From Bacteroidota bacterium (lineage in GTDB: Bacteria; Bacteroidota; Bacteroidia; AKYH767-A; JAHEYN01): a DNA stretch of 64,000 bases. The DNA is taken from contig JAHEYN010000001.1 in assembly GCA_023251555.1 (NCBI GenBank), forward strand, positions 1 to 64,000. Direction: 5' to 3'. Position numbers and translations under genes: made by a program. Of the stretch, positions 1 to 64,000 are shown in pieces. Every line of letters begins with the position of its first letter. Position 1 is the first letter of the stretch. The notes under the pieces are model-generated. The model made no database searches and had not been told where the DNA came from. It saw only the letters and a list, made by a program, of their open reading frames with translations.

Positions 1-1
1 T

Positions 2-1093
2 CATAAGGGTTGGAATCAATTCATTCCTTTTATAGCTACCATACTGGGGATTATATTTACCGATCTTTTAATAGGAATTTTAATCGGCTTGGCAGTTGGT
101 GTTTTTTATCTTCTCAGAAGTAATTTTAGAAATCCGTTTACCATAGAGAAGCAGGTAATTTATACGAATGAAACTATTCGTATAGAATTACCGAACCAGG
201 TTTCGTTTTTAAACAAAGCTACAATAAAAGGCACGCTTTGGGATATTCCTGAAAATTCAAAAGTTATAATTGACGCAAGTAAAACGGATTATATTGATAA
301 TGATATTATGGAAATTTTGCAGGATTTTAAAATGATCGTTGCACCAGAAAGAAAGATACAACTTAACATAATCGGGTTGAAAAAAGAGTATCAACCTATT
401 GATCATATCCAGTTTGTAAATGTATTAGATAAGGAAACGCAACAAGGATTAACACCGGAAAATATTTTAAACCTTTTGAAAGAAGGCAACAATCGCTTCA
501 TTAAAGGTAAATGGTCCAAAAAAGAATTTAAACATCAAGTAGATGCAACTTCATCAGGACAATATCCAATGGCAGTTATTTTAAGCTGCATTGATTCAAG
601 GATAACCCCGGAAATGGTATTCGACAGTAACCTTGGCGATTTGATTGCTATACGTATTGCCGGAAACATCATAAATAACGAAATCATAGGAAGCATGGAG
701 CTTTCGCATAAGGAAATAGGCACTAAGCTAATTGTAGTAAAGGGGCACGCAAACTGCGGAGCGATAAATGCAGCTATTCATGATGTTAAGGGAGGCTATA
801 TTGGACTTATTACTGAAAAAATTAAACCTTCAATTGATAAAGCTGTTCAATTGCGTGACGACAAAAATATACAAAATAATTTGTTAGAAGATACTTGTCG
901 TTTAAATATTCAGAATTCAGTATATGAAATTTTAAAAACAAGCCAATACATTACTGGGCAAATTAGTGAAGGCAAGTTAGGTATAGTGTCAGCATATTAT
1001 GATACAAGAACAGGAAATGTGAATTTTGGTGATTTAATTGCATCTAAAGAGAAATTAGAAAAAACAATCTCAATGACAGATAGCGGAAATTAA
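2..1093 (+). CDS. SulP-family anion transporter fused to STAS and beta-carbonic anhydrase (5' truncated by window edge)
   Basis: The frame is open to the window edge, so this is the 3' part of a longer gene; the first codons encode the last membrane helix typical of SulP permeases (GWNQFIPF...FTDLLIGILIGL...RSNFRNPF). A STAS-like segment follows (about 160-440), then a beta-carbonic anhydrase domain (about 450-1080). The zinc ligands and catalytic dyad are visible: C-I-D-S-R with Cys at 587-589, and H-A-N-C with His at 746-748 and Cys at 755-757. SulP-carbonic anhydrase fusions are known in bacteria and are thought to couple bicarbonate/CO2 interconversion to anion transport at the inner membrane. 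A TTG at 89 could be mistaken for the start, but the helix upstream shows otherwise. The gene just downstream is a diverged copy of the C-terminal third of this domain. Confidence 0.9.
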   Translation, partial: HKGWNQFIPFIATILGIIFTDLLIGILIGLAVGVFYLLRSNFRNPFTIEKQVIYTNETIRIELPNQVSFLNKATIKGTLWDIPENSKVIIDASKTDYIDNDIMEILQDFKMIVAPERKIQLNIIGLKKEYQPIDHIQFVNVLDKETQQGLTPENILNLLKEGNNRFIKGKWSKKEFKHQVDATSSGQYPMAVILSCIDSRITPEMVFDSNLGDLIAIRIAGNIINNEIIGSMELSHKEIGTKLIVVKGHANCGAINAAIHDVKGGYIGLITEKIKPSIDKAVQLRDDKNIQNNLLEDTCRLNIQNSVYEILKTSQYITGQISEGKLGIVSAYYDTRTGNVNFGDLIASKEKLEKTISMTDSGN

Positions 1094-1095
1094 AA

Positions 1096-1392
1096 TTGAG
1101 TAATATGGATATAACTGCATATATAACCGGAAAAATTAAACCTTCTATTGAAAAGGCAAAGTTAATACAAACTGATAAGGATACTAATTTAACAGAAAAT
1201 ACTTGTTTATTAAATATGCAAAATTCCGTAAATAAAATTTTAGAAAAAAGCAGTTCTGTTTGTGAGCAAATCAGCAACGAAAAATTAGGCATTGTGTCAG
1301 CCTATTATAATACTACTACGGGAAAAGTTAGATTTGATAACTTAATAGCATCTGAAGAAAATTTAACTGAAACTTTACACGGGAATGAATGA
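1096..1392 (+). pseudogene. Degenerate tandem copy of the carbonic anhydrase C-terminal third
   Basis: This 98-codon frame (TTG at 1096, or ATG at 1105) starts two bases after the carbonic anhydrase stop. It matches the last ~100 residues of that protein block by block: I-x-P-S-I-(D/E)-K-A, T-C-x-L-N-x-Q-N-S-V, I-L-x-x-S, Q-I-S-x-x-K-L-G-I-V-S-A-Y-Y, and L-I-A-S-x-E. None of the zinc-ligand motifs are included, so it cannot be a working anhydrase. The frame is intact, so a translated accessory peptide cannot be excluded. The simplest reading is a tandem duplication of the anhydrase with loss of the front part of the second copy. Confidence 0.7.
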
Positions 1393-1760
1393 AAATACTG
1401 AATAATATATTACTTATGATTATGCTGGTTATAGGTAATTCTGTTTTGCCACAAACCCAAACAGAAATCCATAAGGATGCTCTGCCCGAGGAGGTAAAGG
1501 AGCATCTACATAAAAAGTATAAAAATTGTTCGGTTGTAAATATTGTTAAAATTACCTTCCACAGCGGAATTAGAATTTACAAGTTGGAAGCTCATAAAAA
1601 AATAAACAGAAACAGGAGTACAATTGAAAATATATATTATTTAACTTATGATACTAAAGGAAAACTGATATTAAAAATAAAAGACAGAAAAATCTATTAT
1701 GCTAATTCGCCACCTTCAAAAATGCAAACCTCAACCGGTGATTATAGGTATAGACATTAA
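1389..1760 (+). CDS. Small secreted protein, unknown function
   Basis: A 123-residue protein whose ATG overlaps the preceding stop (ATGA), suggesting translational coupling. Residues 1-23 form a signal peptide ending near L-P-Q-T. The rest is basic, with a short segment (K-L-E-A-H-K-K) and a Y-L-T-Y-D-T-K-G-K-L stretch reminiscent of the PepSY-like/beta-lactamase-inhibitor-like small periplasmic folds of Bacteroidota, which pass from a helix (ALPEEVKEHLHKKY) into beta hairpins. That family assignment is an inference; I do not recognise a specific product. It sits between the anhydrase remnant and the MgtC-like gene. Confidence 0.6.
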   Translation: MKILNNILLMIMLVIGNSVLPQTQTEIHKDALPEEVKEHLHKKYKNCSVVNIVKITFHSGIRIYKLEAHKKINRNRSTIENIYYLTYDTKGKLILKIKDRKIYYANSPPSKMQTSTGDYRYRH

Positions 1761-1831
1761 CCAAATCCATAAATAAACAATATGAAAAAAATCACAATAC
1801 CGTAAAACTCATACCCCATAAATTTTGAAAA

Positions 1832-2308
1832 ATGATGATTGATATAAAAATCGAATTAATATTTGTTGCAAAACTTTTTGTTGCCTTTTTGCTTGGAGCA
1901 TTTGTTGGGCTTGAAAGAGAAAGGCATGGAAGTCCTGCCGGTATAAGAACGTATGCTGCTGTATCTCTTGGCGCTGCTTTATTTACTCTTATAGGACTTC
2001 ATTCAAATGACACTACCGCAGCATCCCGCATAACAGCAAATATCGTAACTGGCATTGGTTTTCTCGGAGCAGGCATTATTTATAAAGACAACACAAAAGG
2101 TTTTACTCACGGATTAACCACAGCATCAACCATTTGGGTAACAGCAGCTATTGGAGTGGCTGTGGCTTATTCAATGTTTATTGTTGCAGTTGCTTCAGCA
2201 ATTGCTATTTATTTTTTGCTTTCACTGCATCACTTTCAATGGTACGTTAGAATTAAAAAGAAATGGGAAATCAAGGAGAATCATAAACATGATGACGATA
2301 GTGAATAA
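1832..2308 (+). CDS. MgtC/SapB family inner-membrane protein
   Basis: The 158-residue protein has the MgtC/SapB core: an early helix ending in G-L-E-R-E-R-x-G-S-P-A-G-I-R-T, a second block T-G-I-G-F-L-G-A-G-I-I, and a third block G-L-T-T-A-S-T-I-W-V-T-A-A-I-G. Four to five membrane segments are evident. The tail is short and charged and lacks the C-terminal cytosolic domain found in Salmonella MgtC, as in many MgtC-like proteins. The family is linked to Mg2+ limitation and acid adaptation, but the molecular activity varies. The location in a block of metal-related genes suggests a role in cation homeostasis. The start is ATG with a possible alternative at the second Met. Confidence 0.9.
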   Translation: MMIDIKIELIFVAKLFVAFLLGAFVGLERERHGSPAGIRTYAAVSLGAALFTLIGLHSNDTTAASRITANIVTGIGFLGAGIIYKDNTKGFTHGLTTASTIWVTAAIGVAVAYSMFIVAVASAIAIYFLLSLHHFQWYVRIKKKWEIKENHKHDDDSE

Positions 2309-2323
2309 CAACCCACATAAAGG

Positions 2324-2647
2324 ATGAACAACAATAAAAAACCTGAACAGTTAAAAGAGGGGATTCAGCAACTCAATGAGCGGCTTCAGAAGCTAAATTA
2401 TGAAGCTCGGCAACTTAATCGTATAGCCGGAATCGGTAATAGTAAGGTTCCTATACTTAGTTATAAGATTCATAAACTCAACGATGAGGTTCAAGAGTTC
2501 AAGGTTGAGACAGAAAAGGACAATACTAATGTAAAGATACTATATGATGAAATTCAAAAGCTAAATGATGAGGCTCAGAGGCTTGAAGAAGAAGTTCAAA
2601 AGATTAAAAATAAATATTCCAATAAAAAACGAGCACATGAAAAATAA
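2324..2647 (+). CDS. Coiled-coil protein, unknown function
   Basis: A 107-residue, highly charged protein with no signal peptide. Leucines and isoleucines recur in heptad-like spacing (QQLNERLQKLNYEARQLNR..., then IQKLNDEAQRLEEEVQKI), so most of the chain should form a coiled coil, broken near residues 38-50 (I-G-N-S-K-V-P). The motif K-L-N-x-E-(A/V)-(R/Q) occurs three times, suggesting growth by internal duplication. It overlaps the next gene by 11 bp. It may be a scaffold or partner for neighbouring proteins; no function can be named. Confidence 0.6.
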   Translation: MNNNKKPEQLKEGIQQLNERLQKLNYEARQLNRIAGIGNSKVPILSYKIHKLNDEVQEFKVETEKDNTNVKILYDEIQKLNDEAQRLEEEVQKIKNKYSNKKRAHEK

Positions 2648-3236
2648 AGTTTCATTTACGATCTGCCTATCTATTGCTATGCTGCTAATTTCCGTATCAG
2701 GCTTTTCTCAGGACAATAACTGCATTGGTGCGGGTGTCTATCTTACTTATGATGATTTTGTAATTAACAAATTGTCTAACACGATAAACTTTAATCAACA
2801 GGGAAGTAAGTTCAAATTCACTTATTGGTATCCAAAAATTAAAATTGTCACCCCTGATCCAACTAAATCTTGGCAGAGAAGTGTTGTTAAATTTAAACCA
2901 GGAAGCATCTACGGATATTATCAGTACAGTAAAAAATATCGTTACACTGAAGGCAGAGGATTTTTTTCTCCTTATGGATATTTTGAAATTATCAAGGAGA
3001 TGAAAGGATTAATTGTGTATAAGCAATACACACGACACCATCATATTAGTGATTATCATTATTACTACAGTATTGACTTCAAATCAGCAATAAAGCCAAT
3101 GGACAAAAAACATTTGTTAGCCGACACAAGCAATTTCAACAATGCAAAATTTATGGAATCAGTATCCCTGATTAAGAATAAATGGGTCAACGATAACAAA
3201 AAAATAATAGATGCTCTGATTAGCGCATATAAATAA
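2637..3236 (+). CDS. Secreted protein, unknown function
   Basis: I place the start at the ATG at 2637 because it opens a clean signal peptide (MKNKVSFTICLSIAMLLISVSGFSQ). A longer frame from 2565 only adds basic residues read through the preceding coiled-coil gene. The mature part (about 175 residues) is rich in Tyr and Lys, with W-Y-P-K-I-K and Y-G-Y-Y-Q-Y-S-K-K-Y-R-Y stretches, and has no metal-binding or catalytic motif that I recognise. It overlaps the upstream gene by 11 bp, which suggests co-transcription. Confidence 0.6.
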   Translation: MKNKVSFTICLSIAMLLISVSGFSQDNNCIGAGVYLTYDDFVINKLSNTINFNQQGSKFKFTYWYPKIKIVTPDPTKSWQRSVVKFKPGSIYGYYQYSKKYRYTEGRGFFSPYGYFEIIKEMKGLIVYKQYTRHHHISDYHYYYSIDFKSAIKPMDKKHLLADTSNFNNAKFMESVSLIKNKWVNDNKKIIDALISAYK

Positions 3237-3347
3237 TTATCAATCAAGGAGTGATAAATGGGAATTAAGTAGAGAAATAATAGTAATACAATTAATGAGA
3301 AAATGAATTGAAAAACCATAGATGTAAATACAACGAAAAAAGAAAAC

Positions 3348-3551
3348 GTGAAAAAAAATTTGCTGGTTATTGCAACGCTTCTTTTGTTATTAGTTGCAGG
3401 TTATTATGCGGACTATACTGTTGATACTAACCATGTGGATTGCTTTGATAATAAAGTAAATCATGTTTTAATTTTTTGTGGAGCAATGATTTTAATCTCA
3501 TTTGCTATTATTTGTTTTTTGCTTTTTTACAAGTTTGATAATGACAAATGA
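3348..3551 (+). CDS. Small two-helix membrane protein
   Basis: A 67-residue protein starting with GTG at 3348. Two hydrophobic stretches are seen (residues 4-21 and 40-62), separated by a ~20-residue loop with two cysteines and an Asp/His/Asn-rich segment (DTNHVDCFDNKVNH). The topology suggests the loop faces the periplasm. A metal-binding loop is possible but this is inference from composition and context only. Confidence 0.45.
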   Translation: MKKNLLVIATLLLLLVAGYYADYTVDTNHVDCFDNKVNHVLIFCGAMILISFAIICFLLFYKFDNDK

Positions 3552-3606
3552 AAAAAAATGAACACCAAACTGATTATAGCCAAGATTATTAAAAAAAGAC
3601 AGTAAA

Positions 3607-3960
3607 ATGAAAAAAACAGTATTAATCGCTTTTGATTTAGTTTGGTTTGTTTTTATTATCACTCTAATATTTAGTTGCAAGAAAACAAATCCGGGAACCC
3701 CAGGTAAAAATGAAATATTTCTTCAATACAAAACATTTAATCCAACACAGCTATCTATACAAAAAGGAACTATGGTCACCTTTATCAACAAGGATAATGC
3801 GAATCATACGGCCACTTCAACCAATAAATTGTTTGATAGCGGAAAATTAGAAAGCGGTGTGTCCTATTCTTACACATTCAGTAATGCGGGAACATATTAT
3901 TTCTACTGCAATTATCATTCATCAAGTTCACAGGAACAAGGAGTAATAATTGTACAATAA
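3607..3960 (+). CDS. Cupredoxin-like lipoprotein
   Basis: The 117-residue protein begins with a lipoprotein signal ending in L-I-F-S-C-K-K. The mature part is a plastocyanin-like beta-sandwich: F-N-P-x-x-L-x-I-x-K-G-x-x-V-x-F-x-N-x-D, then N-H-T-A-T-S with the first His ligand, then G-T-Y-Y-F-Y-C-N-Y-H with Cys and the second His. In plastocyanin-type proteins a Met usually follows the last His by about three residues; here the corresponding stretch is S-S-S-S-Q-E-Q-G, so the axial ligand may be Gln or absent. Likely a periplasmic, membrane-anchored copper-binding or electron-transfer protein in the metal island. Confidence 0.8.
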   Translation: MKKTVLIAFDLVWFVFIITLIFSCKKTNPGTPGKNEIFLQYKTFNPTQLSIQKGTMVTFINKDNANHTATSTNKLFDSGKLESGVSYSYTFSNAGTYYFYCNYHSSSSQEQGVIIVQ

Positions 3961-4047
3961 ACGAAGGGCGTATTATAAAATATATAAAAAAACAATTCTT
4001 AAAGCAAATTAACTAATTCAATTTTTTAATAATTAAAACAAAGTAAT

Positions 4048-6081
4048 ATGATAAGTAAAGCTTCCAACCATAAGCACACCTACGATGCACAAGGCAATAT
4101 AACCTGTTGTACACTGGAGGAGAAAATCTATGCCAAAGCCAATGCTGCGGAATTGATTAAGCCCAAACATCAGCACACGGAAGACGATGGGCACGATCAT
4201 AGGCATGAAAGCTCTGAAGGACCAGCGTGGAAACAATACCTGCCTTTATCTATTAGTTTAATAATGCTTTTGTTGGGAATTGTATTTGACAACTACGTAA
4301 AAGCGGATTTCTTTAAAAGCTATGTACGCCTGGTTTGGTACGTAATTGCATACCTGCCGGTCGGTATTCCGGTAATAAAAGAAGCTGTACAAGCGATACG
4401 CAAAGGAGAATTTTTCACAGAGTTTTTTCTTATGAGCCTTGCGACTATTGGAGCATTCGGTATAAAAGAATATCCTGAAGGCGTGGCCGTAATGTTGTTC
4501 TATGCTATTGGTGAGCTATTTCAGTCCGCAGCCGTTAACCGTGCCAAGCGAAGTATAAAAGCATTGCTTGATATACGTCCGGACAAAGCCATCGTATTAC
4601 GTAATGGAACACTAACGGAAGTCGCACCGGATACAGTAAAGGTTGGCGAAACCATACAAGTAAAAGCCGGAGAAAAAGTGGCATTGGATGGCATAATGCA
4701 ATCAGCCGGAAGTTCTTTTAATACAGCGGCATTAACAGGCGAAAGCAAACCAAATACATTGAAACAGGGTGAAACGGTTCTTGCAGGAATGATTAATCTC
4801 GATAAAGTTGTAGAAATAAAAGTTTCAAAAGTATTTGCGGAAAGTTCACTTGCACGGATTTTGGATATGGTGCAAAACGCTACTTCACGCAAAGCGAAAA
4901 CAGAATTATTCATCCGTAAATTTTCAAAAATATATACCCCGATAGTGGTGTTATTGGCCTTGCTATTGACTTTTGTTCCTTACTTCTTTGTGGAACAGTA
5001 TGTATTTTCACAATGGTTGTATCGTGCACTCATCTTCCTGGTTATCTCCTGTCCTTGTGCATTGGTAATTTCTATTCCCCTCGGATACTTCGGAGGCATA
5101 GGAGCTGCATCACGAAATGGTATTTTGTTTAAAGGCTCCAATTATCTTGACCTGATGACAAAGATAAATACCATTGTAATGGACAAAACAGGTACGTTAA
5201 CCAAAGGCGTTTTCAAAGTTCAGGAAGTAAATGCAGCAAGCCATTCTAAAGATGAATTTGTGGCCATAGTTGCAGCCGTTGAATCCCAATCAACTCATCC
5301 TATTGCAAAAGCCATTGTTGAATATGCGAACGGAAAAGATAAAAATATTCAGGTAAGCAATGTAGAAGAAATTTCAGGACATGGATTAAAAGGAACTTTT
5401 AAAGGATCAGAAGTATTGGCAGGAAATGCAAAGCTGCTTAAAAAATTTAATGTTCCTTATCCGGCAGAAGTTGATGCGATAACGGATACCATTGTAGTTG
5501 CTGCAATAAACAACCAATATGCCGGGTACATTACCATAGCTGATGAATTAAAGGAAGATGCGATGGATGCCGTTTCACAGATGCACCAAACAATTTCTAA
5601 AATTGTAATGCTTTCAGGAGATAAACAAAGCGTTGTAGATAAGATAGCTAAAGAATTGAACATTGTAAATGCTTATGGCAGTTTATTACCTGAACAGAAA
5701 GTACAGAAAGTAGAAGAGCTGAAAAAGGAAAGTCATCGGGTTATCGCTTTTGTTGGAGATGGAATAAACGATGCTCCTGTTCTTGCTTTGAGTGATGTAG
5801 GTATAGCAATGGGCGCTCTCGGAAGTGATGCAGCTATTGAAACTGCGGACGTAATCATACAAACCGATCAACCCTCCAAAATTATTACTGCCATTAAAAT
5901 CAGTAAAGCTACCCAACGGATTGTGTGGCAGAACATATCATTGGCTTTTAGTGTAAAAATTATTGTATTGGCTTTGGGTGCTGGAGGACTTGCTACTATG
6001 TGGGAGGCCGTATTCGCTGATGTTGGTGTAGCTCTGCTGGCAATATTAAATGCGATTCGGATCCAAAAAATGAAATTTTAA
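4048..6081 (+). CDS. zntA: Heavy-metal P-type ATPase, Zn/Cd/Pb exporter type (P1B-2)
   Basis: A 677-residue ATP-driven exporter. Motifs in order: transmembrane ion-binding C-P-C (Cys335, Cys337), phosphorylation site D-K-T-G-T-L-T-K-G (Asp379), the H-P dipeptide typical of P1B ATPases (His417), and G-D-G-I-N-D-A-P near residue 570. The last helix contains A-D-V-G-V-A-L-L-A-I-L-N-A, whose Asp is characteristic of the Zn2+/Cd2+/Pb2+ subgroup. Instead of a classical HMA domain the N-terminus has T-C-C-T followed by a His/Asp cluster (KHQHTEDDGHDHRHE), a plausible soft-metal sensor or loading site. The stop overlaps the start of the DUF1345 gene by one base, so the two are almost certainly one transcript. 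Confidence 0.92.
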   Translation: MISKASNHKHTYDAQGNITCCTLEEKIYAKANAAELIKPKHQHTEDDGHDHRHESSEGPAWKQYLPLSISLIMLLLGIVFDNYVKADFFKSYVRLVWYVIAYLPVGIPVIKEAVQAIRKGEFFTEFFLMSLATIGAFGIKEYPEGVAVMLFYAIGELFQSAAVNRAKRSIKALLDIRPDKAIVLRNGTLTEVAPDTVKVGETIQVKAGEKVALDGIMQSAGSSFNTAALTGESKPNTLKQGETVLAGMINLDKVVEIKVSKVFAESSLARILDMVQNATSRKAKTELFIRKFSKIYTPIVVLLALLLTFVPYFFVEQYVFSQWLYRALIFLVISCPCALVISIPLGYFGGIGAASRNGILFKGSNYLDLMTKINTIVMDKTGTLTKGVFKVQEVNAASHSKDEFVAIVAAVESQSTHPIAKAIVEYANGKDKNIQVSNVEEISGHGLKGTFKGSEVLAGNAKLLKKFNVPYPAEVDAITDTIVVAAINNQYAGYITIADELKEDAMDAVSQMHQTISKIVMLSGDKQSVVDKIAKELNIVNAYGSLLPEQKVQKVEELKKESHRVIAFVGDGINDAPVLALSDVGIAMGALGSDAAIETADVIIQTDQPSKIITAIKISKATQRIVWQNISLAFSVKIIVLALGAGGLATMWEAVFADVGVALLAILNAIRIQKMKF

Positions 6082-6761
6082 TGGGGAAAGTAAAACATAA
6101 AAAACAAAGCTTGATTAAAAGGGTAAGTGGATTTCAAAAATTATTTTTTTGTATCACACTTTCAACTTGCGTATATATAATTATGTCAATCTTTCAGCTT
6201 GAAATACTTAGCCGGATAGTTTTAGGTTGGGATACCTTTTGTCTTTCAATGATCTCACTCAGTTGGATACTTTTTTTCTCAACTACTTATGAAGATCAAT
6301 GTGCAGTTTTTGAAAAACAAGATGACGGTATTAAGGTAATTTTTACCATCGTGATTATCTCAGCTTTCTTCAGCGTATTTGGAACCTTATTACTCTTGAT
6401 AGAAAAAAATGAAGCCGATAAAAGATTTCACATGCTTGTTTCGATGTCAACAATTGTACTTTCATGGATTTTGCTACATACGATCTTTACTATTCGATAT
6501 GCCCACCTGTATCATGACCATAACAAGTTAAATACGGGAAGCAATATAGGAGGCATTGACTTTCCAAAAGAGACACAACCGGATTATGTTGACTTTGCTT
6601 ATTTCTCTTTTGTTATTGGCATGACATTCCAAGTCTCTGATATTATAGTAACCTCAAGGGTTATAAGAAGATTCGTTTTAATGCATGGCTTGATCTCTTT
6701 TGTGTTTAATACAATAATTGTGGCCTTGGCAATCAATACTATCTCTAATCTCAATAAATAA
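6081..6761 (+). CDS. DUF1345-family inner-membrane protein
   Basis: A 226-residue protein with five to six hydrophobic segments. The C-terminal half carries the DUF1345 signature: D-Y-V-D-F-A-Y-F-S-F-V-I-G-M-T-F-Q-V-S-D, then S-R-V-I-R-R-F-V-L-M-H-G-L, then F-N-T-I-I-V-A-L-A-I-N. The family has no established function. A His/Tyr loop (YAHLYHDHN, near residue 144) precedes the signature. The gene starts inside the stop codon of the Zn/Cd ATPase (TAATG), so it is translationally coupled to a metal exporter, which suggests a role in cation homeostasis. Confidence 0.85.
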   Translation: MGKVKHKKQSLIKRVSGFQKLFFCITLSTCVYIIMSIFQLEILSRIVLGWDTFCLSMISLSWILFFSTTYEDQCAVFEKQDDGIKVIFTIVIISAFFSVFGTLLLLIEKNEADKRFHMLVSMSTIVLSWILLHTIFTIRYAHLYHDHNKLNTGSNIGGIDFPKETQPDYVDFAYFSFVIGMTFQVSDIIVTSRVIRRFVLMHGLISFVFNTIIVALAINTISNLNK

Positions 6762-6820
6762 ATTATTAATAAGAATTTAGCCATAGCAAAATCAAAAATG
6801 GAATGTGCCTAAAAAGTCAA

Positions 6821-7272
6821 ATGATAAAATATCTGTATATACTAATTGCCCTTTGCATATCGAACGGAATGTTTGCACAAGGGCATAATCATTCTGACCA
6901 TGAAGAAGGGACAGAAACTCATAAAGAACCGCCTCATGGTGAGAATTATTGGATGCTGGAAAATACAAGCTCGAAGTGGTTTTGGATGTTATGACAAGTG
7001 AAGAAAAGCTCAGTGTCTTTATGCTAAAATCAAACCTCAAATCCCTTGATTTAAAAGATGCAAGTGGAAGCGCTACGTTCCGATATAAAGACGGAAAGGA
7101 AATAACCTACGAGCTGAAAAAAGTGAATTCAGAAAAACTGTATTGTAATATAGGAGATATTATAAATGGATTTGTTGTAGTAATTAAGCTAAAATACAAA
7201 GGAAAAGAATATAGCGGAGTTTGTGAGTATCCGGGGTTAACAGAGCATTTAAAGAAAAACAAAGTAAAATGA
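6821..7272 (+). pseudogene. Frameshifted secreted PHG-type metal-associated protein
   Basis: Two overlapping frames make one protein. The first (ATG 6821; an upstream ATG at 6803 is less likely) encodes a signal peptide ending in G-M-F-A-Q and a His/Glu-rich stretch reaching P-P-H-G-E-N, then runs out of frame to a stop at 6992-6994. The second frame picks up at about 6943-6952 with D-A-G-K-Y-K-L-E-V-V-L-D and runs to 7272. In related small periplasmic proteins a P-H-G-G segment leads directly into A-G-x-Y-x-x-E, so one extra base near 6940-6950 appears to break the gene. It may be a real pseudogene, an assembly error or, less likely, recoding. The downstream frame overlaps the M28 peptidase start by 4 bp. 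Confidence 0.65.
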
Positions 7273-8471
7273 AAAGGCGAATTTTTATTGTGATCCTGAC
7301 TGCGATGTTTCATATTGGAAGATCACAAGTACCTACTGTTACAAACTTATTAAACGATGTTCGCATTGATTCAATGAAAATGTTTGTGGAAGAATTAACC
7401 GGATTAAAACAGGTTGTTATTAATGGTGTTTTAGATACAATTAATTCCCGGTACGCATATAGCCCCGGTAATGCCAAAGCATTTTATTATTTGAAGCAAA
7501 AGTTTCAACAGTATGGACTTTCGGTGGATTCATTAGCATTTAATCCAACAGGTAAAAATGTTTTTGGAATAAAATATGGCACAAAATATCCGAATCAAAA
7601 ATATATTTTAGGCGCACACTACGACAACCACCCTCCGTTCAATGTGGCTCCTGGCGCAGATGACAATGCCAGCGGAACGGCTGCTGTAATTGAAGCTGCA
7701 CGTATTTTTTCTAATTATAATTTTTCATATACCATTGTATTTGCAGGATGGGATGAAGAAGAACTTGGATTATTAGGCAGCATCGCTTATGTGAATAACG
7801 CATTATCAAATAACGATAGCATTTTAGGCTACATAAATCTTGATATGCTTGGATGGGATGGAAATAATGATTCCATAGCAGATATCAATGTGAAACCTGT
7901 GGCAAACTCTTTAGCTCTGGCTAATAAAGCCTTAATGCTTAATACAACATACAGTATCGGATTGTCAATTCATACTGTTAATCCGGGTAATACATCAACA
8001 GATCATGCTCCCTTTTGGAATAACGGATTAACCGCAATAGGGATTGATGAAGCATACGATACTGATTTTAATCCTTACTGGCATACGCTGGCCGATTCAT
8101 TAGGCCAGTTTAATTTATCTTATTACGAAAGGGTAGCAAAACTTGCTTATGCAACTCTTGCTGAATGTGCCTTAGATACAGCATATACCATAGGCATTAA
8201 TGAACCTCAGATTTTTGACAATACAATTCAGTTATACCCCAATCCATTTTCAGAATCACTATCTGTTTCATTTGCAAACCCTGTTTCTTCCATGCTTCGC
8301 TTGACAATTGTAAATACACTTGGAGAGATTTGTTATGTAACAATTTTGCCTGAAGGAATAAATAGACATACAGTGGAAATGAATACCCTGAATCCGGGAA
8401 TTTATTATTACCAGGTTAAGCTATTGAATGGACAAATTATTGAACAAGGAAAAATAATCAAGATGAATTAA
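7269..8471 (+). CDS. Secreted M28 zinc aminopeptidase with type A T9SS sorting tail
   Basis: A 400-residue metallopeptidase. After a signal peptide (to about residue 19) the M28 fold shows its dinuclear zinc site: G-A-H-Y-D (His117), G-A-D-D-N-A-S-G (131-138 region), W-D-E-E-E-L-G with the catalytic Glu, Y-I-N-L-D-M-L and Y-W-H-T. The C-terminal ~80 residues (from I-Q-L-Y-P-N-P-F) are a type A T9SS sorting domain ending in the usual basic strand (QGKIIKMN), so the protein should be exported and anchored on or released from the cell surface. It overlaps the frameshifted gene upstream by 4 bp. A peptidase inside a metal-resistance transcript is unexpected. Confidence 0.9.
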   Translation: MKRRIFIVILTAMFHIGRSQVPTVTNLLNDVRIDSMKMFVEELTGLKQVVINGVLDTINSRYAYSPGNAKAFYYLKQKFQQYGLSVDSLAFNPTGKNVFGIKYGTKYPNQKYILGAHYDNHPPFNVAPGADDNASGTAAVIEAARIFSNYNFSYTIVFAGWDEEELGLLGSIAYVNNALSNNDSILGYINLDMLGWDGNNDSIADINVKPVANSLALANKALMLNTTYSIGLSIHTVNPGNTSTDHAPFWNNGLTAIGIDEAYDTDFNPYWHTLADSLGQFNLSYYERVAKLAYATLAECALDTAYTIGINEPQIFDNTIQLYPNPFSESLSVSFANPVSSMLRLTIVNTLGEICYVTILPEGINRHTVEMNTLNPGIYYYQVKLLNGQIIEQGKIIKMN

Positions 8472-8490
8472 AGTAAAATAATACTTCGCC

Positions 8491-9006
8491 ATGAAAAAAA
8501 TATCATACACAATCCTTTTTTCTATTCTGTTTTTTCTGCTATCAGAAAACATTTCCGCTCAATTCAAATGGGCTGAAATAGGGGTAGATGGTCTTACCTG
8601 TTCTGCCTGCACCCGTGCGGTGGAAATGAATATCCGTAAACTGGATTTTGTGGACAGCGTAGCAATGAACCTTGAAAATAAGGAGGGCAAAATAATTTTT
8701 AAAGCAGGTAAAAAAGTGAATATTGAAAAAATAGCTCAGGCAGTTTTTGATGCAGGTTTTTCCGTGAGATACCTGAAGGCCGCTTTTATGTTTGACAATC
8801 TTTCTATTTCTAATGGGTTTAACTGGACAAATGATACTGAGCAGTATTGTTTTGTGAAAGCAGAAAATAAAATACTGAATGGGGAAACTATGCTAACATT
8901 TATCGGTGAAAAATTTATGCCATCCAAACAATACAGGACATGGAAGAAAAAGATAATAGAATGTTGTAGCGTAAACAAGAAAAAGGTCTATTACATTACA
9001 ATATGA
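8491..9006 (+). CDS. Secreted HMA-domain metal-binding protein
   Basis: The 171-residue protein has a signal peptide (to about residue 23), then a heavy-metal-associated domain with the binding loop G-L-T-C-S-A-C-T (Cys pair near residues 37 and 40) and the expected beta-alpha-beta pattern to about residue 95. The remaining ~75 residues are an unrecognised extension that ends in a second Cys pair (I-E-C-C). Export makes it a candidate periplasmic or surface metallochaperone. It overlaps the following outer-membrane gene by 4 bp (ATGA), suggesting coupled translation. Confidence 0.85.
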   Translation: MKKISYTILFSILFFLLSENISAQFKWAEIGVDGLTCSACTRAVEMNIRKLDFVDSVAMNLENKEGKIIFKAGKKVNIEKIAQAVFDAGFSVRYLKAAFMFDNLSISNGFNWTNDTEQYCFVKAENKILNGETMLTFIGEKFMPSKQYRTWKKKIIECCSVNKKKVYYITI

Positions 9007-9977
9007 GAGCCGTATATACAACAATACTGATCCTGTTTGTTTCTTTGACTGTTTCAAGGGCACAGGAGTTATATCCGCATAATGAACCCGCAAGCTCAAT
9101 CCCGAAAGGAGTATTAGGTGTTCGTTACATTCAAAAAAATTATCAGGAGATCAGTACGCTTCGTAATATGTTTGCCGTAAGACTTATGTACGGTCTGACA
9201 CGCAAACTCTCTATTTATTCTACGGCAACTATAAGTAATCATCATGGAAAAGATTTGCCTCCCAACCTTGTCAATCATACGCATAGTGGTAGCAATACCA
9301 GCTACAATACCGGAACACCGCAACGTGGTTTAAAATATCCGTATTTATTCAGTGGAATTAATTTGTATGCCAAATACCGTTTTATCACCATAGATTCAAA
9401 AAATGCTCATTTCAGGGTGGCTGCTTACGGAGAGTGGTCGAATGTAAAAGTAGCTCACGATGAAACGGAACCAAATCTGATGGATGACACCAAAGGGTAT
9501 GGTGGTGGATTAATATTCACTTATCTAAAAAATCACTTTGCCGTTTCTCTTACTTCAGGAGTAATTATACCCGGTAAATTTCAGGGGAGTTCACCTGATT
9601 CTACCGGCCCCAATGTGCCTACATTAATTGAATATGGTAAGGCATGGCAAAACAATTTGTCATTTGGCTATCTTTTATATCCACGCCATTACAAAAATTA
9701 CAAGCAAACCAATATAAATGTATATGCTGAATTTATAAGTAAAGCGTTTGAGCAGGCTAAGGTTACTCAATACGGTTTTGTTAATGTGCCTATTAATACA
9801 CCTTTACTTGAAGCGGGATATTATGTAGAAGTACATCCGGGCATTCAGGGCATTTTCAATTCTAATCTTCGTGTTGATCTTTCGGTAGGTTTTCCTTTAA
9901 TTAATCGGTCGTATGCTCATTATTACCCAATATTTTATATAGGTATTCAACGGTATTTTTTCTTTAAGAAAACATGA
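9003..9977 (+). CDS. Predicted outer-membrane beta-barrel protein of the metal island
   Basis: A 324-residue protein with a signal peptide ending V-S-R-A-Q. The rest alternates polar and aromatic residues as in beta barrels, with many short strands flanked by Tyr/Phe and a closing strand I-G-I-Q-R-Y-F-F-F. A His-rich loop near residues 80-100 (NHHGKDLPPN...HTHSG) could face the periplasm or exterior. No enzyme motif is seen. It begins within the stop of the HMA gene, so it probably works with that protein in metal traffic across the outer membrane; this is inference from context. Confidence 0.7.
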   Translation: MRAVYTTILILFVSLTVSRAQELYPHNEPASSIPKGVLGVRYIQKNYQEISTLRNMFAVRLMYGLTRKLSIYSTATISNHHGKDLPPNLVNHTHSGSNTSYNTGTPQRGLKYPYLFSGINLYAKYRFITIDSKNAHFRVAAYGEWSNVKVAHDETEPNLMDDTKGYGGGLIFTYLKNHFAVSLTSGVIIPGKFQGSSPDSTGPNVPTLIEYGKAWQNNLSFGYLLYPRHYKNYKQTNINVYAEFISKAFEQAKVTQYGFVNVPINTPLLEAGYYVEVHPGIQGIFNSNLRVDLSVGFPLINRSYAHYYPIFYIGIQRYFFFKKT

Positions 9978-9984
9978 TTATACC

Positions 9985-9992
9985 TATATTTG
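9985..9992 (+). promoter_or_regulatory. Bacteroidota -7 promoter box for the gene at 10015
   Basis: TATATTTG fits the consensus TAnnTTTG. It lies 22 bp before the TTG start at 10015, at the beginning of a short intergenic gap. No good TTTG -33 element is seen at the ideal spacing. Confidence 0.45.
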
Positions 9993-10014
9993 AACCTGAT
10001 TACTTCATAATGAA

Positions 10015-10386
10015 TTGAAAAATATCGTCATCATATTAACCCTTACAGGTGTTTTATTTCAAAATTTTAGTAAAATCATTATTTACGCCAACTTTGAGCT
10101 AAATAGAGATTATATTGCTAAAAATCTATGTGTAAAAAAAGATGAGCCTAATAACTGCTGTAAAGGAAGTTGCCACTTAAAAAAAGAACTGGATAAAGAA
10201 GAAAAGAAGGAACAATCGCCTGCTAATCCTATTAAAGAAAAAGAAGTAATTCAATTTTTTTCTAAATTCAATTCAGGAATTAGATTGTTCAATCCCTCCA
10301 TTACAAATGAATTAACGTCTATTTATTTTTTCTCTCTTTCAGAAAAGCATCTCCATTCTATTTTTCACCCGCCACAATTTTGCTAA
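10015..10386 (+). CDS. Small Cys-rich protein of a Bacteroidota metal-island family
   Basis: A 123-residue protein starting with TTG; an ATG at 10009 runs into a stop after two codons. A hydrophobic N-terminus is followed by Y-A-N-F-E-L-N-R-D-Y-I-A-K-N-L-C and then N-N-C-C-K-G-S-C-H-L-K-K, a three-Cys/one-His cluster that could bind a metal. The C-terminus ends with S-I-F-H-P-P-Q-F-C. I recall similar small proteins lying ahead of copper or metal receptor genes in Bacteroidota, but the biochemical role is not established. The gene has its own predicted promoter. Confidence 0.6.
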   Translation: MKNIVIILTLTGVLFQNFSKIIIYANFELNRDYIAKNLCVKKDEPNNCCKGSCHLKKELDKEEKKEQSPANPIKEKEVIQFFSKFNSGIRLFNPSITNELTSIYFFSLSEKHLHSIFHPPQFC

Positions 10387-10491
10387 TTATTTTCTATAAA
10401 GCAAATTATGTTTTGCTCTCAATTTTAACGCAGCACACTTCTTTAGTTTAGAAGTGCTGACTGTATAGTATTAATTATAAAAAAATTAGCA

Positions 10492-11442
10492 ATGAAAAAA
10501 ATATTCATAGTGGCTGTAATTTTATCAGCCACATTCAATCAGGCATTCAGCCAATGCGCTTGCTGTGCAGGGGCGGGTTCTGCATTAAATACAGATAACC
10601 ATAGCGGGGTTTTTACCCTTCCGAAAAAAAAGTTTGCAATAGAGGCTTATGGCGATTACAGAAGCATAATGGTTGATGAAGAAGGGGGGCATCATGGCGC
10701 ACCTGCTGGTGTAGATTCAACCGTAGAAGAAGAAACTCCTTTGAAAAATATGCTTATCAATTCTTTGGGAGTTCGGTATGGGATTACTGATAAAATTACC
10801 ATATCCGCTTTATTGCCTTATGTTATTTTAAATACAGACAAAGGGAGTGATAACGGATTGGGTGATCTTATTCTACTAAGCACCTTTAACCTGTACCAGA
10901 AAAGAAATTTCAATCTTGCATTATCCGCAGGCATTGAGTTTCCCACCGGGGTAAAAAAAGGTTCTTCGTTTGATGAAACAACCGTTGTAGTCGGCTCAGG
11001 TTCATTCGATCCTATATTAAGCCTTGCTGCATCAAAAAAGTGGAACAAGCTCACACTTATGGGAAGTGCATTGCACCGCTATACAACTAAAGGATTCGAC
11101 AATACAACATACAGTAGTGTGTCATTACAAAACCTGTTGGTTTCATACAACATAAAAGGTCATGGCACATCTTGTCAAAGCGATAGTGTATGCGTTAAAC
11201 ATAATTGTAATTGGTCTGTTTCTGCGGGTTATTACGGTGAATGGCTTGGGCAAATTCAGGAAGAAGATAAAGTGGATGAAAACTCCGGTTATTATTTAGG
11301 GTTTGCCACTTTAGGTACAAATTTATCATTCAAAAAATGGAGTATTCCATTGACATTTTCTTATCCTGTTTTTCAGCATGTGAATGGCGACCAAAACAAT
11401 GCAGGATTAAGGTTCAGAATGGGAATTATAAAAATGTTTTAG
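10492..11442 (+). CDS. Outer-membrane transporter-like protein with N-terminal Cys cluster
   Basis: The 316-residue protein has a signal peptide (about 20 residues) after which the mature N-terminus reads Q-C-A-C-C-A-G-A-G-S, a potential metal-binding Cys cluster. The remainder is barrel-like: repeated beta strands, T-D-K-I-T-I-S-A-L-L-P-Y-V and G-L-G-D-L-I-L-L-S-T-F-N-L segments resembling the transporter-type outer-membrane proteins often found in copper or mercury islands. A Cys/His patch occurs near residues 224-240 (TSCQSDSVCVKHNCNW). It ends just before a strong terminator, so it is probably the last gene of its transcript. Confidence 0.7.
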   Translation: MKKIFIVAVILSATFNQAFSQCACCAGAGSALNTDNHSGVFTLPKKKFAIEAYGDYRSIMVDEEGGHHGAPAGVDSTVEEETPLKNMLINSLGVRYGITDKITISALLPYVILNTDKGSDNGLGDLILLSTFNLYQKRNFNLALSAGIEFPTGVKKGSSFDETTVVVGSGSFDPILSLAASKKWNKLTLMGSALHRYTTKGFDNTTYSSVSLQNLLVSYNIKGHGTSCQSDSVCVKHNCNWSVSAGYYGEWLGQIQEEDKVDENSGYYLGFATLGTNLSFKKWSIPLTFSYPVFQHVNGDQNNAGLRFRMGIIKMF

Positions 11443-11450
11443 TTATTTAA

Positions 11451-11486
11451 AAACAGTCCTGCCCGTTTTTTATGGCAGGACTGTTT
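11451..11486 (+). terminator. Strong hairpin terminator
   Basis: A perfect 13-bp stem (11451-11463 with 11474-11486) closes a 10-base T-rich loop. It lies 9 bp past the stop of the outer-membrane protein gene and before the next lipoprotein gene. The trailing T run is short, so efficiency is uncertain. The stem is symmetrical and could act in either direction. Confidence 0.8.
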
Positions 11487-11517
11487 ATCAAACGGGTTTA
11501 AAATATATCTACTAAAT

Positions 11518-11892
11518 ATGAAAAGAACAATTAAAATCCTGATCGCAACTCTTTCAATAACAGCTATTGCATCTTGTAAAAAAGAAGGCACTGGAGGCAA
11601 AGCATCAGTAACAGGAAAAATTTTACATCATTCGCTGCCTGTTCCCAACGCAACTGTTTATATTAAATATGGAACACAGGAATTTCCTGGAACAGAACCA
11701 TCGGCTTACGATGCAAGTGTAACAGCCGGTTCAGATGCAAAATATACATTCAGTGATTTAAGAAAAGGCAACTATTATCTCTTTTCTATTGGTTATGATA
11801 CTGCTATCTCTCAAACTGTAAGGGGCGGAGTGCCCATTGGAATAAAATCTAAAACAGAAAGTTTAACATCAGATATTCCGGTTACAGAATGA
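11518..11892 (+). CDS. Lipoprotein with carboxypeptidase-like regulatory (beta-sandwich) domain
   Basis: A 124-residue protein with a lipoprotein signal ending I-A-S-C-K-K-E. The mature part has the pattern of a carboxypeptidase-regulatory-like or transthyretin-like fold: A-S-V-T-G-K-I-L...V-P-N-A-T-V-Y-I-K, then Y-T-F-S-D-L-R-K-G-N-Y-Y-L, typical of small Bacteroidota surface modules. It overlaps the next gene by 4 bp and so belongs with the two CX4CH lipoproteins. It may be a structural partner of these haem-like proteins. Confidence 0.7.
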   Translation: MKRTIKILIATLSITAIASCKKEGTGGKASVTGKILHHSLPVPNATVYIKYGTQEFPGTEPSAYDASVTAGSDAKYTFSDLRKGNYYLFSIGYDTAISQTVRGGVPIGIKSKTESLTSDIPVTE

Positions 11893-12239
11893 AAGAAAAT
11901 AATTTTTATATCCTATTCGTTGTGTTGCTGGTTATGCTGTTTGGAAATGCCTGTAAGAAGGATGAGTACAAAAACCTGGATTGTTCTTCCATAAGCTCAA
12001 CATACAATGCAAATATTAAACCTATCATTAATTCCAACTGCACACTTTCAGGATGCCATAATACAGGATCCTCAAACGGAGATTATACAACGTATAATGG
12101 CCTTAAAGCGATTGCGGATAACGGAAAATTAGAAGACAGGGTTTTAAATAAAAAAGATATGCCATCATCAAATGCGCTTTCTCTTGACCTCAGAAAAAAA
12201 ATAAAATGTTGGATCGAGGCCGGAGCGCCTAATAATTGA
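11889..12239 (+). CDS. Cytochrome c-like lipoprotein with CX4CH motif
   Basis: The 116-residue protein has a lipoprotein signal (G-N-A-C-K-K) and the sequence N-S-N-C-T-L-S-G-C-H-N, where a c-type haem motif would be, but with four residues between the cysteines rather than two. Downstream, D-M-P supplies a Met that could be the distal ligand, and K-I-K-C-W-I-E-A-G-A-P-N-N resembles the closing helix of the small cytochrome domains found in Planctomycetes- and Bacteroidota-type proteins. CX4CH haem sites are known but rare. It overlaps the upstream lipoprotein gene by 4 bp and precedes the propeller protein by 6 bp. Confidence 0.7.
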   Translation: MKENNFYILFVVLLVMLFGNACKKDEYKNLDCSSISSTYNANIKPIINSNCTLSGCHNTGSSNGDYTTYNGLKAIADNGKLEDRVLNKKDMPSSNALSLDLRKKIKCWIEAGAPNN

Positions 12240-12245
12240 TAAGCC

Positions 12246-13709
12246 ATGAAAGCATTAACTCTTCGACAACAAACACAAATCTCCTTGATCCTATTCTTGT
12301 GGGTTTTCATTAATTCCTGCACGTATGATAAAGCGGAACCAAGCTATGAAGGGCTTGGCTACCCACAGGAGATTGGAAAAATAATTGTCAACAAATGTGC
12401 TACCAGTGGATGCCATAATGATAAAAATAAAGAAGCTGCCGGAGGCTTATCGCTTGAAACATGGAATAAACTGTTTGAGGGAAGTCGTGGCGGAGCTGTG
12501 GCCATTCCCTATCGCCCTGATTTCAGCACGTTGATTTACTATACAAACTCTTATAATGAATTTGGTGCAATACAACTCACCCCAAAGATGCCCGTAGGTG
12601 GTCAGCCGTTATCAAAGGAGGAAATGCAACTACTTTACAATTGGGTGCTGCAAGGTGCGCCTGATGCTGATGGGCATGTGAAATTTTCAGATAATCCTAA
12701 TCGCAAAAAGTTCTATGCAGCCAACCAGGGCTGTGATGTGGTTACGGTATTTGATGCAGAAACCAAGCTGGTCATGCGATATGCGAGTGTAGGTGCAAGC
12801 CCTTCAACAGAAGCCCCACACATGATAAGAGTAGCTCCCAATAATCAATTTTGGTGCGTTTCATACCTTGCCGGATCATATTTCCAAAAGTTCAGCGCAA
12901 TTGATAATTCGCTTATAGGGCAAGTCAATCTTGGCTTTGGCTCCTGGAATACTTTTGCTATTACGAAAGATTCAAAAACTGCTTACGCTATTGATTGGAA
13001 TAGTAACGGGAAAGTGGCAACCATTGACCTTGTAAACATGACAGCAACTATTGTCGGAGGCTTTATTTTTCCTCATGGCTCTGCACTGAATGCAACAGAT
13101 GATACTTTGTATGTTACCTCTCAAATGAGCAATTATATTTTTAAAATCCCGGTGAATGATTTCGGAAATATGGAACAGGTATCTTTAAATTCTTTCCCAC
13201 CTACCAATGGATCTTCATTAGATCCGCATGAAGTAGCCTTTTCTCCTGACGGCTCAAAATATTTTGTAACCTGTCAGAAAAGCCATGAAGTCAGAGTAAT
13301 GAAAACTGCTAATGATAGTTTGCTGGCCATTATACCCGTTGGAGAATATCCACAGGAGATGAGTGTTTCAAGCACTATGCCATATCTGTTTGTAAGCTGT
13401 ATGGAAGATACCACTTCAAATCCATTGCAGAGAGGTTCAATCGCTATAATCAACTACCAAACCCATGCGTTCATCAAATCTGTTTATGCCGGTTATCAGT
13501 CGCATGGTGTAGCGGTAGATGATGTGAACAAGCGGGTATATATTACTAACCGGAACATCAATTCAAATGGCCCCGCTCCGCATCATTCGTCTGTTTGTGG
13601 TGGACGTAACGGTTATGTAACCGCAATTGATATGAATACCCTCCAACTCATTCCAGGATATAAAGCTGAAGTATCGGTAGATCCTTATGGGTTGGGAATA
13701 ACACACTAA
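12246..13709 (+). CDS. Lipoprotein combining a CX4CH cytochrome-like domain and a YVTN beta-propeller
   Basis: A 487-residue protein with a lipoprotein signal ending I-N-S-C. Residues 30-140 form a cytochrome c-like domain with N-K-C-A-T-S-G-C-H-N, P-K-M-P as a possible Met ligand, and Y-N-W-V-L-Q-G-A-P-D as the final helix. Residues 155-487 form a YVTN-type propeller (K-F-Y-A-A-N-Q-G, T-L-Y-V-T-S, E-V-A-F-S-P-D-G-S-K-Y-F-V-T, R-V-Y-I-T-N-R-N). The layout resembles surface proteins that couple electron transfer to metal or nitrogen redox chemistry, but no catalytic site is obvious. It is the last gene of the lipoprotein trio and lies before the HMA-AraC regulator. Confidence 0.75.
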   Translation: MKALTLRQQTQISLILFLWVFINSCTYDKAEPSYEGLGYPQEIGKIIVNKCATSGCHNDKNKEAAGGLSLETWNKLFEGSRGGAVAIPYRPDFSTLIYYTNSYNEFGAIQLTPKMPVGGQPLSKEEMQLLYNWVLQGAPDADGHVKFSDNPNRKKFYAANQGCDVVTVFDAETKLVMRYASVGASPSTEAPHMIRVAPNNQFWCVSYLAGSYFQKFSAIDNSLIGQVNLGFGSWNTFAITKDSKTAYAIDWNSNGKVATIDLVNMTATIVGGFIFPHGSALNATDDTLYVTSQMSNYIFKIPVNDFGNMEQVSLNSFPPTNGSSLDPHEVAFSPDGSKYFVTCQKSHEVRVMKTANDSLLAIIPVGEYPQEMSVSSTMPYLFVSCMEDTTSNPLQRGSIAIINYQTHAFIKSVYAGYQSHGVAVDDVNKRVYITNRNINSNGPAPHHSSVCGGRNGYVTAIDMNTLQLIPGYKAEVSVDPYGLGITH

Positions 13710-13747
13710 AAAAATGGAATCAATTATTAATTCAAACGAAACGGAAG

Positions 13748-14308
13748 ATGAACCATACTACTATTCATATTAAAAACATGGTATGCCAAAGTTGCATCAA
13801 AGTAGTTGCTGATGAGCTAAAATCATTGGGGTTACAAGTAATAGATGTAAAGTTAGGAAAAGCCATCTATGGCTATTCAGCTTCTTTGCCCATTGAAACC
13901 ATCGCAGATGTTTTAGAAAAAAACGGTTTTGAAATCATTTTAAAAAGAGAAGAAAAACTGGTTGAGTTGATTAAGCTGACCTTGCTCGATGTAATAAACA
14001 ACCGCCCGGACATACTATCAGAGGAAAAAGTATTTATACACCTGGCAGAAGTAATTGGGAAGCCCTATCCATACCTGAGCAAAGCCTTTTCCCGCAACAA
14101 AAAAATAACGATTGAAAGATATTTTATTCTGCAAAAAATTGAAAAAGCAAAGGAGTTTCTTGAATACGAAGAATTAACATTTTCTGAGATCGCTTATCGC
14201 TTAGGATATAAAAGTGTACAGCATTTATCAATGCAATTCAAAGAAATAGTGGGGTGTGTACTTCAGGAAATTTTTTCAAAGCATCTTCCAGTGTACATTG
14301 AAATTTAA
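13748..14308 (+). CDS. HMA-AraC metal-responsive regulator with altered 3' end
   Basis: The 186-residue protein has an N-terminal HMA domain (residues 1-70) with the binding loop M-V-C-Q-S-C, followed by an AraC-type DNA-binding domain (about 105-170) with F-S-E-I-A-Y-R-L-G-Y-K-S-V-Q-H-L and M-Q-F-K-E-I-V-G. In related proteins the sequence after that glycine continues with a T-P-(S/x)-x-(F/Y) motif. Here it turns into C-V-L-Q-E-I-F-S-K-H-L-P-V-Y-I-E-I, which is antisense to the neighbouring gene, so the true 3' end seems to have been lost at a breakpoint near 14252. It probably senses a soft metal and controls the genes upstream; whether it still works is uncertain. Confidence 0.75.
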   Translation: MNHTTIHIKNMVCQSCIKVVADELKSLGLQVIDVKLGKAIYGYSASLPIETIADVLEKNGFEIILKREEKLVELIKLTLLDVINNRPDILSEEKVFIHLAEVIGKPYPYLSKAFSRNKKITIERYFILQKIEKAKEFLEYEELTFSEIAYRLGYKSVQHLSMQFKEIVGCVLQEIFSKHLPVYIEI

Positions 14309-14627
14309 TTTCCACTTCCCTGATAAGAAATTCACACTGAAGGTAAATCTCCCGTTTACTCAAAAGATCATTGGGTTTTTCACGAGAGAGCAAAATCTGA
14401 ATGTCAGCAAGAAGGGTTCTCACATCTGCTTTTGCCAATGGTCTTTTTTTGGGGACTATTTGTCTTTTTATAAATGGAGCTGGGTTATTCTCCTTCGGAA
14501 GAAGAGATTGTGCATGAACAAGTTTTAAATGACCACTTTTCCCCCGGATGTTTATGTTTTTCTTACAGAAAGGACATTCCCATGTACCCGCAGGTTTTCG
14601 TTTACTCGGGTAATTCTTTTTAGCCAT
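14238..14627 (-). CDS. C2H2-like zinc-finger protein, possible autoregulator
   Basis: A 129-residue basic protein. Residues 16-38 contain W-E-C-P-F-C-K-K-N-I-N-I-R-G-K-S-G-H followed by L-K-L-V-H: a CX2CX11HX4H arrangement close to a classical C2H2 zinc finger. The remainder is a charged helical region (LLADIQILLSREKPNDLL...EIYLQCEFLIREVEIKF) that could dimerise. Two near-identical 12-bp palindromes lie around the start codon, one upstream and one inside codons 5-9. The final residues (HTPLFL) are read through the AraC gene's strand, which fits a rearrangement joining the two genes tail to tail. I do not recognise a named family. Confidence 0.65.
   Translation of the reverse strand: MAKKNYPSKRKPAGTWECPFCKKNINIRGKSGHLKLVHAQSLLPKENNPAPFIKRQIVPKKRPLAKADVRTLLADIQILLSREKPNDLLSKREIYLQCEFLIREVEIKFQCTLEDALKKFPEVHTPLFL
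14602..14613. promoter_or_regulatory. Palindromic site, internal copy (TTACTCGGGTAA)
   Basis: One mismatch from the perfect palindrome at 14645-14656 and 43 bp from it, about four helical turns. It lies inside the first codons of the minus-strand zinc-finger gene. A pair of sites on one helical face around the start is typical of a repressor's own control region. Confidence 0.5.
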
Positions 14628-14974
14628 GATTTGAAGTATTAAAATTACTCGAGTAAATTTAGTAAAATCACTCCGTATAAAGGATAAATTTTACTTGATT
14701 TCGATAAATGGCATAAGCTCATTTATTAATTGTATATCTTTGAGAAAAAAATTAGATATTGCTGGCAGACAGTCTACAAAATCAGAGTGAGTGAGGGACT
14801 GTGCCTTCGCGAAGCTTCAGCGAAGCAAGGGTGAGAGCGAGTACGCTGCTTTTTCTTTTCAATACTCGTTTTCAAACTCACACTTTCTTAAGCAAAGCCA
14901 ATTCTTCTAATAATTGGTTCGAAGGAGCGTCGCTCTGTTCTGCAAAATTCAGGGAGAGAGTGGTTTTTTTAGAA
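14628..14974. other. Intergenic debris with palindromes and an orphan promoter box
   Basis: No convincing gene is present. Visible elements are: the operator palindrome at 14645-14656; TATCTTTG at 14735-14742, a plus-strand -7 promoter box with no gene after it; two adjacent inverted elements, CTTCGCGAAG (14805-14814) and CTTCAGCGAAG (14815-14825); and GAGCG-T-CGCTC (14925-14935). The density of short palindromes and the absence of coding potential suggest a recombination scar. Confidence 0.5.
14645..14656. promoter_or_regulatory. Perfect palindromic site (TTACTCGAGTAA)
   Basis: A 12-bp perfect dyad with A/T-rich flanks, 18 bp upstream of the minus-strand zinc-finger gene start (14627). Together with the related site at 14602-14613 it forms a probable operator pair. 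The protein that binds is unknown. Confidence 0.5.
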
Positions 14975-15106
14975 TTATTTGTCGGTGATGATTAGTTTTT
15001 TTATCGCGATTTCATGATTGTCTTGTGTCAGGTGAACGAAATACAGATTATCCCCGGAGAGAATAACTGTCAGCGAGAAAAGAATTGTCGGGATAAGTAT
15101 TTTCAT
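14975..15106 (-). pseudogene. Collapsed T9SS gene: signal peptide joined directly to a sorting tail
   Basis: A 43-codon frame reads as a signal peptide (MKILIPTILFSLTVILSG) followed at once by the end of a type A T9SS sorting domain (D-N-L-Y-F-V-H-L-T-Q-D-N...K-K-L-I-I-T-D-K). The tail matches that of the SBBP protein at 17101 (LYFIRITQDG...KLVITDN). The passenger is missing, so the gene has lost its whole body by an in-frame internal deletion. A peptide could still be made, but no role is apparent. Upstream on this strand is TATCTTTA-like sequence near 15235-15245 that may be its old promoter. Confidence 0.65.
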
Positions 15107-15372
15107 TTCCTTTTTGTTTTTATGGTTGTAAAGCCGTGGAAGAATTGTCTGCCGAGATCCGTTTCGCATTGTGGAAAACGCTCGGAGCTTTGCGTTGGGG
15201 TGGATTTGAAATCCTCTTTACTGTTCCACACTATAAAGATAATTATTTTGCGCATACATCCAAATTTGTTCGCCAACTGTCATAATCGCAAAGCACTTCC
15301 TAAATAATGAGATGATATTTATCATCCGTCAAAACGATTTCAATCATGGAAAAGCCATTTTGGTCATAATAT
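15107..15372. other. Non-coding stretch with small inverted repeats
   Basis: No gene is supported. It contains the short dyads AACGC...GCGTT (15164-15185 region) and GGATTTGAAATCC (15202-15214); the latter type is common in dispersed intergenic repeats of Bacteroidota as far as I recall. It is the former upstream region of the collapsed T9SS gene. Confidence 0.4.
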
Positions 15373-15449
15373 TTTTAATCCGTCTTTGCGTTTCGTTACG
15401 ACCGCCGGGATGGCATTGGGCTTGCACCGGGATTATACCAATTTATTAA
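15373..15449 (+). repeat. Dispersed repeat copy 1 (diverged)
   Basis: Begins AATCCGTCTTTGCGTTTCG and ends CCGGGATTATACCAATTTATT. It matches the other copies at both ends but has more substitutions (TCCGTC for TCCGCC). It lies 18 bp upstream of the outer-membrane gene at 15468. Confidence 0.65.
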
Positions 15450-15467
15450 ATACCAGGAGTACAGATA

Positions 15468-16241
15468 ATGAAGTTGTTTGTCTGCAATATTATAAAAATA
15501 GATGTATTAATATTTTTTGTTTTTTTTAATACAGGTTCTTTTGCACATGAGCCGCTATATGGTCATGGACCGGATGTTATTTTTAAAGGCGGCTTTGAAC
15601 CACATATGATGTTTCATTTTAAAAAATATGAATTTGAAAATGAACTTGCCTGTGGTTATGGTGTCACCTCAAAGTGGACTTTAGCTCCGGAACTTTCCAT
15701 GTTAACTTCAGGAGGGAAGTCTAAGTTAGACGGATATGTAGTTGAATCCAATTACCGCTTTTTAAAAATTGATAAAACGGGGTTAAGTTATAAAGCTTCG
15801 TTTCTTACTGAGTTATCTATGCCGTTTGAAAACAACGGAGAGAAGGGGTTGCTTTGTGCTTTAACAGCCGGCCAGGAGGCGCTGAAATGGTATTGGTTTT
15901 CGCATATAGGGTTTGAAAAAAACTTAACGTCTAATCTGTGGAGCGAAGGGAACCAAATCACATGGGGACTTACTGTGGGCATTCGTCCTCATAAACCTAA
16001 TTACTATAAGCCCGACCTTGTATTTCTTTTAGAATCAACCGGGAATTTTCATCAAAATTATACTGATGAGGAAGCGAAAATAAATGTAGGTAGTGGAAAT
16101 AATGCGGACATCGCTCCAACTTTTGTTTTCAGTTACCGGAATGCTGCTATCAGAGGTGGTGTGCAATTCGGTGTATTAAATTCCGGAAGTGCAAGTAAAA
16201 CCGGAATAAACACCAAAATCGCAATTGAAATTCATTTATAA
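15468..16241 (+). CDS. Predicted outer-membrane protein of a mer-like operon
   Basis: The 257-residue protein has a signal peptide (to about residue 26) and a mature start H-E-P-L-Y-G-H-G-P-D-V-I-F-K-G-G, a His-containing motif seen in outer-membrane transporter-like proteins associated with copper or mercury genes. The rest alternates in barrel-like strands (W-T-L-A-P-E-L, S-Y-K-A-S-F-L-T-E-L) and closes with a strand I-A-I-E-I-H-L. It is followed, 10 bp later, by MerP-like and MerT-like genes, so the three probably act together in soft-metal traffic. Confidence 0.7.
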   Translation: MKLFVCNIIKIDVLIFFVFFNTGSFAHEPLYGHGPDVIFKGGFEPHMMFHFKKYEFENELACGYGVTSKWTLAPELSMLTSGGKSKLDGYVVESNYRFLKIDKTGLSYKASFLTELSMPFENNGEKGLLCALTAGQEALKWYWFSHIGFEKNLTSNLWSEGNQITWGLTVGIRPHKPNYYKPDLVFLLESTGNFHQNYTDEEAKINVGSGNNADIAPTFVFSYRNAAIRGGVQFGVLNSGSASKTGINTKIAIEIHL

Positions 16242-16251
16242 AACAAACACC

Positions 16252-16575
16252 ATGAGAAATAGAATTTTATTAATTATCGCAACCCTTTGCCTGAGTGTTT
16301 CAGCAATTGCCCAGCACAAACATTATGAAATGAAAGTCGAAGGGCTTTCGTGTCCAATCTGTTCATATGGTTTAGAGAAAAAACTGAAACAGATTGACGG
16401 TATCGGAAATATTAATATTGAACTCACAACAGGCATTGTAACTTTTACAATGAAAGAAGGAAAAACTGTAACAGAGGAGCAAATGAATAAAAAAGTTAAA
16501 GATGCCGGTTACACATTTAAATATTTGAAAGAAATAACCACCGATAATATGAGGGAAAATGAAAACCCAAAATAA
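16252..16575 (+). CDS. MerP-like periplasmic HMA protein
   Basis: The ATG at 16252 opens a signal peptide ending A-I-A-Q; a longer frame from 16225 runs through the upstream gene and is unlikely. Mature residues follow the HMA pattern H-Y-E-M-K-V-E-G-L-S-C-P-I-C-S-Y-G-L, with the Cys pair as metal ligands. The protein is 107 residues and resembles MerP, which hands Hg2+ to MerT. The gene overlaps the MerT-like gene by 17 bp, as expected for a coupled pair. The C-terminus carries an extra acidic tail (TTDNMRENENPK). Confidence 0.85.
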   Translation: MRNRILLIIATLCLSVSAIAQHKHYEMKVEGLSCPICSYGLEKKLKQIDGIGNINIELTTGIVTFTMKEGKTVTEEQMNKKVKDAGYTFKYLKEITTDNMRENENPK

Positions 16576-16951
16576 TTTTTTAAGCGTATTGTCACTTTTC
16601 ACTTCATTCTCTACATTGCTCTGTTGTGCTCTTCCTGCATTATTAGTCGTACTTGGGTTGGGCGCTGTGGTTGCAGGTGTGGTTTCCGGTTTCCCCTTTT
16701 TAATCACGCTTAGCAAAAACAAAGGATGGGTGTTCGCATTTACATTCTTTGTTATGGCAATCAATTTTTATATGATGTACTTCAGAAAGAAAAAACAAGT
16801 GAGTTGCGAATACATACCCGGTAAAAAGGAATCTGCATGCGATGTTGCTTCCCGTTGGAGTAAAATAATTTTATGGGTCTCATTTTTTATTTTACTTATT
16901 GGTTTTTTTGCTTCTTATCTTCTAATTCCAATCCTGCGGTTATTCGAATGA
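16559..16951 (+). CDS. MerT-like inner-membrane metal transporter
   Basis: A 130-residue protein with three or four hydrophobic segments. The first carries S-T-L-L-C-C-A-L-P-A-L-L-V, the vicinal Cys pair in a helix that defines MerT-type transporters. A cytosolic loop holds a second pair more widely spaced (V-S-C-E-Y...S-A-C-D-V). Together with the MerP-like gene that it overlaps this forms an uptake or relay module for Hg2+ or another thiophilic metal. No merA reductase or merR is seen in the window, so the physiological metal is uncertain. Confidence 0.8.
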   Translation: MKTQNNFLSVLSLFTSFSTLLCCALPALLVVLGLGAVVAGVVSGFPFLITLSKNKGWVFAFTFFVMAINFYMMYFRKKKQVSCEYIPGKKESACDVASRWSKIILWVSFFILLIGFFASYLLIPILRLFE

Positions 16952-16962
16952 TATTGTTTTTT

Positions 16963-17038
16963 TTAATCCGCCTTCGCGTTCCGCTACGGCGGACAAGAGG
17001 GTCCGGGGCGTGTCCCGGGGTTAATACCAATTTATTGG
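16963..17038 (+). repeat. Dispersed repeat copy 2
   Basis: TTTAATCCGCCTTCGCGTTC at the left, a TCCGCC...GGCGGA stem, and CCGGGGTTAATACCAATTTA at the right. It lies between two convergent genes, the MerT-like gene and the SBBP protein, where it could also serve as a bidirectional terminator. Confidence 0.8.
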
Positions 17039-17100
17039 ATAACACAGCAATTAAAAAATAGCATCAATCGGACTTTCAAAATGAAGAGTCAACGATGTGG

Positions 17101-18795
17101 TTAGTTGTCGGTAATTACTAATTTGTCTATGGAAAAAGTTTTACCGTCTTGCGTTATGCGAATGAAATACAGTCCGCTTGGTAAATTGTTTCGGTAAAAA
17201 ATTATTTTTTCTCCAAAGAGATTGTCTATTTGAATCACTATCTGCCCGAGGGAATTGTAAGCCGAAAGAGTTGCGTTACAGAATGGAATATCTGATTGTA
17301 AAACTGCCTGCATGGAGAAGGGGTTTGGATAAAGTGAATGGGGAGTAATTTTACCGTCTATGTAATGCGTTCCTGTTTCTGGGCCATTCATTTTTGAGAG
17401 AAACAGGTCATAAGCACCTGCACTGGTATTATTTAAGGTGATAGATCCAAACGTTAGTGTGGGGCTTCGAAACGCTCCTGTCAAATATAGATTTCCAGAA
17501 GCATCTACCTCAACACATTCTGCCGGGTCAGCATCCGTACTTCCTACGCTTTTTGCCCAGAGAACATTTCCATTAGCATCGTATTTCGCAAGAAACAAAT
17601 CAGAAGAACCATTATTTGTGAGGGTGGTGGATCCGAAAGTAAGGATGGAACTTTGAAATCCGCCTGTCAGATAACTATTCCCTAACATGTCCACTGCAAC
17701 AGACTTAGCCAAATCTCTACTCGCCCCTCCATTACCCTTCGCCCATAGTACATTCCCGTTAACATCATATTTTGCAAGGAACATATCGTCATTACCTCCG
17801 TTTGTCAAAGTCGTAGAACCAAAGATAAGCGTGGGGCTATCAAACCACCCTGCCACATAACTATTTCCAGAAGTATCAACCGCAACGAAATTTGCCCAAT
17901 CGTTAACGCTTCCTCCCGCACTTTTCGCCCATAACACATTTCCGTTAGAATCGTATTTCGCAAGAAATATGTCACCATAAGCAATATTTGATAAAGTAGC
18001 AGAGCCAAATGTAATTGCTGCGTTTCTAAATTCGCCTGTCAGGTAAGTATTTCCAAAAGCATCAACCGCAACGGAGGTTGCCCTATCGTCACTTGCCCCC
18101 ATGGCTCTTTTTGCCCACAGTACATTGCCATTGGCATCATATTTTGCAAGAAAAGTATCAAATCCGCCTCCACCATTTGTATTCATCAAAGTAGTGGTTC
18201 CAAAGGTAAGAGTATAACTTTGAAATTCTCCTGCAAGATAGCCATTCCCGGAAGCATCTACCTTAACGGAATTTCCGGCATCTAAACCTGCTCCAGCAGC
18301 ATTTTTTGCCCACAGTACATTGCCATTAGAATCATATTTTGCAAGAAACATATCGTAAGTTATATTCATATTATTCGGATTTGTAAGGGTCAAAATAGTA
18401 GATCCGAAGATTATGGTGTCACTTGAAAAATCTCCCGTTACATAACTACTCCCGGATGCATCTACTGCAACAGACATTGCCCTGTCATGATCCGAGCCAC
18501 CTGCTCTTTTGGCCCATAGTACATTGCCATTAGCATCATATTTTGCAAGAAACATATCAGCAGTAACGCCTGAGTTGTCGGCATTTATTAAAGTAGTAGA
18601 TCCAATAATAATTGTCGGACTCCAAAAATACCCTGTAATATAACTATTGCCAGAAGAATCTATTGCCAGATTTTTTGTTACATCTTCCGCCACTCCTCCC
18701 GCACTTTTCGCCCACTGCCATGTTTGTGAAATGGCAGGGTTGACCCCAGCTGTCATGGTGAGAAAAATTGATAGGATTAGCAAACGTTTTTTCAT
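17101..18795 (-). CDS. Seven-repeat SBBP propeller protein with T9SS type A sorting tail
   Basis: The 564-residue protein has a signal peptide (residues 1-23) and seven SBBP-type repeats of ~65 residues, each beginning W-A-K-x-A-G-G and containing V-A-V-D-x-x-G-N-x-Y-x-T-G-x-F, with a linker F-L-A-K-Y-D-x-N-G-N-V-L. Seven repeats fit a single seven-bladed beta-propeller. The last ~80 residues (from L-Y-P-N-P-F-S) are a type A T9SS sorting domain ending in K-L-V-I-T-D-N. It should be a surface or secreted binding protein. It follows the ICMT-like gene by 17 bp on the same strand. Its tail resembles the collapsed gene at 14975. Confidence 0.88.
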   Translation of the reverse strand: MKKRLLILSIFLTMTAGVNPAISQTWQWAKSAGGVAEDVTKNLAIDSSGNSYITGYFWSPTIIIGSTTLINADNSGVTADMFLAKYDANGNVLWAKRAGGSDHDRAMSVAVDASGSSYVTGDFSSDTIIFGSTILTLTNPNNMNITYDMFLAKYDSNGNVLWAKNAAGAGLDAGNSVKVDASGNGYLAGEFQSYTLTFGTTTLMNTNGGGGFDTFLAKYDANGNVLWAKRAMGASDDRATSVAVDAFGNTYLTGEFRNAAITFGSATLSNIAYGDIFLAKYDSNGNVLWAKSAGGSVNDWANFVAVDTSGNSYVAGWFDSPTLIFGSTTLTNGGNDDMFLAKYDVNGNVLWAKGNGGASRDLAKSVAVDMLGNSYLTGGFQSSILTFGSTTLTNNGSSDLFLAKYDANGNVLWAKSVGSTDADPAECVEVDASGNLYLTGAFRSPTLTFGSITLNNTSAGAYDLFLSKMNGPETGTHYIDGKITPHSLYPNPFSMQAVLQSDIPFCNATLSAYNSLGQIVIQIDNLFGEKIIFYRNNLPSGLYFIRITQDGKTFSIDKLVITDN

Positions 18796-18812
18796 GCAAA
18801 TCAGATAAGGAT

Positions 18813-19562
18813 TTAAGACCTGTCGTCTTCGTCCAGCAGGGAGGTACGTTTTTTCACCAGTTTGATAAGCAGCACAACAACTACGACAAAGACAAAAATA
18901 AAACTTTCTGTACGGGAAACGGCCATTGTTGCCGGTGTTACTGCAAAGGAATTTTTCAGGACATCAATGTAAATAAAGCCGGATACTGCAGCCAGAACCC
19001 CGGAATACTCCCTCCGTATTACACTTTTGAAAGAAAAAGGGATGCTGCTTTTCCTGTACCCTCTTATCCCCGGGATAAAGGCCGGGACCCTGAGAGACCA
19101 GTCCGTGAAAGCCTGTCCAAATTTTTTTTCTAGAAAACGCTCTTCGGCAAACATGATGCGCTCGTAATAGAGCCAGAAGAGCAGGGAAACAATCAGTACA
19201 AAAAAGATGTTCTCCGTGTAAAGCACAATACCAATCCACATCAGGTAGTTGCCAAGGTATAAGGGATGCCTGAGCACCGAATAAATACCGGAAGTGTTCA
19301 ACTGCTCGGCCACCTGTTCTTTTGTATTTCTGCCCGAAGTGCCTTTGGGGGTGGTTCCTATGGTAATAGCTCTGATGCAGAAGCCGATGGCGCACAGCAC
19401 TATCCCGGAATACGTGTATAGTTTAACAACAACCGGGGAAATGTTGTTGTAGTCAGTGCCATAAATAAAAGGGATTGCGGCAACGAAGAGTACTAACGGA
19501 AGAAATCCCCTGCGCTTAAAAAGCCAGTTTCCTTCATTTTCAAAGGAGTGCAGCAGGGCCAT
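18813..19562 (-). CDS. ICMT/PEMT-like membrane methyltransferase
   Basis: A 249-residue protein with several membrane segments. The SAM-binding core of the isoprenylcysteine carboxyl methyltransferase-like family is clear: L-N-T-S-G-I-Y-S-V-L-R-H-P-L-Y-L-G-N-Y, and E-E-R-F-L-E-K-K-F-G-Q-A-F-T-D-W near the end of the domain. An upstream loop has T-T-P-K-G-T-S-G-R-N. Relatives methylate lipids, isoprenoids or lipid A phosphate (LmtA of Leptospira is of this type), so a lipid substrate is likely but unspecified. A C-terminal extension adds two more hydrophobic helices. Confidence 0.75.
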   Translation of the reverse strand: MALLHSFENEGNWLFKRRGFLPLVLFVAAIPFIYGTDYNNISPVVVKLYTYSGIVLCAIGFCIRAITIGTTPKGTSGRNTKEQVAEQLNTSGIYSVLRHPLYLGNYLMWIGIVLYTENIFFVLIVSLLFWLYYERIMFAEERFLEKKFGQAFTDWSLRVPAFIPGIRGYRKSSIPFSFKSVIRREYSGVLAAVSGFIYIDVLKNSFAVTPATMAVSRTESFIFVFVVVVVLLIKLVKKRTSLLDEDDRS

Positions 19563-19637
19563 AAATTATTTTTTCACGAAGTTACTTTTTTTTAATAATA
19601 TTTTTTCTATTATTGCCGGAAGTATTACCACTGTCAG

Positions 19638-20411
19638 ATGGCCAGGAAAAGTAAGAAAGCGGCTAAAGCAAAGCCTGTAAAGAAAAAGACCAAAGCTAAA
19701 CCTGCCGGGAAACCCGGGAAGAAAGTTTCCGCCTCCGCACGGAAGAAAGCGGCTCCTCAAAAACCTTTGAAGAAAGCTCCCGCCCTGAAGGTTTTAAAGA
19801 AGAACCCTTTTCCGAAGCCTGCAGCCCCAAAAACTCTTAAAAAGGCCCCGGTGAAGGCAATTGTGGCAAAGAAGGCTGCTACCCCGAAGAGGCCTTCACT
19901 TCCCAAGCCTGCTGCCGCGCTACCTCTTTCCCCTGCAAAAAAGCTTCCCCTTAAATCCACTCCAAAACTACCGCATCTTCCCAAGGAAAAAATATATGAC
20001 AACAAATATGCCGAGCACCTTCCAGCCGGGTCCAAAAAGCCATACCAGATTGAGTTTGAAATAAAGGCGTCCCCCCGGATGCTGTATAATTACCTGAGCA
20101 ATCCCAGCGGCCTCTCAGGCTGGTTTGCAGATGACGTGACATACCTTAACGGCATTTTTATTTTTCACTGGAACGGTAGTGAAGAAAGAGGAAGGCTGGT
20201 TGTGAACCGTGAAAACAAGACATTACGTTACCAGTGGACAGACAGGAATGACAACAGCTACTTCCAGTTTGATATTGTCCAGGATGATATCACTTCGGAC
20301 ATCTCCCTTCTCATCACTGATTTTGCATCAGACGACAGGGAACGTGCAGAAAACATCATGGTGTGGGAAAATCAGGTACATGCACTTATGCAGATTCTCG
20401 GATCTCATTAG
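19638..20411 (+). CDS. START-like domain protein with a histone-H1-like basic tail
   Basis: A 257-residue protein in two parts. Residues 1-115 are almost only Lys, Ala and Pro with repeated L-K-K-A-P and P-K motifs, like histone H1 C-terminal tails or bacterial HctB-type proteins. Residues ~130-257 match the START-like domain common in Bacteroidota: Y-Q-I-E-F-E-I-K-A-S-P-R-M-L-Y-N-Y-L, G-L-S-G-W-F-A-D-D-V and F-H-W-N-G-S-E-E-R-G. Usual family members are close to 130 residues and lack this tail. The basic arm suggests binding to DNA, RNA or acidic envelope polymers. The 3' end overlaps the convergent gene by 26 bp. Confidence 0.85.
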   Translation: MARKSKKAAKAKPVKKKTKAKPAGKPGKKVSASARKKAAPQKPLKKAPALKVLKKNPFPKPAAPKTLKKAPVKAIVAKKAATPKRPSLPKPAAALPLSPAKKLPLKSTPKLPHLPKEKIYDNKYAEHLPAGSKKPYQIEFEIKASPRMLYNYLSNPSGLSGWFADDVTYLNGIFIFHWNGSEERGRLVVNRENKTLRYQWTDRNDNSYFQFDIVQDDITSDISLLITDFASDDRERAENIMVWENQVHALMQILGSH

Positions 20412-21015
20412 GAAGTATATCAAGTACAAGGGAAAAGGTCTCCTTTCCATACTCAATTACTTTTTGCCACTCCGCCACTTCAAGCCTGCGTGCTATTTTA
20501 ATAAAGGGTGATTCTTGTAAAAGCCCGCGTGTTTTATTTCCCTGAAGTTCATCCAGTAACAGGTAATTATCAGACTCAAAATGATATTCCCAGGGGGTCT
20601 TGTTTACACAGAGGTAAAAACCTTTGTTGTGCAGCGCAGCAATTTTTTCAGTAACATGAACTTGCCTGCTTTTCCACAAATCTCCTCCAAGGTGAAATGA
20701 AAAAGAGAAATGCTTTCCCCACCACAGCATGCTCCGGAAGGCGAACACAGACTCCTTCCCGAACATCGCCGGAAAGTCAATGACAATATAAGGAAGGCCT
20801 TTATAGTTTTCTCCTCTGCTTATTTTTTCCCTGAAAAGGCTGGTGCCGGGCGGGAAAAGACCCGGGTGGTCTGCAATAATCGGTCTTAAAGATTCTGCGA
20901 GTTCTGAAAAGATCATAATTATCTTGGATGTTATGGCAGCTTTTTTGCGGAAGAAGCCGGTGTCTCCGAGCGCCTCTGATTCCTCGGGAGATATAGTTAT
21001 CTTTGTATTCTGCAC
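20386..21015 (-). CDS. Conserved hypothetical protein
   Basis: I take the GTG at 21015 as start (209 residues), because the ~94 extra upstream residues of the longer frame run antisense through the LptG-like gene and look non-coding. The protein is cytosolic in appearance, with a helical N-terminus (F-F-R-K-K-A-A-I-T-S-K-I-I-M-I-F) and an alpha/beta body (Y-K-G-L-P-Y-I-V-I-D-F-P, R-S-M-L-W-W-G-K-H-F-S-F-S-F-H-L-G-G). No catalytic or binding motif is recognised. It is divergent from the permease (30 bp gap) and overlaps the START-like gene tail to tail. Confidence 0.65.
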   Translation of the reverse strand: MQNTKITISPEESEALGDTGFFRKKAAITSKIIMIFSELAESLRPIIADHPGLFPPGTSLFREKISRGENYKGLPYIVIDFPAMFGKESVFAFRSMLWWGKHFSFSFHLGGDLWKSRQVHVTEKIAALHNKGFYLCVNKTPWEYHFESDNYLLLDELQGNKTRGLLQESPFIKIARRLEVAEWQKVIEYGKETFSLVLDILPNEIRESA

Positions 21016-21045
21016 TGCACAGGGGTTATAACCTCCAAATATACA

Positions 21046-22482
21046 TTGAAGAAAATATATAAACTGGTTCTTGTTTCTTACCTGGGTCCTTTCGTCCTGA
21101 CATTTTTCATTTCCATCTTTATTCTGCTCATGCAATTTCTCTGGAAATACGTGGATGACCTTGTCGGCAAAGGGCTGGAATGGCATGTAATTATCGAACT
21201 CCTCCTGTATGCTTCGGCAAGCCTGGTGCCGCTTGCACTTCCGCTTGCCATACTTCTCTCTTCGGTGATGGCCTTCGGAAACCTCGGCGAAAATCATGAA
21301 CTTGAAGCCTGTAAAGCGGTTGGGGTGTCCCTGCAGAAGGTGATGACTCCGCTTATCGTTTTTTCAGTCCTGGTGAGCCTGCTTGCGTTTTACTTTGCCA
21401 ACAATGTGCTGCCATATGCGAACCTCAAGATGGGCACTCTTCTTTATGATGTCCGCCAGCAGAAACCTGCTTTTGCTCTTAAAGAAGGATTTTTTTACAA
21501 TGGCATAGAAGGGTACAGCCTGAAAGTCGGAAAGAAGGACAGGGATGGTAAAACCCTTTATGATATTATGATATACGATCACAGCCTCGGGATGGGAAAC
21601 ACCAAACTTATCACAGCAAAGTCGGGAAATATGGCCAAATCCGATGACGACCGTTTCCTGGTGCTTACATTGCATAATGGATCAAGCTACGAGGAAATCA
21701 TAAACACCGACAGGCAGAGAAGACCTGCCGGACTCTCAAGACCTTTTCTCAGAACTGATTTCGAGGAAGAAGTAGTGAGGTTTGACCTTTCGGGGTTCCG
21801 CTTCACCCGGACAGACGAGGATCTGTTTAAAGACAATTACCAGATGCTTAACCTCAGTCAGCTTGGTGCTGCGGAAGACACGCTTGCCGGAAAAATGAAC
21901 GAACGGATTGAAAGCTTTGTGAATGAGTTAAAGGTGAATTTCCTTTTCAAAGTGGATTCCCACCTCTATGCTGAAGCTCCTTCCTGTGAATTTTCAGGTA
22001 AGGGAATCCTTTATAATTTCCCCGTGTCCGACCGTGCGAAGATTGCCGAAATGGCTGCGGCCAACTGCAGGAGTGCAAAATTGTACATCTCCAATTTCCT
22101 GGATGATATTGACTCAAGGGAGAAAACCATAATCAGGCACCAGGTGGAATGGCACAGGAAACTTACTTTCTCTTTTGCATGCATGGTGCTTTTCTTTATC
22201 GGTGTCCCGTTGGGTGCTATTATCAGAAAGGGCGGGCTCGGTATTCCTATGATCGTTTCTACCGTATTCTTCGTGATATTTTATCTTATTTCCATTTCCG
22301 GTGAGAAGTTTGCGAAGGAAGGGATTATTCCTCCCATAGCGGGAATGTGGTTAGCTTCTGCAGTACTTCTTCCTCTTGGAATCTTTTTTACAGTCAAGGC
22401 TACAAGAGATTCTTCGCTGTTTGACATTACTGCATACATGAATCTGCTGAAAAAGATTTTCAGAAAAATACTTTTCAGATGA
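21046..22482 (+). CDS. LptF/LptG-family LPS transport permease
   Basis: A 478-residue protein starting with TTG at 21046. Three N-terminal helices (I-Y-K-L-V-L-V-S-Y-L-G-P-F onward, with N-H-E-L-E-A-C-K-A-V-G-V-S near residue 85, a typical coupling-helix motif), a large periplasmic beta-jellyroll domain (about 130-370), and three C-terminal helices identify the LptF/LptG type (YjgP/YjgQ). It forms the membrane part of the exporter that moves LPS from the inner membrane with LptB. Its stop overlaps the start of the following glycosyltransferase by 4 bp, linking it with envelope synthesis. Confidence 0.9.
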   Translation: MKKIYKLVLVSYLGPFVLTFFISIFILLMQFLWKYVDDLVGKGLEWHVIIELLLYASASLVPLALPLAILLSSVMAFGNLGENHELEACKAVGVSLQKVMTPLIVFSVLVSLLAFYFANNVLPYANLKMGTLLYDVRQQKPAFALKEGFFYNGIEGYSLKVGKKDRDGKTLYDIMIYDHSLGMGNTKLITAKSGNMAKSDDDRFLVLTLHNGSSYEEIINTDRQRRPAGLSRPFLRTDFEEEVVRFDLSGFRFTRTDEDLFKDNYQMLNLSQLGAAEDTLAGKMNERIESFVNELKVNFLFKVDSHLYAEAPSCEFSGKGILYNFPVSDRAKIAEMAAANCRSAKLYISNFLDDIDSREKTIIRHQVEWHRKLTFSFACMVLFFIGVPLGAIIRKGGLGIPMIVSTVFFVIFYLISISGEKFAKEGIIPPIAGMWLASAVLLPLGIFFTVKATRDSSLFDITAYMNLLKKIFRKILFR

Positions 22483-23669
22483 AAATTCTCCAGCTCTGCA
22501 ACCGGGTTCCTTTTCCCCCGCTTGATGGGGGCAGCCTTGCCATATGCAATCTCACGAAAGCTTTTATTGATGCGGGCCACAGTATTTCCATGGCAGTTCT
22601 GGATCCTTCCGGGCGAGATACCTCCGTCGGCAAAAAATATCATGGACTTGCATCATTTTACAGCGTACCGGTTGACACTTCCGTGCATGTTTCCGGTGCA
22701 ATAAGAACCCTTCTTACAGGAAAATCATATAATGTTACCCGCTTTATCTCCCGTGAGTTTACTAGGCTTCTCAAGGAAGTGCTTGTGCGTGAAAATCCGG
22801 ATGTGGTACAGGTGGAGGGGTTGTATATGAGTCCCTATATTGAAACAATCCGTGAGAATTCCTCGGCGAAGATCGTTCTCCGCACACATAATGTTGAACA
22901 CAGGATATGGAAGCAGATGAGCGGGGCGGCTTTCCCGGGCCTGAAGAAAATCTATCTTGGGATTCTTGCACGCCGGCTGAAAGTGTATGAGGAGGACCGG
23001 CTGAATTTATCCGATGCCATAATCCCCATTACGCCTTTGGATGAGGTTGCGCTGCGGGAACTGGGTTGCAGGGTTCCCATGCATACGGCCGCCTTCGGGA
23101 TCAATGTTGCTGAATACATTCCTTCGGGCATTATGGATATTCCTTCTGTATTTCATCTTGGCGCCATGGACTGGAAACCCAATGCCGAAGGGGTGAAGTG
23201 GTTTCTTGAAAAAGTTTGGCCTGATGTGCATAGCAGGATGCCCGGGTTGAAGCTCCATCTTGGCGGCAAAGGGATGCCTTCAGGCCTCCTGAAGAAAGCG
23301 CCGCCGGGAGTGGTTGTTACAGGCGCAATTGCGGATGCAAGACAATACATGGCTTCCCGCCAGATCATGATTGTGCCACTGCTTTCCGGGGGAGGGATGC
23401 GTGTGAAAATTATTGAAGGTATGGCGATGGGAAAAGCAATTATATCCACCCCCGTGGGGTGTGAAGGTATCAGCTGCACTCCCGGGAAAGATATTCTCGT
23501 TGCTGCAACCCCGGCTGAACTTGCAGAGAAAATTATACATTGCGCATCCAACCCGGATTTCTGCCTGGCTATTGGGAAAAATGCAAGAACGCTTGCAGAG
23601 AATGAATATAACAACAGGCTGATTGCTGCCCGGCTGCTCGGCTTTTATGAAAAACTCATTTCCCGCTAA
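22479..23669 (+). CDS. GT4-family glycosyltransferase
   Basis: A 396-residue two-domain (GT-B) enzyme. The N-terminal domain begins L-C-N-R-V-P-F-P-P-L-D-G-G and includes R-T-H-N-V-E-H-R-I-W, a typical acceptor-side motif. The C-terminal nucleotide-sugar domain has F-H-L-G-A-M-D-W-K-P-N-A-E-G and P-L-L-S-G-G-G-M-R-V-K-I-I-E-G-M-A-M-G, the region of the conserved E-x7-E type. It overlaps the LptG-like gene by 4 bp and the next glycosyltransferase by one base, so the three are co-translated. Likely works in polysaccharide or glycolipid assembly; the sugar is unknown. Confidence 0.9.
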   Translation: MKILQLCNRVPFPPLDGGSLAICNLTKAFIDAGHSISMAVLDPSGRDTSVGKKYHGLASFYSVPVDTSVHVSGAIRTLLTGKSYNVTRFISREFTRLLKEVLVRENPDVVQVEGLYMSPYIETIRENSSAKIVLRTHNVEHRIWKQMSGAAFPGLKKIYLGILARRLKVYEEDRLNLSDAIIPITPLDEVALRELGCRVPMHTAAFGINVAEYIPSGIMDIPSVFHLGAMDWKPNAEGVKWFLEKVWPDVHSRMPGLKLHLGGKGMPSGLLKKAPPGVVVTGAIADARQYMASRQIMIVPLLSGGGMRVKIIEGMAMGKAIISTPVGCEGISCTPGKDILVAATPAELAEKIIHCASNPDFCLAIGKNARTLAENEYNNRLIAARLLGFYEKLISR

Positions 23670-24850
23670 TGAAAATATTTATCCTGCTTTCAAGATTTCC
23701 GTATCCTCTTGAGAAAGGTGACAAGCTGAGAGCTTTTCACCAGGTGAAACAGCTTGCTGAAAAAAATGACATTTTCCTGTTTGCCATGGCTGAAGAAACG
23801 CTCAGCCAGGAGATGATGAATCCGCTGAAGCCTTATTGCAGATCCATTAAAATAGTTCGTCTTTCAAGAGTGCATATTTTCATTAACCTGCTTCGTTCTC
23901 TTTTTCTCCGTCTGCCCTTCCAGGTGGGGTATTTTTTCAGTCCTTCACTGAAAAACACCGTGGCTGAAGCAGTTGGGAAACTCAAGCCTGATATTATATA
24001 CTGCCAGCTTATCCGCACGTCGGAGTATGTGAGGGATATCCCTTCTGTTCCGAGGGTTATCGACTATATGGATGCCTTCTCCAAGGGAGTGGAGAGGAGG
24101 ATGCGAAAAGCAAATATTTTTCTTCGCCCTTTTTTTTACATGGAGTACAAAAGGCTGCTTAAATATGAACAGGAAGTATTTGACAGGTTTGATGCAAAGG
24201 TTATCATTTCAGAACAGGATCGGTTGCACATTCCCTGCCGTGCGAGGGATACAATAGAGGTGATTCCCAACGGGGTGGACACATCATACTTCACTCCTGT
24301 GAAGCAGGATAAGGATTACGATATCCTTTTTTCAGGAAACATGTCGTACCCTCCAAATGTTGACAGCGCCCTTTATCTTGTCCGGGAGATATTCCCCCTT
24401 CTCCGGAAAAAAAATCCGGATATCAGGATTCTGATTGCCGGTGCTGACCCGGCGCCTGCAGTCCGCGCCCTTCAAAGCAAAAACATCCATATAACCGGCT
24501 GGCTCGAAGATATCCGCACGGCTTATGCCAGGTCGCGGATGCTTGTTGCACCTATGAATATGAGCATCGGCATGCAGAATAAAATTCTTCAGGCAATGTC
24601 CATGGAGTTACCCTGCATCACATCTTCTCTTGCTGCCAATGCAATTAAAGGTGCCCCGCTGATCGTAGCAGCCGGTGCGCAAGAATACGCCGTTCAGATT
24701 GTCCGCCTGCTTGAAAATCCGGGAGAGGCAGCCTCGTTCGGGAAAAAGGGGAGAGATTTTGTGCTTAAAAATTATTCCTGGAAAAGGAGAGTAACCGAAC
24801 TGGAGAGTGTTTTTACCCGCACGTTAAAAGAGGCTAAAGGTCGCTGGTAG
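23669..24850 (+). CDS. GT4-family glycosyltransferase, TIGR03087-like
   Basis: The 393-residue protein is a second GT-B enzyme. It opens with R-F-P-Y-P-L-E-K-G-D-K-L-R-A-F-H-Q-V, carries V-I-P-N-G-V-D-T-S-Y-F and I-L-F-S-G-N-M-S-Y-P-P-N-V-D-S-A in the middle, and ends with A-P-M-N-M-S-I-G-M-Q-N-K-I-L-Q-A-M-S-M. This pattern resembles the glycosyltransferases called TIGR03087, often seen in exopolysaccharide clusters. It is a partner of the preceding GT4 enzyme. Its 3' end overlaps the convergent membrane protein gene by 17 bp. Confidence 0.88.
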   Translation: MKIFILLSRFPYPLEKGDKLRAFHQVKQLAEKNDIFLFAMAEETLSQEMMNPLKPYCRSIKIVRLSRVHIFINLLRSLFLRLPFQVGYFFSPSLKNTVAEAVGKLKPDIIYCQLIRTSEYVRDIPSVPRVIDYMDAFSKGVERRMRKANIFLRPFFYMEYKRLLKYEQEVFDRFDAKVIISEQDRLHIPCRARDTIEVIPNGVDTSYFTPVKQDKDYDILFSGNMSYPPNVDSALYLVREIFPLLRKKNPDIRILIAGADPAPAVRALQSKNIHITGWLEDIRTAYARSRMLVAPMNMSIGMQNKILQAMSMELPCITSSLAANAIKGAPLIVAAGAQEYAVQIVRLLENPGEAASFGKKGRDFVLKNYSWKRRVTELESVFTRTLKEAKGRW

Positions 24851-25406
24851 CAATGTTTGCGGATGAAAAGGCGGATCTTTTCTTGCTGATGATTTTAGCT
24901 ATCCGTGGGTGCAGAAACCAAATGCCTACCGGAAAAAAAATCATTAAGACAAATTCTTTTGAGAGACTTTTAAAAGACACAATCGATCTTGCTTCGGAGG
25001 AAACAATCAGCAAAGCCACAAAGTAGTAAGCGTTCAGGAGCGCTATGATGGCATAGATGGTCATGGGAACCATTACAACGAGTCCTATAGCAGGATTGGA
25101 AAGGCGTTCTTCAAGTTTGCCTGTAACCTGCATATATAAAGCAGCCGAAAGAATTATCGTATAGATGTACAGATAGCCGATATTAAAGCGGAAAAAAGAA
25201 AGGTTGATTTTCATTTTCTCCCGGAACTTAATGAACATGTTTATTCCCGCTGCATTAAGCCAGGAAAGTAACAGAAGAATCCAGATGCATAAACTTATAA
25301 CAGCTGCCTTGTGATTTTCTTTCAGCAGGTAGTTCAGGGGAAGTGCTGCCGGCAGGGCCACTACCGCAAAAACAATCCAGCTTCTTAGTGTTAAAAGGTA
25401 TTTCAT
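24834..25406 (-). CDS. Multi-pass membrane protein, unknown function
   Basis: I use the ATG at 25406 (190 residues); the frame extends to 25481 but the extra part looks like intergenic sequence. Five or six hydrophobic segments are seen, for example W-I-V-F-A-V-V-A-L-P, V-I-S-L-C-I-W-I-L-L-L-L-S-W-L, Y-I-Y-T-I-I-L and F-V-L-M-I-F-F-P-V-G-I-W-F-L. The C-terminus is basic (P-R-I-A-K-I-I-S-K-K-R) and so probably cytosolic. No family is recognised. Confidence 0.65.
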   Translation of the reverse strand: MKYLLTLRSWIVFAVVALPAALPLNYLLKENHKAAVISLCIWILLLLSWLNAAGINMFIKFREKMKINLSFFRFNIGYLYIYTIILSAALYMQVTGKLEERLSNPAIGLVVMVPMTIYAIIALLNAYYFVALLIVSSEARSIVSFKSLSKEFVLMIFFPVGIWFLHPRIAKIISKKRSAFSSANIATSDL

Positions 25407-25490
25407 CGGAAATGATTCGGCTGCAGATTGTAAAAATACAAATATTATTGAAATGCCCTTTAAAAGGAGAAAAAGAGACAAAATACCTTG

Positions 25491-25781
25491 TTATGAAGTG
25501 CTTTTTGTTAATAATCCCTGTACTTTCTCTTTTACGATATCTGCGAAAGGCCTTTTTTGAATCTTGCTTTCGAGCCATGAGATAAAGTCAAAATAATCAA
25601 GCACCTTAGCTTCAAAAGGATCCCTCATTATTTCTTCCAATTCTGTTTGGAGCTCTTTGAAAGCTGCTATAAGGTCTTTCTCATTACTTATTTTGGGAAT
25701 CTTTTTGCGCATAAAGTCAAGAATAGAAGTTTCCGCTTTATATAAACGTGTCTTTTTTTTAAGATAATGATAAAATTTCAA
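25491..25781 (-). CDS. Small helical protein, conserved hypothetical
   Basis: A 96-residue protein with a TTG start at 25781. It appears mostly helical and soluble, with E-K-D-L-I-A-A-F-K-E-L-Q-T-E-L-E-E-I and D-P-F-E-A-K-V-L-D-Y-F-D-F-I-S-W-L-E-S-K-I-Q. It resembles short hypothetical proteins often seen in Bacteroidota. It is on the same strand as the membrane protein downstream. Function unknown. Confidence 0.55.
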   Translation of the reverse strand: MKFYHYLKKKTRLYKAETSILDFMRKKIPKISNEKDLIAAFKELQTELEEIMRDPFEAKVLDYFDFISWLESKIQKRPFADIVKEKVQGLLTKSTS

Positions 25782-25954
25782 ACTTAAATTTGAATAACTT
25801 GAAAAGATTGAAAATTAGAATTTACATAATTTAAATGAAAAATAAATACAAAAGACCAATATTTTGATTTTTTAGCATATATATTATATATTTTGTTATA
25901 TTAGAATTAGCATAATAATAAAAAAAAGGTTTCTCCCGAAACTATACTCTTATA

Positions 25955-25962
25955 TATGTTTG
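25955..25962 (+). promoter_or_regulatory. Bacteroidota -7 box before the T9SS gene at 26033
   Basis: TATGTTTG fits TAnnTTTG. A weak TTTC lies 21 bp upstream (25930-25933). The 215-bp gap here is very AT-rich and contains nothing else recognisable. Confidence 0.4.
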
Positions 25963-26032
25963 CATTATATAGTTCCCCGGAATCTGTAATTACAATATGA
26001 AATCAGACAATAATAAAAGGAGACCCCAAACC

Positions 26033-29000
26033 ATGAAAAAAATCAACTTGATTATTTCTTTGTTCTGTGCAACTGTAGTTGCAGGAACACAAACAGCAAA
26101 AGCAACCTTTACAGTAACCATTTCCTCAGGAACACAAGTCGCGGCAGCTAACATTCCATGCACAGGCTCAACACAAACTCCTGTAGTGGCTTTCTTTATT
26201 CAGAATACAGGAACTCAAAATGTAACGTTTACTAAATATTCCTTTCAAACCCAGGGAACATTTGTTGCTGCTGATGTTCTCAAATTTCAATTATGGTATA
26301 ACACGGTCAATACTTTTGCCGGTTCTACGCAAGTGGGGACAGACCTTGCTAACAGCTCAGGCCCATATTACCACGATGTATTAGGTGGTTTTACACCCTG
26401 GTCTCAGGTGGTTCCTACCGGAACCACCTACTATTATTGGTTAACAGCAGACTTTTCTGCAACAGGGACTGTGGGGAATACATTTTATATTTCAACGACA
26501 TTGCCAAAATTTACTTTTGCGGCTACTGCACCCACCCAAACCATAAGCCCCGCTATCACAGCCGGAGGAACACAAACAATCGTTGGAGCTGCTACAAACA
26601 AATTAAACATAGAACCTCCAAATTATACAATTCTTCCCGTTTACTGGAACGATTTTGTTCTTGACGCCAATGCTACCCAAGCCACGACAAATGTTTATAT
26701 ACATAAATTTAATGTAACGGCAAATGGTAATTCAGGCTCAGGAACTGTAACAAACTTTAGTTTTACCACGGCCGGAAGTTATGTCGCATCTGATATTGTT
26801 AATTTTAAAATCTGGTCAAGCTCAACTAATGGATTTGGAACGGCAACCTTATTAGCAACTAATGCAACTCCCGGAGGCCCCGGAGTGCAAACTTTTCCCG
26901 CTTTTTCACAAGTGGTAAACCACGCTACAGGCAGATTCTTTTGGATAACCATGGATGTTGCAGCAGGTGCAGTTGCGGGTCATACCATCACTGTTAGTGC
27001 ATCGGCAAGTACAGATATAACTACTACCATGATTAAGTCAGGATCAGCCCCTGCCAGTGGGACACAAACCATTATAGCATCTGCTCCGATATGGTCCACC
27101 AATAGTACGGTGAATAATATTTTTGATCAGGGAAAAGGAGGGATACGCAGCCAAATGCAAATTATCAGTGATGGTAGTGGTGGAGCAATTATGGTATGGG
27201 AGGACGACAGAGATGATAGTTATGCCACAGACATTTATGCACAACGAATAAATTCGGCAGGAGCTGTGGTATGGTCGGCGGCAGATGGAGTCCCTGTTTG
27301 TACGGCTGTTGGCAGTCAAAGCGACCCACAACTTGTGAGTGATGGTAGCGGAGGGGCTGTTATCGTGTGGAGTGATAGCAGGAGTACTTCGACTATTTAT
27401 GCCCAACGGATAAATGCCAGTGGTGTGGTTCAGTGGACAGCGGATGGAAGGATTATGGCCAGCCCGACTGCTAATGCATATTGGCCACAAATTGTCAGTG
27501 ATGGCGGTACCGGATATATCATATGCTGGTGGAATAATGGCGATACCTGGGCACAACGGATAAATTCCAGCGGTGTGGTTCAATGGACAGCCAATGGGAA
27601 AGCTGCTGCTGTATATGATCCTTTATTGGGAGGATTAGAGAATGAATATCCTCAAATGATTGCTGACGGAGCAGGAGGTGCCATTATTACCTGGATTAAT
27701 TTGGATTATGGAGCATCGTTGTATGATAATATCTGTGCACAGCGGATTAACAGCTCAGGTACACCCCTGTGGACTAACTATGGGATACCCGTTTGTATGG
27801 CAATGGATCTTGAAAGATATCCGCAAATTGTAAGCGATGGTACTGTTGGGGGATCTATTATATCATGGGAAGATCATAGGGGGAATGTTGGAGATTATAA
27901 AATATATGCTCAACGACTGGATGGCAGTGGAAATCCACTTTGGACAATTGATGGAGTACCTGTTACCCAAACCCTGGGGCTTGGGGACGAATATTATCAA
28001 TATTTCCCCAATACATACACGATTACTCCAATGAACAAAAAACCCATGATTGCCGATGGTGCCGGGGGAGCAATTATGAGTTGGATAGATTATCGGAATA
28101 GTTCATGGCCTGATATCTATGCACAACGAATCAGCAGTACAGGAACATTGCTTTGGGGAGCCGATGGTGTGGCTATTTGCACAGAGCCGACAGAAGAACA
28201 ATGGAATCCTACCGTTACCAGTGATGGTACTGTTGGCGGTGCTTATATAACCTGGGAAGATTACAGAAACGGTTCAGCTCCCGGTATGGATGTTTACGCT
28301 CAACGAATAAATGCCAGCGGAGTGGTGCAGTGGGTAACGGATGGAATTGGGGTGGGGACGGCTGCTGGAGAACAATCGTTACCCATAGCTGTAACCACGA
28401 CCTGTGGACAAATTGTTGCATGGAATGATTTATCTGCCGGACCTAATTACTGGGGGTCTTTTGCCCAAAAAATAGATGGTACAGGCGTATTGGGCGGCAT
28501 TTCTTGTGTTCTTCCGGTAGAGATGCTATCATTTACTGGATATAATAAAAACAATACAAACATATTAGACTGGAAAACTGCAAGTGAAACAAACAGTGAT
28601 TATTATATAATTGAACGGGGCAATAATGGAAACTCTTTTGAGTCAATAGGAAAAGTAAAAGGGGCAGGGAATAGTAATACAATAATGAGTTACGGGTATT
28701 CGGATAACAATTATTCTCAGGGGGTAAATTATTATCGTCTCAAGCAAGTTGACTTTGATGGTAATTACACTTATTCCAAAACGATATCGATTAGTAATCT
28801 ACAAATCAGTAAATCGTCAATTAGTATTTATCCTGTTCCATGTAATCAAGAACTGAATTATGAATTATACTCGGAAGGAAATTCTTTGACAAATATTACT
28901 GTGACGGACGTATTGGGAAATGTTGTGATACAAGAACAAATAAAAACAAAACGGGGAATAGCTAAATCAAAGTTGAACATTGAGAATTTATCTGAAGGCG

Positions 29001-29062
29001 TGTATTTTTTAAGAATGGAAAATGGAACAGATCAGACACAGATTAAATTTATAAAGCAGTAA
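26033..29062 (+). CDS. Large secreted repeat protein with type A T9SS sorting tail
   Basis: The ATG at 26033 begins a signal peptide (MKKINLIISLFCATVVAG); an ATG at 25997 adds 12 residues and is possible. The ~1009-residue protein has two related ~170-residue beta domains first (F-T-V-T-I-S-S-G-T-Q-V and I-H-K-F-N-V-T-A-N-G). About eight repeats of ~50 residues follow, each with S-D-G-x-G-G-A-I-x-x-W and I-Y-A-Q-R-I-N-x-S-G-x-x-x-W, probably a propeller. The end has an L-P-V-E-M-L-S-F-T-G-Y linker module and a T9SS tail. It is a surface or secreted protein of unknown ligand. The downstream gene starts 10 bp after it. Confidence 0.8.
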   Translation: MKKINLIISLFCATVVAGTQTAKATFTVTISSGTQVAAANIPCTGSTQTPVVAFFIQNTGTQNVTFTKYSFQTQGTFVAADVLKFQLWYNTVNTFAGSTQVGTDLANSSGPYYHDVLGGFTPWSQVVPTGTTYYYWLTADFSATGTVGNTFYISTTLPKFTFAATAPTQTISPAITAGGTQTIVGAATNKLNIEPPNYTILPVYWNDFVLDANATQATTNVYIHKFNVTANGNSGSGTVTNFSFTTAGSYVASDIVNFKIWSSSTNGFGTATLLATNATPGGPGVQTFPAFSQVVNHATGRFFWITMDVAAGAVAGHTITVSASASTDITTTMIKSGSAPASGTQTIIASAPIWSTNSTVNNIFDQGKGGIRSQMQIISDGSGGAIMVWEDDRDDSYATDIYAQRINSAGAVVWSAADGVPVCTAVGSQSDPQLVSDGSGGAVIVWSDSRSTSTIYAQRINASGVVQWTADGRIMASPTANAYWPQIVSDGGTGYIICWWNNGDTWAQRINSSGVVQWTANGKAAAVYDPLLGGLENEYPQMIADGAGGAIITWINLDYGASLYDNICAQRINSSGTPLWTNYGIPVCMAMDLERYPQIVSDGTVGGSIISWEDHRGNVGDYKIYAQRLDGSGNPLWTIDGVPVTQTLGLGDEYYQYFPNTYTITPMNKKPMIADGAGGAIMSWIDYRNSSWPDIYAQRISSTGTLLWGADGVAICTEPTEEQWNPTVTSDGTVGGAYITWEDYRNGSAPGMDVYAQRINASGVVQWVTDGIGVGTAAGEQSLPIAVTTTCGQIVAWNDLSAGPNYWGSFAQKIDGTGVLGGISCVLPVEMLSFTGYNKNNTNILDWKTASETNSDYYIIERGNNGNSFESIGKVKGAGNSNTIMSYGYSDNNYSQGVNYYRLKQVDFDGNYTYSKTISISNLQISKSSISIYPVPCNQELNYELYSEGNSLTNITVTDVLGNVVIQEQIKTKRGIAKSKLNIENLSEGVYFLRMENGTDQTQIKFIKQ

Positions 29063-29072
29063 TACAATTCCC

Positions 29073-31085
29073 GTGAAAAAAACTTCTGATAATTTGTTAA
29101 ATAATGAAAGTGTTCAAAATTTTGTTCTGCTAATTACTTTTATTTTTTTGTCTTGTAGAATAAATGCACAACCCACTATCACTTCCTTTGCTCCAACCTC
29201 CGGACCGGTTGGAACAACTGTAACGATAACCGGAATCAATTTCAACAGTACACCTGCCAATAACATAGTTTTTTTTGGAGCCACTATGGCAACGGTAACT
29301 GTTGCAAGCACTACTTCGCTTACAGTTACAGTCCCCAGTGGAACCAACTATGAATACATATATGTTACTAACCTCAGCACTAACTTAACTGCTTATTCTG
29401 CACAACCATTTATAGTAACCTTTAATTGTGGTTCCATCGCTTTTAGTCCGAAAGTTGATTTTACCGTAGGAACAAATCCTTATAGCGATGTTATAGCTGA
29501 TATAGATGGAGACGGCAAGGCGGATCTTGTGGTTTCGGATTATAATTCATCTGCTCTTTCGGTATTAAGAAACACCAGCTCGGTCGGTACCATTTCCTTT
29601 GCTGCCAAAGTGGATTTTGCAATGGGAACAAATCCATGGGGTGTTGCTGTGGGAGATATAGACGGAGACGGCAAACCAGATGTTGCTGTTACCCGTCAAA
29701 ATAGTATTCCCAACTATTATGTTGCTGTATACAGGAACCTCAGCACTCCCGGAACAATTTCCTTTGCTGCTCATGTGGATTTTGTTTTAGGAAATTTGCC
29801 TTATTTTGTTGCCATAGGTGATTTGGATGGAGATGGCAAGCCCGATATGGCAGCACCAAATTGGATTAACTCCGTTGTTTCAACATTCAGAAATCTCAGT
29901 ACACCGGGAACTATTTCTTTTGCTGCCAAAGTCGATTTTACAACAGGATCCTCCCCTTATGATCTTGACATAGGCGATTTGGATGGAGATGGGAAACCTG
30001 ACCTTGCAATAGCGAATTATAGTTCCAATACTTTTTCAGCACTAAGAAACACGAGTACGAGTGGAACAATTTCCTTTGCTGCTAAAGTGGATTTTACAAC
30101 AGGAAATAATCCTGCATGTGTTGAGATAGGTGATTTGGATGGAGACGGTAAACCCGATCTTGCGGTAACTAATTATACGGCTACTTCTTTTTCAACATTC
30201 AGAAATCTCAGTACACCGGGCACTATGTCTTTTGCAGCTAAAGTTGATTTTCCTACGGCAACCTGGACTTACGGCATTGCGATGGGTGATATGGATGGAG
30301 ATGGCAAGCCGGATGTTGCAGCAGTGAATTATACAGGTGCTTCCGTTTCAACCTTCAAAAACACAAGCACAAGCGGCACTATATCTTTTGCAGCCAAAGT
30401 TGATTATACTACAGGGCCTAGTCCTTACTGTGTTGCAGTGGGTGACTTGGATGGAGACAATAAAGCCGATATGGCAGTGGCAAATGCAGGGGCATCTACT
30501 GTTTCAACATTCATAAACCCATGCGTTCCTCTCCCCATTCAATTATCAGATTTCAGAGGATACTCAGGACAACAGGAAAATCATTTGAACTGGACAACAG
30601 TATCTGAAATCAACAATGATTATTTTATTGTTGAGCGAAGCAACAACAATGGGAAAGATTTTGAAGAAACAGGAAAAGTAAAAGGAGCAGGGAATAGCAG
30701 TATAGTAATGAGTTATGAGTATTCGGATAACAATTATTCTCAGGGGATAAATTATTATCGTTTGAAACAAACGGACTATGATGGCAACTATACTTATTCC
30801 CAAACGATTTCGATTAGTAATCCACAAATCAGTAAATCGTCAATTAGTATTTATCCTGTTCCATGTAATCAAGAACTGAATTATGAATTTTACTCGGAAG
30901 AAAATTCATTGACAAATATTACTGTGACAGATGTATTGGGAAATGTTGTTGTACAAGAACAAATAAAAACGAAACGAGGAATAAACAAATCAAGGCTCAA
31001 CATTGAGAATTTATCTGAAGGTGTGTATTTTTTAAGAATGGAAAATGGAACAGAGCACTCACCAATTAAATTCGTGAAAGAATAA
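29073..31085 (+). CDS. IPT/TIG plus seven FG-GAP repeats, T9SS type A protein
   Basis: A 670-residue protein starting with GTG. After a signal peptide there is an IPT/TIG domain (I-T-S-F-A-P-T-S-G-P-V-G-T-T-V-T-I-T-G) to about residue 115. Seven FG-GAP-like repeats follow, each with F-A-A-K-V-D-F and a calcium-loop-like D-x-D-G-D-G-K-x-D. Seven such repeats fit an integrin-like propeller. The last ~170 residues, from L-P-I-Q-L-S-D-F-R-G-Y, are nearly identical to those of the gene before it, at both protein and DNA level (a 66-bp identical stretch). Likely a surface adhesion or binding protein. Confidence 0.88.
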   Translation: MKKTSDNLLNNESVQNFVLLITFIFLSCRINAQPTITSFAPTSGPVGTTVTITGINFNSTPANNIVFFGATMATVTVASTTSLTVTVPSGTNYEYIYVTNLSTNLTAYSAQPFIVTFNCGSIAFSPKVDFTVGTNPYSDVIADIDGDGKADLVVSDYNSSALSVLRNTSSVGTISFAAKVDFAMGTNPWGVAVGDIDGDGKPDVAVTRQNSIPNYYVAVYRNLSTPGTISFAAHVDFVLGNLPYFVAIGDLDGDGKPDMAAPNWINSVVSTFRNLSTPGTISFAAKVDFTTGSSPYDLDIGDLDGDGKPDLAIANYSSNTFSALRNTSTSGTISFAAKVDFTTGNNPACVEIGDLDGDGKPDLAVTNYTATSFSTFRNLSTPGTMSFAAKVDFPTATWTYGIAMGDMDGDGKPDVAAVNYTGASVSTFKNTSTSGTISFAAKVDYTTGPSPYCVAVGDLDGDNKADMAVANAGASTVSTFINPCVPLPIQLSDFRGYSGQQENHLNWTTVSEINNDYFIVERSNNNGKDFEETGKVKGAGNSSIVMSYEYSDNNYSQGINYYRLKQTDYDGNYTYSQTISISNPQISKSSISIYPVPCNQELNYEFYSEENSLTNITVTDVLGNVVVQEQIKTKRGINKSRLNIENLSEGVYFLRMENGTEHSPIKFVKE

Positions 31086-31094
31086 CACCATAGT

Positions 31095-31193
31095 GTGAAA
31101 AAACATATACGAATCTGTATAATATTGCACGTTGCCTTTTCATCTTATGCACAAACAATACTTTCAAATAACCTTATGAAGCGCTTTTGTTAA
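31095..31193 (+). pseudogene. Orphan signal-peptide remnant of a lost secreted gene
   Basis: GTG at 31095 opens 32 codons reading as a signal peptide (K-K-H-I-R-I-C-I-I-L-H-V-A-F-S-S-Y-A-Q-T) then L-S-N-N-L-M-K-R-F-C and a stop. It begins 9 bp after the upstream T9SS gene, exactly where a third gene of that operon would start. No continuation is found downstream, where a dispersed repeat begins at 31251. Confidence 0.5.
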
Positions 31194-31250
31194 TAATTGT
31201 ACCGATCACATACAATTTTATCATTTGGTGTTCGTTTCCATTGCTGTGGA

Positions 31251-31325
31251 ATAAATTGGTATTAACCCCGGGGCAAGCCACGTCCCTTCTTGTCCGCCGA
31301 AGCGGAATGCGAAGGCGGATTAAAC
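31251..31325 (-). repeat. Dispersed repeat copy 3 (inverted)
   Basis: The reverse complement reads TTTAATCCGCCTTCGCATTC to CCGGGGTTAATACCAATTTA and matches copy 2 closely at both ends. It lies directly before the gene at 31364, in opposite orientation to copy 4 on the other side of that gene. Confidence 0.8.
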
Positions 31326-31363
31326 TTTACAGTCACAGGCCAGTCTAATTTAAAATCCAAATC

Positions 31364-32020
31364 ATGATGCTCATGAAAACAAAACTCATTGCCGTTTGTC
31401 TTCTTGCCTCCGGAAGCTGTTTCGCCCAGGATAAGGCTGAAGACGAAATCATACACTCCAATTTTATCTACGGTAGTCCCTTCGGCATCTTTGTCAACAG
31501 GTTTACATTATCTATGGAGCATAACCTTCCTTCGCATAATAGCTTTATGGTTACAGGGAGCCTTTCACTGTCTGACAACCTGGAGAAGAGCGAGAGAGGA
31601 GGCGGAGGCGAATTCCAGTACAGGGTTAACATGAGCAAGCACCCCGACCGTTCATCAAAATACAGTTTCTTTTATTTTGCGCCCTATATGCAATACAGAT
31701 ATATGGATGTTATTGACGGCCAGTATGGCAATATCTATTTTGCGAATAACAATGGAACTTATGCTTCACACTATTCTTATTACAACGAGCAGCGGATTAT
31801 TCATTCTGTTTCCGGGGGATTGCTCCTGGGGATAAGGCTTACCAACAAAAGCAACCGCCTGAGTTTTGATCTCTTTGCCGGGGGTGGAATGAAATATTCC
31901 GATGTTTCCTATAAGAATCATCAGGAAACGTATTCTTATGCCCGGAACTACAGTATGTTCGATGCGGGGTATACAGGAGTCGTTCCCCGTGGCGGCTTCC
32001 AGGTAGGGGTTTCATTCTGA
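31364..32020 (+). CDS. Predicted outer-membrane or periplasmic beta protein between inverted repeats
   Basis: A 218-residue protein (ATG 31364, alternative 31370) with a signal peptide ending S-C-F-A-Q. The mature part is rich in Tyr/Phe/Ser with strand-like stretches (F-Y-F-A-P-Y-M-Q-Y-R-Y-M) and ends G-G-F-Q-V-G-V-S-F, a typical closing barrel strand. It resembles small outer-membrane beta-barrels that Bacteroidota carry in many copies. The gene is bracketed by oppositely oriented copies of the dispersed repeat (31251-31325 and 32022-32133), so the whole 880-bp unit could move or invert as a block. Confidence 0.6.
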   Translation: MMLMKTKLIAVCLLASGSCFAQDKAEDEIIHSNFIYGSPFGIFVNRFTLSMEHNLPSHNSFMVTGSLSLSDNLEKSERGGGGEFQYRVNMSKHPDRSSKYSFFYFAPYMQYRYMDVIDGQYGNIYFANNNGTYASHYSYYNEQRIIHSVSGGLLLGIRLTNKSNRLSFDLFAGGGMKYSDVSYKNHQETYSYARNYSMFDAGYTGVVPRGGFQVGVSF

Positions 32021-32021
32021 G

Positions 32022-32133
32022 TTGATCCGCCTTCGCGTTCCGCTTCGGCGGACGGGAAGGCTTGGTTTAATCCTCCCCGCTTGCTGCGGACATCTGAGTC
32101 CTGATCTTGCTCCGGGGTTAATACCAATTTATT
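32022..32133 (+). repeat. Dispersed repeat copy 4 (with a longer centre)
   Basis: Starts GATCCGCCTTCGCGTTCCGC with the TCCGCC...GGCGGA stem and ends CCGGGGTTAATACCAATTTA. It carries about 35 bp of extra sequence in the centre compared with copies 2 and 3. It starts one base after the gene at 31364. Confidence 0.78.
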
Positions 32134-32237
32134 TTTCTTTTTTCAGCATACAGCCGTTACGGAAAGTGCCGGCTGTTCTTTTTTATGCTGTGCAATTTCA
32201 ATTTTATTACTTTTACTATTTCCTTTAATTTTACAAT

Positions 32238-33182
32238 ATGACCAAAGAAAAAGAACATGTTAAATGCCTCATTATCGGCAGCGGGCCTGCAGGTTACACG
32301 GCTGCTGTTTACGCAGCGAGGGCAGATCTGAAGCCTGTGCTGTACCAGGGCTTGCAGCCCGGCGGGCAACTCACCATCACTACCGATGTGGAAAATTATC
32401 CCGGCTATCCCAAAGGGATACAAGGCCCGCAGATGATGGAAGATTTCAGGGCACAGGCGGAAAGGTTTGGGGCAGATATCAGGATGGGATATGCCACTGC
32501 CGTTGATTTTTCCTCTTCTCCCGGCAAAGTGATCATAGATGAGAATAAAGAAATTACCGCAGATGCCGTCATAATTGCTACGGGTGCTTCTGCTAAATGG
32601 CTCGGCCTTCCTTCAGAACAGCGCCTTAACGGCTTTGGCGTTTCCGCCTGCGCCGTGTGCGACGGGTATTTTTTCCGGAAACAGGATGTAGCCATCGTGG
32701 GAGGAGGAGATACTGCTGCCGAAGAGGCTACTTACCTTGCCAAACTCTGCAATAAGGTATATATGATTGTGAGGAGGGAAGAGCTGCGGGCATCCAAAGC
32801 CATGCAGCACAGGGTGCTTAATACTCCCAATATAGAAATGTTTTTTAGCCATGAAACAAAAGAGATTACAGGCGACCAGTCTGTGAGCGGTGTAACCGTT
32901 AGAAATGTAAAAACCGGGCAGGAGAGCAGCCTGAATATCACCGGGTTCTTTGTGGCGATCGGCCACCAGCCTAACTCTGTAATCTTTAAAGATTGGCTTG
33001 ATATGGATAAAAACGGTTATATCCTGACTGTTCCCGGCAGCACCAGAACAAACCGTGAAGGCGTTTTTGCCTGTGGGGATGTACAGGACCATGTTTACCG
33101 CCAGGCTGTTACTGCCGCAGGCTCAGGCTGCATGGCAGCCATAGATGCCGAGCGGTACCTTGCGGCAAAGGGAATACATTGA
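32238..33182 (+). CDS. trxB: Thioredoxin reductase
   Basis: A 314-residue flavoprotein that passes electrons from NADPH to thioredoxin. The FAD-binding G-S-G-P-A-G-Y-T-A-A-V-Y is at the N-terminus, the redox-active C-A-V-C-D-G lies near residue 138 (the usual sequence is CATCDG, with the Thr replaced by Val), and the NADPH site V-G-G-G-D-T-A-A-E-E-A follows at about 155. Near the end, A-C-G-D-V is the FAD-side motif. Length and order match TrxB of other bacteria. It stands alone between the repeat copy and paaZ. Confidence 0.95.
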   Translation: MTKEKEHVKCLIIGSGPAGYTAAVYAARADLKPVLYQGLQPGGQLTITTDVENYPGYPKGIQGPQMMEDFRAQAERFGADIRMGYATAVDFSSSPGKVIIDENKEITADAVIIATGASAKWLGLPSEQRLNGFGVSACAVCDGYFFRKQDVAIVGGGDTAAEEATYLAKLCNKVYMIVRREELRASKAMQHRVLNTPNIEMFFSHETKEITGDQSVSGVTVRNVKTGQESSLNITGFFVAIGHQPNSVIFKDWLDMDKNGYILTVPGSTRTNREGVFACGDVQDHVYRQAVTAAGSGCMAAIDAERYLAAKGIH

Positions 33183-33207
33183 TGGCTTCTACTTTCTTTT
33201 TTAACTT

Positions 33208-33215
33208 TATATTTG
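33208..33215 (+). promoter_or_regulatory. Bacteroidota -7 box before paaZ
   Basis: TATATTTG fits TAnnTTTG and lies 38 bp before the ATG at 33254. No clear -33 TTTG is seen. Confidence 0.45.
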
Positions 33216-33253
33216 TAGGGACTGTAATTTTCTAACCTCCAAAATCAACATAC

Positions 33254-35299
33254 ATGCAGCTCTGTAATTATGTCATGGGGCGGTGGGTTCCGGGCGAAGG
33301 CGAAGGCCAGCAACTCCTGAATGCCATTACCGGCGCTCCTGTGGCAATGGCCTCGGCGAAGGGAATTGACTTTGCCGCCATGCTTTCCTATGCCCGGGAA
33401 AAGGGCGGCCCTTCCCTGCGGAAAATGACTTTTCATGAGAGGGGAAGGATGCTGAAAACCCTTGCCTTTTACCTGCTTGAGAGAAAAGAAAAGTACTACG
33501 GGGTTTCCTGGGCTACCGGTGCTACCCGCCAGGATTCCTGGGTGGATATTGAGGGCGGAATAGGAAACCTCTTTGCTTATGCCAGCCTCAGGAGGCAGTT
33601 TCCCAACGAGAGCTACTGCCTGGATGGCGACACAGCAAAGCTTTCCAAATCGGGTACGTTCTCCGGCCATCATATCTGTGTTCCCAAGGAAGGTGTGGCA
33701 GTTCATATCAATGCATTTAATTTCCCTGTATGGGGTATGCTGGAGAAGATTTCGGTTAACCTGCTTGCAGGAGTCCCTGCAGTGGTGAAACCTGCCACGA
33801 TTACTTCTTTTCTTTCGGAATCTGTTGCTAAAGATATTATCGCTTCAGGCATACTGCCCGAAGGATCCCTGCAGCTTATCTGTGGTTCCGGAAACGGTCT
33901 CCTTGACCATGTGTGCAGCCAGGATGTGGTGACTTTCACCGGATCCGCACATACGGGCAGGCTGCTGAAAGCCCATCCCCGCCTTATAGAAGAAGCAGTG
34001 CCTTTTAACATGGAAGCCGACTCGCTGAACTGCTGCATACTCGGGACGGATGTGCAGCCCGGGTCTGAAGATTTCGACATATTTATTAAAGAGGTTGCCA
34101 GAGAAATCACTTCCAAAGCAGGGCAAAAGTGCACTGCTGTGCGCAGAATCATTGTACCTGCCGGAACGGTTGAGGCGGTACGCACTGCTCTCGGTAAGCG
34201 CCTTTCGCAGGTTGTTATCGGCGACCCGAATACCGAAGGTGTTCGCATGGGCGCCCTTGCAGGACAGGCCCAGCTCCGGGAGGTGAAGGAAAAAGTGGAA
34301 CAACTTTCCCGCACACAGCAAATCATTCTTGGAGATTTTGAAAAATTCGAGGTGAAAGGAGCAGATAAAAACAAGGGAGCATTCATGCCGCCGGTTATTT
34401 TCCTGAACGATAATCCATTTAAGAATACAGGCTGTCATGAGATTGAAGCTTTCGGGCCTGTGAGTACACTGATGCCTTATGAAACCACTCCGGATGCAAT
34501 TAAGTTGGCGAAAATGGGGAAAGGTTCGCTTGTCAGTTCAATAGTTACAGCCGACGATAAGATTGCAAGGGAATATGTTCTGGGAGCGGCTTCCATGCAC
34601 GGCCGCATCTTGATACTTAATGCCGGCTGCGCCAAGGAAAGCACCGGCCACGGATCTCCCATGCCCCTGCTGGTACATGGGGGGCCGGGAAGAGCGGGAG
34701 GCGGAGAGGAGATGGGCGGAAAAAGAGGAGTGTTTCATTACCTGCAGCGTACTGCAATACAGGGCTCACCGAGCATGCTTACCAGTGTCACGAATCAATA
34801 CCAGTATGGCGGAAAATATATTGAGAAAACGGTTCATCCTTTTAAACAATACTTTGAAGACCTTGAAGTCGGTGAAACTCTTATTACTGCCGGGAGAACC
34901 GTTACGGAAGCCGATATAGTGAACTTCTCTAATGTAAGCTGGGATCACTTCTATGCACATACCGATGCCACTTCCCTTGAGGGAACGATCTTTACACAGC
35001 GGGTGGCACACGGATATTTCATACTGTCGGCAGCAGCAGGTTTATTTGTGGATGGGAAAAAAGGTCCTGTACTTCTCAATTACGGACTGGATGAGTGCAG
35101 GTTCACAAAGCCGGTCTACCCCGGTATGACAATAGGCGTACGCCTTACCGTAAAAGAAAAAACCGACCAGGAGAAGAAACACGAAAATGATGTGGCAAAA
35201 GGAATTGTCCGCTGGATGGTGGACGTGTACGACGAAACAGGTGAAACAGTGGCCATCGCTACAATCCTCACAATGGTGAAAAAGAAAAACCAGCAATAA
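33254..35299 (+). CDS. paaZ: Bifunctional ring-opening hydrolase/aldehyde dehydrogenase PaaZ
   Basis: The 681-residue protein has an aldehyde dehydrogenase domain (about 1-520) with the catalytic region A-G-Q-K-C-T-A and F-N-F-P-V-W-G, then a MaoC-like hot-dog domain (about 540-681) with F-S-N-V-S-W-D-H-F-Y-A-H-T-D-A, which supplies the hydratase residues. In the phenylacetate pathway PaaZ opens the oxepin-CoA ring and oxidises the aldehyde. No paaABCDE oxygenase is in the window, so it may serve there from another locus or in a related CoA-thioester route. A crotonase gene follows 8 bp later. Confidence 0.92.
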   Translation: MQLCNYVMGRWVPGEGEGQQLLNAITGAPVAMASAKGIDFAAMLSYAREKGGPSLRKMTFHERGRMLKTLAFYLLERKEKYYGVSWATGATRQDSWVDIEGGIGNLFAYASLRRQFPNESYCLDGDTAKLSKSGTFSGHHICVPKEGVAVHINAFNFPVWGMLEKISVNLLAGVPAVVKPATITSFLSESVAKDIIASGILPEGSLQLICGSGNGLLDHVCSQDVVTFTGSAHTGRLLKAHPRLIEEAVPFNMEADSLNCCILGTDVQPGSEDFDIFIKEVAREITSKAGQKCTAVRRIIVPAGTVEAVRTALGKRLSQVVIGDPNTEGVRMGALAGQAQLREVKEKVEQLSRTQQIILGDFEKFEVKGADKNKGAFMPPVIFLNDNPFKNTGCHEIEAFGPVSTLMPYETTPDAIKLAKMGKGSLVSSIVTADDKIAREYVLGAASMHGRILILNAGCAKESTGHGSPMPLLVHGGPGRAGGGEEMGGKRGVFHYLQRTAIQGSPSMLTSVTNQYQYGGKYIEKTVHPFKQYFEDLEVGETLITAGRTVTEADIVNFSNVSWDHFYAHTDATSLEGTIFTQRVAHGYFILSAAAGLFVDGKKGPVLLNYGLDECRFTKPVYPGMTIGVRLTVKEKTDQEKKHENDVAKGIVRWMVDVYDETGETVAIATILTMVKKKNQQ

Positions 35300-35307
35300 A
35301 TCAGACT

Positions 35308-36072
35308 ATGGATAACGGACAGGTAGAAACGAGAACCGAGAATGGCACCGGCATCATTACTTTTTATCATCCCCAGAGCAACTCTCTTCCCGGGACACTC
35401 CTGAGGCAGATTGCTGCTGCGATCAATGCTGCGGGAAATGACGGGTCCGTGAAAGTGATAGTGCTGCAAAGCGGTGGAGAGAAGGCCTTCTGTGCAGGCG
35501 CATCTTTCGATGAGCTGATCTCCATTAAAAACACGCAGGAGGGAAAAATATTTTTCTCAGGCTTCGCAGAGGTGATCAATGCTATCCGCAAATCAGGTAA
35601 GTTTGTTATTGCCCGTGTGCATGGCAGGGCGGTGGGAGGAGGCGTGGGTATTGCCGCCGCGGCCGATTATACCCTGGCACATATGTCTGCTTCCGTGAAA
35701 CTGAGTGAACTTGCCATAGGTATAGGTCCTTTTGTCGTAGGTCCTGCTGTGGAAAGAAAAATAGGGGTGTCTGCTTTTACTATGCTTTCCGTGAATGCAA
35801 CTGAATGGCAGACTGCTTCATGGGCAAAAGAGAAAGGGCTTTATTCCCAGGTGTTTGAGACCATGGAAGAACTTGATAAATCTCTTGCCGCACTTGCAGG
35901 CCGGCTTTCACAGTCGAGCCCTGAAGCCATGTCTGCGCTGAAAAAAGTCCTCTGGAAAGGCACCGAAGACTGGGATACCCTGCTGCAGGAACGGGCTGAG
36001 ATCAGCGGGAATCTTATTCTCTCTGGATTTGCGAGGAATGCCATCGCCAGGTTCAAGGCAGGTTCAAGATAA
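35308..36072 (+). CDS. Enoyl-CoA hydratase/isomerase (crotonase family)
   Basis: A 254-residue crotonase. The oxyanion-hole loops F-C-A-G-A-S-F-D-E-L and G-R-A-V-G-G-G-V-G-I-A are intact. The third region L-A-I-G-I-G-P-F-V-V-G-P-A-V-E-R-K-I-G differs from classical hydratases (which have P-G-A-G-G-T at this point) and is closer to methylglutaconyl-CoA hydratase-like proteins. It follows paaZ by 8 bp, so PaaF/PaaG-type roles in phenylacetate degradation are possible but not shown by the sequence. Confidence 0.85.
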   Translation: MDNGQVETRTENGTGIITFYHPQSNSLPGTLLRQIAAAINAAGNDGSVKVIVLQSGGEKAFCAGASFDELISIKNTQEGKIFFSGFAEVINAIRKSGKFVIARVHGRAVGGGVGIAAAADYTLAHMSASVKLSELAIGIGPFVVGPAVERKIGVSAFTMLSVNATEWQTASWAKEKGLYSQVFETMEELDKSLAALAGRLSQSSPEAMSALKKVLWKGTEDWDTLLQERAEISGNLILSGFARNAIARFKAGSR

Positions 36073-36111
36073 TTGATTCCGGTAAATTAAAAGATACGCT
36101 GAACACCTCCT

Positions 36112-38205
36112 ATGCCGGGCCCCATTACAGAGAAAACAAAAAAGAGCAGCGTTAAGGCCTCTCTGCAGGAATCATTGCTCCTGCGTGCTTTTGAGCTGAT
36201 GAGCACTGCGAGAGCCATGTCCGACCTCTACGAAGAAAAATCATCCGTCACGTCCAAATATGTTCATGCCACTTCACGCGGCCACGAAGCTATACAGCTG
36301 GCTATGGGTTTGCAGCTGAAGCCGGAAGACTACCTCTCTCCCTATTACCGTGATGATTCCATTATGCTTGGCATCGGAATCACTCCTTACGAGCTGATGC
36401 TGCAGCTCCTTGCCAAACGGGACGATCCTTTTTCGGGCGGGAGAACTTACTACTGTCATCCCAGCCTTAACAGGACTGACATGCCTAAAATCCCTCACCA
36501 GTCTTCGGCCACCGGAATGCAGGCTATTCCTACTACGGGGATAGCGCTGGGGTTATGGTATAAGGAAAGAACAGGCCTTTCTTCCGGCAAAAAACCTGTG
36601 GTGGTGTGTTCGATAGGCGATGGCGCCATGACCGAAGGAGAAATTTCAGAGGCGCTGCAGATGGCAGTGCTGAAGAAGCTCCCGATAATATACCTGGTAC
36701 AGGATAATGACTGGGATATCTCCGCCAGTGCTTCCGAGACGAGGGCTATGAATGCTGCGGAGTATGCCAAAGGGTTTAAGGGGCTGGAGACCCGCAGTAT
36801 TGAAGGCAATGACTTTTTTGAGTCTTACCACACTGTCTCTGAAGTGCTTGAGCTTGTGCGAAAGGAACGGCGCCCGTTTCTCATCCACGCGAAAGTGCCT
36901 CTTCTTGCACACCATACCTCCGGTGTCCGGAGAGAGTGGTACCGGGATGATCTTGAGGAACACTACAAGCGGGATCCGCTCCCTCTTTTCCGCAAAAGGC
37001 TGCTTGCTATGGGCATGGATGAAAAGAAGCTGAAAAATATTGAAGAAGAAACCCAACGGTCGGTTCGCAGTGATTTTGAACGTGCCCTGAAAGCCGAAGA
37101 TCCCCGCCCTGAAGATTTGTTAAAAAATGACTTTGCTCCTACTCCTGTGCTGGAAGAGCAGGGGGAGAGAGAGCCCCGCGGGAAAGAGAAAACAGTTATG
37201 GTTGACTGTGCTCTGTTTGCCGTTCAGGAGCTGATGGAGAAGCATAAGGAGTGCCTGCTTTACGGGCAGGATGTGGGGCGCCGGTTGGGGGGCGTGTTCA
37301 GGGAAGCAGCCACCCTTGCTGAAAAGTTCGGCGATGAGAGAGTTTTTAATACACCCATACAGGAAGCATTCATCATCGGAAGTACCGTAGGAATGTCCGC
37401 AGCAGGCCTGAAACCGATAGTAGAGGTTCAGTTTGCAGATTATATTTGGCCGGGGCTTAACCAGTTGTTCACGGAAGTGAGCCGTTCTTATTATCTCTCG
37501 AACGGGAAATGGCCGGTAAGCTGCGTGATACGGGTCCCTATAGGTGCCTATGGAAGCGGTGGCCCCTACCATTCCTCCAGCATTGAGTCGGTGCTGGCCA
37601 ACATCCGCGGGATAAAAATTGCATACCCATCTACCGGCGCTGATCTGAAGGGTCTTATCAAAGCAGCTTATTATGATCCCAACCCCTGCGTGATTCTTGA
37701 ACACAAAGGGCTTTACTGGTCAAAGGTTAAAGGAACAGAAGATGCACGAACCATTGAACCGGATGCTGCCTATATTCTTCCTTTCGGCAAGGGCAGAATT
37801 GTACAGCCTGCTTCCGGGGAGAGGGTGAAGAAAGGAGAATCCATTGCCGTGATTACCTACGGTATGGGTGTTTACTGGTCAAAGGGTGCATCCGTGCAGT
37901 TCCCTGGACAGGTAGAGATCATAGACCTCAGGACAATTTTTCCCCTTGACGAAGCACTCGTTTTTTCAACCGTAAAAAAACACAATAAGTGTCTTATTGT
38001 TACTGAAGAACCGCTCACAGCCACTTTTGCCCAATCCCTTGCGGGGCATATCCAGCAGGAATGTTTCCGTGATCTTGATGCGCCTGTGATGATTGCAGGA
38101 TCCGAACCGCTTCCCGCTGTTCCCCTTAACTCAACGCTGGAAGCAGCTATGCTGCCCAACTCCGCCAAGGTGGGAAAAGCTATAAAGGCATTGCTGGGAT
38201 ACTGA
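36112..38205 (+). CDS. Fused alpha-beta E1 subunit of a 2-oxoacid dehydrogenase complex
   Basis: A 697-residue fusion. The alpha part (about 20-340) has the thiamine-diphosphate motif G-D-G-A-M-T-E-G...V-Q-D-N, and the beta part (about 365-697) starts M-V-D-C-A-L-F-A-V-Q-E-L and includes L-Y-G-Q-D-V-G and Q-F-A-D-Y-I-W-P-G. It catalyses oxidative decarboxylation of pyruvate or branched-chain 2-oxo acids with E2 and E3 partners found elsewhere. Fused E1 proteins of about 650-700 residues are common in Bacteroidota. The exact substrate cannot be told. It follows the crotonase gene by 39 bp. Confidence 0.92.
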   Translation: MPGPITEKTKKSSVKASLQESLLLRAFELMSTARAMSDLYEEKSSVTSKYVHATSRGHEAIQLAMGLQLKPEDYLSPYYRDDSIMLGIGITPYELMLQLLAKRDDPFSGGRTYYCHPSLNRTDMPKIPHQSSATGMQAIPTTGIALGLWYKERTGLSSGKKPVVVCSIGDGAMTEGEISEALQMAVLKKLPIIYLVQDNDWDISASASETRAMNAAEYAKGFKGLETRSIEGNDFFESYHTVSEVLELVRKERRPFLIHAKVPLLAHHTSGVRREWYRDDLEEHYKRDPLPLFRKRLLAMGMDEKKLKNIEEETQRSVRSDFERALKAEDPRPEDLLKNDFAPTPVLEEQGEREPRGKEKTVMVDCALFAVQELMEKHKECLLYGQDVGRRLGGVFREAATLAEKFGDERVFNTPIQEAFIIGSTVGMSAAGLKPIVEVQFADYIWPGLNQLFTEVSRSYYLSNGKWPVSCVIRVPIGAYGSGGPYHSSSIESVLANIRGIKIAYPSTGADLKGLIKAAYYDPNPCVILEHKGLYWSKVKGTEDARTIEPDAAYILPFGKGRIVQPASGERVKKGESIAVITYGMGVYWSKGASVQFPGQVEIIDLRTIFPLDEALVFSTVKKHNKCLIVTEEPLTATFAQSLAGHIQQECFRDLDAPVMIAGSEPLPAVPLNSTLEAAMLPNSAKVGKAIKALLGY

Positions 38206-38208
38206 AAT

Positions 38209-40164
38209 TCAGCGGCCTAGATTTTTATATCCCCTGAGGATAATTGTCAGGTCGTTTGATACCCGGTAATCCTTTGCATACAGAATATTCAGGTGGCGGA
38301 GGGTGTTTTCGTCAAGGATATGTTTCCCGGCGGTATCCGAAGGAGATAGCACCCCCTGTTTAACGGCAGGGAGATGATCCTGTTTATCTCCTGCATAGGA
38401 AACCCACGTTTTAAAACCGGCCAGAACAGAAAAGATATTCTTTATAAAATGAAAAGGATTCTTTATAAGGAAAAACATTACCGGCCAGGCTGGGATGAAG
38501 AGCAGTGCAAGCAGTATATCCAGGACTCTTTTGTTTCTTTTATTGACAGGGCGTGTTATTGAGTTAATGTCAATGGTATATAAATCCCCGGGATTATTAA
38601 CGGAACTGCTTCCGATAACAGTCATGCTTTCGGGAGGAGCTATCTTGTATTCAGGGTTTTGTTCAACCCTTGACATGAGGTCAATGATGCGGTGGGCGGG
38701 AATATCTTTTGCACAGAAGATTACCTCGTCTGCCTGGTAAATTCCGATGATTTCGCTGAGCTGGTTAATATTCCCGAGGAACCGGCTTTCTTTGGGATCC
38801 TGTATGTGGTTGGTGTTAACGAAGCCTATGACATTGGCTTTTGTTTCGGACTGCCTGAGTACGTCCAGCACCCTTTGGGCTTCCCCGGCGGTTCCCGCAA
38901 TAATCACTTTTTTCTTCCTGTTGCTTTCCAGCAGGAATTCCCTGCTGCCGGTGAGGTTGAGCAGTAGTCTCATGATTACCATGGAAACTCCTGCCCACAG
39001 TGCGCCCAGCAAAATAAGCGCCCGGGAAAAACGGTATCTCTCGCTGAGAAGGGCGTAGATAACGAGGATGATAACGGTTCCTATAAAAATTCCCCGTATG
39101 ATTTTCGTGATGCGGATGGGCTTGTCATACCCTCCGCTGAAAAATACTGAGAGCAGCCACACAGCAATGTAGCATGGAACGGTAACGGAAATATACTCGG
39201 CCGGGTAATAAGGTTCCGCAGCATGCTTTACGGCATTCTCCCAGTATTGCTTGAGGAAATACATTCCCCCGAAAATCAGCAAAGTATCGCAGGCCGGCAA
39301 AATGGATTTCGTGGCGATACGCGACAGGATTGCCGCCGATGCCCTCAGGTAAATGGCAATGTTGATGAGGAAAGAAAATATACGGACATTCTTTTTTGAA
39401 AAATGTTTCCGGGCAAAAATTACCATCGCCCTGTAAAAGACCAGGACATAATTGATGCTGCTTTTTTTAGTGCTTTCTCCTTTGTAATGAATGATGCGCG
39501 TTCCGGGGAAATAATAATTTTTATACCCCGCGAGGATGATCCGGTAGGAGAGATCTATGTCTTCGCCGTACATGAAGAAATCTTCGTCAAGCAAGCCTGT
39601 TTTATCCAGAACCTTTTTCCGGAGCAGCATAAAGGCGCCGGACAGCACTTCCACTTCATGGATTTTATTTTTGTCAAGATACCCCAGGTGATATTTCCCG
39701 AAAATCCGTGAATTCGGGAACAGGGAAGAGATGCCTGAAATTTTGTAGAAAGCAACGGAAGGGCTGGGAAGGCTTCGCTTTGATTCAGGCAGGAATTTTC
39801 CTGAACCGTCGATCATCATGACACCCAATCCCCCCGCTTCGGGATGTGCATCCATGAAATGCAGCGTCTTGTGGAAAGTGTCTTCTTCCACCACGGTATC
39901 GGGGTTCAGGAGGAGCACGTATTCTCCGCAGGAAGCTTTTATTGCCTGGTTGTTGGCAAACGCAAATCCCGTGTTCTCCCTGTTTTCAATAAGTTTTACC
40001 GAAGGGAATTTCTCTTTTACCATGGCCGCCGAACCATCCACCGAGTTGTTGTCTACCACAAAAATTTCAGCTTCAATGCCTGCCGCTGCTTTCAGGACTG
40101 AATGCAGTGCATGTTCAAGAAAATGAAGAACATTATAATTGACGATAATGACAGATAGTTTCAT
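38209..40164 (-). CDS. GT2 glycosyltransferase fused to a membrane/NAD-fold region and a degenerate sugar-transferase end
   Basis: A 651-residue protein. Residues 1-260 are a GT2 rhamnosyltransferase-like domain (V-I-I-V-N-Y-N-V-L, D-N-N-S-V-D-G-S, N-P-D-T-V-V, M-Y-G-E-D-I-D-L-S-Y-R). Residues ~300-420 hold several helices. Residues ~425-550 resemble the CoA/NAD-binding domain of polyprenyl-phosphate sugar transferases (K-V-I-I-A-G-T-A-G-E-A-Q-R-V-L). The end (R-P-V-N-K-R-N-K-R-V-L-D-I-L-L-A-L) resembles a sugar-transferase domain but lacks its usual catalytic core. It ends 3 bp from the convergent E1 gene and follows recR by 23 bp. Confidence 0.85.
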   Translation of the reverse strand: MKLSVIIVNYNVLHFLEHALHSVLKAAAGIEAEIFVVDNNSVDGSAAMVKEKFPSVKLIENRENTGFAFANNQAIKASCGEYVLLLNPDTVVEEDTFHKTLHFMDAHPEAGGLGVMMIDGSGKFLPESKRSLPSPSVAFYKISGISSLFPNSRIFGKYHLGYLDKNKIHEVEVLSGAFMLLRKKVLDKTGLLDEDFFMYGEDIDLSYRIILAGYKNYYFPGTRIIHYKGESTKKSSINYVLVFYRAMVIFARKHFSKKNVRIFSFLINIAIYLRASAAILSRIATKSILPACDTLLIFGGMYFLKQYWENAVKHAAEPYYPAEYISVTVPCYIAVWLLSVFFSGGYDKPIRITKIIRGIFIGTVIILVIYALLSERYRFSRALILLGALWAGVSMVIMRLLLNLTGSREFLLESNRKKKVIIAGTAGEAQRVLDVLRQSETKANVIGFVNTNHIQDPKESRFLGNINQLSEIIGIYQADEVIFCAKDIPAHRIIDLMSRVEQNPEYKIAPPESMTVIGSSSVNNPGDLYTIDINSITRPVNKRNKRVLDILLALLFIPAWPVMFFLIKNPFHFIKNIFSVLAGFKTWVSYAGDKQDHLPAVKQGVLSPSDTAGKHILDENTLRHLNILYAKDYRVSNDLTIILRGYKNLGR

Positions 40165-40187
40165 TGTGGAAACAGGGGAAAAGGCTC

Positions 40188-40817
40188 TTATGATTTCATG
40201 TTCTGGAGAGGGTTTTCATAAGGGATTCTGTTGACGATTGACCGGCCCAGTGTTATTTCGTCTGCATATTCCAGGTCATCCCCCACGGAAACTCCTCTTG
40301 CAATGGCAGAAATGTGTACATCAAAATCTTTCAGTTTTTTATAAAGATAAAAGATGGTGGTGTCACCTTCCATGGTGGCGCCAAGGGCCATGATTATCTC
40401 CTTTACACCGTTGAGTGACACCTTTCTTACAAGTGACTCCACGTTCAGGTCACCGGGGCCTATCCCGTCAACAGGTGAAATGACTCCTCCGAGCACATGG
40501 TACACACCCCTGTACTGGGAGGTGTTTTCAATCGCAATCACATCCCGTATGTCTTCCACAACGCATATCTGTGTGTTGTCTCTTCTGCCGTCGGAACAGA
40601 TCCCGCATATTTCTTCTTCAGAAATATTATGGCACTCAGTGCAGTATTTTACATTTTTTCTCAGACGGGTGAATGTTTCAGAGAATTTTTCGACCTCGGC
40701 TGCAGGCCGCTTTAAAAGAAAGAGAACAAGGCGGAGCGCGGTTCTCCTGCCTATGCCCGGAAGCCTTGAAAATTCATTAACAGCTTCTTCAATAAGTTTT
40801 GAAGAAAAAGTGTTCAA
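40188..40817 (-). CDS. recR: Recombination protein RecR
   Basis: The 209-residue protein has the N-terminal helix-hairpin-helix ([14 protein letters not shown]), a four-Cys zinc finger (C-T-E-C...C-G-I-C, about 58-73), and the Toprim domain (I-C-V-V-E-D-I-R-D and the G-A-T-M-E-G-D-T-T motif). It works with RecO and RecF in loading RecA at gaps. Length matches the family. The usual dnaX neighbour is absent; instead a glycosyltransferase follows on the same strand. Confidence 0.96.
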
Positions 40818-40845
40818 GTTGTTTTGTTTAGGGAAGCGTGTGCTG

Positions 40846-40853
40846 CAAATATA
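40846..40853 (-). promoter_or_regulatory. Bacteroidota -7 box for recR
   Basis: On the minus strand this reads TATATTTG, matching TAnnTTTG, 28 bp ahead of the recR start. Confidence 0.45.
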
Positions 40854-41018
40854 GGAGAATTTGCCGGCTTACATTCCGTAGTGTACCCGATAATTTATCC
40901 TTTCTGCCCCGTCCGCGCTTTATTCTCCTTCGTCCGCCTGAGTGCCTTAAAATTATAGCGGGAGTGATGGGTGCCGCTATGTGTTATTGGATGCGTTCAT
41001 TGTCCCCGGCAGAATAAA

Positions 41019-41026
41019 TATCTTTG
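41019..41026 (+). promoter_or_regulatory. Bacteroidota -7 box for the glycosyltransferase at 41043
   Basis: TATCTTTG fits TAnnTTTG and lies 16 bp before the TTG at 41043. It supports that start over the upstream ATG at 40971. Confidence 0.5.
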
Positions 41027-41042
41027 TCTGGAATCCGGGCAC

Positions 41043-42293
41043 TTGATAAAAAAACAGACCATACTTCTTGCAGCATTGGCATTGGCAGTAAAAACTGCCA
41101 TCGTGCTTTTGTTTGTTCATGACATCAGGAGCTGGGAGATACAGGAAACCGTCATGAACCTGCTCAGGGAAGGGGAGATGAAGTATTTTTACAATAACCG
41201 TTATCATTATAGTTACCAGCTTCCTGTTTACCCTTTCTGTATTTTTCTTATCTATCATGTCTTCGGCATACACCTGAAAGCCATATTGTTTTTCAATCTC
41301 ATACTTTCTTCTGCCACCGTAATTCTCCTGCCTTCCGTGATGAAGGGTTTTCTTGACCGCATGTTTCTTCCCGCCCGCGCAGCAAAGCACATACCCGGTA
41401 TTGCGGCAGTCTCCGTGCTGCTTTTTATTGCCCATCCCATGATTTCATATTATGCCATAGCGAATATTCATCCTTTTTCCATGGACATTTTTCTGGCGGT
41501 GCTGGTTCTGTTCCTTACTTTCAGGTATGCGGGTAATCCTTCTTTGAAAAATCTGTTTCTTTTTTCGCTTGCTCTCGGGTTTGCCGTGATAGAAAGGCCT
41601 ACCCTCATATGTTCGGCCATTCCTTTTGGTGTGCTTGAGATTAAAAGAGTGCCTGTCATTTCATTTTTCAGAAATATGCTGCTTGCCGGAGTTTTCTCCA
41701 TACTGTTCAGCATCAGCTGGATGGTAAGGAATTACAGCGTGGAGCGCAGCTTTTCTTTTTCATCATCCTTCTGGCTGAACATGTGGATCGGAACTCTGGA
41801 AGAGAGTGAAGGCACAGCCACTCTTCTCTCCGGGGAGAGTTATTATTCAGCACTTACGGATGATGAGCTTAAGGTACTGTATGCAAGGGAGCCGGGAGAC
41901 CAGTCGGATTTTTTCAGAGAAAAATACAGGAATACCGTCGTAAAAACTCCGGGGAAAATTATACGGATGTTTTTCGTCAAGTTCAGAAATTTCTGGCTGT
42001 TCCGCAGCCGCATAGCTGCCGGCTATAGTCCATGGTTTCAGCACTTTGTCCCTGCATATAAACTGCTGTATCTCACTTGCTTTCTTCTTGCTGCCGCTGC
42101 TGTTTTTTATCTGCGCGGCAAATCATTACTGCTGCTTTCTTTTCCCATCGGCTTATCAATACTCCAATCCCTCGTGTACGTTGAAACCCGGCACCGGATC
42201 CTGATTGAGCCTTTTCTCATCCTGCTCGCCTGCGTTGGGGTGGTATTGCTTTGTCTCCCGGCTATGAGAACACAGCAACCTTCCGGCAGCTGA
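41043..42293 (+). CDS. GT-C membrane glycosyltransferase (GT39/ArnT-like)
   Basis: I set the start at the TTG at 41043 (416 residues), because the promoter box at 41019-41026 lies upstream and the first 24 residues of the longer frame look non-coding. The protein has about ten membrane segments, including L-L-A-A-L-A-L-A-V-K-T-A-I-V-L-L and F-L-A-V-L-V-L-F-L-T-F-R. An early periplasmic loop has the family-like V-M-N-L-L-R-E-G-E-M-K-Y and Y-S-Y-Q-L-P-V-Y-P. It probably transfers a sugar from a lipid-phosphate donor. The next gene, 4 bp later, is of the same type. Confidence 0.7.
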   Translation: MIKKQTILLAALALAVKTAIVLLFVHDIRSWEIQETVMNLLREGEMKYFYNNRYHYSYQLPVYPFCIFLIYHVFGIHLKAILFFNLILSSATVILLPSVMKGFLDRMFLPARAAKHIPGIAAVSVLLFIAHPMISYYAIANIHPFSMDIFLAVLVLFLTFRYAGNPSLKNLFLFSLALGFAVIERPTLICSAIPFGVLEIKRVPVISFFRNMLLAGVFSILFSISWMVRNYSVERSFSFSSSFWLNMWIGTLEESEGTATLLSGESYYSALTDDELKVLYAREPGDQSDFFREKYRNTVVKTPGKIIRMFFVKFRNFWLFRSRIAAGYSPWFQHFVPAYKLLYLTCFLLAAAAVFYLRGKSLLLLSFPIGLSILQSLVYVETRHRILIEPFLILLACVGVVLLCLPAMRTQQPSGS

Positions 42294-42297
42294 TACC

Positions 42298-43953
42298 ATG
42301 AAACGCACCGGTTCATATTATCCCCTGTTGTTGTTGCTGGTATCCTGGCTGGCAGCAGAGCTGCTTGTAAACCCGGCAGGGGAGTTTCCCCTTAACGACG
42401 ATTGGGCTTATGCAAAACCGGTAAAGGATCTGCTCAATGGCCACCGGCTGCGTTTGTGCGACTGGCAGGGAATGACCTTGTTGTCGCAGGTAATATGGGG
42501 ATATGTTTTTTCGCTCTTTACAGGATTCTCATTTAAAGCACTCCGCTTTTCAACCCTGCTTCTCAGCATGATTAATATTTCTCTTTTTTATAAGATACTG
42601 TCGGACCATTGCCGCAACAGCTTACTGCTCATGGTTTCTGTTGCAGCTCTCCTGTTTAACCCCGTGTACTTCATGCTTTCAAACAGTTTTATGAGCGAGG
42701 TTCCTTATATGACATTTTGCCTGGCTTCTGTTTTCTTTTTCGGAAGGTACACGGAGAAGGGCTATTATGGATACCTTCTTGCGGCATGTCTCCTGCTTTT
42801 TCTTGCTGTGATGACGAGGCAGGCAGGGATCGCAATTGCCTTCGCGTTCGCCGTTTGCTGGCTTCTGTGCCGGCCATTTTCTTTTTCCCATACACTGACG
42901 GGTATACTGCCCCTGTGTATCTCGGCTGTTATTCTCGTGTGTTTTGAATATTTTTTATCTGCCGCGGGTAATCTTCCTGTCAACTATAATTTTCAGTTCA
43001 GCATGTTTGTTGATAGTCTCTGCCACCCGGGTTTGGGCGCCCTGGAGAGGACGGCCTATTATACACTTACATCTCTTACTGCGGCAGGAGTTTTTCTTTT
43101 ACCACTCTTCCCTTTTATTCCCGGGAAAGAACGTATTTCCCGCCTGAAAAAATATCCGTTATTCAATTTCTTTCTTGCCGTTTTTCTTGCATTGGTAATC
43201 CTGAAGATAGCTTTAGCGGGTAAATATCTTCCGTTCAGCGGAAATATAATTTACCACTCCGGCCTGGGCCCGCTCATTATGGATGGCTTTGTAAGTTATG
43301 AGATTCCGTTTCCGGGGCTGGGATTAAAGATCTTCTGGATAGCGCTCACAACCGCAGGCGCAATAAACGCATTTCTGTTTCTCGTATTTGCAGGGAACAT
43401 AATGAGGCAAAGACTTGCTTCCGGTAATTTTTCCCGGCAGAAAATATTTTTTCCTCTTCTCTGTTCGCTTACGGTTCTCTTTTCACTTTTTCCACCGGCT
43501 CTTATCTATCTGCCGGAAAGATATATTGTTGCGGCACTTCCTTTCATTATCCTGACTGCAGCACCACTGCTTGATGAGGCATTGCATGAAAAAAAGGAGA
43601 AGCACTCCACCGTTTTTCCGGCTGTTATCACTTCGGCCATGGTTCTCGTTACTGTTGTTTTATGCCATGATTATTTTGTCCTTCAGGAAGTACGATGGAA
43701 TGCATTGCATGTTTTGACGGATAAAAAAAGAATTCCACCTTCCCGGATTGACGGGGGATATGAATACAATGCCTGGCATTTGTTCGATTTCTCAAAATAT
43801 CACCCGGACACACAGCATAAATGGTGGTGGGTTGACAGGGATGATTACATAGTTACACCCGCTATTCTTCCCGGGCATTCTTTGGAACTTGTTTATCCTG
43901 TAAGGACATGGCTGCCATTATCTCCCGGAAAAGTGTATGTGTGGAAAAGGTAA
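42298..43953 (+). CDS. GT-C membrane glycosyltransferase (GT39-like)
   Basis: A 551-residue polytopic membrane protein with about twelve helices. The N-terminal loop F-P-L-N-D-D-W-A-Y-A-K-P-V contains the two acidic residues that serve in catalysis in GT39-type enzymes. The C-terminal ~90 residues are soluble (W-H-L-F-D-F-S-K-Y-H-P) and face the periplasm by prediction. Like its neighbour it probably glycosylates a lipid or protein with a polyprenyl-phosphate-linked sugar. The two genes are separated by 4 bp. Confidence 0.8.
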   Translation: MKRTGSYYPLLLLLVSWLAAELLVNPAGEFPLNDDWAYAKPVKDLLNGHRLRLCDWQGMTLLSQVIWGYVFSLFTGFSFKALRFSTLLLSMINISLFYKILSDHCRNSLLLMVSVAALLFNPVYFMLSNSFMSEVPYMTFCLASVFFFGRYTEKGYYGYLLAACLLLFLAVMTRQAGIAIAFAFAVCWLLCRPFSFSHTLTGILPLCISAVILVCFEYFLSAAGNLPVNYNFQFSMFVDSLCHPGLGALERTAYYTLTSLTAAGVFLLPLFPFIPGKERISRLKKYPLFNFFLAVFLALVILKIALAGKYLPFSGNIIYHSGLGPLIMDGFVSYEIPFPGLGLKIFWIALTTAGAINAFLFLVFAGNIMRQRLASGNFSRQKIFFPLLCSLTVLFSLFPPALIYLPERYIVAALPFIILTAAPLLDEALHEKKEKHSTVFPAVITSAMVLVTVVLCHDYFVLQEVRWNALHVLTDKKRIPPSRIDGGYEYNAWHLFDFSKYHPDTQHKWWWVDRDDYIVTPAILPGHSLELVYPVRTWLPLSPGKVYVWKR

Positions 43954-44001
43954 AAATTAAGCGTAAAAACCCCATTTTTCTATTCTTCATAGGTTAAAAA
44001 A

Positions 44002-44017
44002 CGTATTTAAAAATACG
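44002..44017. repeat. Short inverted repeat after the glycosyltransferase
   Basis: CGTATTT-AA-AAATACG, a 7-bp stem. It could be a weak terminator for the glycosyltransferase operon or a protein-binding site; there is no T run. Confidence 0.35.
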
Positions 44018-44029
44018 ATTATCACCCCA

Positions 44030-44059
44030 TTTGAATATCAGGCTCCGCCTGTAACTTTG
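44030..44059 (+). promoter_or_regulatory. Promoter of the giant PKD protein
   Basis: TTTG at 44030-44033 and TAACTTTG at 44052-44059 match the Bacteroidota -33 and -7 elements, with an 18-bp spacer (19 is usual). The -7 box is bracketed by the inverted repeat TCCGCCT (44044-44050) and AGGCGGA (44063-44069), a possible operator or RNA hairpin at the start of the transcript. Confidence 0.6.
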
Positions 44060-44126
44060 TAGAGGCGGAAATTGTTAATATGATTAAAAAACTTATTTTT
44101 ACATACCTTCTTAAAGTCAAAGATAT

Positions 44127-47100
44127 ATGAGAAGAATTATTACTCTGTTTTTAGTGCTTGCGGGATTTGTTTCGGTGGCGCAGAACCCTAACCGCTGCGA
44201 CCAGGCGATGTTCCTCTGCGCAAACAGCTCCCAGTCATCCACGACGGTTGGCGGAACTGCCAATACGGCGGGTATTGCCGATCCTGCGCTTGCCTTCGGT
44301 GATGGTGTGGTGAATCACAGTAAGTGGTTTACGGTAGAGGGAATCTGTGCCGGCGCATCTACCATTACAGTTTCAGGGATCGACAACAACCCTGGTCTTG
44401 AGATGGAAATCTATACCGGGTCATGTGGCACCCTTGTGAGTACCGGTCTTGGTAATGCCGCTGTGGGTCCCGCGGGATCTATGTCAGTAGTAATACCAGC
44501 AACTGCTGTGGGAACAACCTATTACATCATGGTGGATGGTACCGGCGGAGATGCTGAAGCCTTTTCCGTTACCGCCACAGGTTGTGTAAAGGGAAGACCC
44601 AGCCCGTCCTTCCTTGTAAGTCCTTTCCTCGGATGTACCCCGCTGTGTGTTGATCTTACCAACACCTCAACCACGAACGATGATAATCCCATCACCTACA
44701 AGTGGACTATTGATGACGGTACAACAGCAACGGTATACACCTCCAGCGGGGCGGATACTACTGTTTGTTTTAACACGGCAGGAAACTATACCATCACTCT
44801 TACCACTACCAACTCCTGCGGAACAGCAACATTTTCGCAGTCGGTCACCGCACAGGACCTCGTTTCCAGCATTACCCCCAACCCTGCCACCACCTGTATT
44901 GGGATGCCGATCAACTTTACCGGTACAGCTTCGGTTACCCCTGACCCTCCCTATACGGATCCTTCCGTAACCCAGTGGCAATGGGATTTTGGTGACCCGG
45001 CATCAGGTGCGGAAAATACGTATACATCTGTAGATGGCACTGACTCTACGCGGACTCACATCTTTGTGGGTGCAGGCCCCTGTTTTACTGTTACGCTTAT
45101 CGTGGATGGAACATGCGGTCCGGATACTTCTACCTATAACCTGTGCCTCAACCCGAAGGTGGATGTTAATGCCGGTAATGACACTACTATCTGCGAAGGC
45201 AGTGATGCAACACTTAATGCTACAGTCAGCAATACTACCGCGCCTGTAACATACCAGTGGACCGGCGGAGGTGCCATTTCCTGCTCCGGACCGAGTATTG
45301 CATGCGCATCTACCAATGTTACAGGTCTTACTTCTGCCGGCAGCCCTTATACATTCATTGTTGATATCCTTGACGCCAATGGCTGCCGCGATACCGATAC
45401 CGTTGTCGTTAACGTTAACCCCATCCCTGTTGTCGATGCAGGACCTGACCAGAACATTTGCGCCTGGACACCTGCTTCCCTGTGTGCCAATGTGACCACA
45501 GGCGTGGGTCCTTTTACCTATGCATGGGATCCCGCAGCAGGACTGGATGACTCGACCCTTAAATGCCCTACGGCCAACGTAGGCAATACCCCTTCAACAA
45601 CCTATTGCGTAACTGCTACCGATGCGGCAGGCTGTGTTTCTTTGCCTAACTGTGTTACTATAAACGTGTACCCTAAACCTTCCATTGATATCACACCTGC
45701 AGGACCTTTGTGTGCTACCGATCCTGCGCCCCTCCAGAAAACATTTACCGTTAATGGCGCAGGTGCAGGATCCACTTATACCTGGTGCCCTTCTTCCGCA
45801 CCTAACTGCGGATTGATTACATCTGCAGCCGCAGACTCGTCTTCCATTGACGTCACCTTTCCTCCCGTTCCCGGTCCATATTGCTTTACTGCAATTGTTA
45901 CCGATGGCATTACGGGATGTGTTGATACCGTTAACTCATGCTTTACTATTGACACAGGCATCACTGTTACCGTTTCTCCTGCGGCACAGACCCTTTGCGA
46001 GGGAAGCTGCGTGCAGCTTACTGCCAGCGGTCCTGCAGGCACAACCTGGGTATGGGCTCCCGGCGGGGCGACAACTGACACTATCACCGTGTGCCCTGCT
46101 GCAGGCGTGAATCTGTTTACCGTGGTAGGAACACAGGGTACCTGTACCGGCACTGCCGTGGCAACCATTACGGTAAATCCTAAACCTGTAGTGGATGCAG
46201 GCCCAGATGATACTGTCTGCGCCTGGATCCCCGTTCCTCTTACTGCTACTCCTACGGCAGGAAACGGACCTTTTACCTATGCATGGTCACCCGGCAGCGG
46301 CCTGGATGACTCTACTTCTGCAACTCCCGTTGCGACCGTAGGCGCTACAACGACTTACTGCGTGAAAATTACAGACGGAGCCGGATGTGAGTCTGACAGC
46401 GACTGTGTTATAGTGAATATCTATCCCAAACCAGCACTCAGCCTACAGCCTGATACAATGTGTGCCAGTGCACCTTCCCTGAACGACACCCTCCGGATTA
46501 CCGGGGCAAACCCGGGTTCAACTTACAGCTGGTGTCCGACCTCTGATCCTAACTGTGCTTATATAATACAGGCACTGGTTGCCGATTCTTCGGAGATTGT
46601 TGTGACGCTCCCCGCTGTGCCCGGATCTTTCTGTTATACTGCCATTGTCACAGATGGGGTGACAGGCTGTAAAGACACCGTTTCCAGCTGCATACAGATG
46701 AATGCCGGCATTGCTATCACTGTAACTCCTGCCGCCACCTCATTCTGCGAAGGCAATTGCACGCAACTTGTTGCCACCGGCCCTCCCGGAACTACATGGT
46801 CGTGGGCACCCGGCGGGTTTACAACTGATACCGTTAATGTGTGTCCCGTGGTGAATACAGTTTATACTGTCACTGGCACCCTCGGAAGCTGTCAGGGAAC
46901 AGCTACTTCAGCCATCACCGTAAATCCTAAACCTGTAGTGGATGCAGGCCCTGATGATACCGTTTGCGCATGGACACCGGTCGTCCTTCCTGCCGTTGTT
47001 ACTTCCGGATCCGGCCCTTTCATCTACGACTGGAGTACCGGCAGCGGACTCAGCGATTCTACCATTCTTAATCCTACTGCTAGTGTTGGTGCTACGACCA

Positions 47101-50100
47101 CTTATTATATCGCTATTACGGATCCTATAGGATGTACGTCCGATACGGATAGCATTACGGTGAACATTTACCCCAAGCCTTCCATCACCATAACGCCTCC
47201 CGCACCCATGTGTGCAAGCGATCCCCAGCCTTTACAGAAAACATTCACCGTGGTGGGGGCGGGAGCAGGATCGACCTACAGCTGGTGTCCTTCTTCAGAT
47301 CCTAATTGTCCATATATCGCATCCGCAGCAGGCGACTCTTCCTTCATCGTGGTTAACCTTCCTGCAACCCCAGGCCCCTATTGCTTTACGGCCATTGTCA
47401 CAGACGGGGTTACAGGATGTATTGACACAGTGAGTTCCTGTTTTACACTTGACACAGGTATTACTGTTACTGTCTCCCCGGGTGCATCTTCCATCTGTCC
47501 TGGTAACTGCGTTCTTCTTACTGCCAGCGGTCCCGTCGGCGCTACATGGTCATGGGCGCCGGGCGGAGAAACCACCGACACCATCACCGTTTGTCCTGCA
47601 GCGACCACTACATACACGATTACCGGTACGTTTGGAACCTGTACGGGATCCGCATCTTCTGTAATTACAGTGAATCCGCCCCCCACTGCAGCAGCAGCCT
47701 CCCTCAATGACAGCATCTGCGGCTGTGATACGGTGTTCCTCAGCGGCATAGGCAGTACACCCGGGATGAATTACCTCTGGTCGGCCAACCCGCCCATGTC
47801 CTTTGTGCCCGACAGCATAACAATGAGCCCTTATGTGCTTAATGTATGCCAGAATACTACATTTACTCTCATTGTTACAGACCCTGCAACAGGATGCTCA
47901 GATACGGATTCCGTGTCAGTCAAATTCAATATCAAACCCAATGCAACAGCCACTGTTAACCCGGTAATCTTCTGTAAAGGAGATACAACAGGAGTGACAC
48001 TCGACGGAACGGGAAGTTCTGCGGGAGCCGGCATTACCTACCTCTGGACAGGATCTCCCACAATCGTTTCACCCACCTCCCTTGTTACCAGTGATACGAT
48101 TTCAGGATCTACCACATACACACTTACTGTGACAAATACTGTTACAGGCTGCGATTCTTCCGTAAGCGTGAATGCAAACACTTACGCACCTCCTACTATC
48201 TCGGCAAATCCCAGCGCTTTCTGTACTACTGACCCGCTGCCCTGGAACACCATTATTACTATTACCAGTGCAGGCGTGGGATCTACTTATACATGGACCG
48301 TTCCGGGCGGCTGCGTTACTACTTCTACCGCACCTACCGACGGCACTTCCGAAACATTCAACTTCGACCCCTGTGCCGTAGGTCCCTATACTTTCCAGGT
48401 GATCGTTGTGGATGGAGTGACAGGTTGTAAAGACACACTCAGCCTTACAATTAATATTGCTGCCGGTGTTACGCTTACTCCTGTTGCAGATACAACGGTT
48501 TGCTTTGGTGCGGCTTATTGCCTTACTTCTGCCGGTGCTACCAGCTACACCTGGTATGCCCTGCAGTCGCCTCTTGCTCCCGCAGTAATCGGAAATGCTG
48601 CCGCCCTTTGCTTCCCGCCTGCTGCTGACCTCGCTGTCGGAACAGATACCCTTATGGTAATCGGCGTAACCGGCGGATGCAGCGATACCGATACGGTGGT
48701 CGTGAATGTGAACCCGCTGCCGGTTACCCCTCCCATTACAGGAAGCTCCTCCGCCTGCGAATCAAGCTCTGCAAATACATATCTTATTACGCCTTCCAGC
48801 CCCACTTCAACCTATACATGGTCCGTTACCGGCGGGAATACATTCAGCGGCCAGGGTAACGACACAATCCTTATGGACTGGGCAGCGGCCGGAACGGATA
48901 CCATTTTTGTAACTGAAACGGACGGACCTACGGGATGCCCCGGTGCACAGGATACGCTCATTGTGACTATCAATGCGCTCCCTGTATCGGATCCCATCTC
49001 CGGTAATGACACCGTCTGCCAGTTCTCCTTTAACACCTACTGCGTAACCAACCATGCCGGAAGTACCTATTCATGGAGCGCTTCCGGGGGTGTTGTGGCT
49101 TCCGGTAACGGAACAAACTGCGCAGACATAGAATGGACAACGGCGGGAAATGATACAGCCTTTGTCATAGAGACCAATACTGTTACGGGGTGTTCAGATA
49201 CCGCCCAGTCGTTTGTTGTCAATGTGAACCCTATCCCTGTCATCGGCTCTGTTACCGGCACGGATACCCTTTGTGAAAATACCGCCGGTGTTTCGTACTG
49301 CGTGGCAGTGAATGCGGGAGTGACTTATATCTGGTCCACAACGGGCTCGGGTATGATTACCTCGGGGCAGAACACCAATTGCATCACCGTTGACTGGGGT
49401 AATACCAGCGGTTATGTGATTATACAGGAAGTAATGAATTCGACACTGTGCTCCGATACCGACTCTGTTTTTGTACAGGTTGATCTTACGCCAACCGCCA
49501 GCGCAGGCAATGACTTTACCATGTGCTCAGGGAATACGGTACAACTAAATGGAAGTGCTGCTAATGGCAATATCCTCTGGACTTCAACCCTCGGAAGTAC
49601 CTTCAGCAGCACTGGTGTTGCCGCACCTATGTATACCCCTGCATCTGCCGGAACAGATACGCTTATCATTACGGTGAGCAACACCTGCCCTTCTGCTGCA
49701 GATACCGCTATAGTTACTATTCTTCCTGCACCTGTTGCAGATGCCGGGCCTGTACTTGTCCCTGTGTGCCAGGGTACTGCCATCACCCTGAATGGTACTG
49801 CAGTGAGCGGAACCGTAACATGGAGCACTGCTTCCGGTTGCGGATCATTCTCTGCCCCCAACGCAGCTGTTACAGATTACATTCCGTGTGCGGGTGATAC
49901 AGGAACTATCTGTTTCCTGATGATAGTGAGCAACGGCATCTGCCCGGATGACAGCGATACCGCCTGCGTTTACTTCGCTCCACAGCCTGTTGCTGATGCA
50001 GGCTCTTCACAGATAATCTGTGAAGGAGATAATATCGATCTTACCAATGCTTTGGCTTCGCCTTCAGGGATTACAGTCACATGGAGTACTTCCGGAAGCG

Positions 50101-51773
50101 GGGCTTTCTCTCCCTCGGCAAACGTGGTGAACCCTACGTATATCCCGAGTGTTGCTGACGTTGCCGCCGGCACAGTTGACCTCTGCCTCACGGCAAGCAA
50201 TGCTCCGTGCGCTGACTCTGTAAGCTGTATGACGCTTACCATTTCCCCCGATCCTATAGCCAATGCAGGCCCCCCGCTTGCCCCTGCCTGCCAGGGAACT
50301 ACGGTTACCCTGAATGGTACTGCATCCAACGGGGCTGTGGCATGGCTCACCAATGGCTGTGGCTCCTTCTCGTCTCCCAATACAGCTGTTACTTCCTATA
50401 CCCCATGTGTGCTCGACACCGGACTTATATGTTTCCTGATGGTGGTGAGCAACGGCGTTTGTCTGAACGACAGCGACGGGGTTTGCCAGTATTATGCCCC
50501 CCAGCCTGCCGCTTCGGCAGGCGTTGCGCAGACTATCTGTGCCGGGGATAGCGCTGACCTTGCATCTGCTTCCGCCTCTCCTTCCAATGTTTCCGTGATA
50601 TGGTCAACAACGGGAACGGGATCTTTTGTACCCAGTGCCTCTATCGTGAATCCGATGTATGTGCCAAGTGCTGCGGATACTGCTGCCGGAACCGTGGATC
50701 TCTGCCTCACGGCAAGCAATGCGCCCTGCTCGGATTCAGTAAGCTGCTTCACCCTTACAATCTCTCCAAGTCCATTTGTTACCATCACTACAACGAAAGA
50801 TACTATATGTCTCGGGGACATTACGACTATCACTGCATCGGGCGGAACAACATATCTGTGGAATACTGTTCCGCCGCAAGCCACCCCTTCTATCTCTGTA
50901 AGCCCGTCTGACGATACTACCTATACAGTACTCGTGCTGAACAGTTTCAACTGCCCTTCCGTGGATAGTGTAAAAATTCTTGTAGTGCAGCCCCCTGATG
51001 CGGGACCTGATACATCTATCTGCTCCGGAGATACTCTCCAGCTCAATGGCGCCATTTCTCCTGCTAATGCTATCGGTGGATTATGGACCAGCACTGGCAA
51101 CGGGACATTTGTGCCCAACAGCACAACCCTTAACGCCTCTTATATTGCAGGATCAAGTGATACGGGAGGTGCGGTAATAGCTCTCGTGCTGCAAACCGTT
51201 ACCTCTGCCTGCAATGACCTGAATGACACAATGAAGGTTTCTGTCAACCCGGATCCTTTCATCTATGCAGGAGATGACCAGGTGATTGGAAAGGGTACAA
51301 CAGCAACCCTGGCTCCTTCTGTTACAAATGCTCCATGTATTCTGTGGAGTACTTCCGGGACGGGCACCTTTACCCCGGATGCTTCTACCACCACGGCAAT
51401 TTACATCCCGAGCAAGGAGGATTATGAGAAAGACAGCGTAACGCTTACTCTCAGTACCTGCGCCGGCAAATCTTGCATTGACACATCAGACCATATGGTG
51501 CTTAAGTTCTCTGTTGTGGTTACACCTAATATCATTACTCCGGGCAACAGCCCCGGATCCAATGACGTGTTCTTTATCCAGGGGTTGCCGCCCAGGTCTA
51601 AGCTCGTGATATTCAACCGCTGGGGACTTAAAGTATTCGAGAGTGATAACTATCTCAACAACTGGGATGCAGAAAGCTGTGACGGTGGCGTGTACTATTA
51701 TGTGCTCTCCCTGCCGAGGGAACTCAAGCTGGATAAGTACGAGTACAGCGGGTTCGTGGAAGTGGTCAAATAA
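44127..51773 (+). CDS. Giant PKD-rich surface protein with type B T9SS sorting domain
   Basis: A 2548-residue protein with a signal peptide (about 18 residues). An N-terminal beta domain (to ~160) is followed by a PKD domain (P-S-P-S-F-L-V-S-P-F...F-N-T-A-G-N-Y-T-I-T-L) and many Ig/PKD-like modules with V-D-A-G-P-D and Y-x-W-x-x-x-G signatures. Three ~250-residue units (from about 45429, 46188 and 46935) and two 174-residue units (from about 49737 and 50259) are higher-order tandem repeats. Regular Cys pairs suggest disulfides. The end is a CHU_C/gliding-motility type domain (P-N-I-I-T-P-G-N...F-N-R-W-G-L-K-V-F, ending G-F-V-E-V-V-K). Likely a cell-surface adhesin or filament. Confidence 0.9.
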   Translation: MRRIITLFLVLAGFVSVAQNPNRCDQAMFLCANSSQSSTTVGGTANTAGIADPALAFGDGVVNHSKWFTVEGICAGASTITVSGIDNNPGLEMEIYTGSCGTLVSTGLGNAAVGPAGSMSVVIPATAVGTTYYIMVDGTGGDAEAFSVTATGCVKGRPSPSFLVSPFLGCTPLCVDLTNTSTTNDDNPITYKWTIDDGTTATVYTSSGADTTVCFNTAGNYTITLTTTNSCGTATFSQSVTAQDLVSSITPNPATTCIGMPINFTGTASVTPDPPYTDPSVTQWQWDFGDPASGAENTYTSVDGTDSTRTHIFVGAGPCFTVTLIVDGTCGPDTSTYNLCLNPKVDVNAGNDTTICEGSDATLNATVSNTTAPVTYQWTGGGAISCSGPSIACASTNVTGLTSAGSPYTFIVDILDANGCRDTDTVVVNVNPIPVVDAGPDQNICAWTPASLCANVTTGVGPFTYAWDPAAGLDDSTLKCPTANVGNTPSTTYCVTATDAAGCVSLPNCVTINVYPKPSIDITPAGPLCATDPAPLQKTFTVNGAGAGSTYTWCPSSAPNCGLITSAAADSSSIDVTFPPVPGPYCFTAIVTDGITGCVDTVNSCFTIDTGITVTVSPAAQTLCEGSCVQLTASGPAGTTWVWAPGGATTDTITVCPAAGVNLFTVVGTQGTCTGTAVATITVNPKPVVDAGPDDTVCAWIPVPLTATPTAGNGPFTYAWSPGSGLDDSTSATPVATVGATTTYCVKITDGAGCESDSDCVIVNIYPKPALSLQPDTMCASAPSLNDTLRITGANPGSTYSWCPTSDPNCAYIIQALVADSSEIVVTLPAVPGSFCYTAIVTDGVTGCKDTVSSCIQMNAGIAITVTPAATSFCEGNCTQLVATGPPGTTWSWAPGGFTTDTVNVCPVVNTVYTVTGTLGSCQGTATSAITVNPKPVVDAGPDDTVCAWTPVVLPAVVTSGSGPFIYDWSTGSGLSDSTILNPTASVGATTTYYIAITDPIGCTSDTDSITVNIYPKPSITITPPAPMCASDPQPLQKTFTVVGAGAGSTYSWCPSSDPNCPYIASAAGDSSFIVVNLPATPGPYCFTAIVTDGVTGCIDTVSSCFTLDTGITVTVSPGASSICPGNCVLLTASGPVGATWSWAPGGETTDTITVCPAATTTYTITGTFGTCTGSASSVITVNPPPTAAAASLNDSICGCDTVFLSGIGSTPGMNYLWSANPPMSFVPDSITMSPYVLNVCQNTTFTLIVTDPATGCSDTDSVSVKFNIKPNATATVNPVIFCKGDTTGVTLDGTGSSAGAGITYLWTGSPTIVSPTSLVTSDTISGSTTYTLTVTNTVTGCDSSVSVNANTYAPPTISANPSAFCTTDPLPWNTIITITSAGVGSTYTWTVPGGCVTTSTAPTDGTSETFNFDPCAVGPYTFQVIVVDGVTGCKDTLSLTINIAAGVTLTPVADTTVCFGAAYCLTSAGATSYTWYALQSPLAPAVIGNAAALCFPPAADLAVGTDTLMVIGVTGGCSDTDTVVVNVNPLPVTPPITGSSSACESSSANTYLITPSSPTSTYTWSVTGGNTFSGQGNDTILMDWAAAGTDTIFVTETDGPTGCPGAQDTLIVTINALPVSDPISGNDTVCQFSFNTYCVTNHAGSTYSWSASGGVVASGNGTNCADIEWTTAGNDTAFVIETNTVTGCSDTAQSFVVNVNPIPVIGSVTGTDTLCENTAGVSYCVAVNAGVTYIWSTTGSGMITSGQNTNCITVDWGNTSGYVIIQEVMNSTLCSDTDSVFVQVDLTPTASAGNDFTMCSGNTVQLNGSAANGNILWTSTLGSTFSSTGVAAPMYTPASAGTDTLIITVSNTCPSAADTAIVTILPAPVADAGPVLVPVCQGTAITLNGTAVSGTVTWSTASGCGSFSAPNAAVTDYIPCAGDTGTICFLMIVSNGICPDDSDTACVYFAPQPVADAGSSQIICEGDNIDLTNALASPSGITVTWSTSGSGAFSPSANVVNPTYIPSVADVAAGTVDLCLTASNAPCADSVSCMTLTISPDPIANAGPPLAPACQGTTVTLNGTASNGAVAWLTNGCGSFSSPNTAVTSYTPCVLDTGLICFLMVVSNGVCLNDSDGVCQYYAPQPAASAGVAQTICAGDSADLASASASPSNVSVIWSTTGTGSFVPSASIVNPMYVPSAADTAAGTVDLCLTASNAPCSDSVSCFTLTISPSPFVTITTTKDTICLGDITTITASGGTTYLWNTVPPQATPSISVSPSDDTTYTVLVLNSFNCPSVDSVKILVVQPPDAGPDTSICSGDTLQLNGAISPANAIGGLWTSTGNGTFVPNSTTLNASYIAGSSDTGGAVIALVLQTVTSACNDLNDTMKVSVNPDPFIYAGDDQVIGKGTTATLAPSVTNAPCILWSTSGTGTFTPDASTTTAIYIPSKEDYEKDSVTLTLSTCAGKSCIDTSDHMVLKFSVVVTPNIITPGNSPGSNDVFFIQGLPPRSKLVIFNRWGLKVFESDNYLNNWDAESCDGGVYYYVLSLPRELKLDKYEYSGFVEVVK

Positions 51774-51784
51774 CATCATGGGAG

Positions 51785-51812
51785 AGCGGGAAAGACCCGC
51801 TTTCCTTCTTTT
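51785..51812 (+). terminator. Terminator after the giant protein
   Basis: Stem AGCGGG (51785-51790) with CCCGCT (51796-51801), loop of five bases, followed by the T-rich run TTCCTTCTTTT. It begins 11 bp past the stop. Confidence 0.65.
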
Positions 51813-51956
51813 CATGAGGGGACTGGCCAGTTTATTTATTTCTGACAACAGGTAATTTGGTTCGGCTTCTTGCAGCATGAACACATAAGAAGCATTTGGA
51901 AAAAATAACAAGTCCTTATTTCATAGACAACTAATTACCCAGCCAACACCGTTTCC

Positions 51957-52280
51957 ATGACACAAGAGCAACATCTGGACGAAGCATTAAGATTTCTTTT
52001 AAAATGGAATGCGGGGAGCTATCTTTATTACCTTGACAACAATAAAAATATTGGGGAGAATTTCCCCGACCGAAATATAAAAGACGGTGCTGTTGGCAAA
52101 AATTCCCATGAAGATGCCTTGCATATTGCTATTGCGACCATCCACCGAGTTGATGTTTTGGTAAGCTGGAATTTTAAGCACATTGTAAATCTTGATCGCA
52201 TAAGGAAATACAATGCTGTAAATTTAATGAACGGTTATCCCATGATAGAAATTCGTAATCCAAGGGAAATTTTAAAATAG
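51957..52280 (+). pseudogene. Truncated PIN-domain protein with a foreign front end
   Basis: The last ~60 residues match the C-terminus of a PIN-like family: D-A-L-H-I-A-I-A-T, then V-D-V-L-V-S-W-N-F-K-H-I-V-N, then Y-P-M-I-E-I-R-N-P-R-E-I-L. PIN-domain proteins are usually ~130-160 residues with an acidic N-terminal motif, which is missing here. The first ~45 residues (MTQEQHLDEALRFLLKWNAG...) look like the start of another small protein, so the frame is a chimera left by a deletion. If it is made, an RNase activity is unlikely. Confidence 0.6.
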
Positions 52281-52287
52281 CAAAACG

Positions 52288-52446
52288 ATGGAAAAGCAAT
52301 ATGATTCAGTCAAGGAAATGCGCTCTATTCGCGAAAGGTTGCAGAAGGAGTATGAGAAAAACCCTGCTTTAAGAAAAAAACGTTTGGAGCAAATTCGTAA
52401 AAAATACCGACTTGCTATTCGTACGAAGGAAAACGCTTACCGCTAA
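52288..52446 (+). CDS. Small basic protein, probable partner of the PIN module
   Basis: ATG at 52288 gives 52 residues, beginning M-E-K-Q-Y-D-S-V-K-E-M-R-S-I-R-E-R and ending R-T-K-E-N-A-Y-R; it is basic and helical. Short proteins with a V-K-x-M-R-x-I-R-(D/E) start commonly follow this PIN family and may act as partner or antitoxin. It lies 7 bp after the PIN remnant. With the PIN gene broken it is probably an orphan. Confidence 0.5.
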   Translation: MEKQYDSVKEMRSIRERLQKEYEKNPALRKKRLEQIRKKYRLAIRTKENAYR

Positions 52447-52524
52447 CATGGCATCAGCGATAGAGGGCGTGCATAACGAACTCAAACAGATCTGGAAAAA
52501 GCGATGAATTAACAAAGGCCTGGA

Positions 52525-54465
52525 TCACCAGGTACAGAATTTCTTCACCACCCGGCTTTCTCCTGTATCCACTAAAATGAAATATACGCCTGCTGGAAGT
52601 TTACCGGTGGTGATTTCTTTTTCGAAAAGGAAATCCTGCTCCGGGGAGAGTTTGCCGGCAGTTATTTGTTCTCCAATGGAATTGTATATAATGTATTTCA
52701 TCTCATCGCAGCTGCATGTCCCGTAAATCTTTAGGTACTCTCCCCGGGAGTTTGGATAAAATAACAGGCTGCTTCCGGGAGAAGGACTGAGAGAAGCACT
52801 TACAATCGGTGAGAACTTATATGCTCCGTCAAAGTTTACCTGCCTGATGCGGTAAAACAGCGTTCCTCCTTTCTCTACCGGGCTGGAAAGAGGGGAGGTG
52901 TCAGTAAAAGAATAGTGTTGTTCCGTACTGGAATTTCCTGCTCCTTTAACCTTAGCTGTTTCTTCAAAAGTTTTCCCGTCTGCGCTTTTCTCAATGGCAA
53001 AGTAATCATTGTTTGCTTCGGAGGCGGTAGTCCACTGTACCAGTACTTCCCGGCCATTTAACTCTTTTGCAGTGAAAGTTGTCAGCTCAACAGGAAGGGC
53101 GGCGCCGCAGTCCCATTCGGCTATAAAAATATCAGATCCTCCGCTGGTAGTGAGTGAGGTGGATCCGAAAGCAGCTGTGGTGTTGAAATAGCCCGTTACA
53201 AAACTCCTGCTGCTGGCATCAATGGTGATGCCGTTTGCGATATCGGTGCTTCCTCCCCCGGCCTGATCTATACAAATGATATTTCCAGCGGGGTCATAGG
53301 TGATGAGCAGTATATCATAACTCCCTCCTGATGCATTAAGCGTAGTTGCTCCGAAGACTGCGGAGATTCCGAAATAACCTGCAACAAAACTGTTGCCTGC
53401 ATTGTCTACTGCAATGGCATTGCCAATGTCGGAGCTGGCGCCCCCGCCTTGTACAGCCCACAGCACATTCCCGGACGGGTCGTATTTGGCAGTGAATATA
53501 TCGGCTCCGCTTGCATTGGAAAGGTTATATGTTCCAAAAGTGGCAGGATTGCTTTGATAATATCCTGTGATGTAACTGTTTCCCGATCCGTCAACTCCCA
53601 CGTCCAGGCCGAAGTCCCAGCTTGTTCCCCCGGCAGAGCGTGCCCAGATGAAGGCTCCTGCGGCATCATATTTCGCCAGATAAATATCATCCATGCCGAG
53701 GCTTGTGAGTGAGGTGGCACCAAAAGCCGCTGTGGAATTGTAATTGCCGGTAATAAAGAGGTTGGCGGCAGCAGCGTCTTTTTCTATATTTTTTCCGACA
53801 TCGCTCCCTGTTCCTCCTGCTCTCTGCTTCCATGCAACAGCGCCTGCTGAGGTAACCTTAAAAAGCAGTATGTCGTCGGCGCCTGCACTGGTGAGAGTAG
53901 GAGCGCTTCCCACTGTGGCGACAGCCTGGAAAGATCCTGTAACATAGCTGTTTCCGGAGTTATCAGTTACAAGCCCCCAGCCCCTGTCGGTGGCTGTCCC
54001 TCCGGCTTTCATTGCCCATTGGAAGGTTCCGCCGTTGTTATATTTTGCAACGAAAATATCTTCTGCGCCTGCAGAGGTCATGGAAGTGGTGCCGAAGGAT
54101 GCATTGGACTGGAAATAACCTGTAACATAAACATTCCCTGACCCGTCCAGGCTTACTGATCTTCCCAGTTCCGGGCTTCCCGTAGAACCCGCCCTGTTGG
54201 CCCATACAGGAGATCCTGTGGAAGAGTATTTTGCAACGAAGATATCATTGCCCCCTGCGCTGTTCAGGGAGATGCTGCCAAAACTGACAGTGCCGCTGAA
54301 GTAGCCGGTGATAAAGACATTGCCGGATGCATCCACGGCCACATCATGCCCCAGGTCTCCTGCAGTGCTTCCTCCCTGGCTGGACCATTGCCACTGGGCA
54401 AAGGCGGGAATACATAAGCACATGTATACAGCAAGACTTTGTAATGTTTTTCTTAATATAGTCAT
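52525..54465 (-). CDS. Seven-repeat SBBP propeller protein with T9SS tail
   Basis: The ATG at 54465 opens a signal peptide (M-T-I-L-R-K-T-L-Q-S-L-A-V-Y...P-A-F-A-Q); the longer frame from 54492 runs into the neighbouring stop region. The ~646-residue protein has seven repeats of ~65 residues (W-A-x-x-A-G-G...D-x-x-G-N-x-Y-x-T-G-x-F), consistent with a seven-bladed propeller, then the linker module L-P-V-E-L-T-T-F-T-A and a type A sorting domain ending in F-C-T-W. It follows the BNR protein by 7 bp on the same strand. It is a paralogue in design of the protein at 17101. Confidence 0.87.
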   Translation of the reverse strand: MTILRKTLQSLAVYMCLCIPAFAQWQWSSQGGSTAGDLGHDVAVDASGNVFITGYFSGTVSFGSISLNSAGGNDIFVAKYSSTGSPVWANRAGSTGSPELGRSVSLDGSGNVYVTGYFQSNASFGTTSMTSAGAEDIFVAKYNNGGTFQWAMKAGGTATDRGWGLVTDNSGNSYVTGSFQAVATVGSAPTLTSAGADDILLFKVTSAGAVAWKQRAGGTGSDVGKNIEKDAAAANLFITGNYNSTAAFGATSLTSLGMDDIYLAKYDAAGAFIWARSAGGTSWDFGLDVGVDGSGNSYITGYYQSNPATFGTYNLSNASGADIFTAKYDPSGNVLWAVQGGGASSDIGNAIAVDNAGNSFVAGYFGISAVFGATTLNASGGSYDILLITYDPAGNIICIDQAGGGSTDIANGITIDASSRSFVTGYFNTTAAFGSTSLTTSGGSDIFIAEWDCGAALPVELTTFTAKELNGREVLVQWTTASEANNDYFAIEKSADGKTFEETAKVKGAGNSSTEQHYSFTDTSPLSSPVEKGGTLFYRIRQVNFDGAYKFSPIVSASLSPSPGSSLLFYPNSRGEYLKIYGTCSCDEMKYIIYNSIGEQITAGKLSPEQDFLFEKEITTGKLPAGVYFILVDTGESRVVKKFCTW

Positions 54466-54472
54466 AGCTGAT

Positions 54473-57391
54473 TCAATATCCGGTTTTAACAATTTTCACT
54501 ACGAAAAACTGCTGTTCCGCAGTAGTAACAGAAAGGTAATAAATTCCGTTCCCGAGGTGGGAGAGGTTCAATGTCAGTTTATCTCCTGAGAAATCAGCTT
54601 TTGTTTCGCGGTACACAGTTTTCCCCGAGATGTCAGTTATGGTAATCTTTGTTGGTGCATGAAAGCTGGCATTGAAAGAAATGTTTACCTGCTCAGTGAA
54701 AGGGTTGGGATATACGCTGGAGGCAGAAATCAGTTCCTGTGAAGCAAGCATAATAACAGGAGATAATTTATTCTGCCCGTCATAGTCCACCTGCCTGAGG
54801 CGGTAATAATAAACGGGCAGGTTAATCCTGTCATCAATAAATTCATAAGAAACATTTGAGCTGGAATTGCCCGCTCCTTTCAGGACACCTATGGGATAAA
54901 ACCCGGTACCGTTATCTGAGCGCTGTATCTCGAATTCTTTGTTATTCAACTCAGTAGCGGTTTCCCAAAGCAGGTGGTTATAATGATGTTCGTGTTTACC
55001 TGAAAAAGAGGTCAGTTCAATAGGCGCAGGAGCAAAGGTGGTGCTTGAGAATAGTCCGCGGCCGTGTGTGGCGGCAAGCACCCATTTGTCCGAAGACCTT
55101 GTTTTGAGCATATCCACTCTCACGTTTGCAAGCCCGGTGTTGGAAGCCCCCCAGTTGGTTGATCCGCCGTTAAGCAGGTCGGTACTCCATATCCCAAGTT
55201 CTGTCGCAACAAGTGCCTGGGTGTTGCTGTTGGGGTTAAAAATCGCCCAGCGGATGGGCATATCAGGAAGATTTCCTTCAACTGCAGTCCACGAGGTGCC
55301 CCCGTTGGTGCTTTCCCATACGCTGCTGAGTCCGTAGTTGGAGTATGTGGCAAGGAGATGGTTGTCGTTTCCGGTTTCTATGGCAACGCAGGAAACGCTG
55401 ACGGTTCCTGAGGGAAGGCCAGTGGAGATGTTTGTGCCTGTTGGCCCTGCACCGTTGGCATTATCCACCCTTACGACCCTTCCGTTGTTGATTCCGAAGA
55501 AAACACGGTTGGCGGTATTGGGAGAAACAGCTACATGAGTTACTGACCCGCCGCCGAACGCTGCAACAGGCATTGTGCTTGAGGAGTTCCCGGTTTGGGG
55601 GTCGTTCCACCTGAAATAATTCCCTGCCGTAGTTCCGGCATAGATGATATTCGCTGTATTGTCGTAGTCGCTGGGATTGATGAACTGCCCGTTGTTGTTA
55701 AAGGAAATCTGTGCGGACCATGTGTTCCCTCCGTCTGTTGAGCGGAAATAATTATTATACACGTAAGCAGTAAACTGGTACTGTGACTGGTTTTGATCAA
55801 TATGGCAGAAGCCTCCGTCTCCCCCCGTAACCTGGGTGGTGGAGTTGATCCCGGCAACAGTGTATTTGTGGCTGCCGTTATCCTGGGCGCCCGCGAGGAA
55901 GTAGTTGGAAGAACCGGTAGGATCAAGGGCGCATGCGAACAGTTGAGTAACATTGTAGTTGGGGTCCCTGGTGGAGATGGTCGGGGTGGCGGCGGTACCG
56001 TTGGCTGTTCTCCAAATACCTCCGTCATTGCCGAAATAAGCCACATCAGAACTTCCGGGCTCAAATACAATGCAATGCTGGTCGGAATGAACGTACTGGT
56101 ATCCGCATCCTCCGTACCATTGGGTAATCTGTGTCCAATTCGTTCCCCCGTTGGTTGTTTTGAAAAGATTCAGCCCACCGGCCAGGACGTTGTTAGCGTT
56201 GTTCGGGTCAACGGCCACAGCGAGGTCATACCATGCCTGGCCGTTCGTGAACTCAGCTCCGTCGCAGCCCCCGTTATTGGTCGGGAGAGTTGTGGCAGCC
56301 CAGGTGGTGCCTCCGTCGGTGGTTTTATAGATATTCAAAATTCCGTTGGTGGCAGAATTGTGGGTTAAGGCATAAACAGTGTTTCCGTTGGAAGGGGCGC
56401 ATGCCAACTCCACACGGTAAAAACCTGCGGTAGGGAAACCATTGGCTCCGGTGTTAACCTGGCTCCAGGTACCTGCATTTCCGGTAGCCGATTTCCACAC
56501 ACTTCCCTGGTAAAATATCCCAAGGCTGGCAAATAAAGTCCCCCCGTTTGCTATTTCTATGTCGGCCGCAGAGCAGTTCGAAACGGGGTAGCAGCCGGCA
56601 CCCTGTGTCCCGAGCACCAGCGCCCATGTGGTGCCTCCGTCGGTGGATTTGTAAACACCGCCGGCGTTACAGAACTGGCTTGATGTTGCTGCATAAACGT
56701 TCCCCGCTGCATCCACTACGATTTTCTGCACATAATCAAAGTTAACATTGCTTGCCGTGCTTGCAAGCTGGGCCCATGTAGAGCCCCCGTCGGTGGATTT
56801 CCATATCCCATCCCCGCGTACTGCATCAATATTAAACCATCCTTCTCCTGTGCCAAAGTACATGGTTGTTGTGCTTGCAGGATTATATGCAATGGTAGTG
56901 ATGGCAATATTGCTGAGGAAGTCATTAATTACTGCCCATGCGGGAGAGGCCACCGTGATATCCGTGGTTTTCCATAAGCCTCCGTCAACTCCGGCAGCGA
57001 AAACTGTTTTCTTGGTAGCGTCGTTGGGGTCAACCATGATGGCCCTGGTTCTTCCCCCGAAGTTGTTGGGGCCCCTTTCTGTCCATGTAATGCCGGAAAT
57101 GGCTGCGGCAGTTTTGTCGGTGAAAGATGGCGCCCATTTATCCGCTTCATGCCGCATCTTTTGAGCATAACGGAATGCCTGTACGAGTCGTTCCCTCGGC
57201 ACATAACCCAGGGCAGGATCCTTGGTTCTCTCGAACTCCTGTGCGGCAGCCAGCTCAGGGCCGTCAAACTCAACAATCTCAGGTTTCTCTTTCCGGAAAA
57301 ACTCGTGCAGGGAAAGGCAAAGGAGAAAATCCCCTCCTCCGGCAAAAACTGAAAGCAGAGTGATTAATACAGAAGCCTTTAGAAACTTCAT
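54473..57391 (-). CDS. BNR/sortilin-like propeller protein with T9SS tail
   Basis: A 972-residue protein with a signal peptide and a ~60-residue linker. A long series of BNR/Asp-box motifs follows: W-K-S-T-D-G-G-S-T-W, Y-K-S-T-D-G-G-T-T-W, Y-K-T-T-D-G-G-T-T-W, F-R-S-T-D-G-G-N-T-W and W-E-S-T-N-G-G-T-S-W. This pattern is typical of VPS10/sortilin-like and xyloglucanase-like propellers. The end carries the P-I-E-L-T-S-F-S-G linker module and a type A sorting domain (V-Y-P-N-P-F-T-E onward, closing V-V-K-I-V-K-T-G-Y). Binding or hydrolysis of a polymer is possible but catalytic residues cannot be assigned. It is the first gene of a two-gene operon with the SBBP protein. Confidence 0.85.
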   Translation of the reverse strand: MKFLKASVLITLLSVFAGGGDFLLCLSLHEFFRKEKPEIVEFDGPELAAAQEFERTKDPALGYVPRERLVQAFRYAQKMRHEADKWAPSFTDKTAAAISGITWTERGPNNFGGRTRAIMVDPNDATKKTVFAAGVDGGLWKTTDITVASPAWAVINDFLSNIAITTIAYNPASTTTMYFGTGEGWFNIDAVRGDGIWKSTDGGSTWAQLASTASNVNFDYVQKIVVDAAGNVYAATSSQFCNAGGVYKSTDGGTTWALVLGTQGAGCYPVSNCSAADIEIANGGTLFASLGIFYQGSVWKSATGNAGTWSQVNTGANGFPTAGFYRVELACAPSNGNTVYALTHNSATNGILNIYKTTDGGTTWAATTLPTNNGGCDGAEFTNGQAWYDLAVAVDPNNANNVLAGGLNLFKTTNGGTNWTQITQWYGGCGYQYVHSDQHCIVFEPGSSDVAYFGNDGGIWRTANGTAATPTISTRDPNYNVTQLFACALDPTGSSNYFLAGAQDNGSHKYTVAGINSTTQVTGGDGGFCHIDQNQSQYQFTAYVYNNYFRSTDGGNTWSAQISFNNNGQFINPSDYDNTANIIYAGTTAGNYFRWNDPQTGNSSSTMPVAAFGGGSVTHVAVSPNTANRVFFGINNGRVVRVDNANGAGPTGTNISTGLPSGTVSVSCVAIETGNDNHLLATYSNYGLSSVWESTNGGTSWTAVEGNLPDMPIRWAIFNPNSNTQALVATELGIWSTDLLNGGSTNWGASNTGLANVRVDMLKTRSSDKWVLAATHGRGLFSSTTFAPAPIELTSFSGKHEHHYNHLLWETATELNNKEFEIQRSDNGTGFYPIGVLKGAGNSSSNVSYEFIDDRINLPVYYYRLRQVDYDGQNKLSPVIMLASQELISASSVYPNPFTEQVNISFNASFHAPTKITITDISGKTVYRETKADFSGDKLTLNLSHLGNGIYYLSVTTAEQQFFVVKIVKTGY

Positions 57392-57525
57392 AATACACAG
57401 TAAGTTATGTAAAAATAAGATTTTTTTGCTATAAAATGAAATAAGACCCGGTAAAAAATGCTATGTAACAAATGGTCTGGCATATTTGCCGCTACACTCC
57501 TTTAGGGGAGTATGAAATAATAGCT

Positions 57526-57533
57526 TAAATTTG
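57526..57533 (+). promoter_or_regulatory. Bacteroidota -7 box for the lipoprotein gene at 57579
   Basis: TAAATTTG fits TAnnTTTG and lies 45 bp before the ATG. A small hairpin CTCC-TTTAG-GGGAG precedes it at about 57497-57510. Confidence 0.45.
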
Positions 57534-57578
57534 TAGTTATATAAAAGCAGTATTATACAAATCTCAAGTCAGGGAATT

Positions 57579-58271
57579 ATGAATGTCAGTACAAAAAAAA
57601 GTTTTCTCCTTATTGTAGCTGCCTTGCTTTCCATATACTCCTGTAAGAAAACGATTGTTGATCCGCCTGACCAGGGGTATGATTATTTCCCTGTCAGGAC
57701 AGGCCACTGGACTGCATACCAGGTGGATTCCATTGACCATAATTGTTTTACAACATCCATTGACACTTTTCATTTCCAGCTCAAGGAAGTGATTGATTAT
57801 GAATATACTGATGCTTCCGGAAATGTTACCCAGGCCATTGAAAGATATGTAAGAAGCAGTGACACTGCACAGTGGGCTTTCAGGAACAAATGGACGCAAA
57901 CCCGTACAAAGAGCACAGCCGAACGCACGGAAGACAATACCAGGTATATCCGGCTTGTATTTCCCCTGGGGGAAGGAAAATACTGGAATGGAAACAGCTA
58001 CAATACCATAGGACAGTGGGATTACCAGTACCTTTCCGTTAACCAGCAGGAGAGTGCGGGCAAATTCAGTTTTGACTCCACGCTTGTGGTTGACCAGCAG
58101 GGACAGAATGATCCTATTATCAACACACAGTTCGGAAAGGAAATCTATGCGAAAAGGGTAGGGTTGATATATAAGCAATATACGGTGCTGTATAAAAACG
58201 ACAATAATTGTAATCTCGCTGACGGTGGCGGTGTGGAGTTTACATGGACCCTTATTGATTATTCGAAGTAA
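57579..58271 (+). CDS. Lipoprotein, unknown function
   Basis: A 230-residue protein with a lipoprotein signal ending I-Y-S-C-K-K. The mature part begins D-P-P-D-Q-G-Y-D-Y-F-P-V-R-T-G-H-W-T-A-Y-Q-V-D-S, a common opening for small beta-rich Bacteroidota lipoproteins, and includes F-P-L-G-E-G-K-Y-W-N-G-N-S-Y. A pair of residues N-C (F-Q-L-x and N-N-N-C-N-L) is not a recognised motif. It precedes the subtilisin by 2 bp and is probably co-transcribed with it. Confidence 0.65.
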   Translation: MNVSTKKSFLLIVAALLSIYSCKKTIVDPPDQGYDYFPVRTGHWTAYQVDSIDHNCFTTSIDTFHFQLKEVIDYEYTDASGNVTQAIERYVRSSDTAQWAFRNKWTQTRTKSTAERTEDNTRYIRLVFPLGEGKYWNGNSYNTIGQWDYQYLSVNQQESAGKFSFDSTLVVDQQGQNDPIINTQFGKEIYAKRVGLIYKQYTVLYKNDNNCNLADGGGVEFTWTLIDYSK

Positions 58272-58273
58272 TC

Positions 58274-59977
58274 TTGAATTCATTTTACAAACGGGTTCCC
58301 ATTCTTTTTTCCATTTGTCTTTTTCTTCTTCTTGCTGATGTACCTGCACAGGTTTTTACTCCTCTTTCCTCCGGCAGGTACTGGATAACATTCACAGATA
58401 AGAACAATTCTCCTTATTTAATTGCAAACCCCTCTGCTTTTCTTTCTCCCGCGGCGCTCAGCAGGAGAAACAAACAAAACATCCCTGTTGCCGGCAGCGA
58501 TCTTCCCGTTACACCTGCATACCTTGACAGCCTCTCTGCAAAGGGTGCAAAGGTGCTGGTGCGGTCCCGCTGGCTGAACGGTGCTATGGTTGATTGCGAC
58601 ACCTCTGTGCTGAATCTTATGCAGTCACTTCCGTTTGTCCTGAAAACCTCTGCAGTAAACAGGAGGCGGAAAGAGCCTGGAATCCCTCCTCCCTTCAAAA
58701 CCCCGGATTTGATTTCTCCTTTTGCGGATGCATACAAAACAGCAGAGCAAACATCTTTTCACAGCTATAATTATGGCGGGAGTTACGGGCAGGTTGATAT
58801 GCTTGGCGGTGTGGCCCTGCATGACAGTGGCTTTGGCGGACAGGGAATGGTGATTGCCGTGCTGGATGGAGGATTCTGGAAAGTGGACAGCCTTCCCGCC
58901 TTTGACAGCCTGAGGGCAGCCGGCAGGATACTGGGAACGTGGGACTTTGTGGCTGGCGACAGCAGTGTGTTCGAAGATGACACACACGGTATGTATGTGC
59001 TTTCGGTAATGGCTGCCAACGAGCCCGGAGTGATGGTGGGAACTGCACCAGGCGCCGCTTACTGGCTCTTGCGAACAGAAGATCCCTCCTCCGAAACACT
59101 TACAGAGGAATATAACTGGCTTGCCGGGGCAGAGTTTGCCGATAGTGTAGGGGCAGATATTATTAATTCTTCGCTTGGTTATTCTACTTTCAACAATTCT
59201 TTACTGAATCACAGTTATGCAGATATGGATGGAAACACAACTCCTGTTACTATTGCAGCAGATATGGCTGCCGGCAAGGGCATGCTTGTGGTAAACAGTG
59301 CCGGCAACGAAGGGATAGCCCCATGGAACTTTATTACAGCTCCTGCAGATGGCGACAGCGTCCTGGCTGTGGGAGGTGTGGACGCACAGAGAAACTACTG
59401 GAACGGCAGTTCCAAGGGGCCTTCTTCCGACGGGAGGGTGAAACCTGATGTTGCAGCCCAGGGTTCCTCTGCCGTTGTGGCTTCCATTACAGGAGGCACT
59501 ATCCCTGCCAACGGCACATCTTTCGCAGCCCCGCTGGTTTGCGGATTAGCCGGATGCCTCTGGCAGGCACACCCTTCTCTTACCTGCATGCATCTGCTTT
59601 ATGCTATCCAGGCAAGCGCAGATAAATACAGCGCCCCGGATACCCTTACAGGCTATGGGATACCCAACTTCACTGTAGCCAGCATGCTTCTTTCCGGAAC
59701 AGATCTAAATATTTTTCAGTCGGAAAATATTATGGGGCTCTTTCCCAATCCCTCCGAAGGTGTTTTTACGCTGCGCTTTTTTTCGGACACCAGCCAGAAT
59801 ATACGGATTGAAATATATGATGCCCTCGGACGTATAATGTTGAGGGACGAAAAATGGGTAAACACAAACAGTGTTAACAGCATAAGTGTTAACACGGAAA
59901 ATGATGCACCGGGTTGTTATTCTCTGAAAATCACTACGGCCAGGAGCCAGTTTACAAAGAAAATAATCAAAATATAG
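58274..59977 (+). CDS. Secreted subtilisin-like S8 peptidase with T9SS tail
   Basis: A 567-residue serine peptidase starting with TTG. A signal peptide and a prodomain (about 20-130) precede the catalytic domain: Asp in V-I-A-V-L-D-G-G-F, His in D-D-T-H-G-M-Y-V-L, and Ser in N-G-T-S-F-A-A-P-L-V. The last ~80 residues (L-F-P-N-P-S-E-G onward, closing K-K-I-I-K-I) are a type A T9SS sorting domain. It should be exported and may mature or degrade surface proteins. It follows a lipoprotein gene by 2 bp. The stop is followed by a ~290-bp gap with no clear gene. Confidence 0.92.
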   Translation: MNSFYKRVPILFSICLFLLLADVPAQVFTPLSSGRYWITFTDKNNSPYLIANPSAFLSPAALSRRNKQNIPVAGSDLPVTPAYLDSLSAKGAKVLVRSRWLNGAMVDCDTSVLNLMQSLPFVLKTSAVNRRRKEPGIPPPFKTPDLISPFADAYKTAEQTSFHSYNYGGSYGQVDMLGGVALHDSGFGGQGMVIAVLDGGFWKVDSLPAFDSLRAAGRILGTWDFVAGDSSVFEDDTHGMYVLSVMAANEPGVMVGTAPGAAYWLLRTEDPSSETLTEEYNWLAGAEFADSVGADIINSSLGYSTFNNSLLNHSYADMDGNTTPVTIAADMAAGKGMLVVNSAGNEGIAPWNFITAPADGDSVLAVGGVDAQRNYWNGSSKGPSSDGRVKPDVAAQGSSAVVASITGGTIPANGTSFAAPLVCGLAGCLWQAHPSLTCMHLLYAIQASADKYSAPDTLTGYGIPNFTVASMLLSGTDLNIFQSENIMGLFPNPSEGVFTLRFFSDTSQNIRIEIYDALGRIMLRDEKWVNTNSVNSISVNTENDAPGCYSLKITTARSQFTKKIIKI

Positions 59978-60258
59978 CGGCCTTCTTCGGAAAGAGTATT
60001 CTGAAAACCTTTCCTGTGTTGACTGTACCCGGCTTCGAAGTTTATCCACCGCACTCTTAACGATAAATAAGCCCGGCCCGGATACTTCCTTTTTTACTCT
60101 TGCCCCGGCAGAAAAGATCAAAAACTTTCCTTGATACCAAGCTATCGTTTCTGCAAATTTTTCAATAGCCTGCAAAGGTGGGACATTTCTTATTAACACG
60201 GTGAAGGCAAAGTTTTTGTTGTCCGTAAAACAAGGGGCATGAGGAATGGAATAACCCC
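59978..60258. other. Gap with a possible minus-strand small gene
   Basis: No secure feature. On the minus strand a frame from 60199 reads P-P-L-Q-A-I-E-K-F-A-E-T-I-A-W-Y-Q-G-K-F and then G-A-R-V-K-K-E-V-S-G-P-G-L-F-I-V-K-S-A-V-D-K-L, which looks protein-like for ~75 residues before it enters the antisense of the subtilisin sorting domain. It has no known family and could be a decayed gene or chance. Confidence 0.25.
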
Positions 60259-60266
60259 TATCTTTA
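60259..60266 (+). promoter_or_regulatory. -7-like box 4 bp from a start codon
   Basis: TATCTTTA (one mismatch from TAnnTTTG) ends 4 bp before the ATG at 60271, suggesting a leaderless or nearly leaderless transcript. Confidence 0.35.
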
Positions 60267-60270
60267 CATC

Positions 60271-61212
60271 ATGAAACAGGCTTTTACGGCTGTTATTTTT
60301 GTATTTTGCTCAGGGAGCCTTTTGTTCGCACAGGATGTGACGAAGATTGTACAGCTTGACTCCGTAATGATTACGGCAGTGAAAGGAGGATTCAGTGTGG
60401 AGGATTTTATCTATCTCGTTAAGCAGGACACTTCTTTTTACAAGGCATTTAAAAACCTTCGCTACTATCCCTATACTTTTGAAAGCAACCTCGTTGTTTT
60501 TAACCGCAGGTCGGATAAGGAGAAGGCTTCCCTTTACAGGAAGGCTTCCCAGCGTGTGGTTGCCGGGAAACGATGGATTGAAATTACGGAAGAAAAAACA
60601 GCCGGAAATATTTACAATAAAGATAAAAAATTCACCTATTACACCGCCGAACTCTTTGATTATACATTTTACCCCCGTGATACCGTTGTTGCCTCCAATA
60701 TTATAACCGGCAGGCCGGGAAGCGCATTGCAGGATGCTTCCAAAAACCAGAAATACAAAGATCGCCTCGAAGTGCTGATGTTCAACCCGGGATCGGAAGT
60801 GGATGGGATTCCCCTTATAAGCAGCAGGATGGCAATATTTGATAAGGATATGCTTGGTTATTATGACTATAAAATATATTCGGAGAAGTACAGGGATACT
60901 ATCCCCTGCTATGTTTTTGAGTGTAAACCTAAAACGGATCTTGGTTATTTCAGGAAAGATGATGTGGTTATAAAGGATCTCGTTTCATTTTTTGAAAGGA
61001 AGACGTTCAGCATTGTGTACAGGAAATATCTTCTTTCGTATAATTCTGTCCTGTTTGATTTTGATGTAAAGATTGAAGTCCGCCTGCAGGAACTGGGCGG
61101 TGTACTGGTCCCGGAGTACATTACATACACAGGCTATTGGGATGTCCCCTTCAAAAAACCGGAAGTGATTAGTTTTAAGATGCATTTTTATGATTATAAA
61201 ATCACGCCCTGA
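60271..61212 (+). CDS. Secreted protein, conserved hypothetical
   Basis: The 313-residue protein has a signal peptide ending L-L-F-A-Q. The mature part starts V-Q-L-D-S-V-M-I-T-A-V-K-G-G-F-S-V-E-D-F-I, followed by long beta-rich stretches with many Tyr/Phe and Lys (F-K-N-L-R-Y-Y-P-Y-T-F, Y-Y-D-Y-K-I-Y-S-E-K-Y). Only two Cys are present. It resembles large families of periplasmic Bacteroidota proteins without an assigned activity. It precedes the SDR gene. Confidence 0.65.
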   Translation: MKQAFTAVIFVFCSGSLLFAQDVTKIVQLDSVMITAVKGGFSVEDFIYLVKQDTSFYKAFKNLRYYPYTFESNLVVFNRRSDKEKASLYRKASQRVVAGKRWIEITEEKTAGNIYNKDKKFTYYTAELFDYTFYPRDTVVASNIITGRPGSALQDASKNQKYKDRLEVLMFNPGSEVDGIPLISSRMAIFDKDMLGYYDYKIYSEKYRDTIPCYVFECKPKTDLGYFRKDDVVIKDLVSFFERKTFSIVYRKYLLSYNSVLFDFDVKIEVRLQELGGVLVPEYITYTGYWDVPFKKPEVISFKMHFYDYKITP

Positions 61213-61231
61213 TTTTTCAGCGGTTAAATAT

Positions 61232-61239
61232 TATTTTTG
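61232..61239 (+). promoter_or_regulatory. -7 box overlapping the leader of the SDR gene
   Basis: TATTTTTG fits TAnnTTTG and lies 6 bp before the ATG at 61246. It covers the TTG at 61237, so translation more likely starts at 61246 from a nearly leaderless transcript. Confidence 0.5.
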
Positions 61240-61245
61240 CAGGCA

Positions 61246-62058
61246 ATGAAAGGAAAGGTCGTGATAATTACCGGAGCATCTTCCGGTATCGGGAAAGCCT
61301 GTGCTGAGGCATTCGGAATGGCAGGCGCCGGTGTCGTTATTGCAGCGAGGAATAAGGGAAATCTCAATACCGTTTCAGCTGCGCTCAGGGGAAGGGGAGT
61401 AGCTGTTCTTGCAGTGCAGGCGGATGTAAGCAGGGAAGAAGACTGCAGGATGCTGGTTCAAAAAACTATTGCAGAGTTCGGAAAGGTCGATGTACTTATA
61501 AATAATGCAGGCATTTCGATGCGGGCACTTTTTGGCAGCGTGCAGCTGGATGTTCTCAAAAGGCTGATGGATGTGAACTTCTGGGGAACTGTTTACTGCA
61601 CGCGTTATGCGCTTCCTTATCTTCTTGAGGCCAAAGGCTCCCTTGTCGGGATGTCTTCTGTAGCAGGGAAAAAAGGCTTGCCGGGGCGGGCCGGTTATTC
61701 TGCCTCCAAGTTTGCCATGGAAGGTTTTCTCGAAACCATTCGTATTGAGAATATGAAAGCCGGCCTTCATGTGATGGTTGTATGCCCGGGCTTCACAGCT
61801 TCCAACATCCGGAATGCGGCATTGTCCGGTGACGGGGTGCCTCAGGGAGAGTCTCCCCTGGATGAATCCTCTGTGATGCAGCCGGAAGAAGTCGCCCGCA
61901 TGACATTGCAGGGAGTGCGGAACCGCAGGCGGAATATGATCCTGTCTTTAAAGGGAAAGATGATAGTGTTTCTGAGTAAATTCTTCCCTGCTTTTTCTGA
62001 TCGCCTCGTGTATAATCATTTTCTCAAAGAAAAAGATTCTCCGCTGAAAAAAGGATGA
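61246..62058 (+). CDS. Short-chain dehydrogenase/reductase
   Basis: I set the start at the ATG at 61246 because the upstream TTG (61237) sits in the -7 promoter box. The 270-residue protein has the cofactor motif T-G-A-S-S-G-I-G (residues 8-15), N-N-A-G-I, the catalytic Ser of S-S-V-A-G, and Y-S-A-S-K with Tyr and Lys. The C-terminal region (N-R-R-R-N-M-I-L-S-L-K-G-K) is extended and basic, as in DHRS7-type membrane-associated reductases. Substrate unknown. It overlaps aroK by 4 bp. Confidence 0.9.
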   Translation: MKGKVVIITGASSGIGKACAEAFGMAGAGVVIAARNKGNLNTVSAALRGRGVAVLAVQADVSREEDCRMLVQKTIAEFGKVDVLINNAGISMRALFGSVQLDVLKRLMDVNFWGTVYCTRYALPYLLEAKGSLVGMSSVAGKKGLPGRAGYSASKFAMEGFLETIRIENMKAGLHVMVVCPGFTASNIRNAALSGDGVPQGESPLDESSVMQPEEVARMTLQGVRNRRRNMILSLKGKMIVFLSKFFPAFSDRLVYNHFLKEKDSPLKKG

Positions 62059-62582
62059 AAGATATGCTCGTTTATCTCACCGGGTATATGGGATCCGGTA
62101 AAACCTTTACTGGAAAGGAGCTTGCAAAAAGACTTGATTATACTTTTCTCGATATGGACGCAATGATAGAACGGGTCACAAAAAAAACAATAGCTCAGTT
62201 ATTCGGCGAAGGAGTATCAGGATTCAGGGAAACAGAAAGGAGTGTGCTGGAAGAAACTTTTTCAAAGAAAAATTGTGTTATTGCCACAGGGGGCGGCACT
62301 CCATGTTTCTTCGATAATATGGAACGGATGAATGCCGCCGGTATCACTGTTTTTCTTGATGCTGATGCAGGGACGCTGTATGCCCGTTTGTCAAAGGAGA
62401 AAGAAACCCGGCCTCTTATCAGCGGCATGCCGGATGTGGATCTGATGGAACGTATTCTGCTGCACCTCGGGGAGCGCCGGCATTATTATGGCAGGGCAAA
62501 AATAAGGCTTAAGGTGCACAAGTCAGAAGAGGAAAATACAGCTGAAAAAATTTTGCAACTGCTGAAAAATCAAGAGAGGTAA
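62055..62582 (+). CDS. aroK: Shikimate kinase
   Basis: A 175-residue kinase of the shikimate (aromatic amino acid) pathway. The Walker A loop G-Y-M-G-S-G-K-T (residues 10-17) is followed by D-M-D for Mg2+/shikimate binding, F-R-E-T-E, and G-G-G-T-P in the shikimate site; the LID has E-K-E-T-R-P-L. All hallmarks are present. It overlaps the SDR gene by 4 bp and the convergent phosphoribosyltransferase by 13 bp. Confidence 0.95.
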   Translation: MKDMLVYLTGYMGSGKTFTGKELAKRLDYTFLDMDAMIERVTKKTIAQLFGEGVSGFRETERSVLEETFSKKNCVIATGGGTPCFFDNMERMNAAGITVFLDADAGTLYARLSKEKETRPLISGMPDVDLMERILLHLGERRHYYGRAKIRLKVHKSEEENTAEKILQLLKNQER

Positions 62583-63064
62583 ACCCCGTCTTCGGCTACT
62601 GTAATATGTTCCTGCATGGTAGTGGCAAGGGAAATCCCTACGAAATCAGGCATTATCGGAAATCTTTTGTGGCTGCGGTCTACCAGCACTGCCACCCTGA
62701 TTTTTTTTGCTTCTGCATCCAGAAAAGGCCGGAGGCCGTATACGAGCGTTCGTCCCGAATTGAGAACATCATCTACGAGAATTACGGCTTTCCCCGTGCA
62801 CCTGGATGCCGGGACAGAAAGCGCGATCTCCCTGCTCAGGGGTTTGTCCTTTTCGAGGGTTACTTCGATGACCTCAGTCTTTAACGGAGCTATTTTTTTG
62901 AGGCAGGCGCTTATTTTTTTTGCAAGAGAAAAACCGTTGGGGGCAATGCCGGCAAGAATAATTTCCTTTTCTCCCGGATTGTCTTCGTATATCTGGTATG
63001 CAATCCTGTTGATTTTCTGTCCGGCCTGGATCTTGCTTAACACCTGTGTCCTTGATGATGACAT
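62570..63064 (-). CDS. Phosphoribosyltransferase-family protein
   Basis: The 164-residue protein has the PRPP-binding loop V-I-L-V-D-D-V-L-N-S-G-R-T (about 95-107) with flanking beta strands (I-I-L-A-G-I-A-P-N-G-F and E-V-I-E-V-T-L). Similar Bacteroidota proteins are annotated as PyrR-like or purine/pyrimidine phosphoribosyltransferases; substrate cannot be given from sequence. It follows the NlpC/P60 gene by 11 bp and overlaps aroK at the 3' ends. Confidence 0.85.
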   Translation of the reverse strand: MSSSRTQVLSKIQAGQKINRIAYQIYEDNPGEKEIILAGIAPNGFSLAKKISACLKKIAPLKTEVIEVTLEKDKPLSREIALSVPASRCTGKAVILVDDVLNSGRTLVYGLRPFLDAEAKKIRVAVLVDRSHKRFPIMPDFVGISLATTMQEHITVAEDGVYLS

Positions 63065-63075
63065 TTTGATACGGT

Positions 63076-63609
63076 TTATTTTTCAGGTTCTTCTTTCAGG
63101 CGGCCTCCCTTGTAGAAATATTTTCTGTAATAGGGTTCGTCAAGGTCGCTTATGATAACGCCCGCTTTTACGGTTGCATGTGCAAATTTATTCTTTGTAA
63201 GGTAAACTCCGACATGGGAGATGGTATTATTTTTAATTTTGAAAAATACCATGTCTCCCTCTCTGAGGTCTTCTTTTTCGAGCGGTATGTTTTTTTTGAA
63301 GATAAAATCTGCCCCCCCCTGCAGTTTTATACCGTATGCACTGTCATACAGTACAGCCGTGAAATCTGAGCAGTCAATCCCGTCTTTTCCCCTGCCTGCG
63401 TAACAGTAAGGAGTGAGCAGCCAGTTTTCGACGGTCTTGTACAGGGTAAGGTTTTCTATGTTATCAATCGAAAAACCGAAGACTTCAGAATAGTGGGTGA
63501 TGGCAGAATCTCTCGCAAGCATCGTGCAGGATGTGTCTTTTGAAGCAGGCTGGGAAAAAGCCTGTACCCCTATGCAGGTAATTAATATTCCCGGTACACC
63601 TAAGCGCAT
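63076..63609 (-). CDS. Secreted NlpC/P60 peptidoglycan endopeptidase
   Basis: A 177-residue protein with a signal peptide ending A-F-S-Q. The NlpC/P60 triad is visible: Cys in G-I-D-C-S-D-F, His in I-S-H-V-G-V-Y-L, and a second His in F-A-H-A-T-V. It should cut stem peptides of peptidoglycan in the periplasm. The upstream region has C-T-M-L-A-R-D-S, not a lipobox. It lies between the queE and phosphoribosyltransferase genes on the same strand. Confidence 0.92.
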   Translation of the reverse strand: MRLGVPGILITCIGVQAFSQPASKDTSCTMLARDSAITHYSEVFGFSIDNIENLTLYKTVENWLLTPYCYAGRGKDGIDCSDFTAVLYDSAYGIKLQGGADFIFKKNIPLEKEDLREGDMVFFKIKNNTISHVGVYLTKNKFAHATVKAGVIISDLDEPYYRKYFYKGGRLKEEPEK

Positions 63610-63673
63610 GACGTTGAAACCTCTAATATATAGAATCGGCGGCTTATACCATCCCGGTCACCCAGTCAAAAAA

Positions 63674-64000
63674 TCACGGAATGTTAATATACTTATGCGT
63701 TTGCAGTGAAATTTTCCATGTGTGGTTTTGTTTGACGTAGGCGATGACTTCCCGGAGCATGCGGCCTGCTTTCCCCCATTCCGGCTGGAGGTACAACCGA
63801 CATTGCTTTTTGACTTTTTTTGCCTGCTGCTCTGCCCATGTAAAATCGGAAGAGTTAAAAACGATTACCTTGAGTTCATCAGCTATCCGGAGATTAGAGG
63901 CAAGGGGCGGCCTGAATTTTTTCGGTGAGACACAGATCCAGTCCCATTCCCCGCTCATAGAATATGCTCCTGAGGTTTCAAGGAACATCCTTATTTTTTT
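63674..64000 (-). CDS. queE: 7-carboxy-7-deazaguanine synthase, C-terminal part (cut by the window edge)
   Basis: The frame is open to the window end (K-K-I-R-M-F-L-E-T-S-G...), so only the last ~108 residues are present. Conserved parts include L-E-T-S-G-A, W-D-W-I-C-V-S-P-K-K-F, A-D-E-L-K-V-I-V-F, L-Y-L-Q-P-E-W and I-S-L-Q-T-H-K-Y, which match QueE of Bacteroidota. It makes the 7-deazaguanine core for queuosine. The radical-SAM CX3CX2C motif is beyond the window. Confidence 0.9.
   Translation of the reverse strand, partial: KKIRMFLETSGAYSMSGEWDWICVSPKKFRPPLASNLRIADELKVIVFNSSDFTWAEQQAKKVKKQCRLYLQPEWGKAGRMLREVIAYVKQNHTWKISLQTHKYINIP

Follow-up and report, generated by a model that had tools for sequence, protein, structure and literature searches.

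The best-described systems resembling the repeats reported here are REPINs and BIMEs, which are doublets of REP sequences (PMC3116915). The palindrome of a classical REP is tagged on one side with GTAG or CGTC (PMC3733652), and for the TnpA-REP proteins of subclass 2.6, which correspond to RAYT group 5 of Bacteroidetes, atypical REPs are reported beside the genes (PMC6006769). Our element is like REPINs and BIMEs in being short, intergenic, non-coding and present in many copies, in consisting of palindromic units that fold as a single strand, in forming tandem clusters, and in a spread that would depend on a transposase encoded elsewhere. It is unlike them in having a conserved 3' tag of its own and no GTAG-type tag, in a proposed branched fold of two or three hairpins where they have two inverted REPs, and in that its cognate RAYT is only a candidate. 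Miniatures derived from IS200/IS605, to which we liken the element by description and not by sequence, share its subterminal hairpins, undetectable target duplication and apparent fixed target context, but no autonomous IS with its ends was found. In the same phylum, the BrickBuilt MITE of Porphyromonas gingivalis also comprises non-coding dispersed repeats; it differs in being described as inverted-repeat MITEs with a minisatellite (PMC4596501). We conclude, with a probability of about 0.55, that the repeats are a non-autonomous REP/REPIN-like mobile element mobilized in trans by an HUH (Y1) enzyme. The family is apparently undescribed so far and of a kind already known; it behaves as a REPIN wherever tests were possible, and we set it apart from the REPIN family because the classical REP tag is absent and no cognate enzyme is proven.

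In the window, by which we mean the whole 64,000-nt stretch of DNA analyzed, the initial annotation had singled out four stretches with common ends and variable centers, all said to lie beside outer-membrane or T9SS genes. The four were confirmed in place as members of direct and inverted repeat families (D12, D20, I1, I3, and I4), and covariance model R1 gave exactly four matches in the window, at the same four places. R1 was seeded with 12 sequences, of which one was the window copy at 32021-32133 and none the other three. A 20-nt 5' motif likewise matched three times in the window at ≤3 mismatches, versus 0 matches in 100 shuffles. The canonical short form, with hairpin A, hairpin P2, and the 3' tag, lies at 16962-17036 on the plus strand (72.3 bits, E 2.7e-14), and its core has 2 mismatches to the consensus of 28 short forms. 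A degenerate short form occupies 15374-15447, also on the plus strand (37.5 bits, E 2.9e-6), and the short form at 31250-31324 is on the minus strand, opposite in direction to the other three (53.3 bits, E 6.3e-10) and 89% complementary to 16962-17036 (inverted repeat I1). The long form at 32021-32133, on the plus strand, holds hairpin A, P1, P2, and the 3' tag (111.9 bits, E 2.2e-23, as a model seed). On the same strand, its hairpin A (TCCGCC...GGCGGA), placed from the sequence and the predicted fold, spans 32026-32052, and its 3' tag TACCAATTTA, which lies outside the proposed paired stems and is the most conserved part across genomes, spans 32122-32131. The center is better called modular than variable, consisting of hairpin A and a linker followed by either P2 alone or P1 and P2.

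The proposed association with outer-membrane or T9SS genes fits two of the four copies, which adjoin the T9SS sorting-domain genes at 17101-18795 and 29073-31085. The copy at 32021-32133 is directly 5' of thioredoxin reductase (32238-33182); for 15374-15447, those neighboring proteins that were tested gave no secretion-domain match. Within the window itself, a link to secreted-protein genes is not general. We also discarded a composite transposon made of the inverted pair 31250/32133 around the ORF at 31364-32020; by a rough hand estimate, close pairs of copies are about as frequent as under random spacing. Three other features of the window may be recorded. Positions 28621-28920 and 30644-30943 form a direct repeat of 300 nt with 88% identity, which covers the 3' parts of two neighboring genes, each with a T9SS sorting domain at its end. 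Lys/Ala-rich short tandem units of 33 nt occur at 19653-19775, inside the ORF at 19638-20411. Finally, positions 1-16000 have a G+C content of 32-39% versus about 40-52% over the remaining window, a contrast that possibly reflects recent acquisition.

The commonest form of the element is the short one, of about 76 nt, built from TTTAATCC, hairpin A, hairpin P2, and GGGGTTAATACCAATTTA(T/A)T and reading TTTAATCCGCCTTCGCGTTCCGCTACGGCGGACAAGAGGGTCCGGGGCTTGCCCCGGGGTTAATACCAATTTA(T/A)T. Its core from AATCC to ATACC is most often 64 nt long (28 of 83 copies), and two 64-nt cores at separate sites are identical to each other. The long form has the extra hairpin P1, GGTTTAATTCCCCGC...GCGGAAATCTGA, between A and P2; its TTGGT(T/A)...P1 segment and its 3' end resemble inverted units, and the short form is without P1. 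A third form has a different 3' end, GATGATCAAATTCCCTTAAGATACCTCGCTGCTTGCGGCGAGGTAGTTCATT, with examples in the genome containing the window (G000) at C27:74864 and C16:31506. The alternative 3' hairpin, AAGATACCYCGCTGCTTGCGGCGRGGTDGTTCATT, is also found alone in an IMG/VR viral contig (L249, around 4592-4621), and may be an independent, widespread repeat that has become joined to the element. Tandem copies, in units of about 70 nt, join with ...AATTT running directly into AATCC (for example, at C4:56616), and four copies have an inverted loop in hairpin A. Conservation extends from the TTT before AATCC to AATTTA(T/A)T, with flanks outside it at about background; base frequencies in the tail are biased upwards, as many sites were chosen through it. 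The conserved ends are TTTAATC and TACCAATTTA, neither of them a tag of the GTAG or CGTC type. The element contains no gene and is probably moved by an enzyme encoded elsewhere.

The genome-wide count bears out a dispersed repeat. G000 comes from an uncultured bacterium (2.84 Mb, 55 contigs) and contains 121 copies by the covariance model. At ≤2 mismatches the 3' tail GGGGTTAATACCAATTTA is matched 69 times, and at ≤3 mismatches the 5' motif AATCCGCCTTCGCNTTCCGC is matched 129 times; the reversed control pattern of each gives 0. Merging the matches listed for the two motifs gave at least 108 clusters, the listed places, which were examined with about 1.5 kb of flank per side. A simple ORF-based call puts 96 of the 108 in intergenic gaps, where the four gene-orientation classes number 28, 26, 22, and 20, with 22 divergent gaps, and of the 192 flanking genes, 94 are on the same strand as the element. 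There is no orientation preference of copies relative to neighboring genes. The element's strand in G000 tends to positive GC skew (73 of 108 listed places by pooled contig skew, p 3e-4, with several radii tried), a bias not shown by the genes of this genome. Of 77 pairs of neighboring copies, 48 agree in strand; beyond 10 kb, agreement is no more frequent than by chance. A preference for the lagging strand is known for Y1 elements (PMC6006769); for our element it is suggested in G000 only, and the strand bias was not replicated in the other copy-bearing genomes (17 of 32).

Beyond G000, the distribution of the element across Bacteroidia orders is patchy. A search of 41 relatives from the same order did not find the tail, single matches being near the control count. 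A 15-mer search of 395 genomes of the class picked out one copy-bearing genome from a different order (G402), and single matches outside G000 and G402 were again near the control count; those single 15-mer or tail matches that were inspected were without the repeat. Scanning GTDB contigs for exact occurrences of CCGGGGTTAATACCAATTTA returned three contigs, of which L034 and L036 belong to uncultured Bacteroidales MAGs and L035 is labeled Moraniibacteriota. By the covariance model there are 3 copies in G402, 20 in G443 (the genome of L034), and 10 in G444 (the genome of L036), and the matches listed span the full model length. In the genus of G402, the sole one representing its order, 1 of 36 genomes has copies, namely G402 itself. 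Common to G000, L034, L036, and G402 are the 5' TTTAATC and the 3' GGTTAATACCAATTT; the intervening hairpins differ, and the copies of G402, G443, and G444 are without hairpin A. A sequence search for the core in viral contigs, plasmids, phages, and Rfam gave no match, and a sequence search of the open-access literature, with subscription papers outside its scope, did not find the element. As for L035, positions 934-1025 of this contig, binned as Candidatus Moraniibacteriota, carry the tail exactly, together with a match to the model that is full-length but weak (28.8 bits); misbinning or transfer from one phylum to another would account for this.

Further evidence comes from the fold. The 31 copies of G402, G443, and G444, found with the model and aligned without it by MAFFT, were tested against a structure drawn by eye that comprises P0 (TTAATC/GGTTAA), P1 extended by CCCGG/CCGGG, and P2. 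In this structure 85.6% of cells pair, a percentage favored by construction as the structure was drawn on the same sequences. Two-sided changes are seen in 37 cells, versus 15.8 ± 3.0 in shuffled alignments, and the covariation score is 0.196, versus 0.121 ± 0.009; 0 of 500 shuffles were as high in either case, in a comparison that is inflated by kinship among the copies. Slid versions of the structure were all lower on these measures. Pairs with two-sided change (9 versus 6.9) and pair types (29 versus 25.4) are not clearly above the shuffles. P0 barely varies across the 31 copies and hence has no covariation support either way. Hairpins P1 and P2 are kept by compensatory changes, and it is mainly from these two that the support comes.

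Comparison of occupied and empty sites, which the initial annotation had suggested, was possible between G443 and G444, which are 74% and 82% identical over two kilobase-scale stretches and are related, which makes their orthologous sites comparable. A copy lies at 2046-2125 of L280, and L295 matches both sides without the element, giving a near-clean empty site. If the element is taken to run from AATCTC to TATT, the preinsertion stretch is 31 nt in both genomes, an equality that depends on the chosen boundary, as the flanks are diverged. Two more gaps have the element in G443 and lack it in G444 (L230/L308 and L239/L309), and are too diverged for the join to be placed precisely; one insertion site is common to both genomes (L233/L218). 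In G444, a low-order CCTGCTT-like array occupies 10505-10652 of L309, in a gap that holds the element in G443. We read the polymorphic sites as showing a mobile element that is gained and lost with defined ends, the direction at any one site being our inference.

A search for target-site duplications gave no signal in 80 flank pairs, the best z being 2.9 among many combinations of length and offset. The permutation test is blind to an invariant duplicated TTTA, against which the sites with 5' TTG argue, as these have no G at the 3' side. Of the sites with 5' TTC, three of four also have TTC at the 3' side, an agreement that may be chance. The absence of a target-site duplication is expected of Y1 elements.

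Candidate partner enzymes are present in G000, which has three Y1 transposase matches, on C29, C23, and C18. The C29 gene is an intact RAYT with the motifs NHLH and YIHQNP, that of C23 is a truncated relative, and the C18 protein has DHIH and YIMSQKEHH; going by the motif table of PMC6006769, we read the RAYTs as subclass 2.6 and C18 as subclass 1.2. The initial annotation had suggested looking for a RAYT or transposase gene with matching ends; an intact RAYT does exist in this genome, outside the window, but full copies do not flank it. No full element borders any Y1 gene in the DNA examined around these genes, and the copy nearest the RAYT is weak (25.6 bits) and about 6 kb off. Before the RAYT stands CCCCGTTCGGCGTAGCGTCCCGCTACGTCGCTGAAGGCCTGG..., and after it, where the contig end truncates its 3' side, comes ...CGACGTAGCGGG, with which this REP begins again in inverted orientation. 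The corresponding RAYT gene of G402 has a similar REP on both sides. This second, simpler REP family, with a CGTAGCGTCCCGCTACG core, lies at about 28.8-29.65 kb of C29 (L032) and recurs at about 9.96 kb of C31 (L151).

The element can also be compared with the atypical REPs of subclass 2.6 systems (PMC6006769): G000 has an intact gene with the motifs NHLH and YIHQNP and a flanking palindrome similar to hairpin A, but what flanks this RAYT is that simple REP and a diverged A-P1 segment and not full copies. The perfect form of hairpin A, CGTAGCGTTCCGCTACG, differs from the RAYT-flanking REP core CGTAGCGTCCCGCTACG at 1 base of 17. The alignment of the RAYT flank with the A-P1 segment scores 46, versus 21.7 ± 4.0 for dinucleotide shuffles (0 of 1000 as high), the match having been seen before its test was made. 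Among 1790 tiles of other G000 DNA, only two score higher, both over the weak copy at 3729-3814 of L078. Judged from these resemblances, hairpin A is plausibly RAYT derived. The P1-P2-tail core is tied to no enzyme; we do not tie it to the RAYT because the Y1 genes found in G443 and G444, one in each of these MAGs of unstated completeness, are not class 2. A subclass 1.2-like Y1 protein was considered as the partner and rejected: one was found in each copy-bearing genome, but in the DNA examined copies never border such genes, and G001, a relative in which copies are absent, also has a related Y1 match, interrupted by an in-frame stop.

Taken as a REP/REPIN-like element, the repeat would have ends able to pair with each other (TTAATCC and GGGTTAA) around two or three hairpins, with the tag TACCAATTTA hanging at the 3' end. 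An HUH-type (Y1) transposase encoded elsewhere would recognize the folded single strand through its hairpins and tag, and insertion would take place between TTT and A(T/A)T with no duplication of the target. In G000, hairpin A has the look of a captured REP of the resident subclass 2.6 RAYT, and the P1-P2-tail core is the unit common to the genomes. An HUH (Y1) nuclease acting in trans is the leading candidate mechanism, the best available but unproven. A tentative, less probable reading makes the P0-P1-P2-tail core a separate miniature single-strand element, moved by an enzyme other than a class 2 RAYT, passed between Bacteroidia lineages, and capturing other repeats into composites. If that were true, the composites would have taken up the resident RAYT's REP and another hairpin, one that also occurs in an unrelated viral contig.

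Three other explanations can be weighed against these. The initial annotation had offered bidirectional terminators, to which, together with other cis-regulatory RNA structures that are similar by chance, we give hardly any credence. GC-rich hairpins in intergenic gaps with a structure kept by covariation are what such signals would look like, but convergent, divergent, and codirectional gaps are about equally represented among the listed places (22 of 96 intergenic gaps are divergent), the consensus has no T-run after the hairpins, and no Rfam family matched. Moreover, sites are polymorphic between G443 and G444, and at the one position examined for conservation, upstream of trxB, five same-order relatives have no model match. 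The evidence speaks strongly for a REP/REPIN-type, non-autonomous mobile element and against terminators; copies may have a side effect on transcripts. The REP-like, dispersed reading that had also been offered is upheld by more than 100 copies, compensatory hairpin changes, and sites polymorphic between two related genomes.

A MITE, that is, an internally deleted DDE transposon whose transposase acts on terminal inverted repeats, would likewise be small, non-coding, and abundant with defined ends, and identical copies exist; TTAATCC/GGGTTAA could serve as a short, imperfect inverted repeat. We nevertheless consider it unlikely. The end pairing covers only about 7 nt and includes a G-T wobble, duplications were undetected in the 80 flank pairs, and the 5' TTG variants have no mirror at the 3' end. 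The internal hairpins covary, which those of MITEs need not do, and an autonomous element with the same ends was not seen, the search having been for Y1 transposases. Very unlikely, in our estimate, is SINE-like copying via an RNA intermediate, with a reverse transcriptase supplied in trans, a reading with which the highly conserved 3' end, the covarying fold, the undetected target duplication, and the possible replication-strand bias in G000 would all be compatible; we know of no bacterial precedent for such an element of this size, which counts against it.

Short mobile repeats in Bacteroidota are poorly described. Since its ends are defined, its fold covaries, its sites are polymorphic, and its occurrence across orders is patchy, the family reported here offers a concrete system for asking which enzyme moves the atypical REPs of Bacteroidetes and whether such repeats combine modules of different origin.
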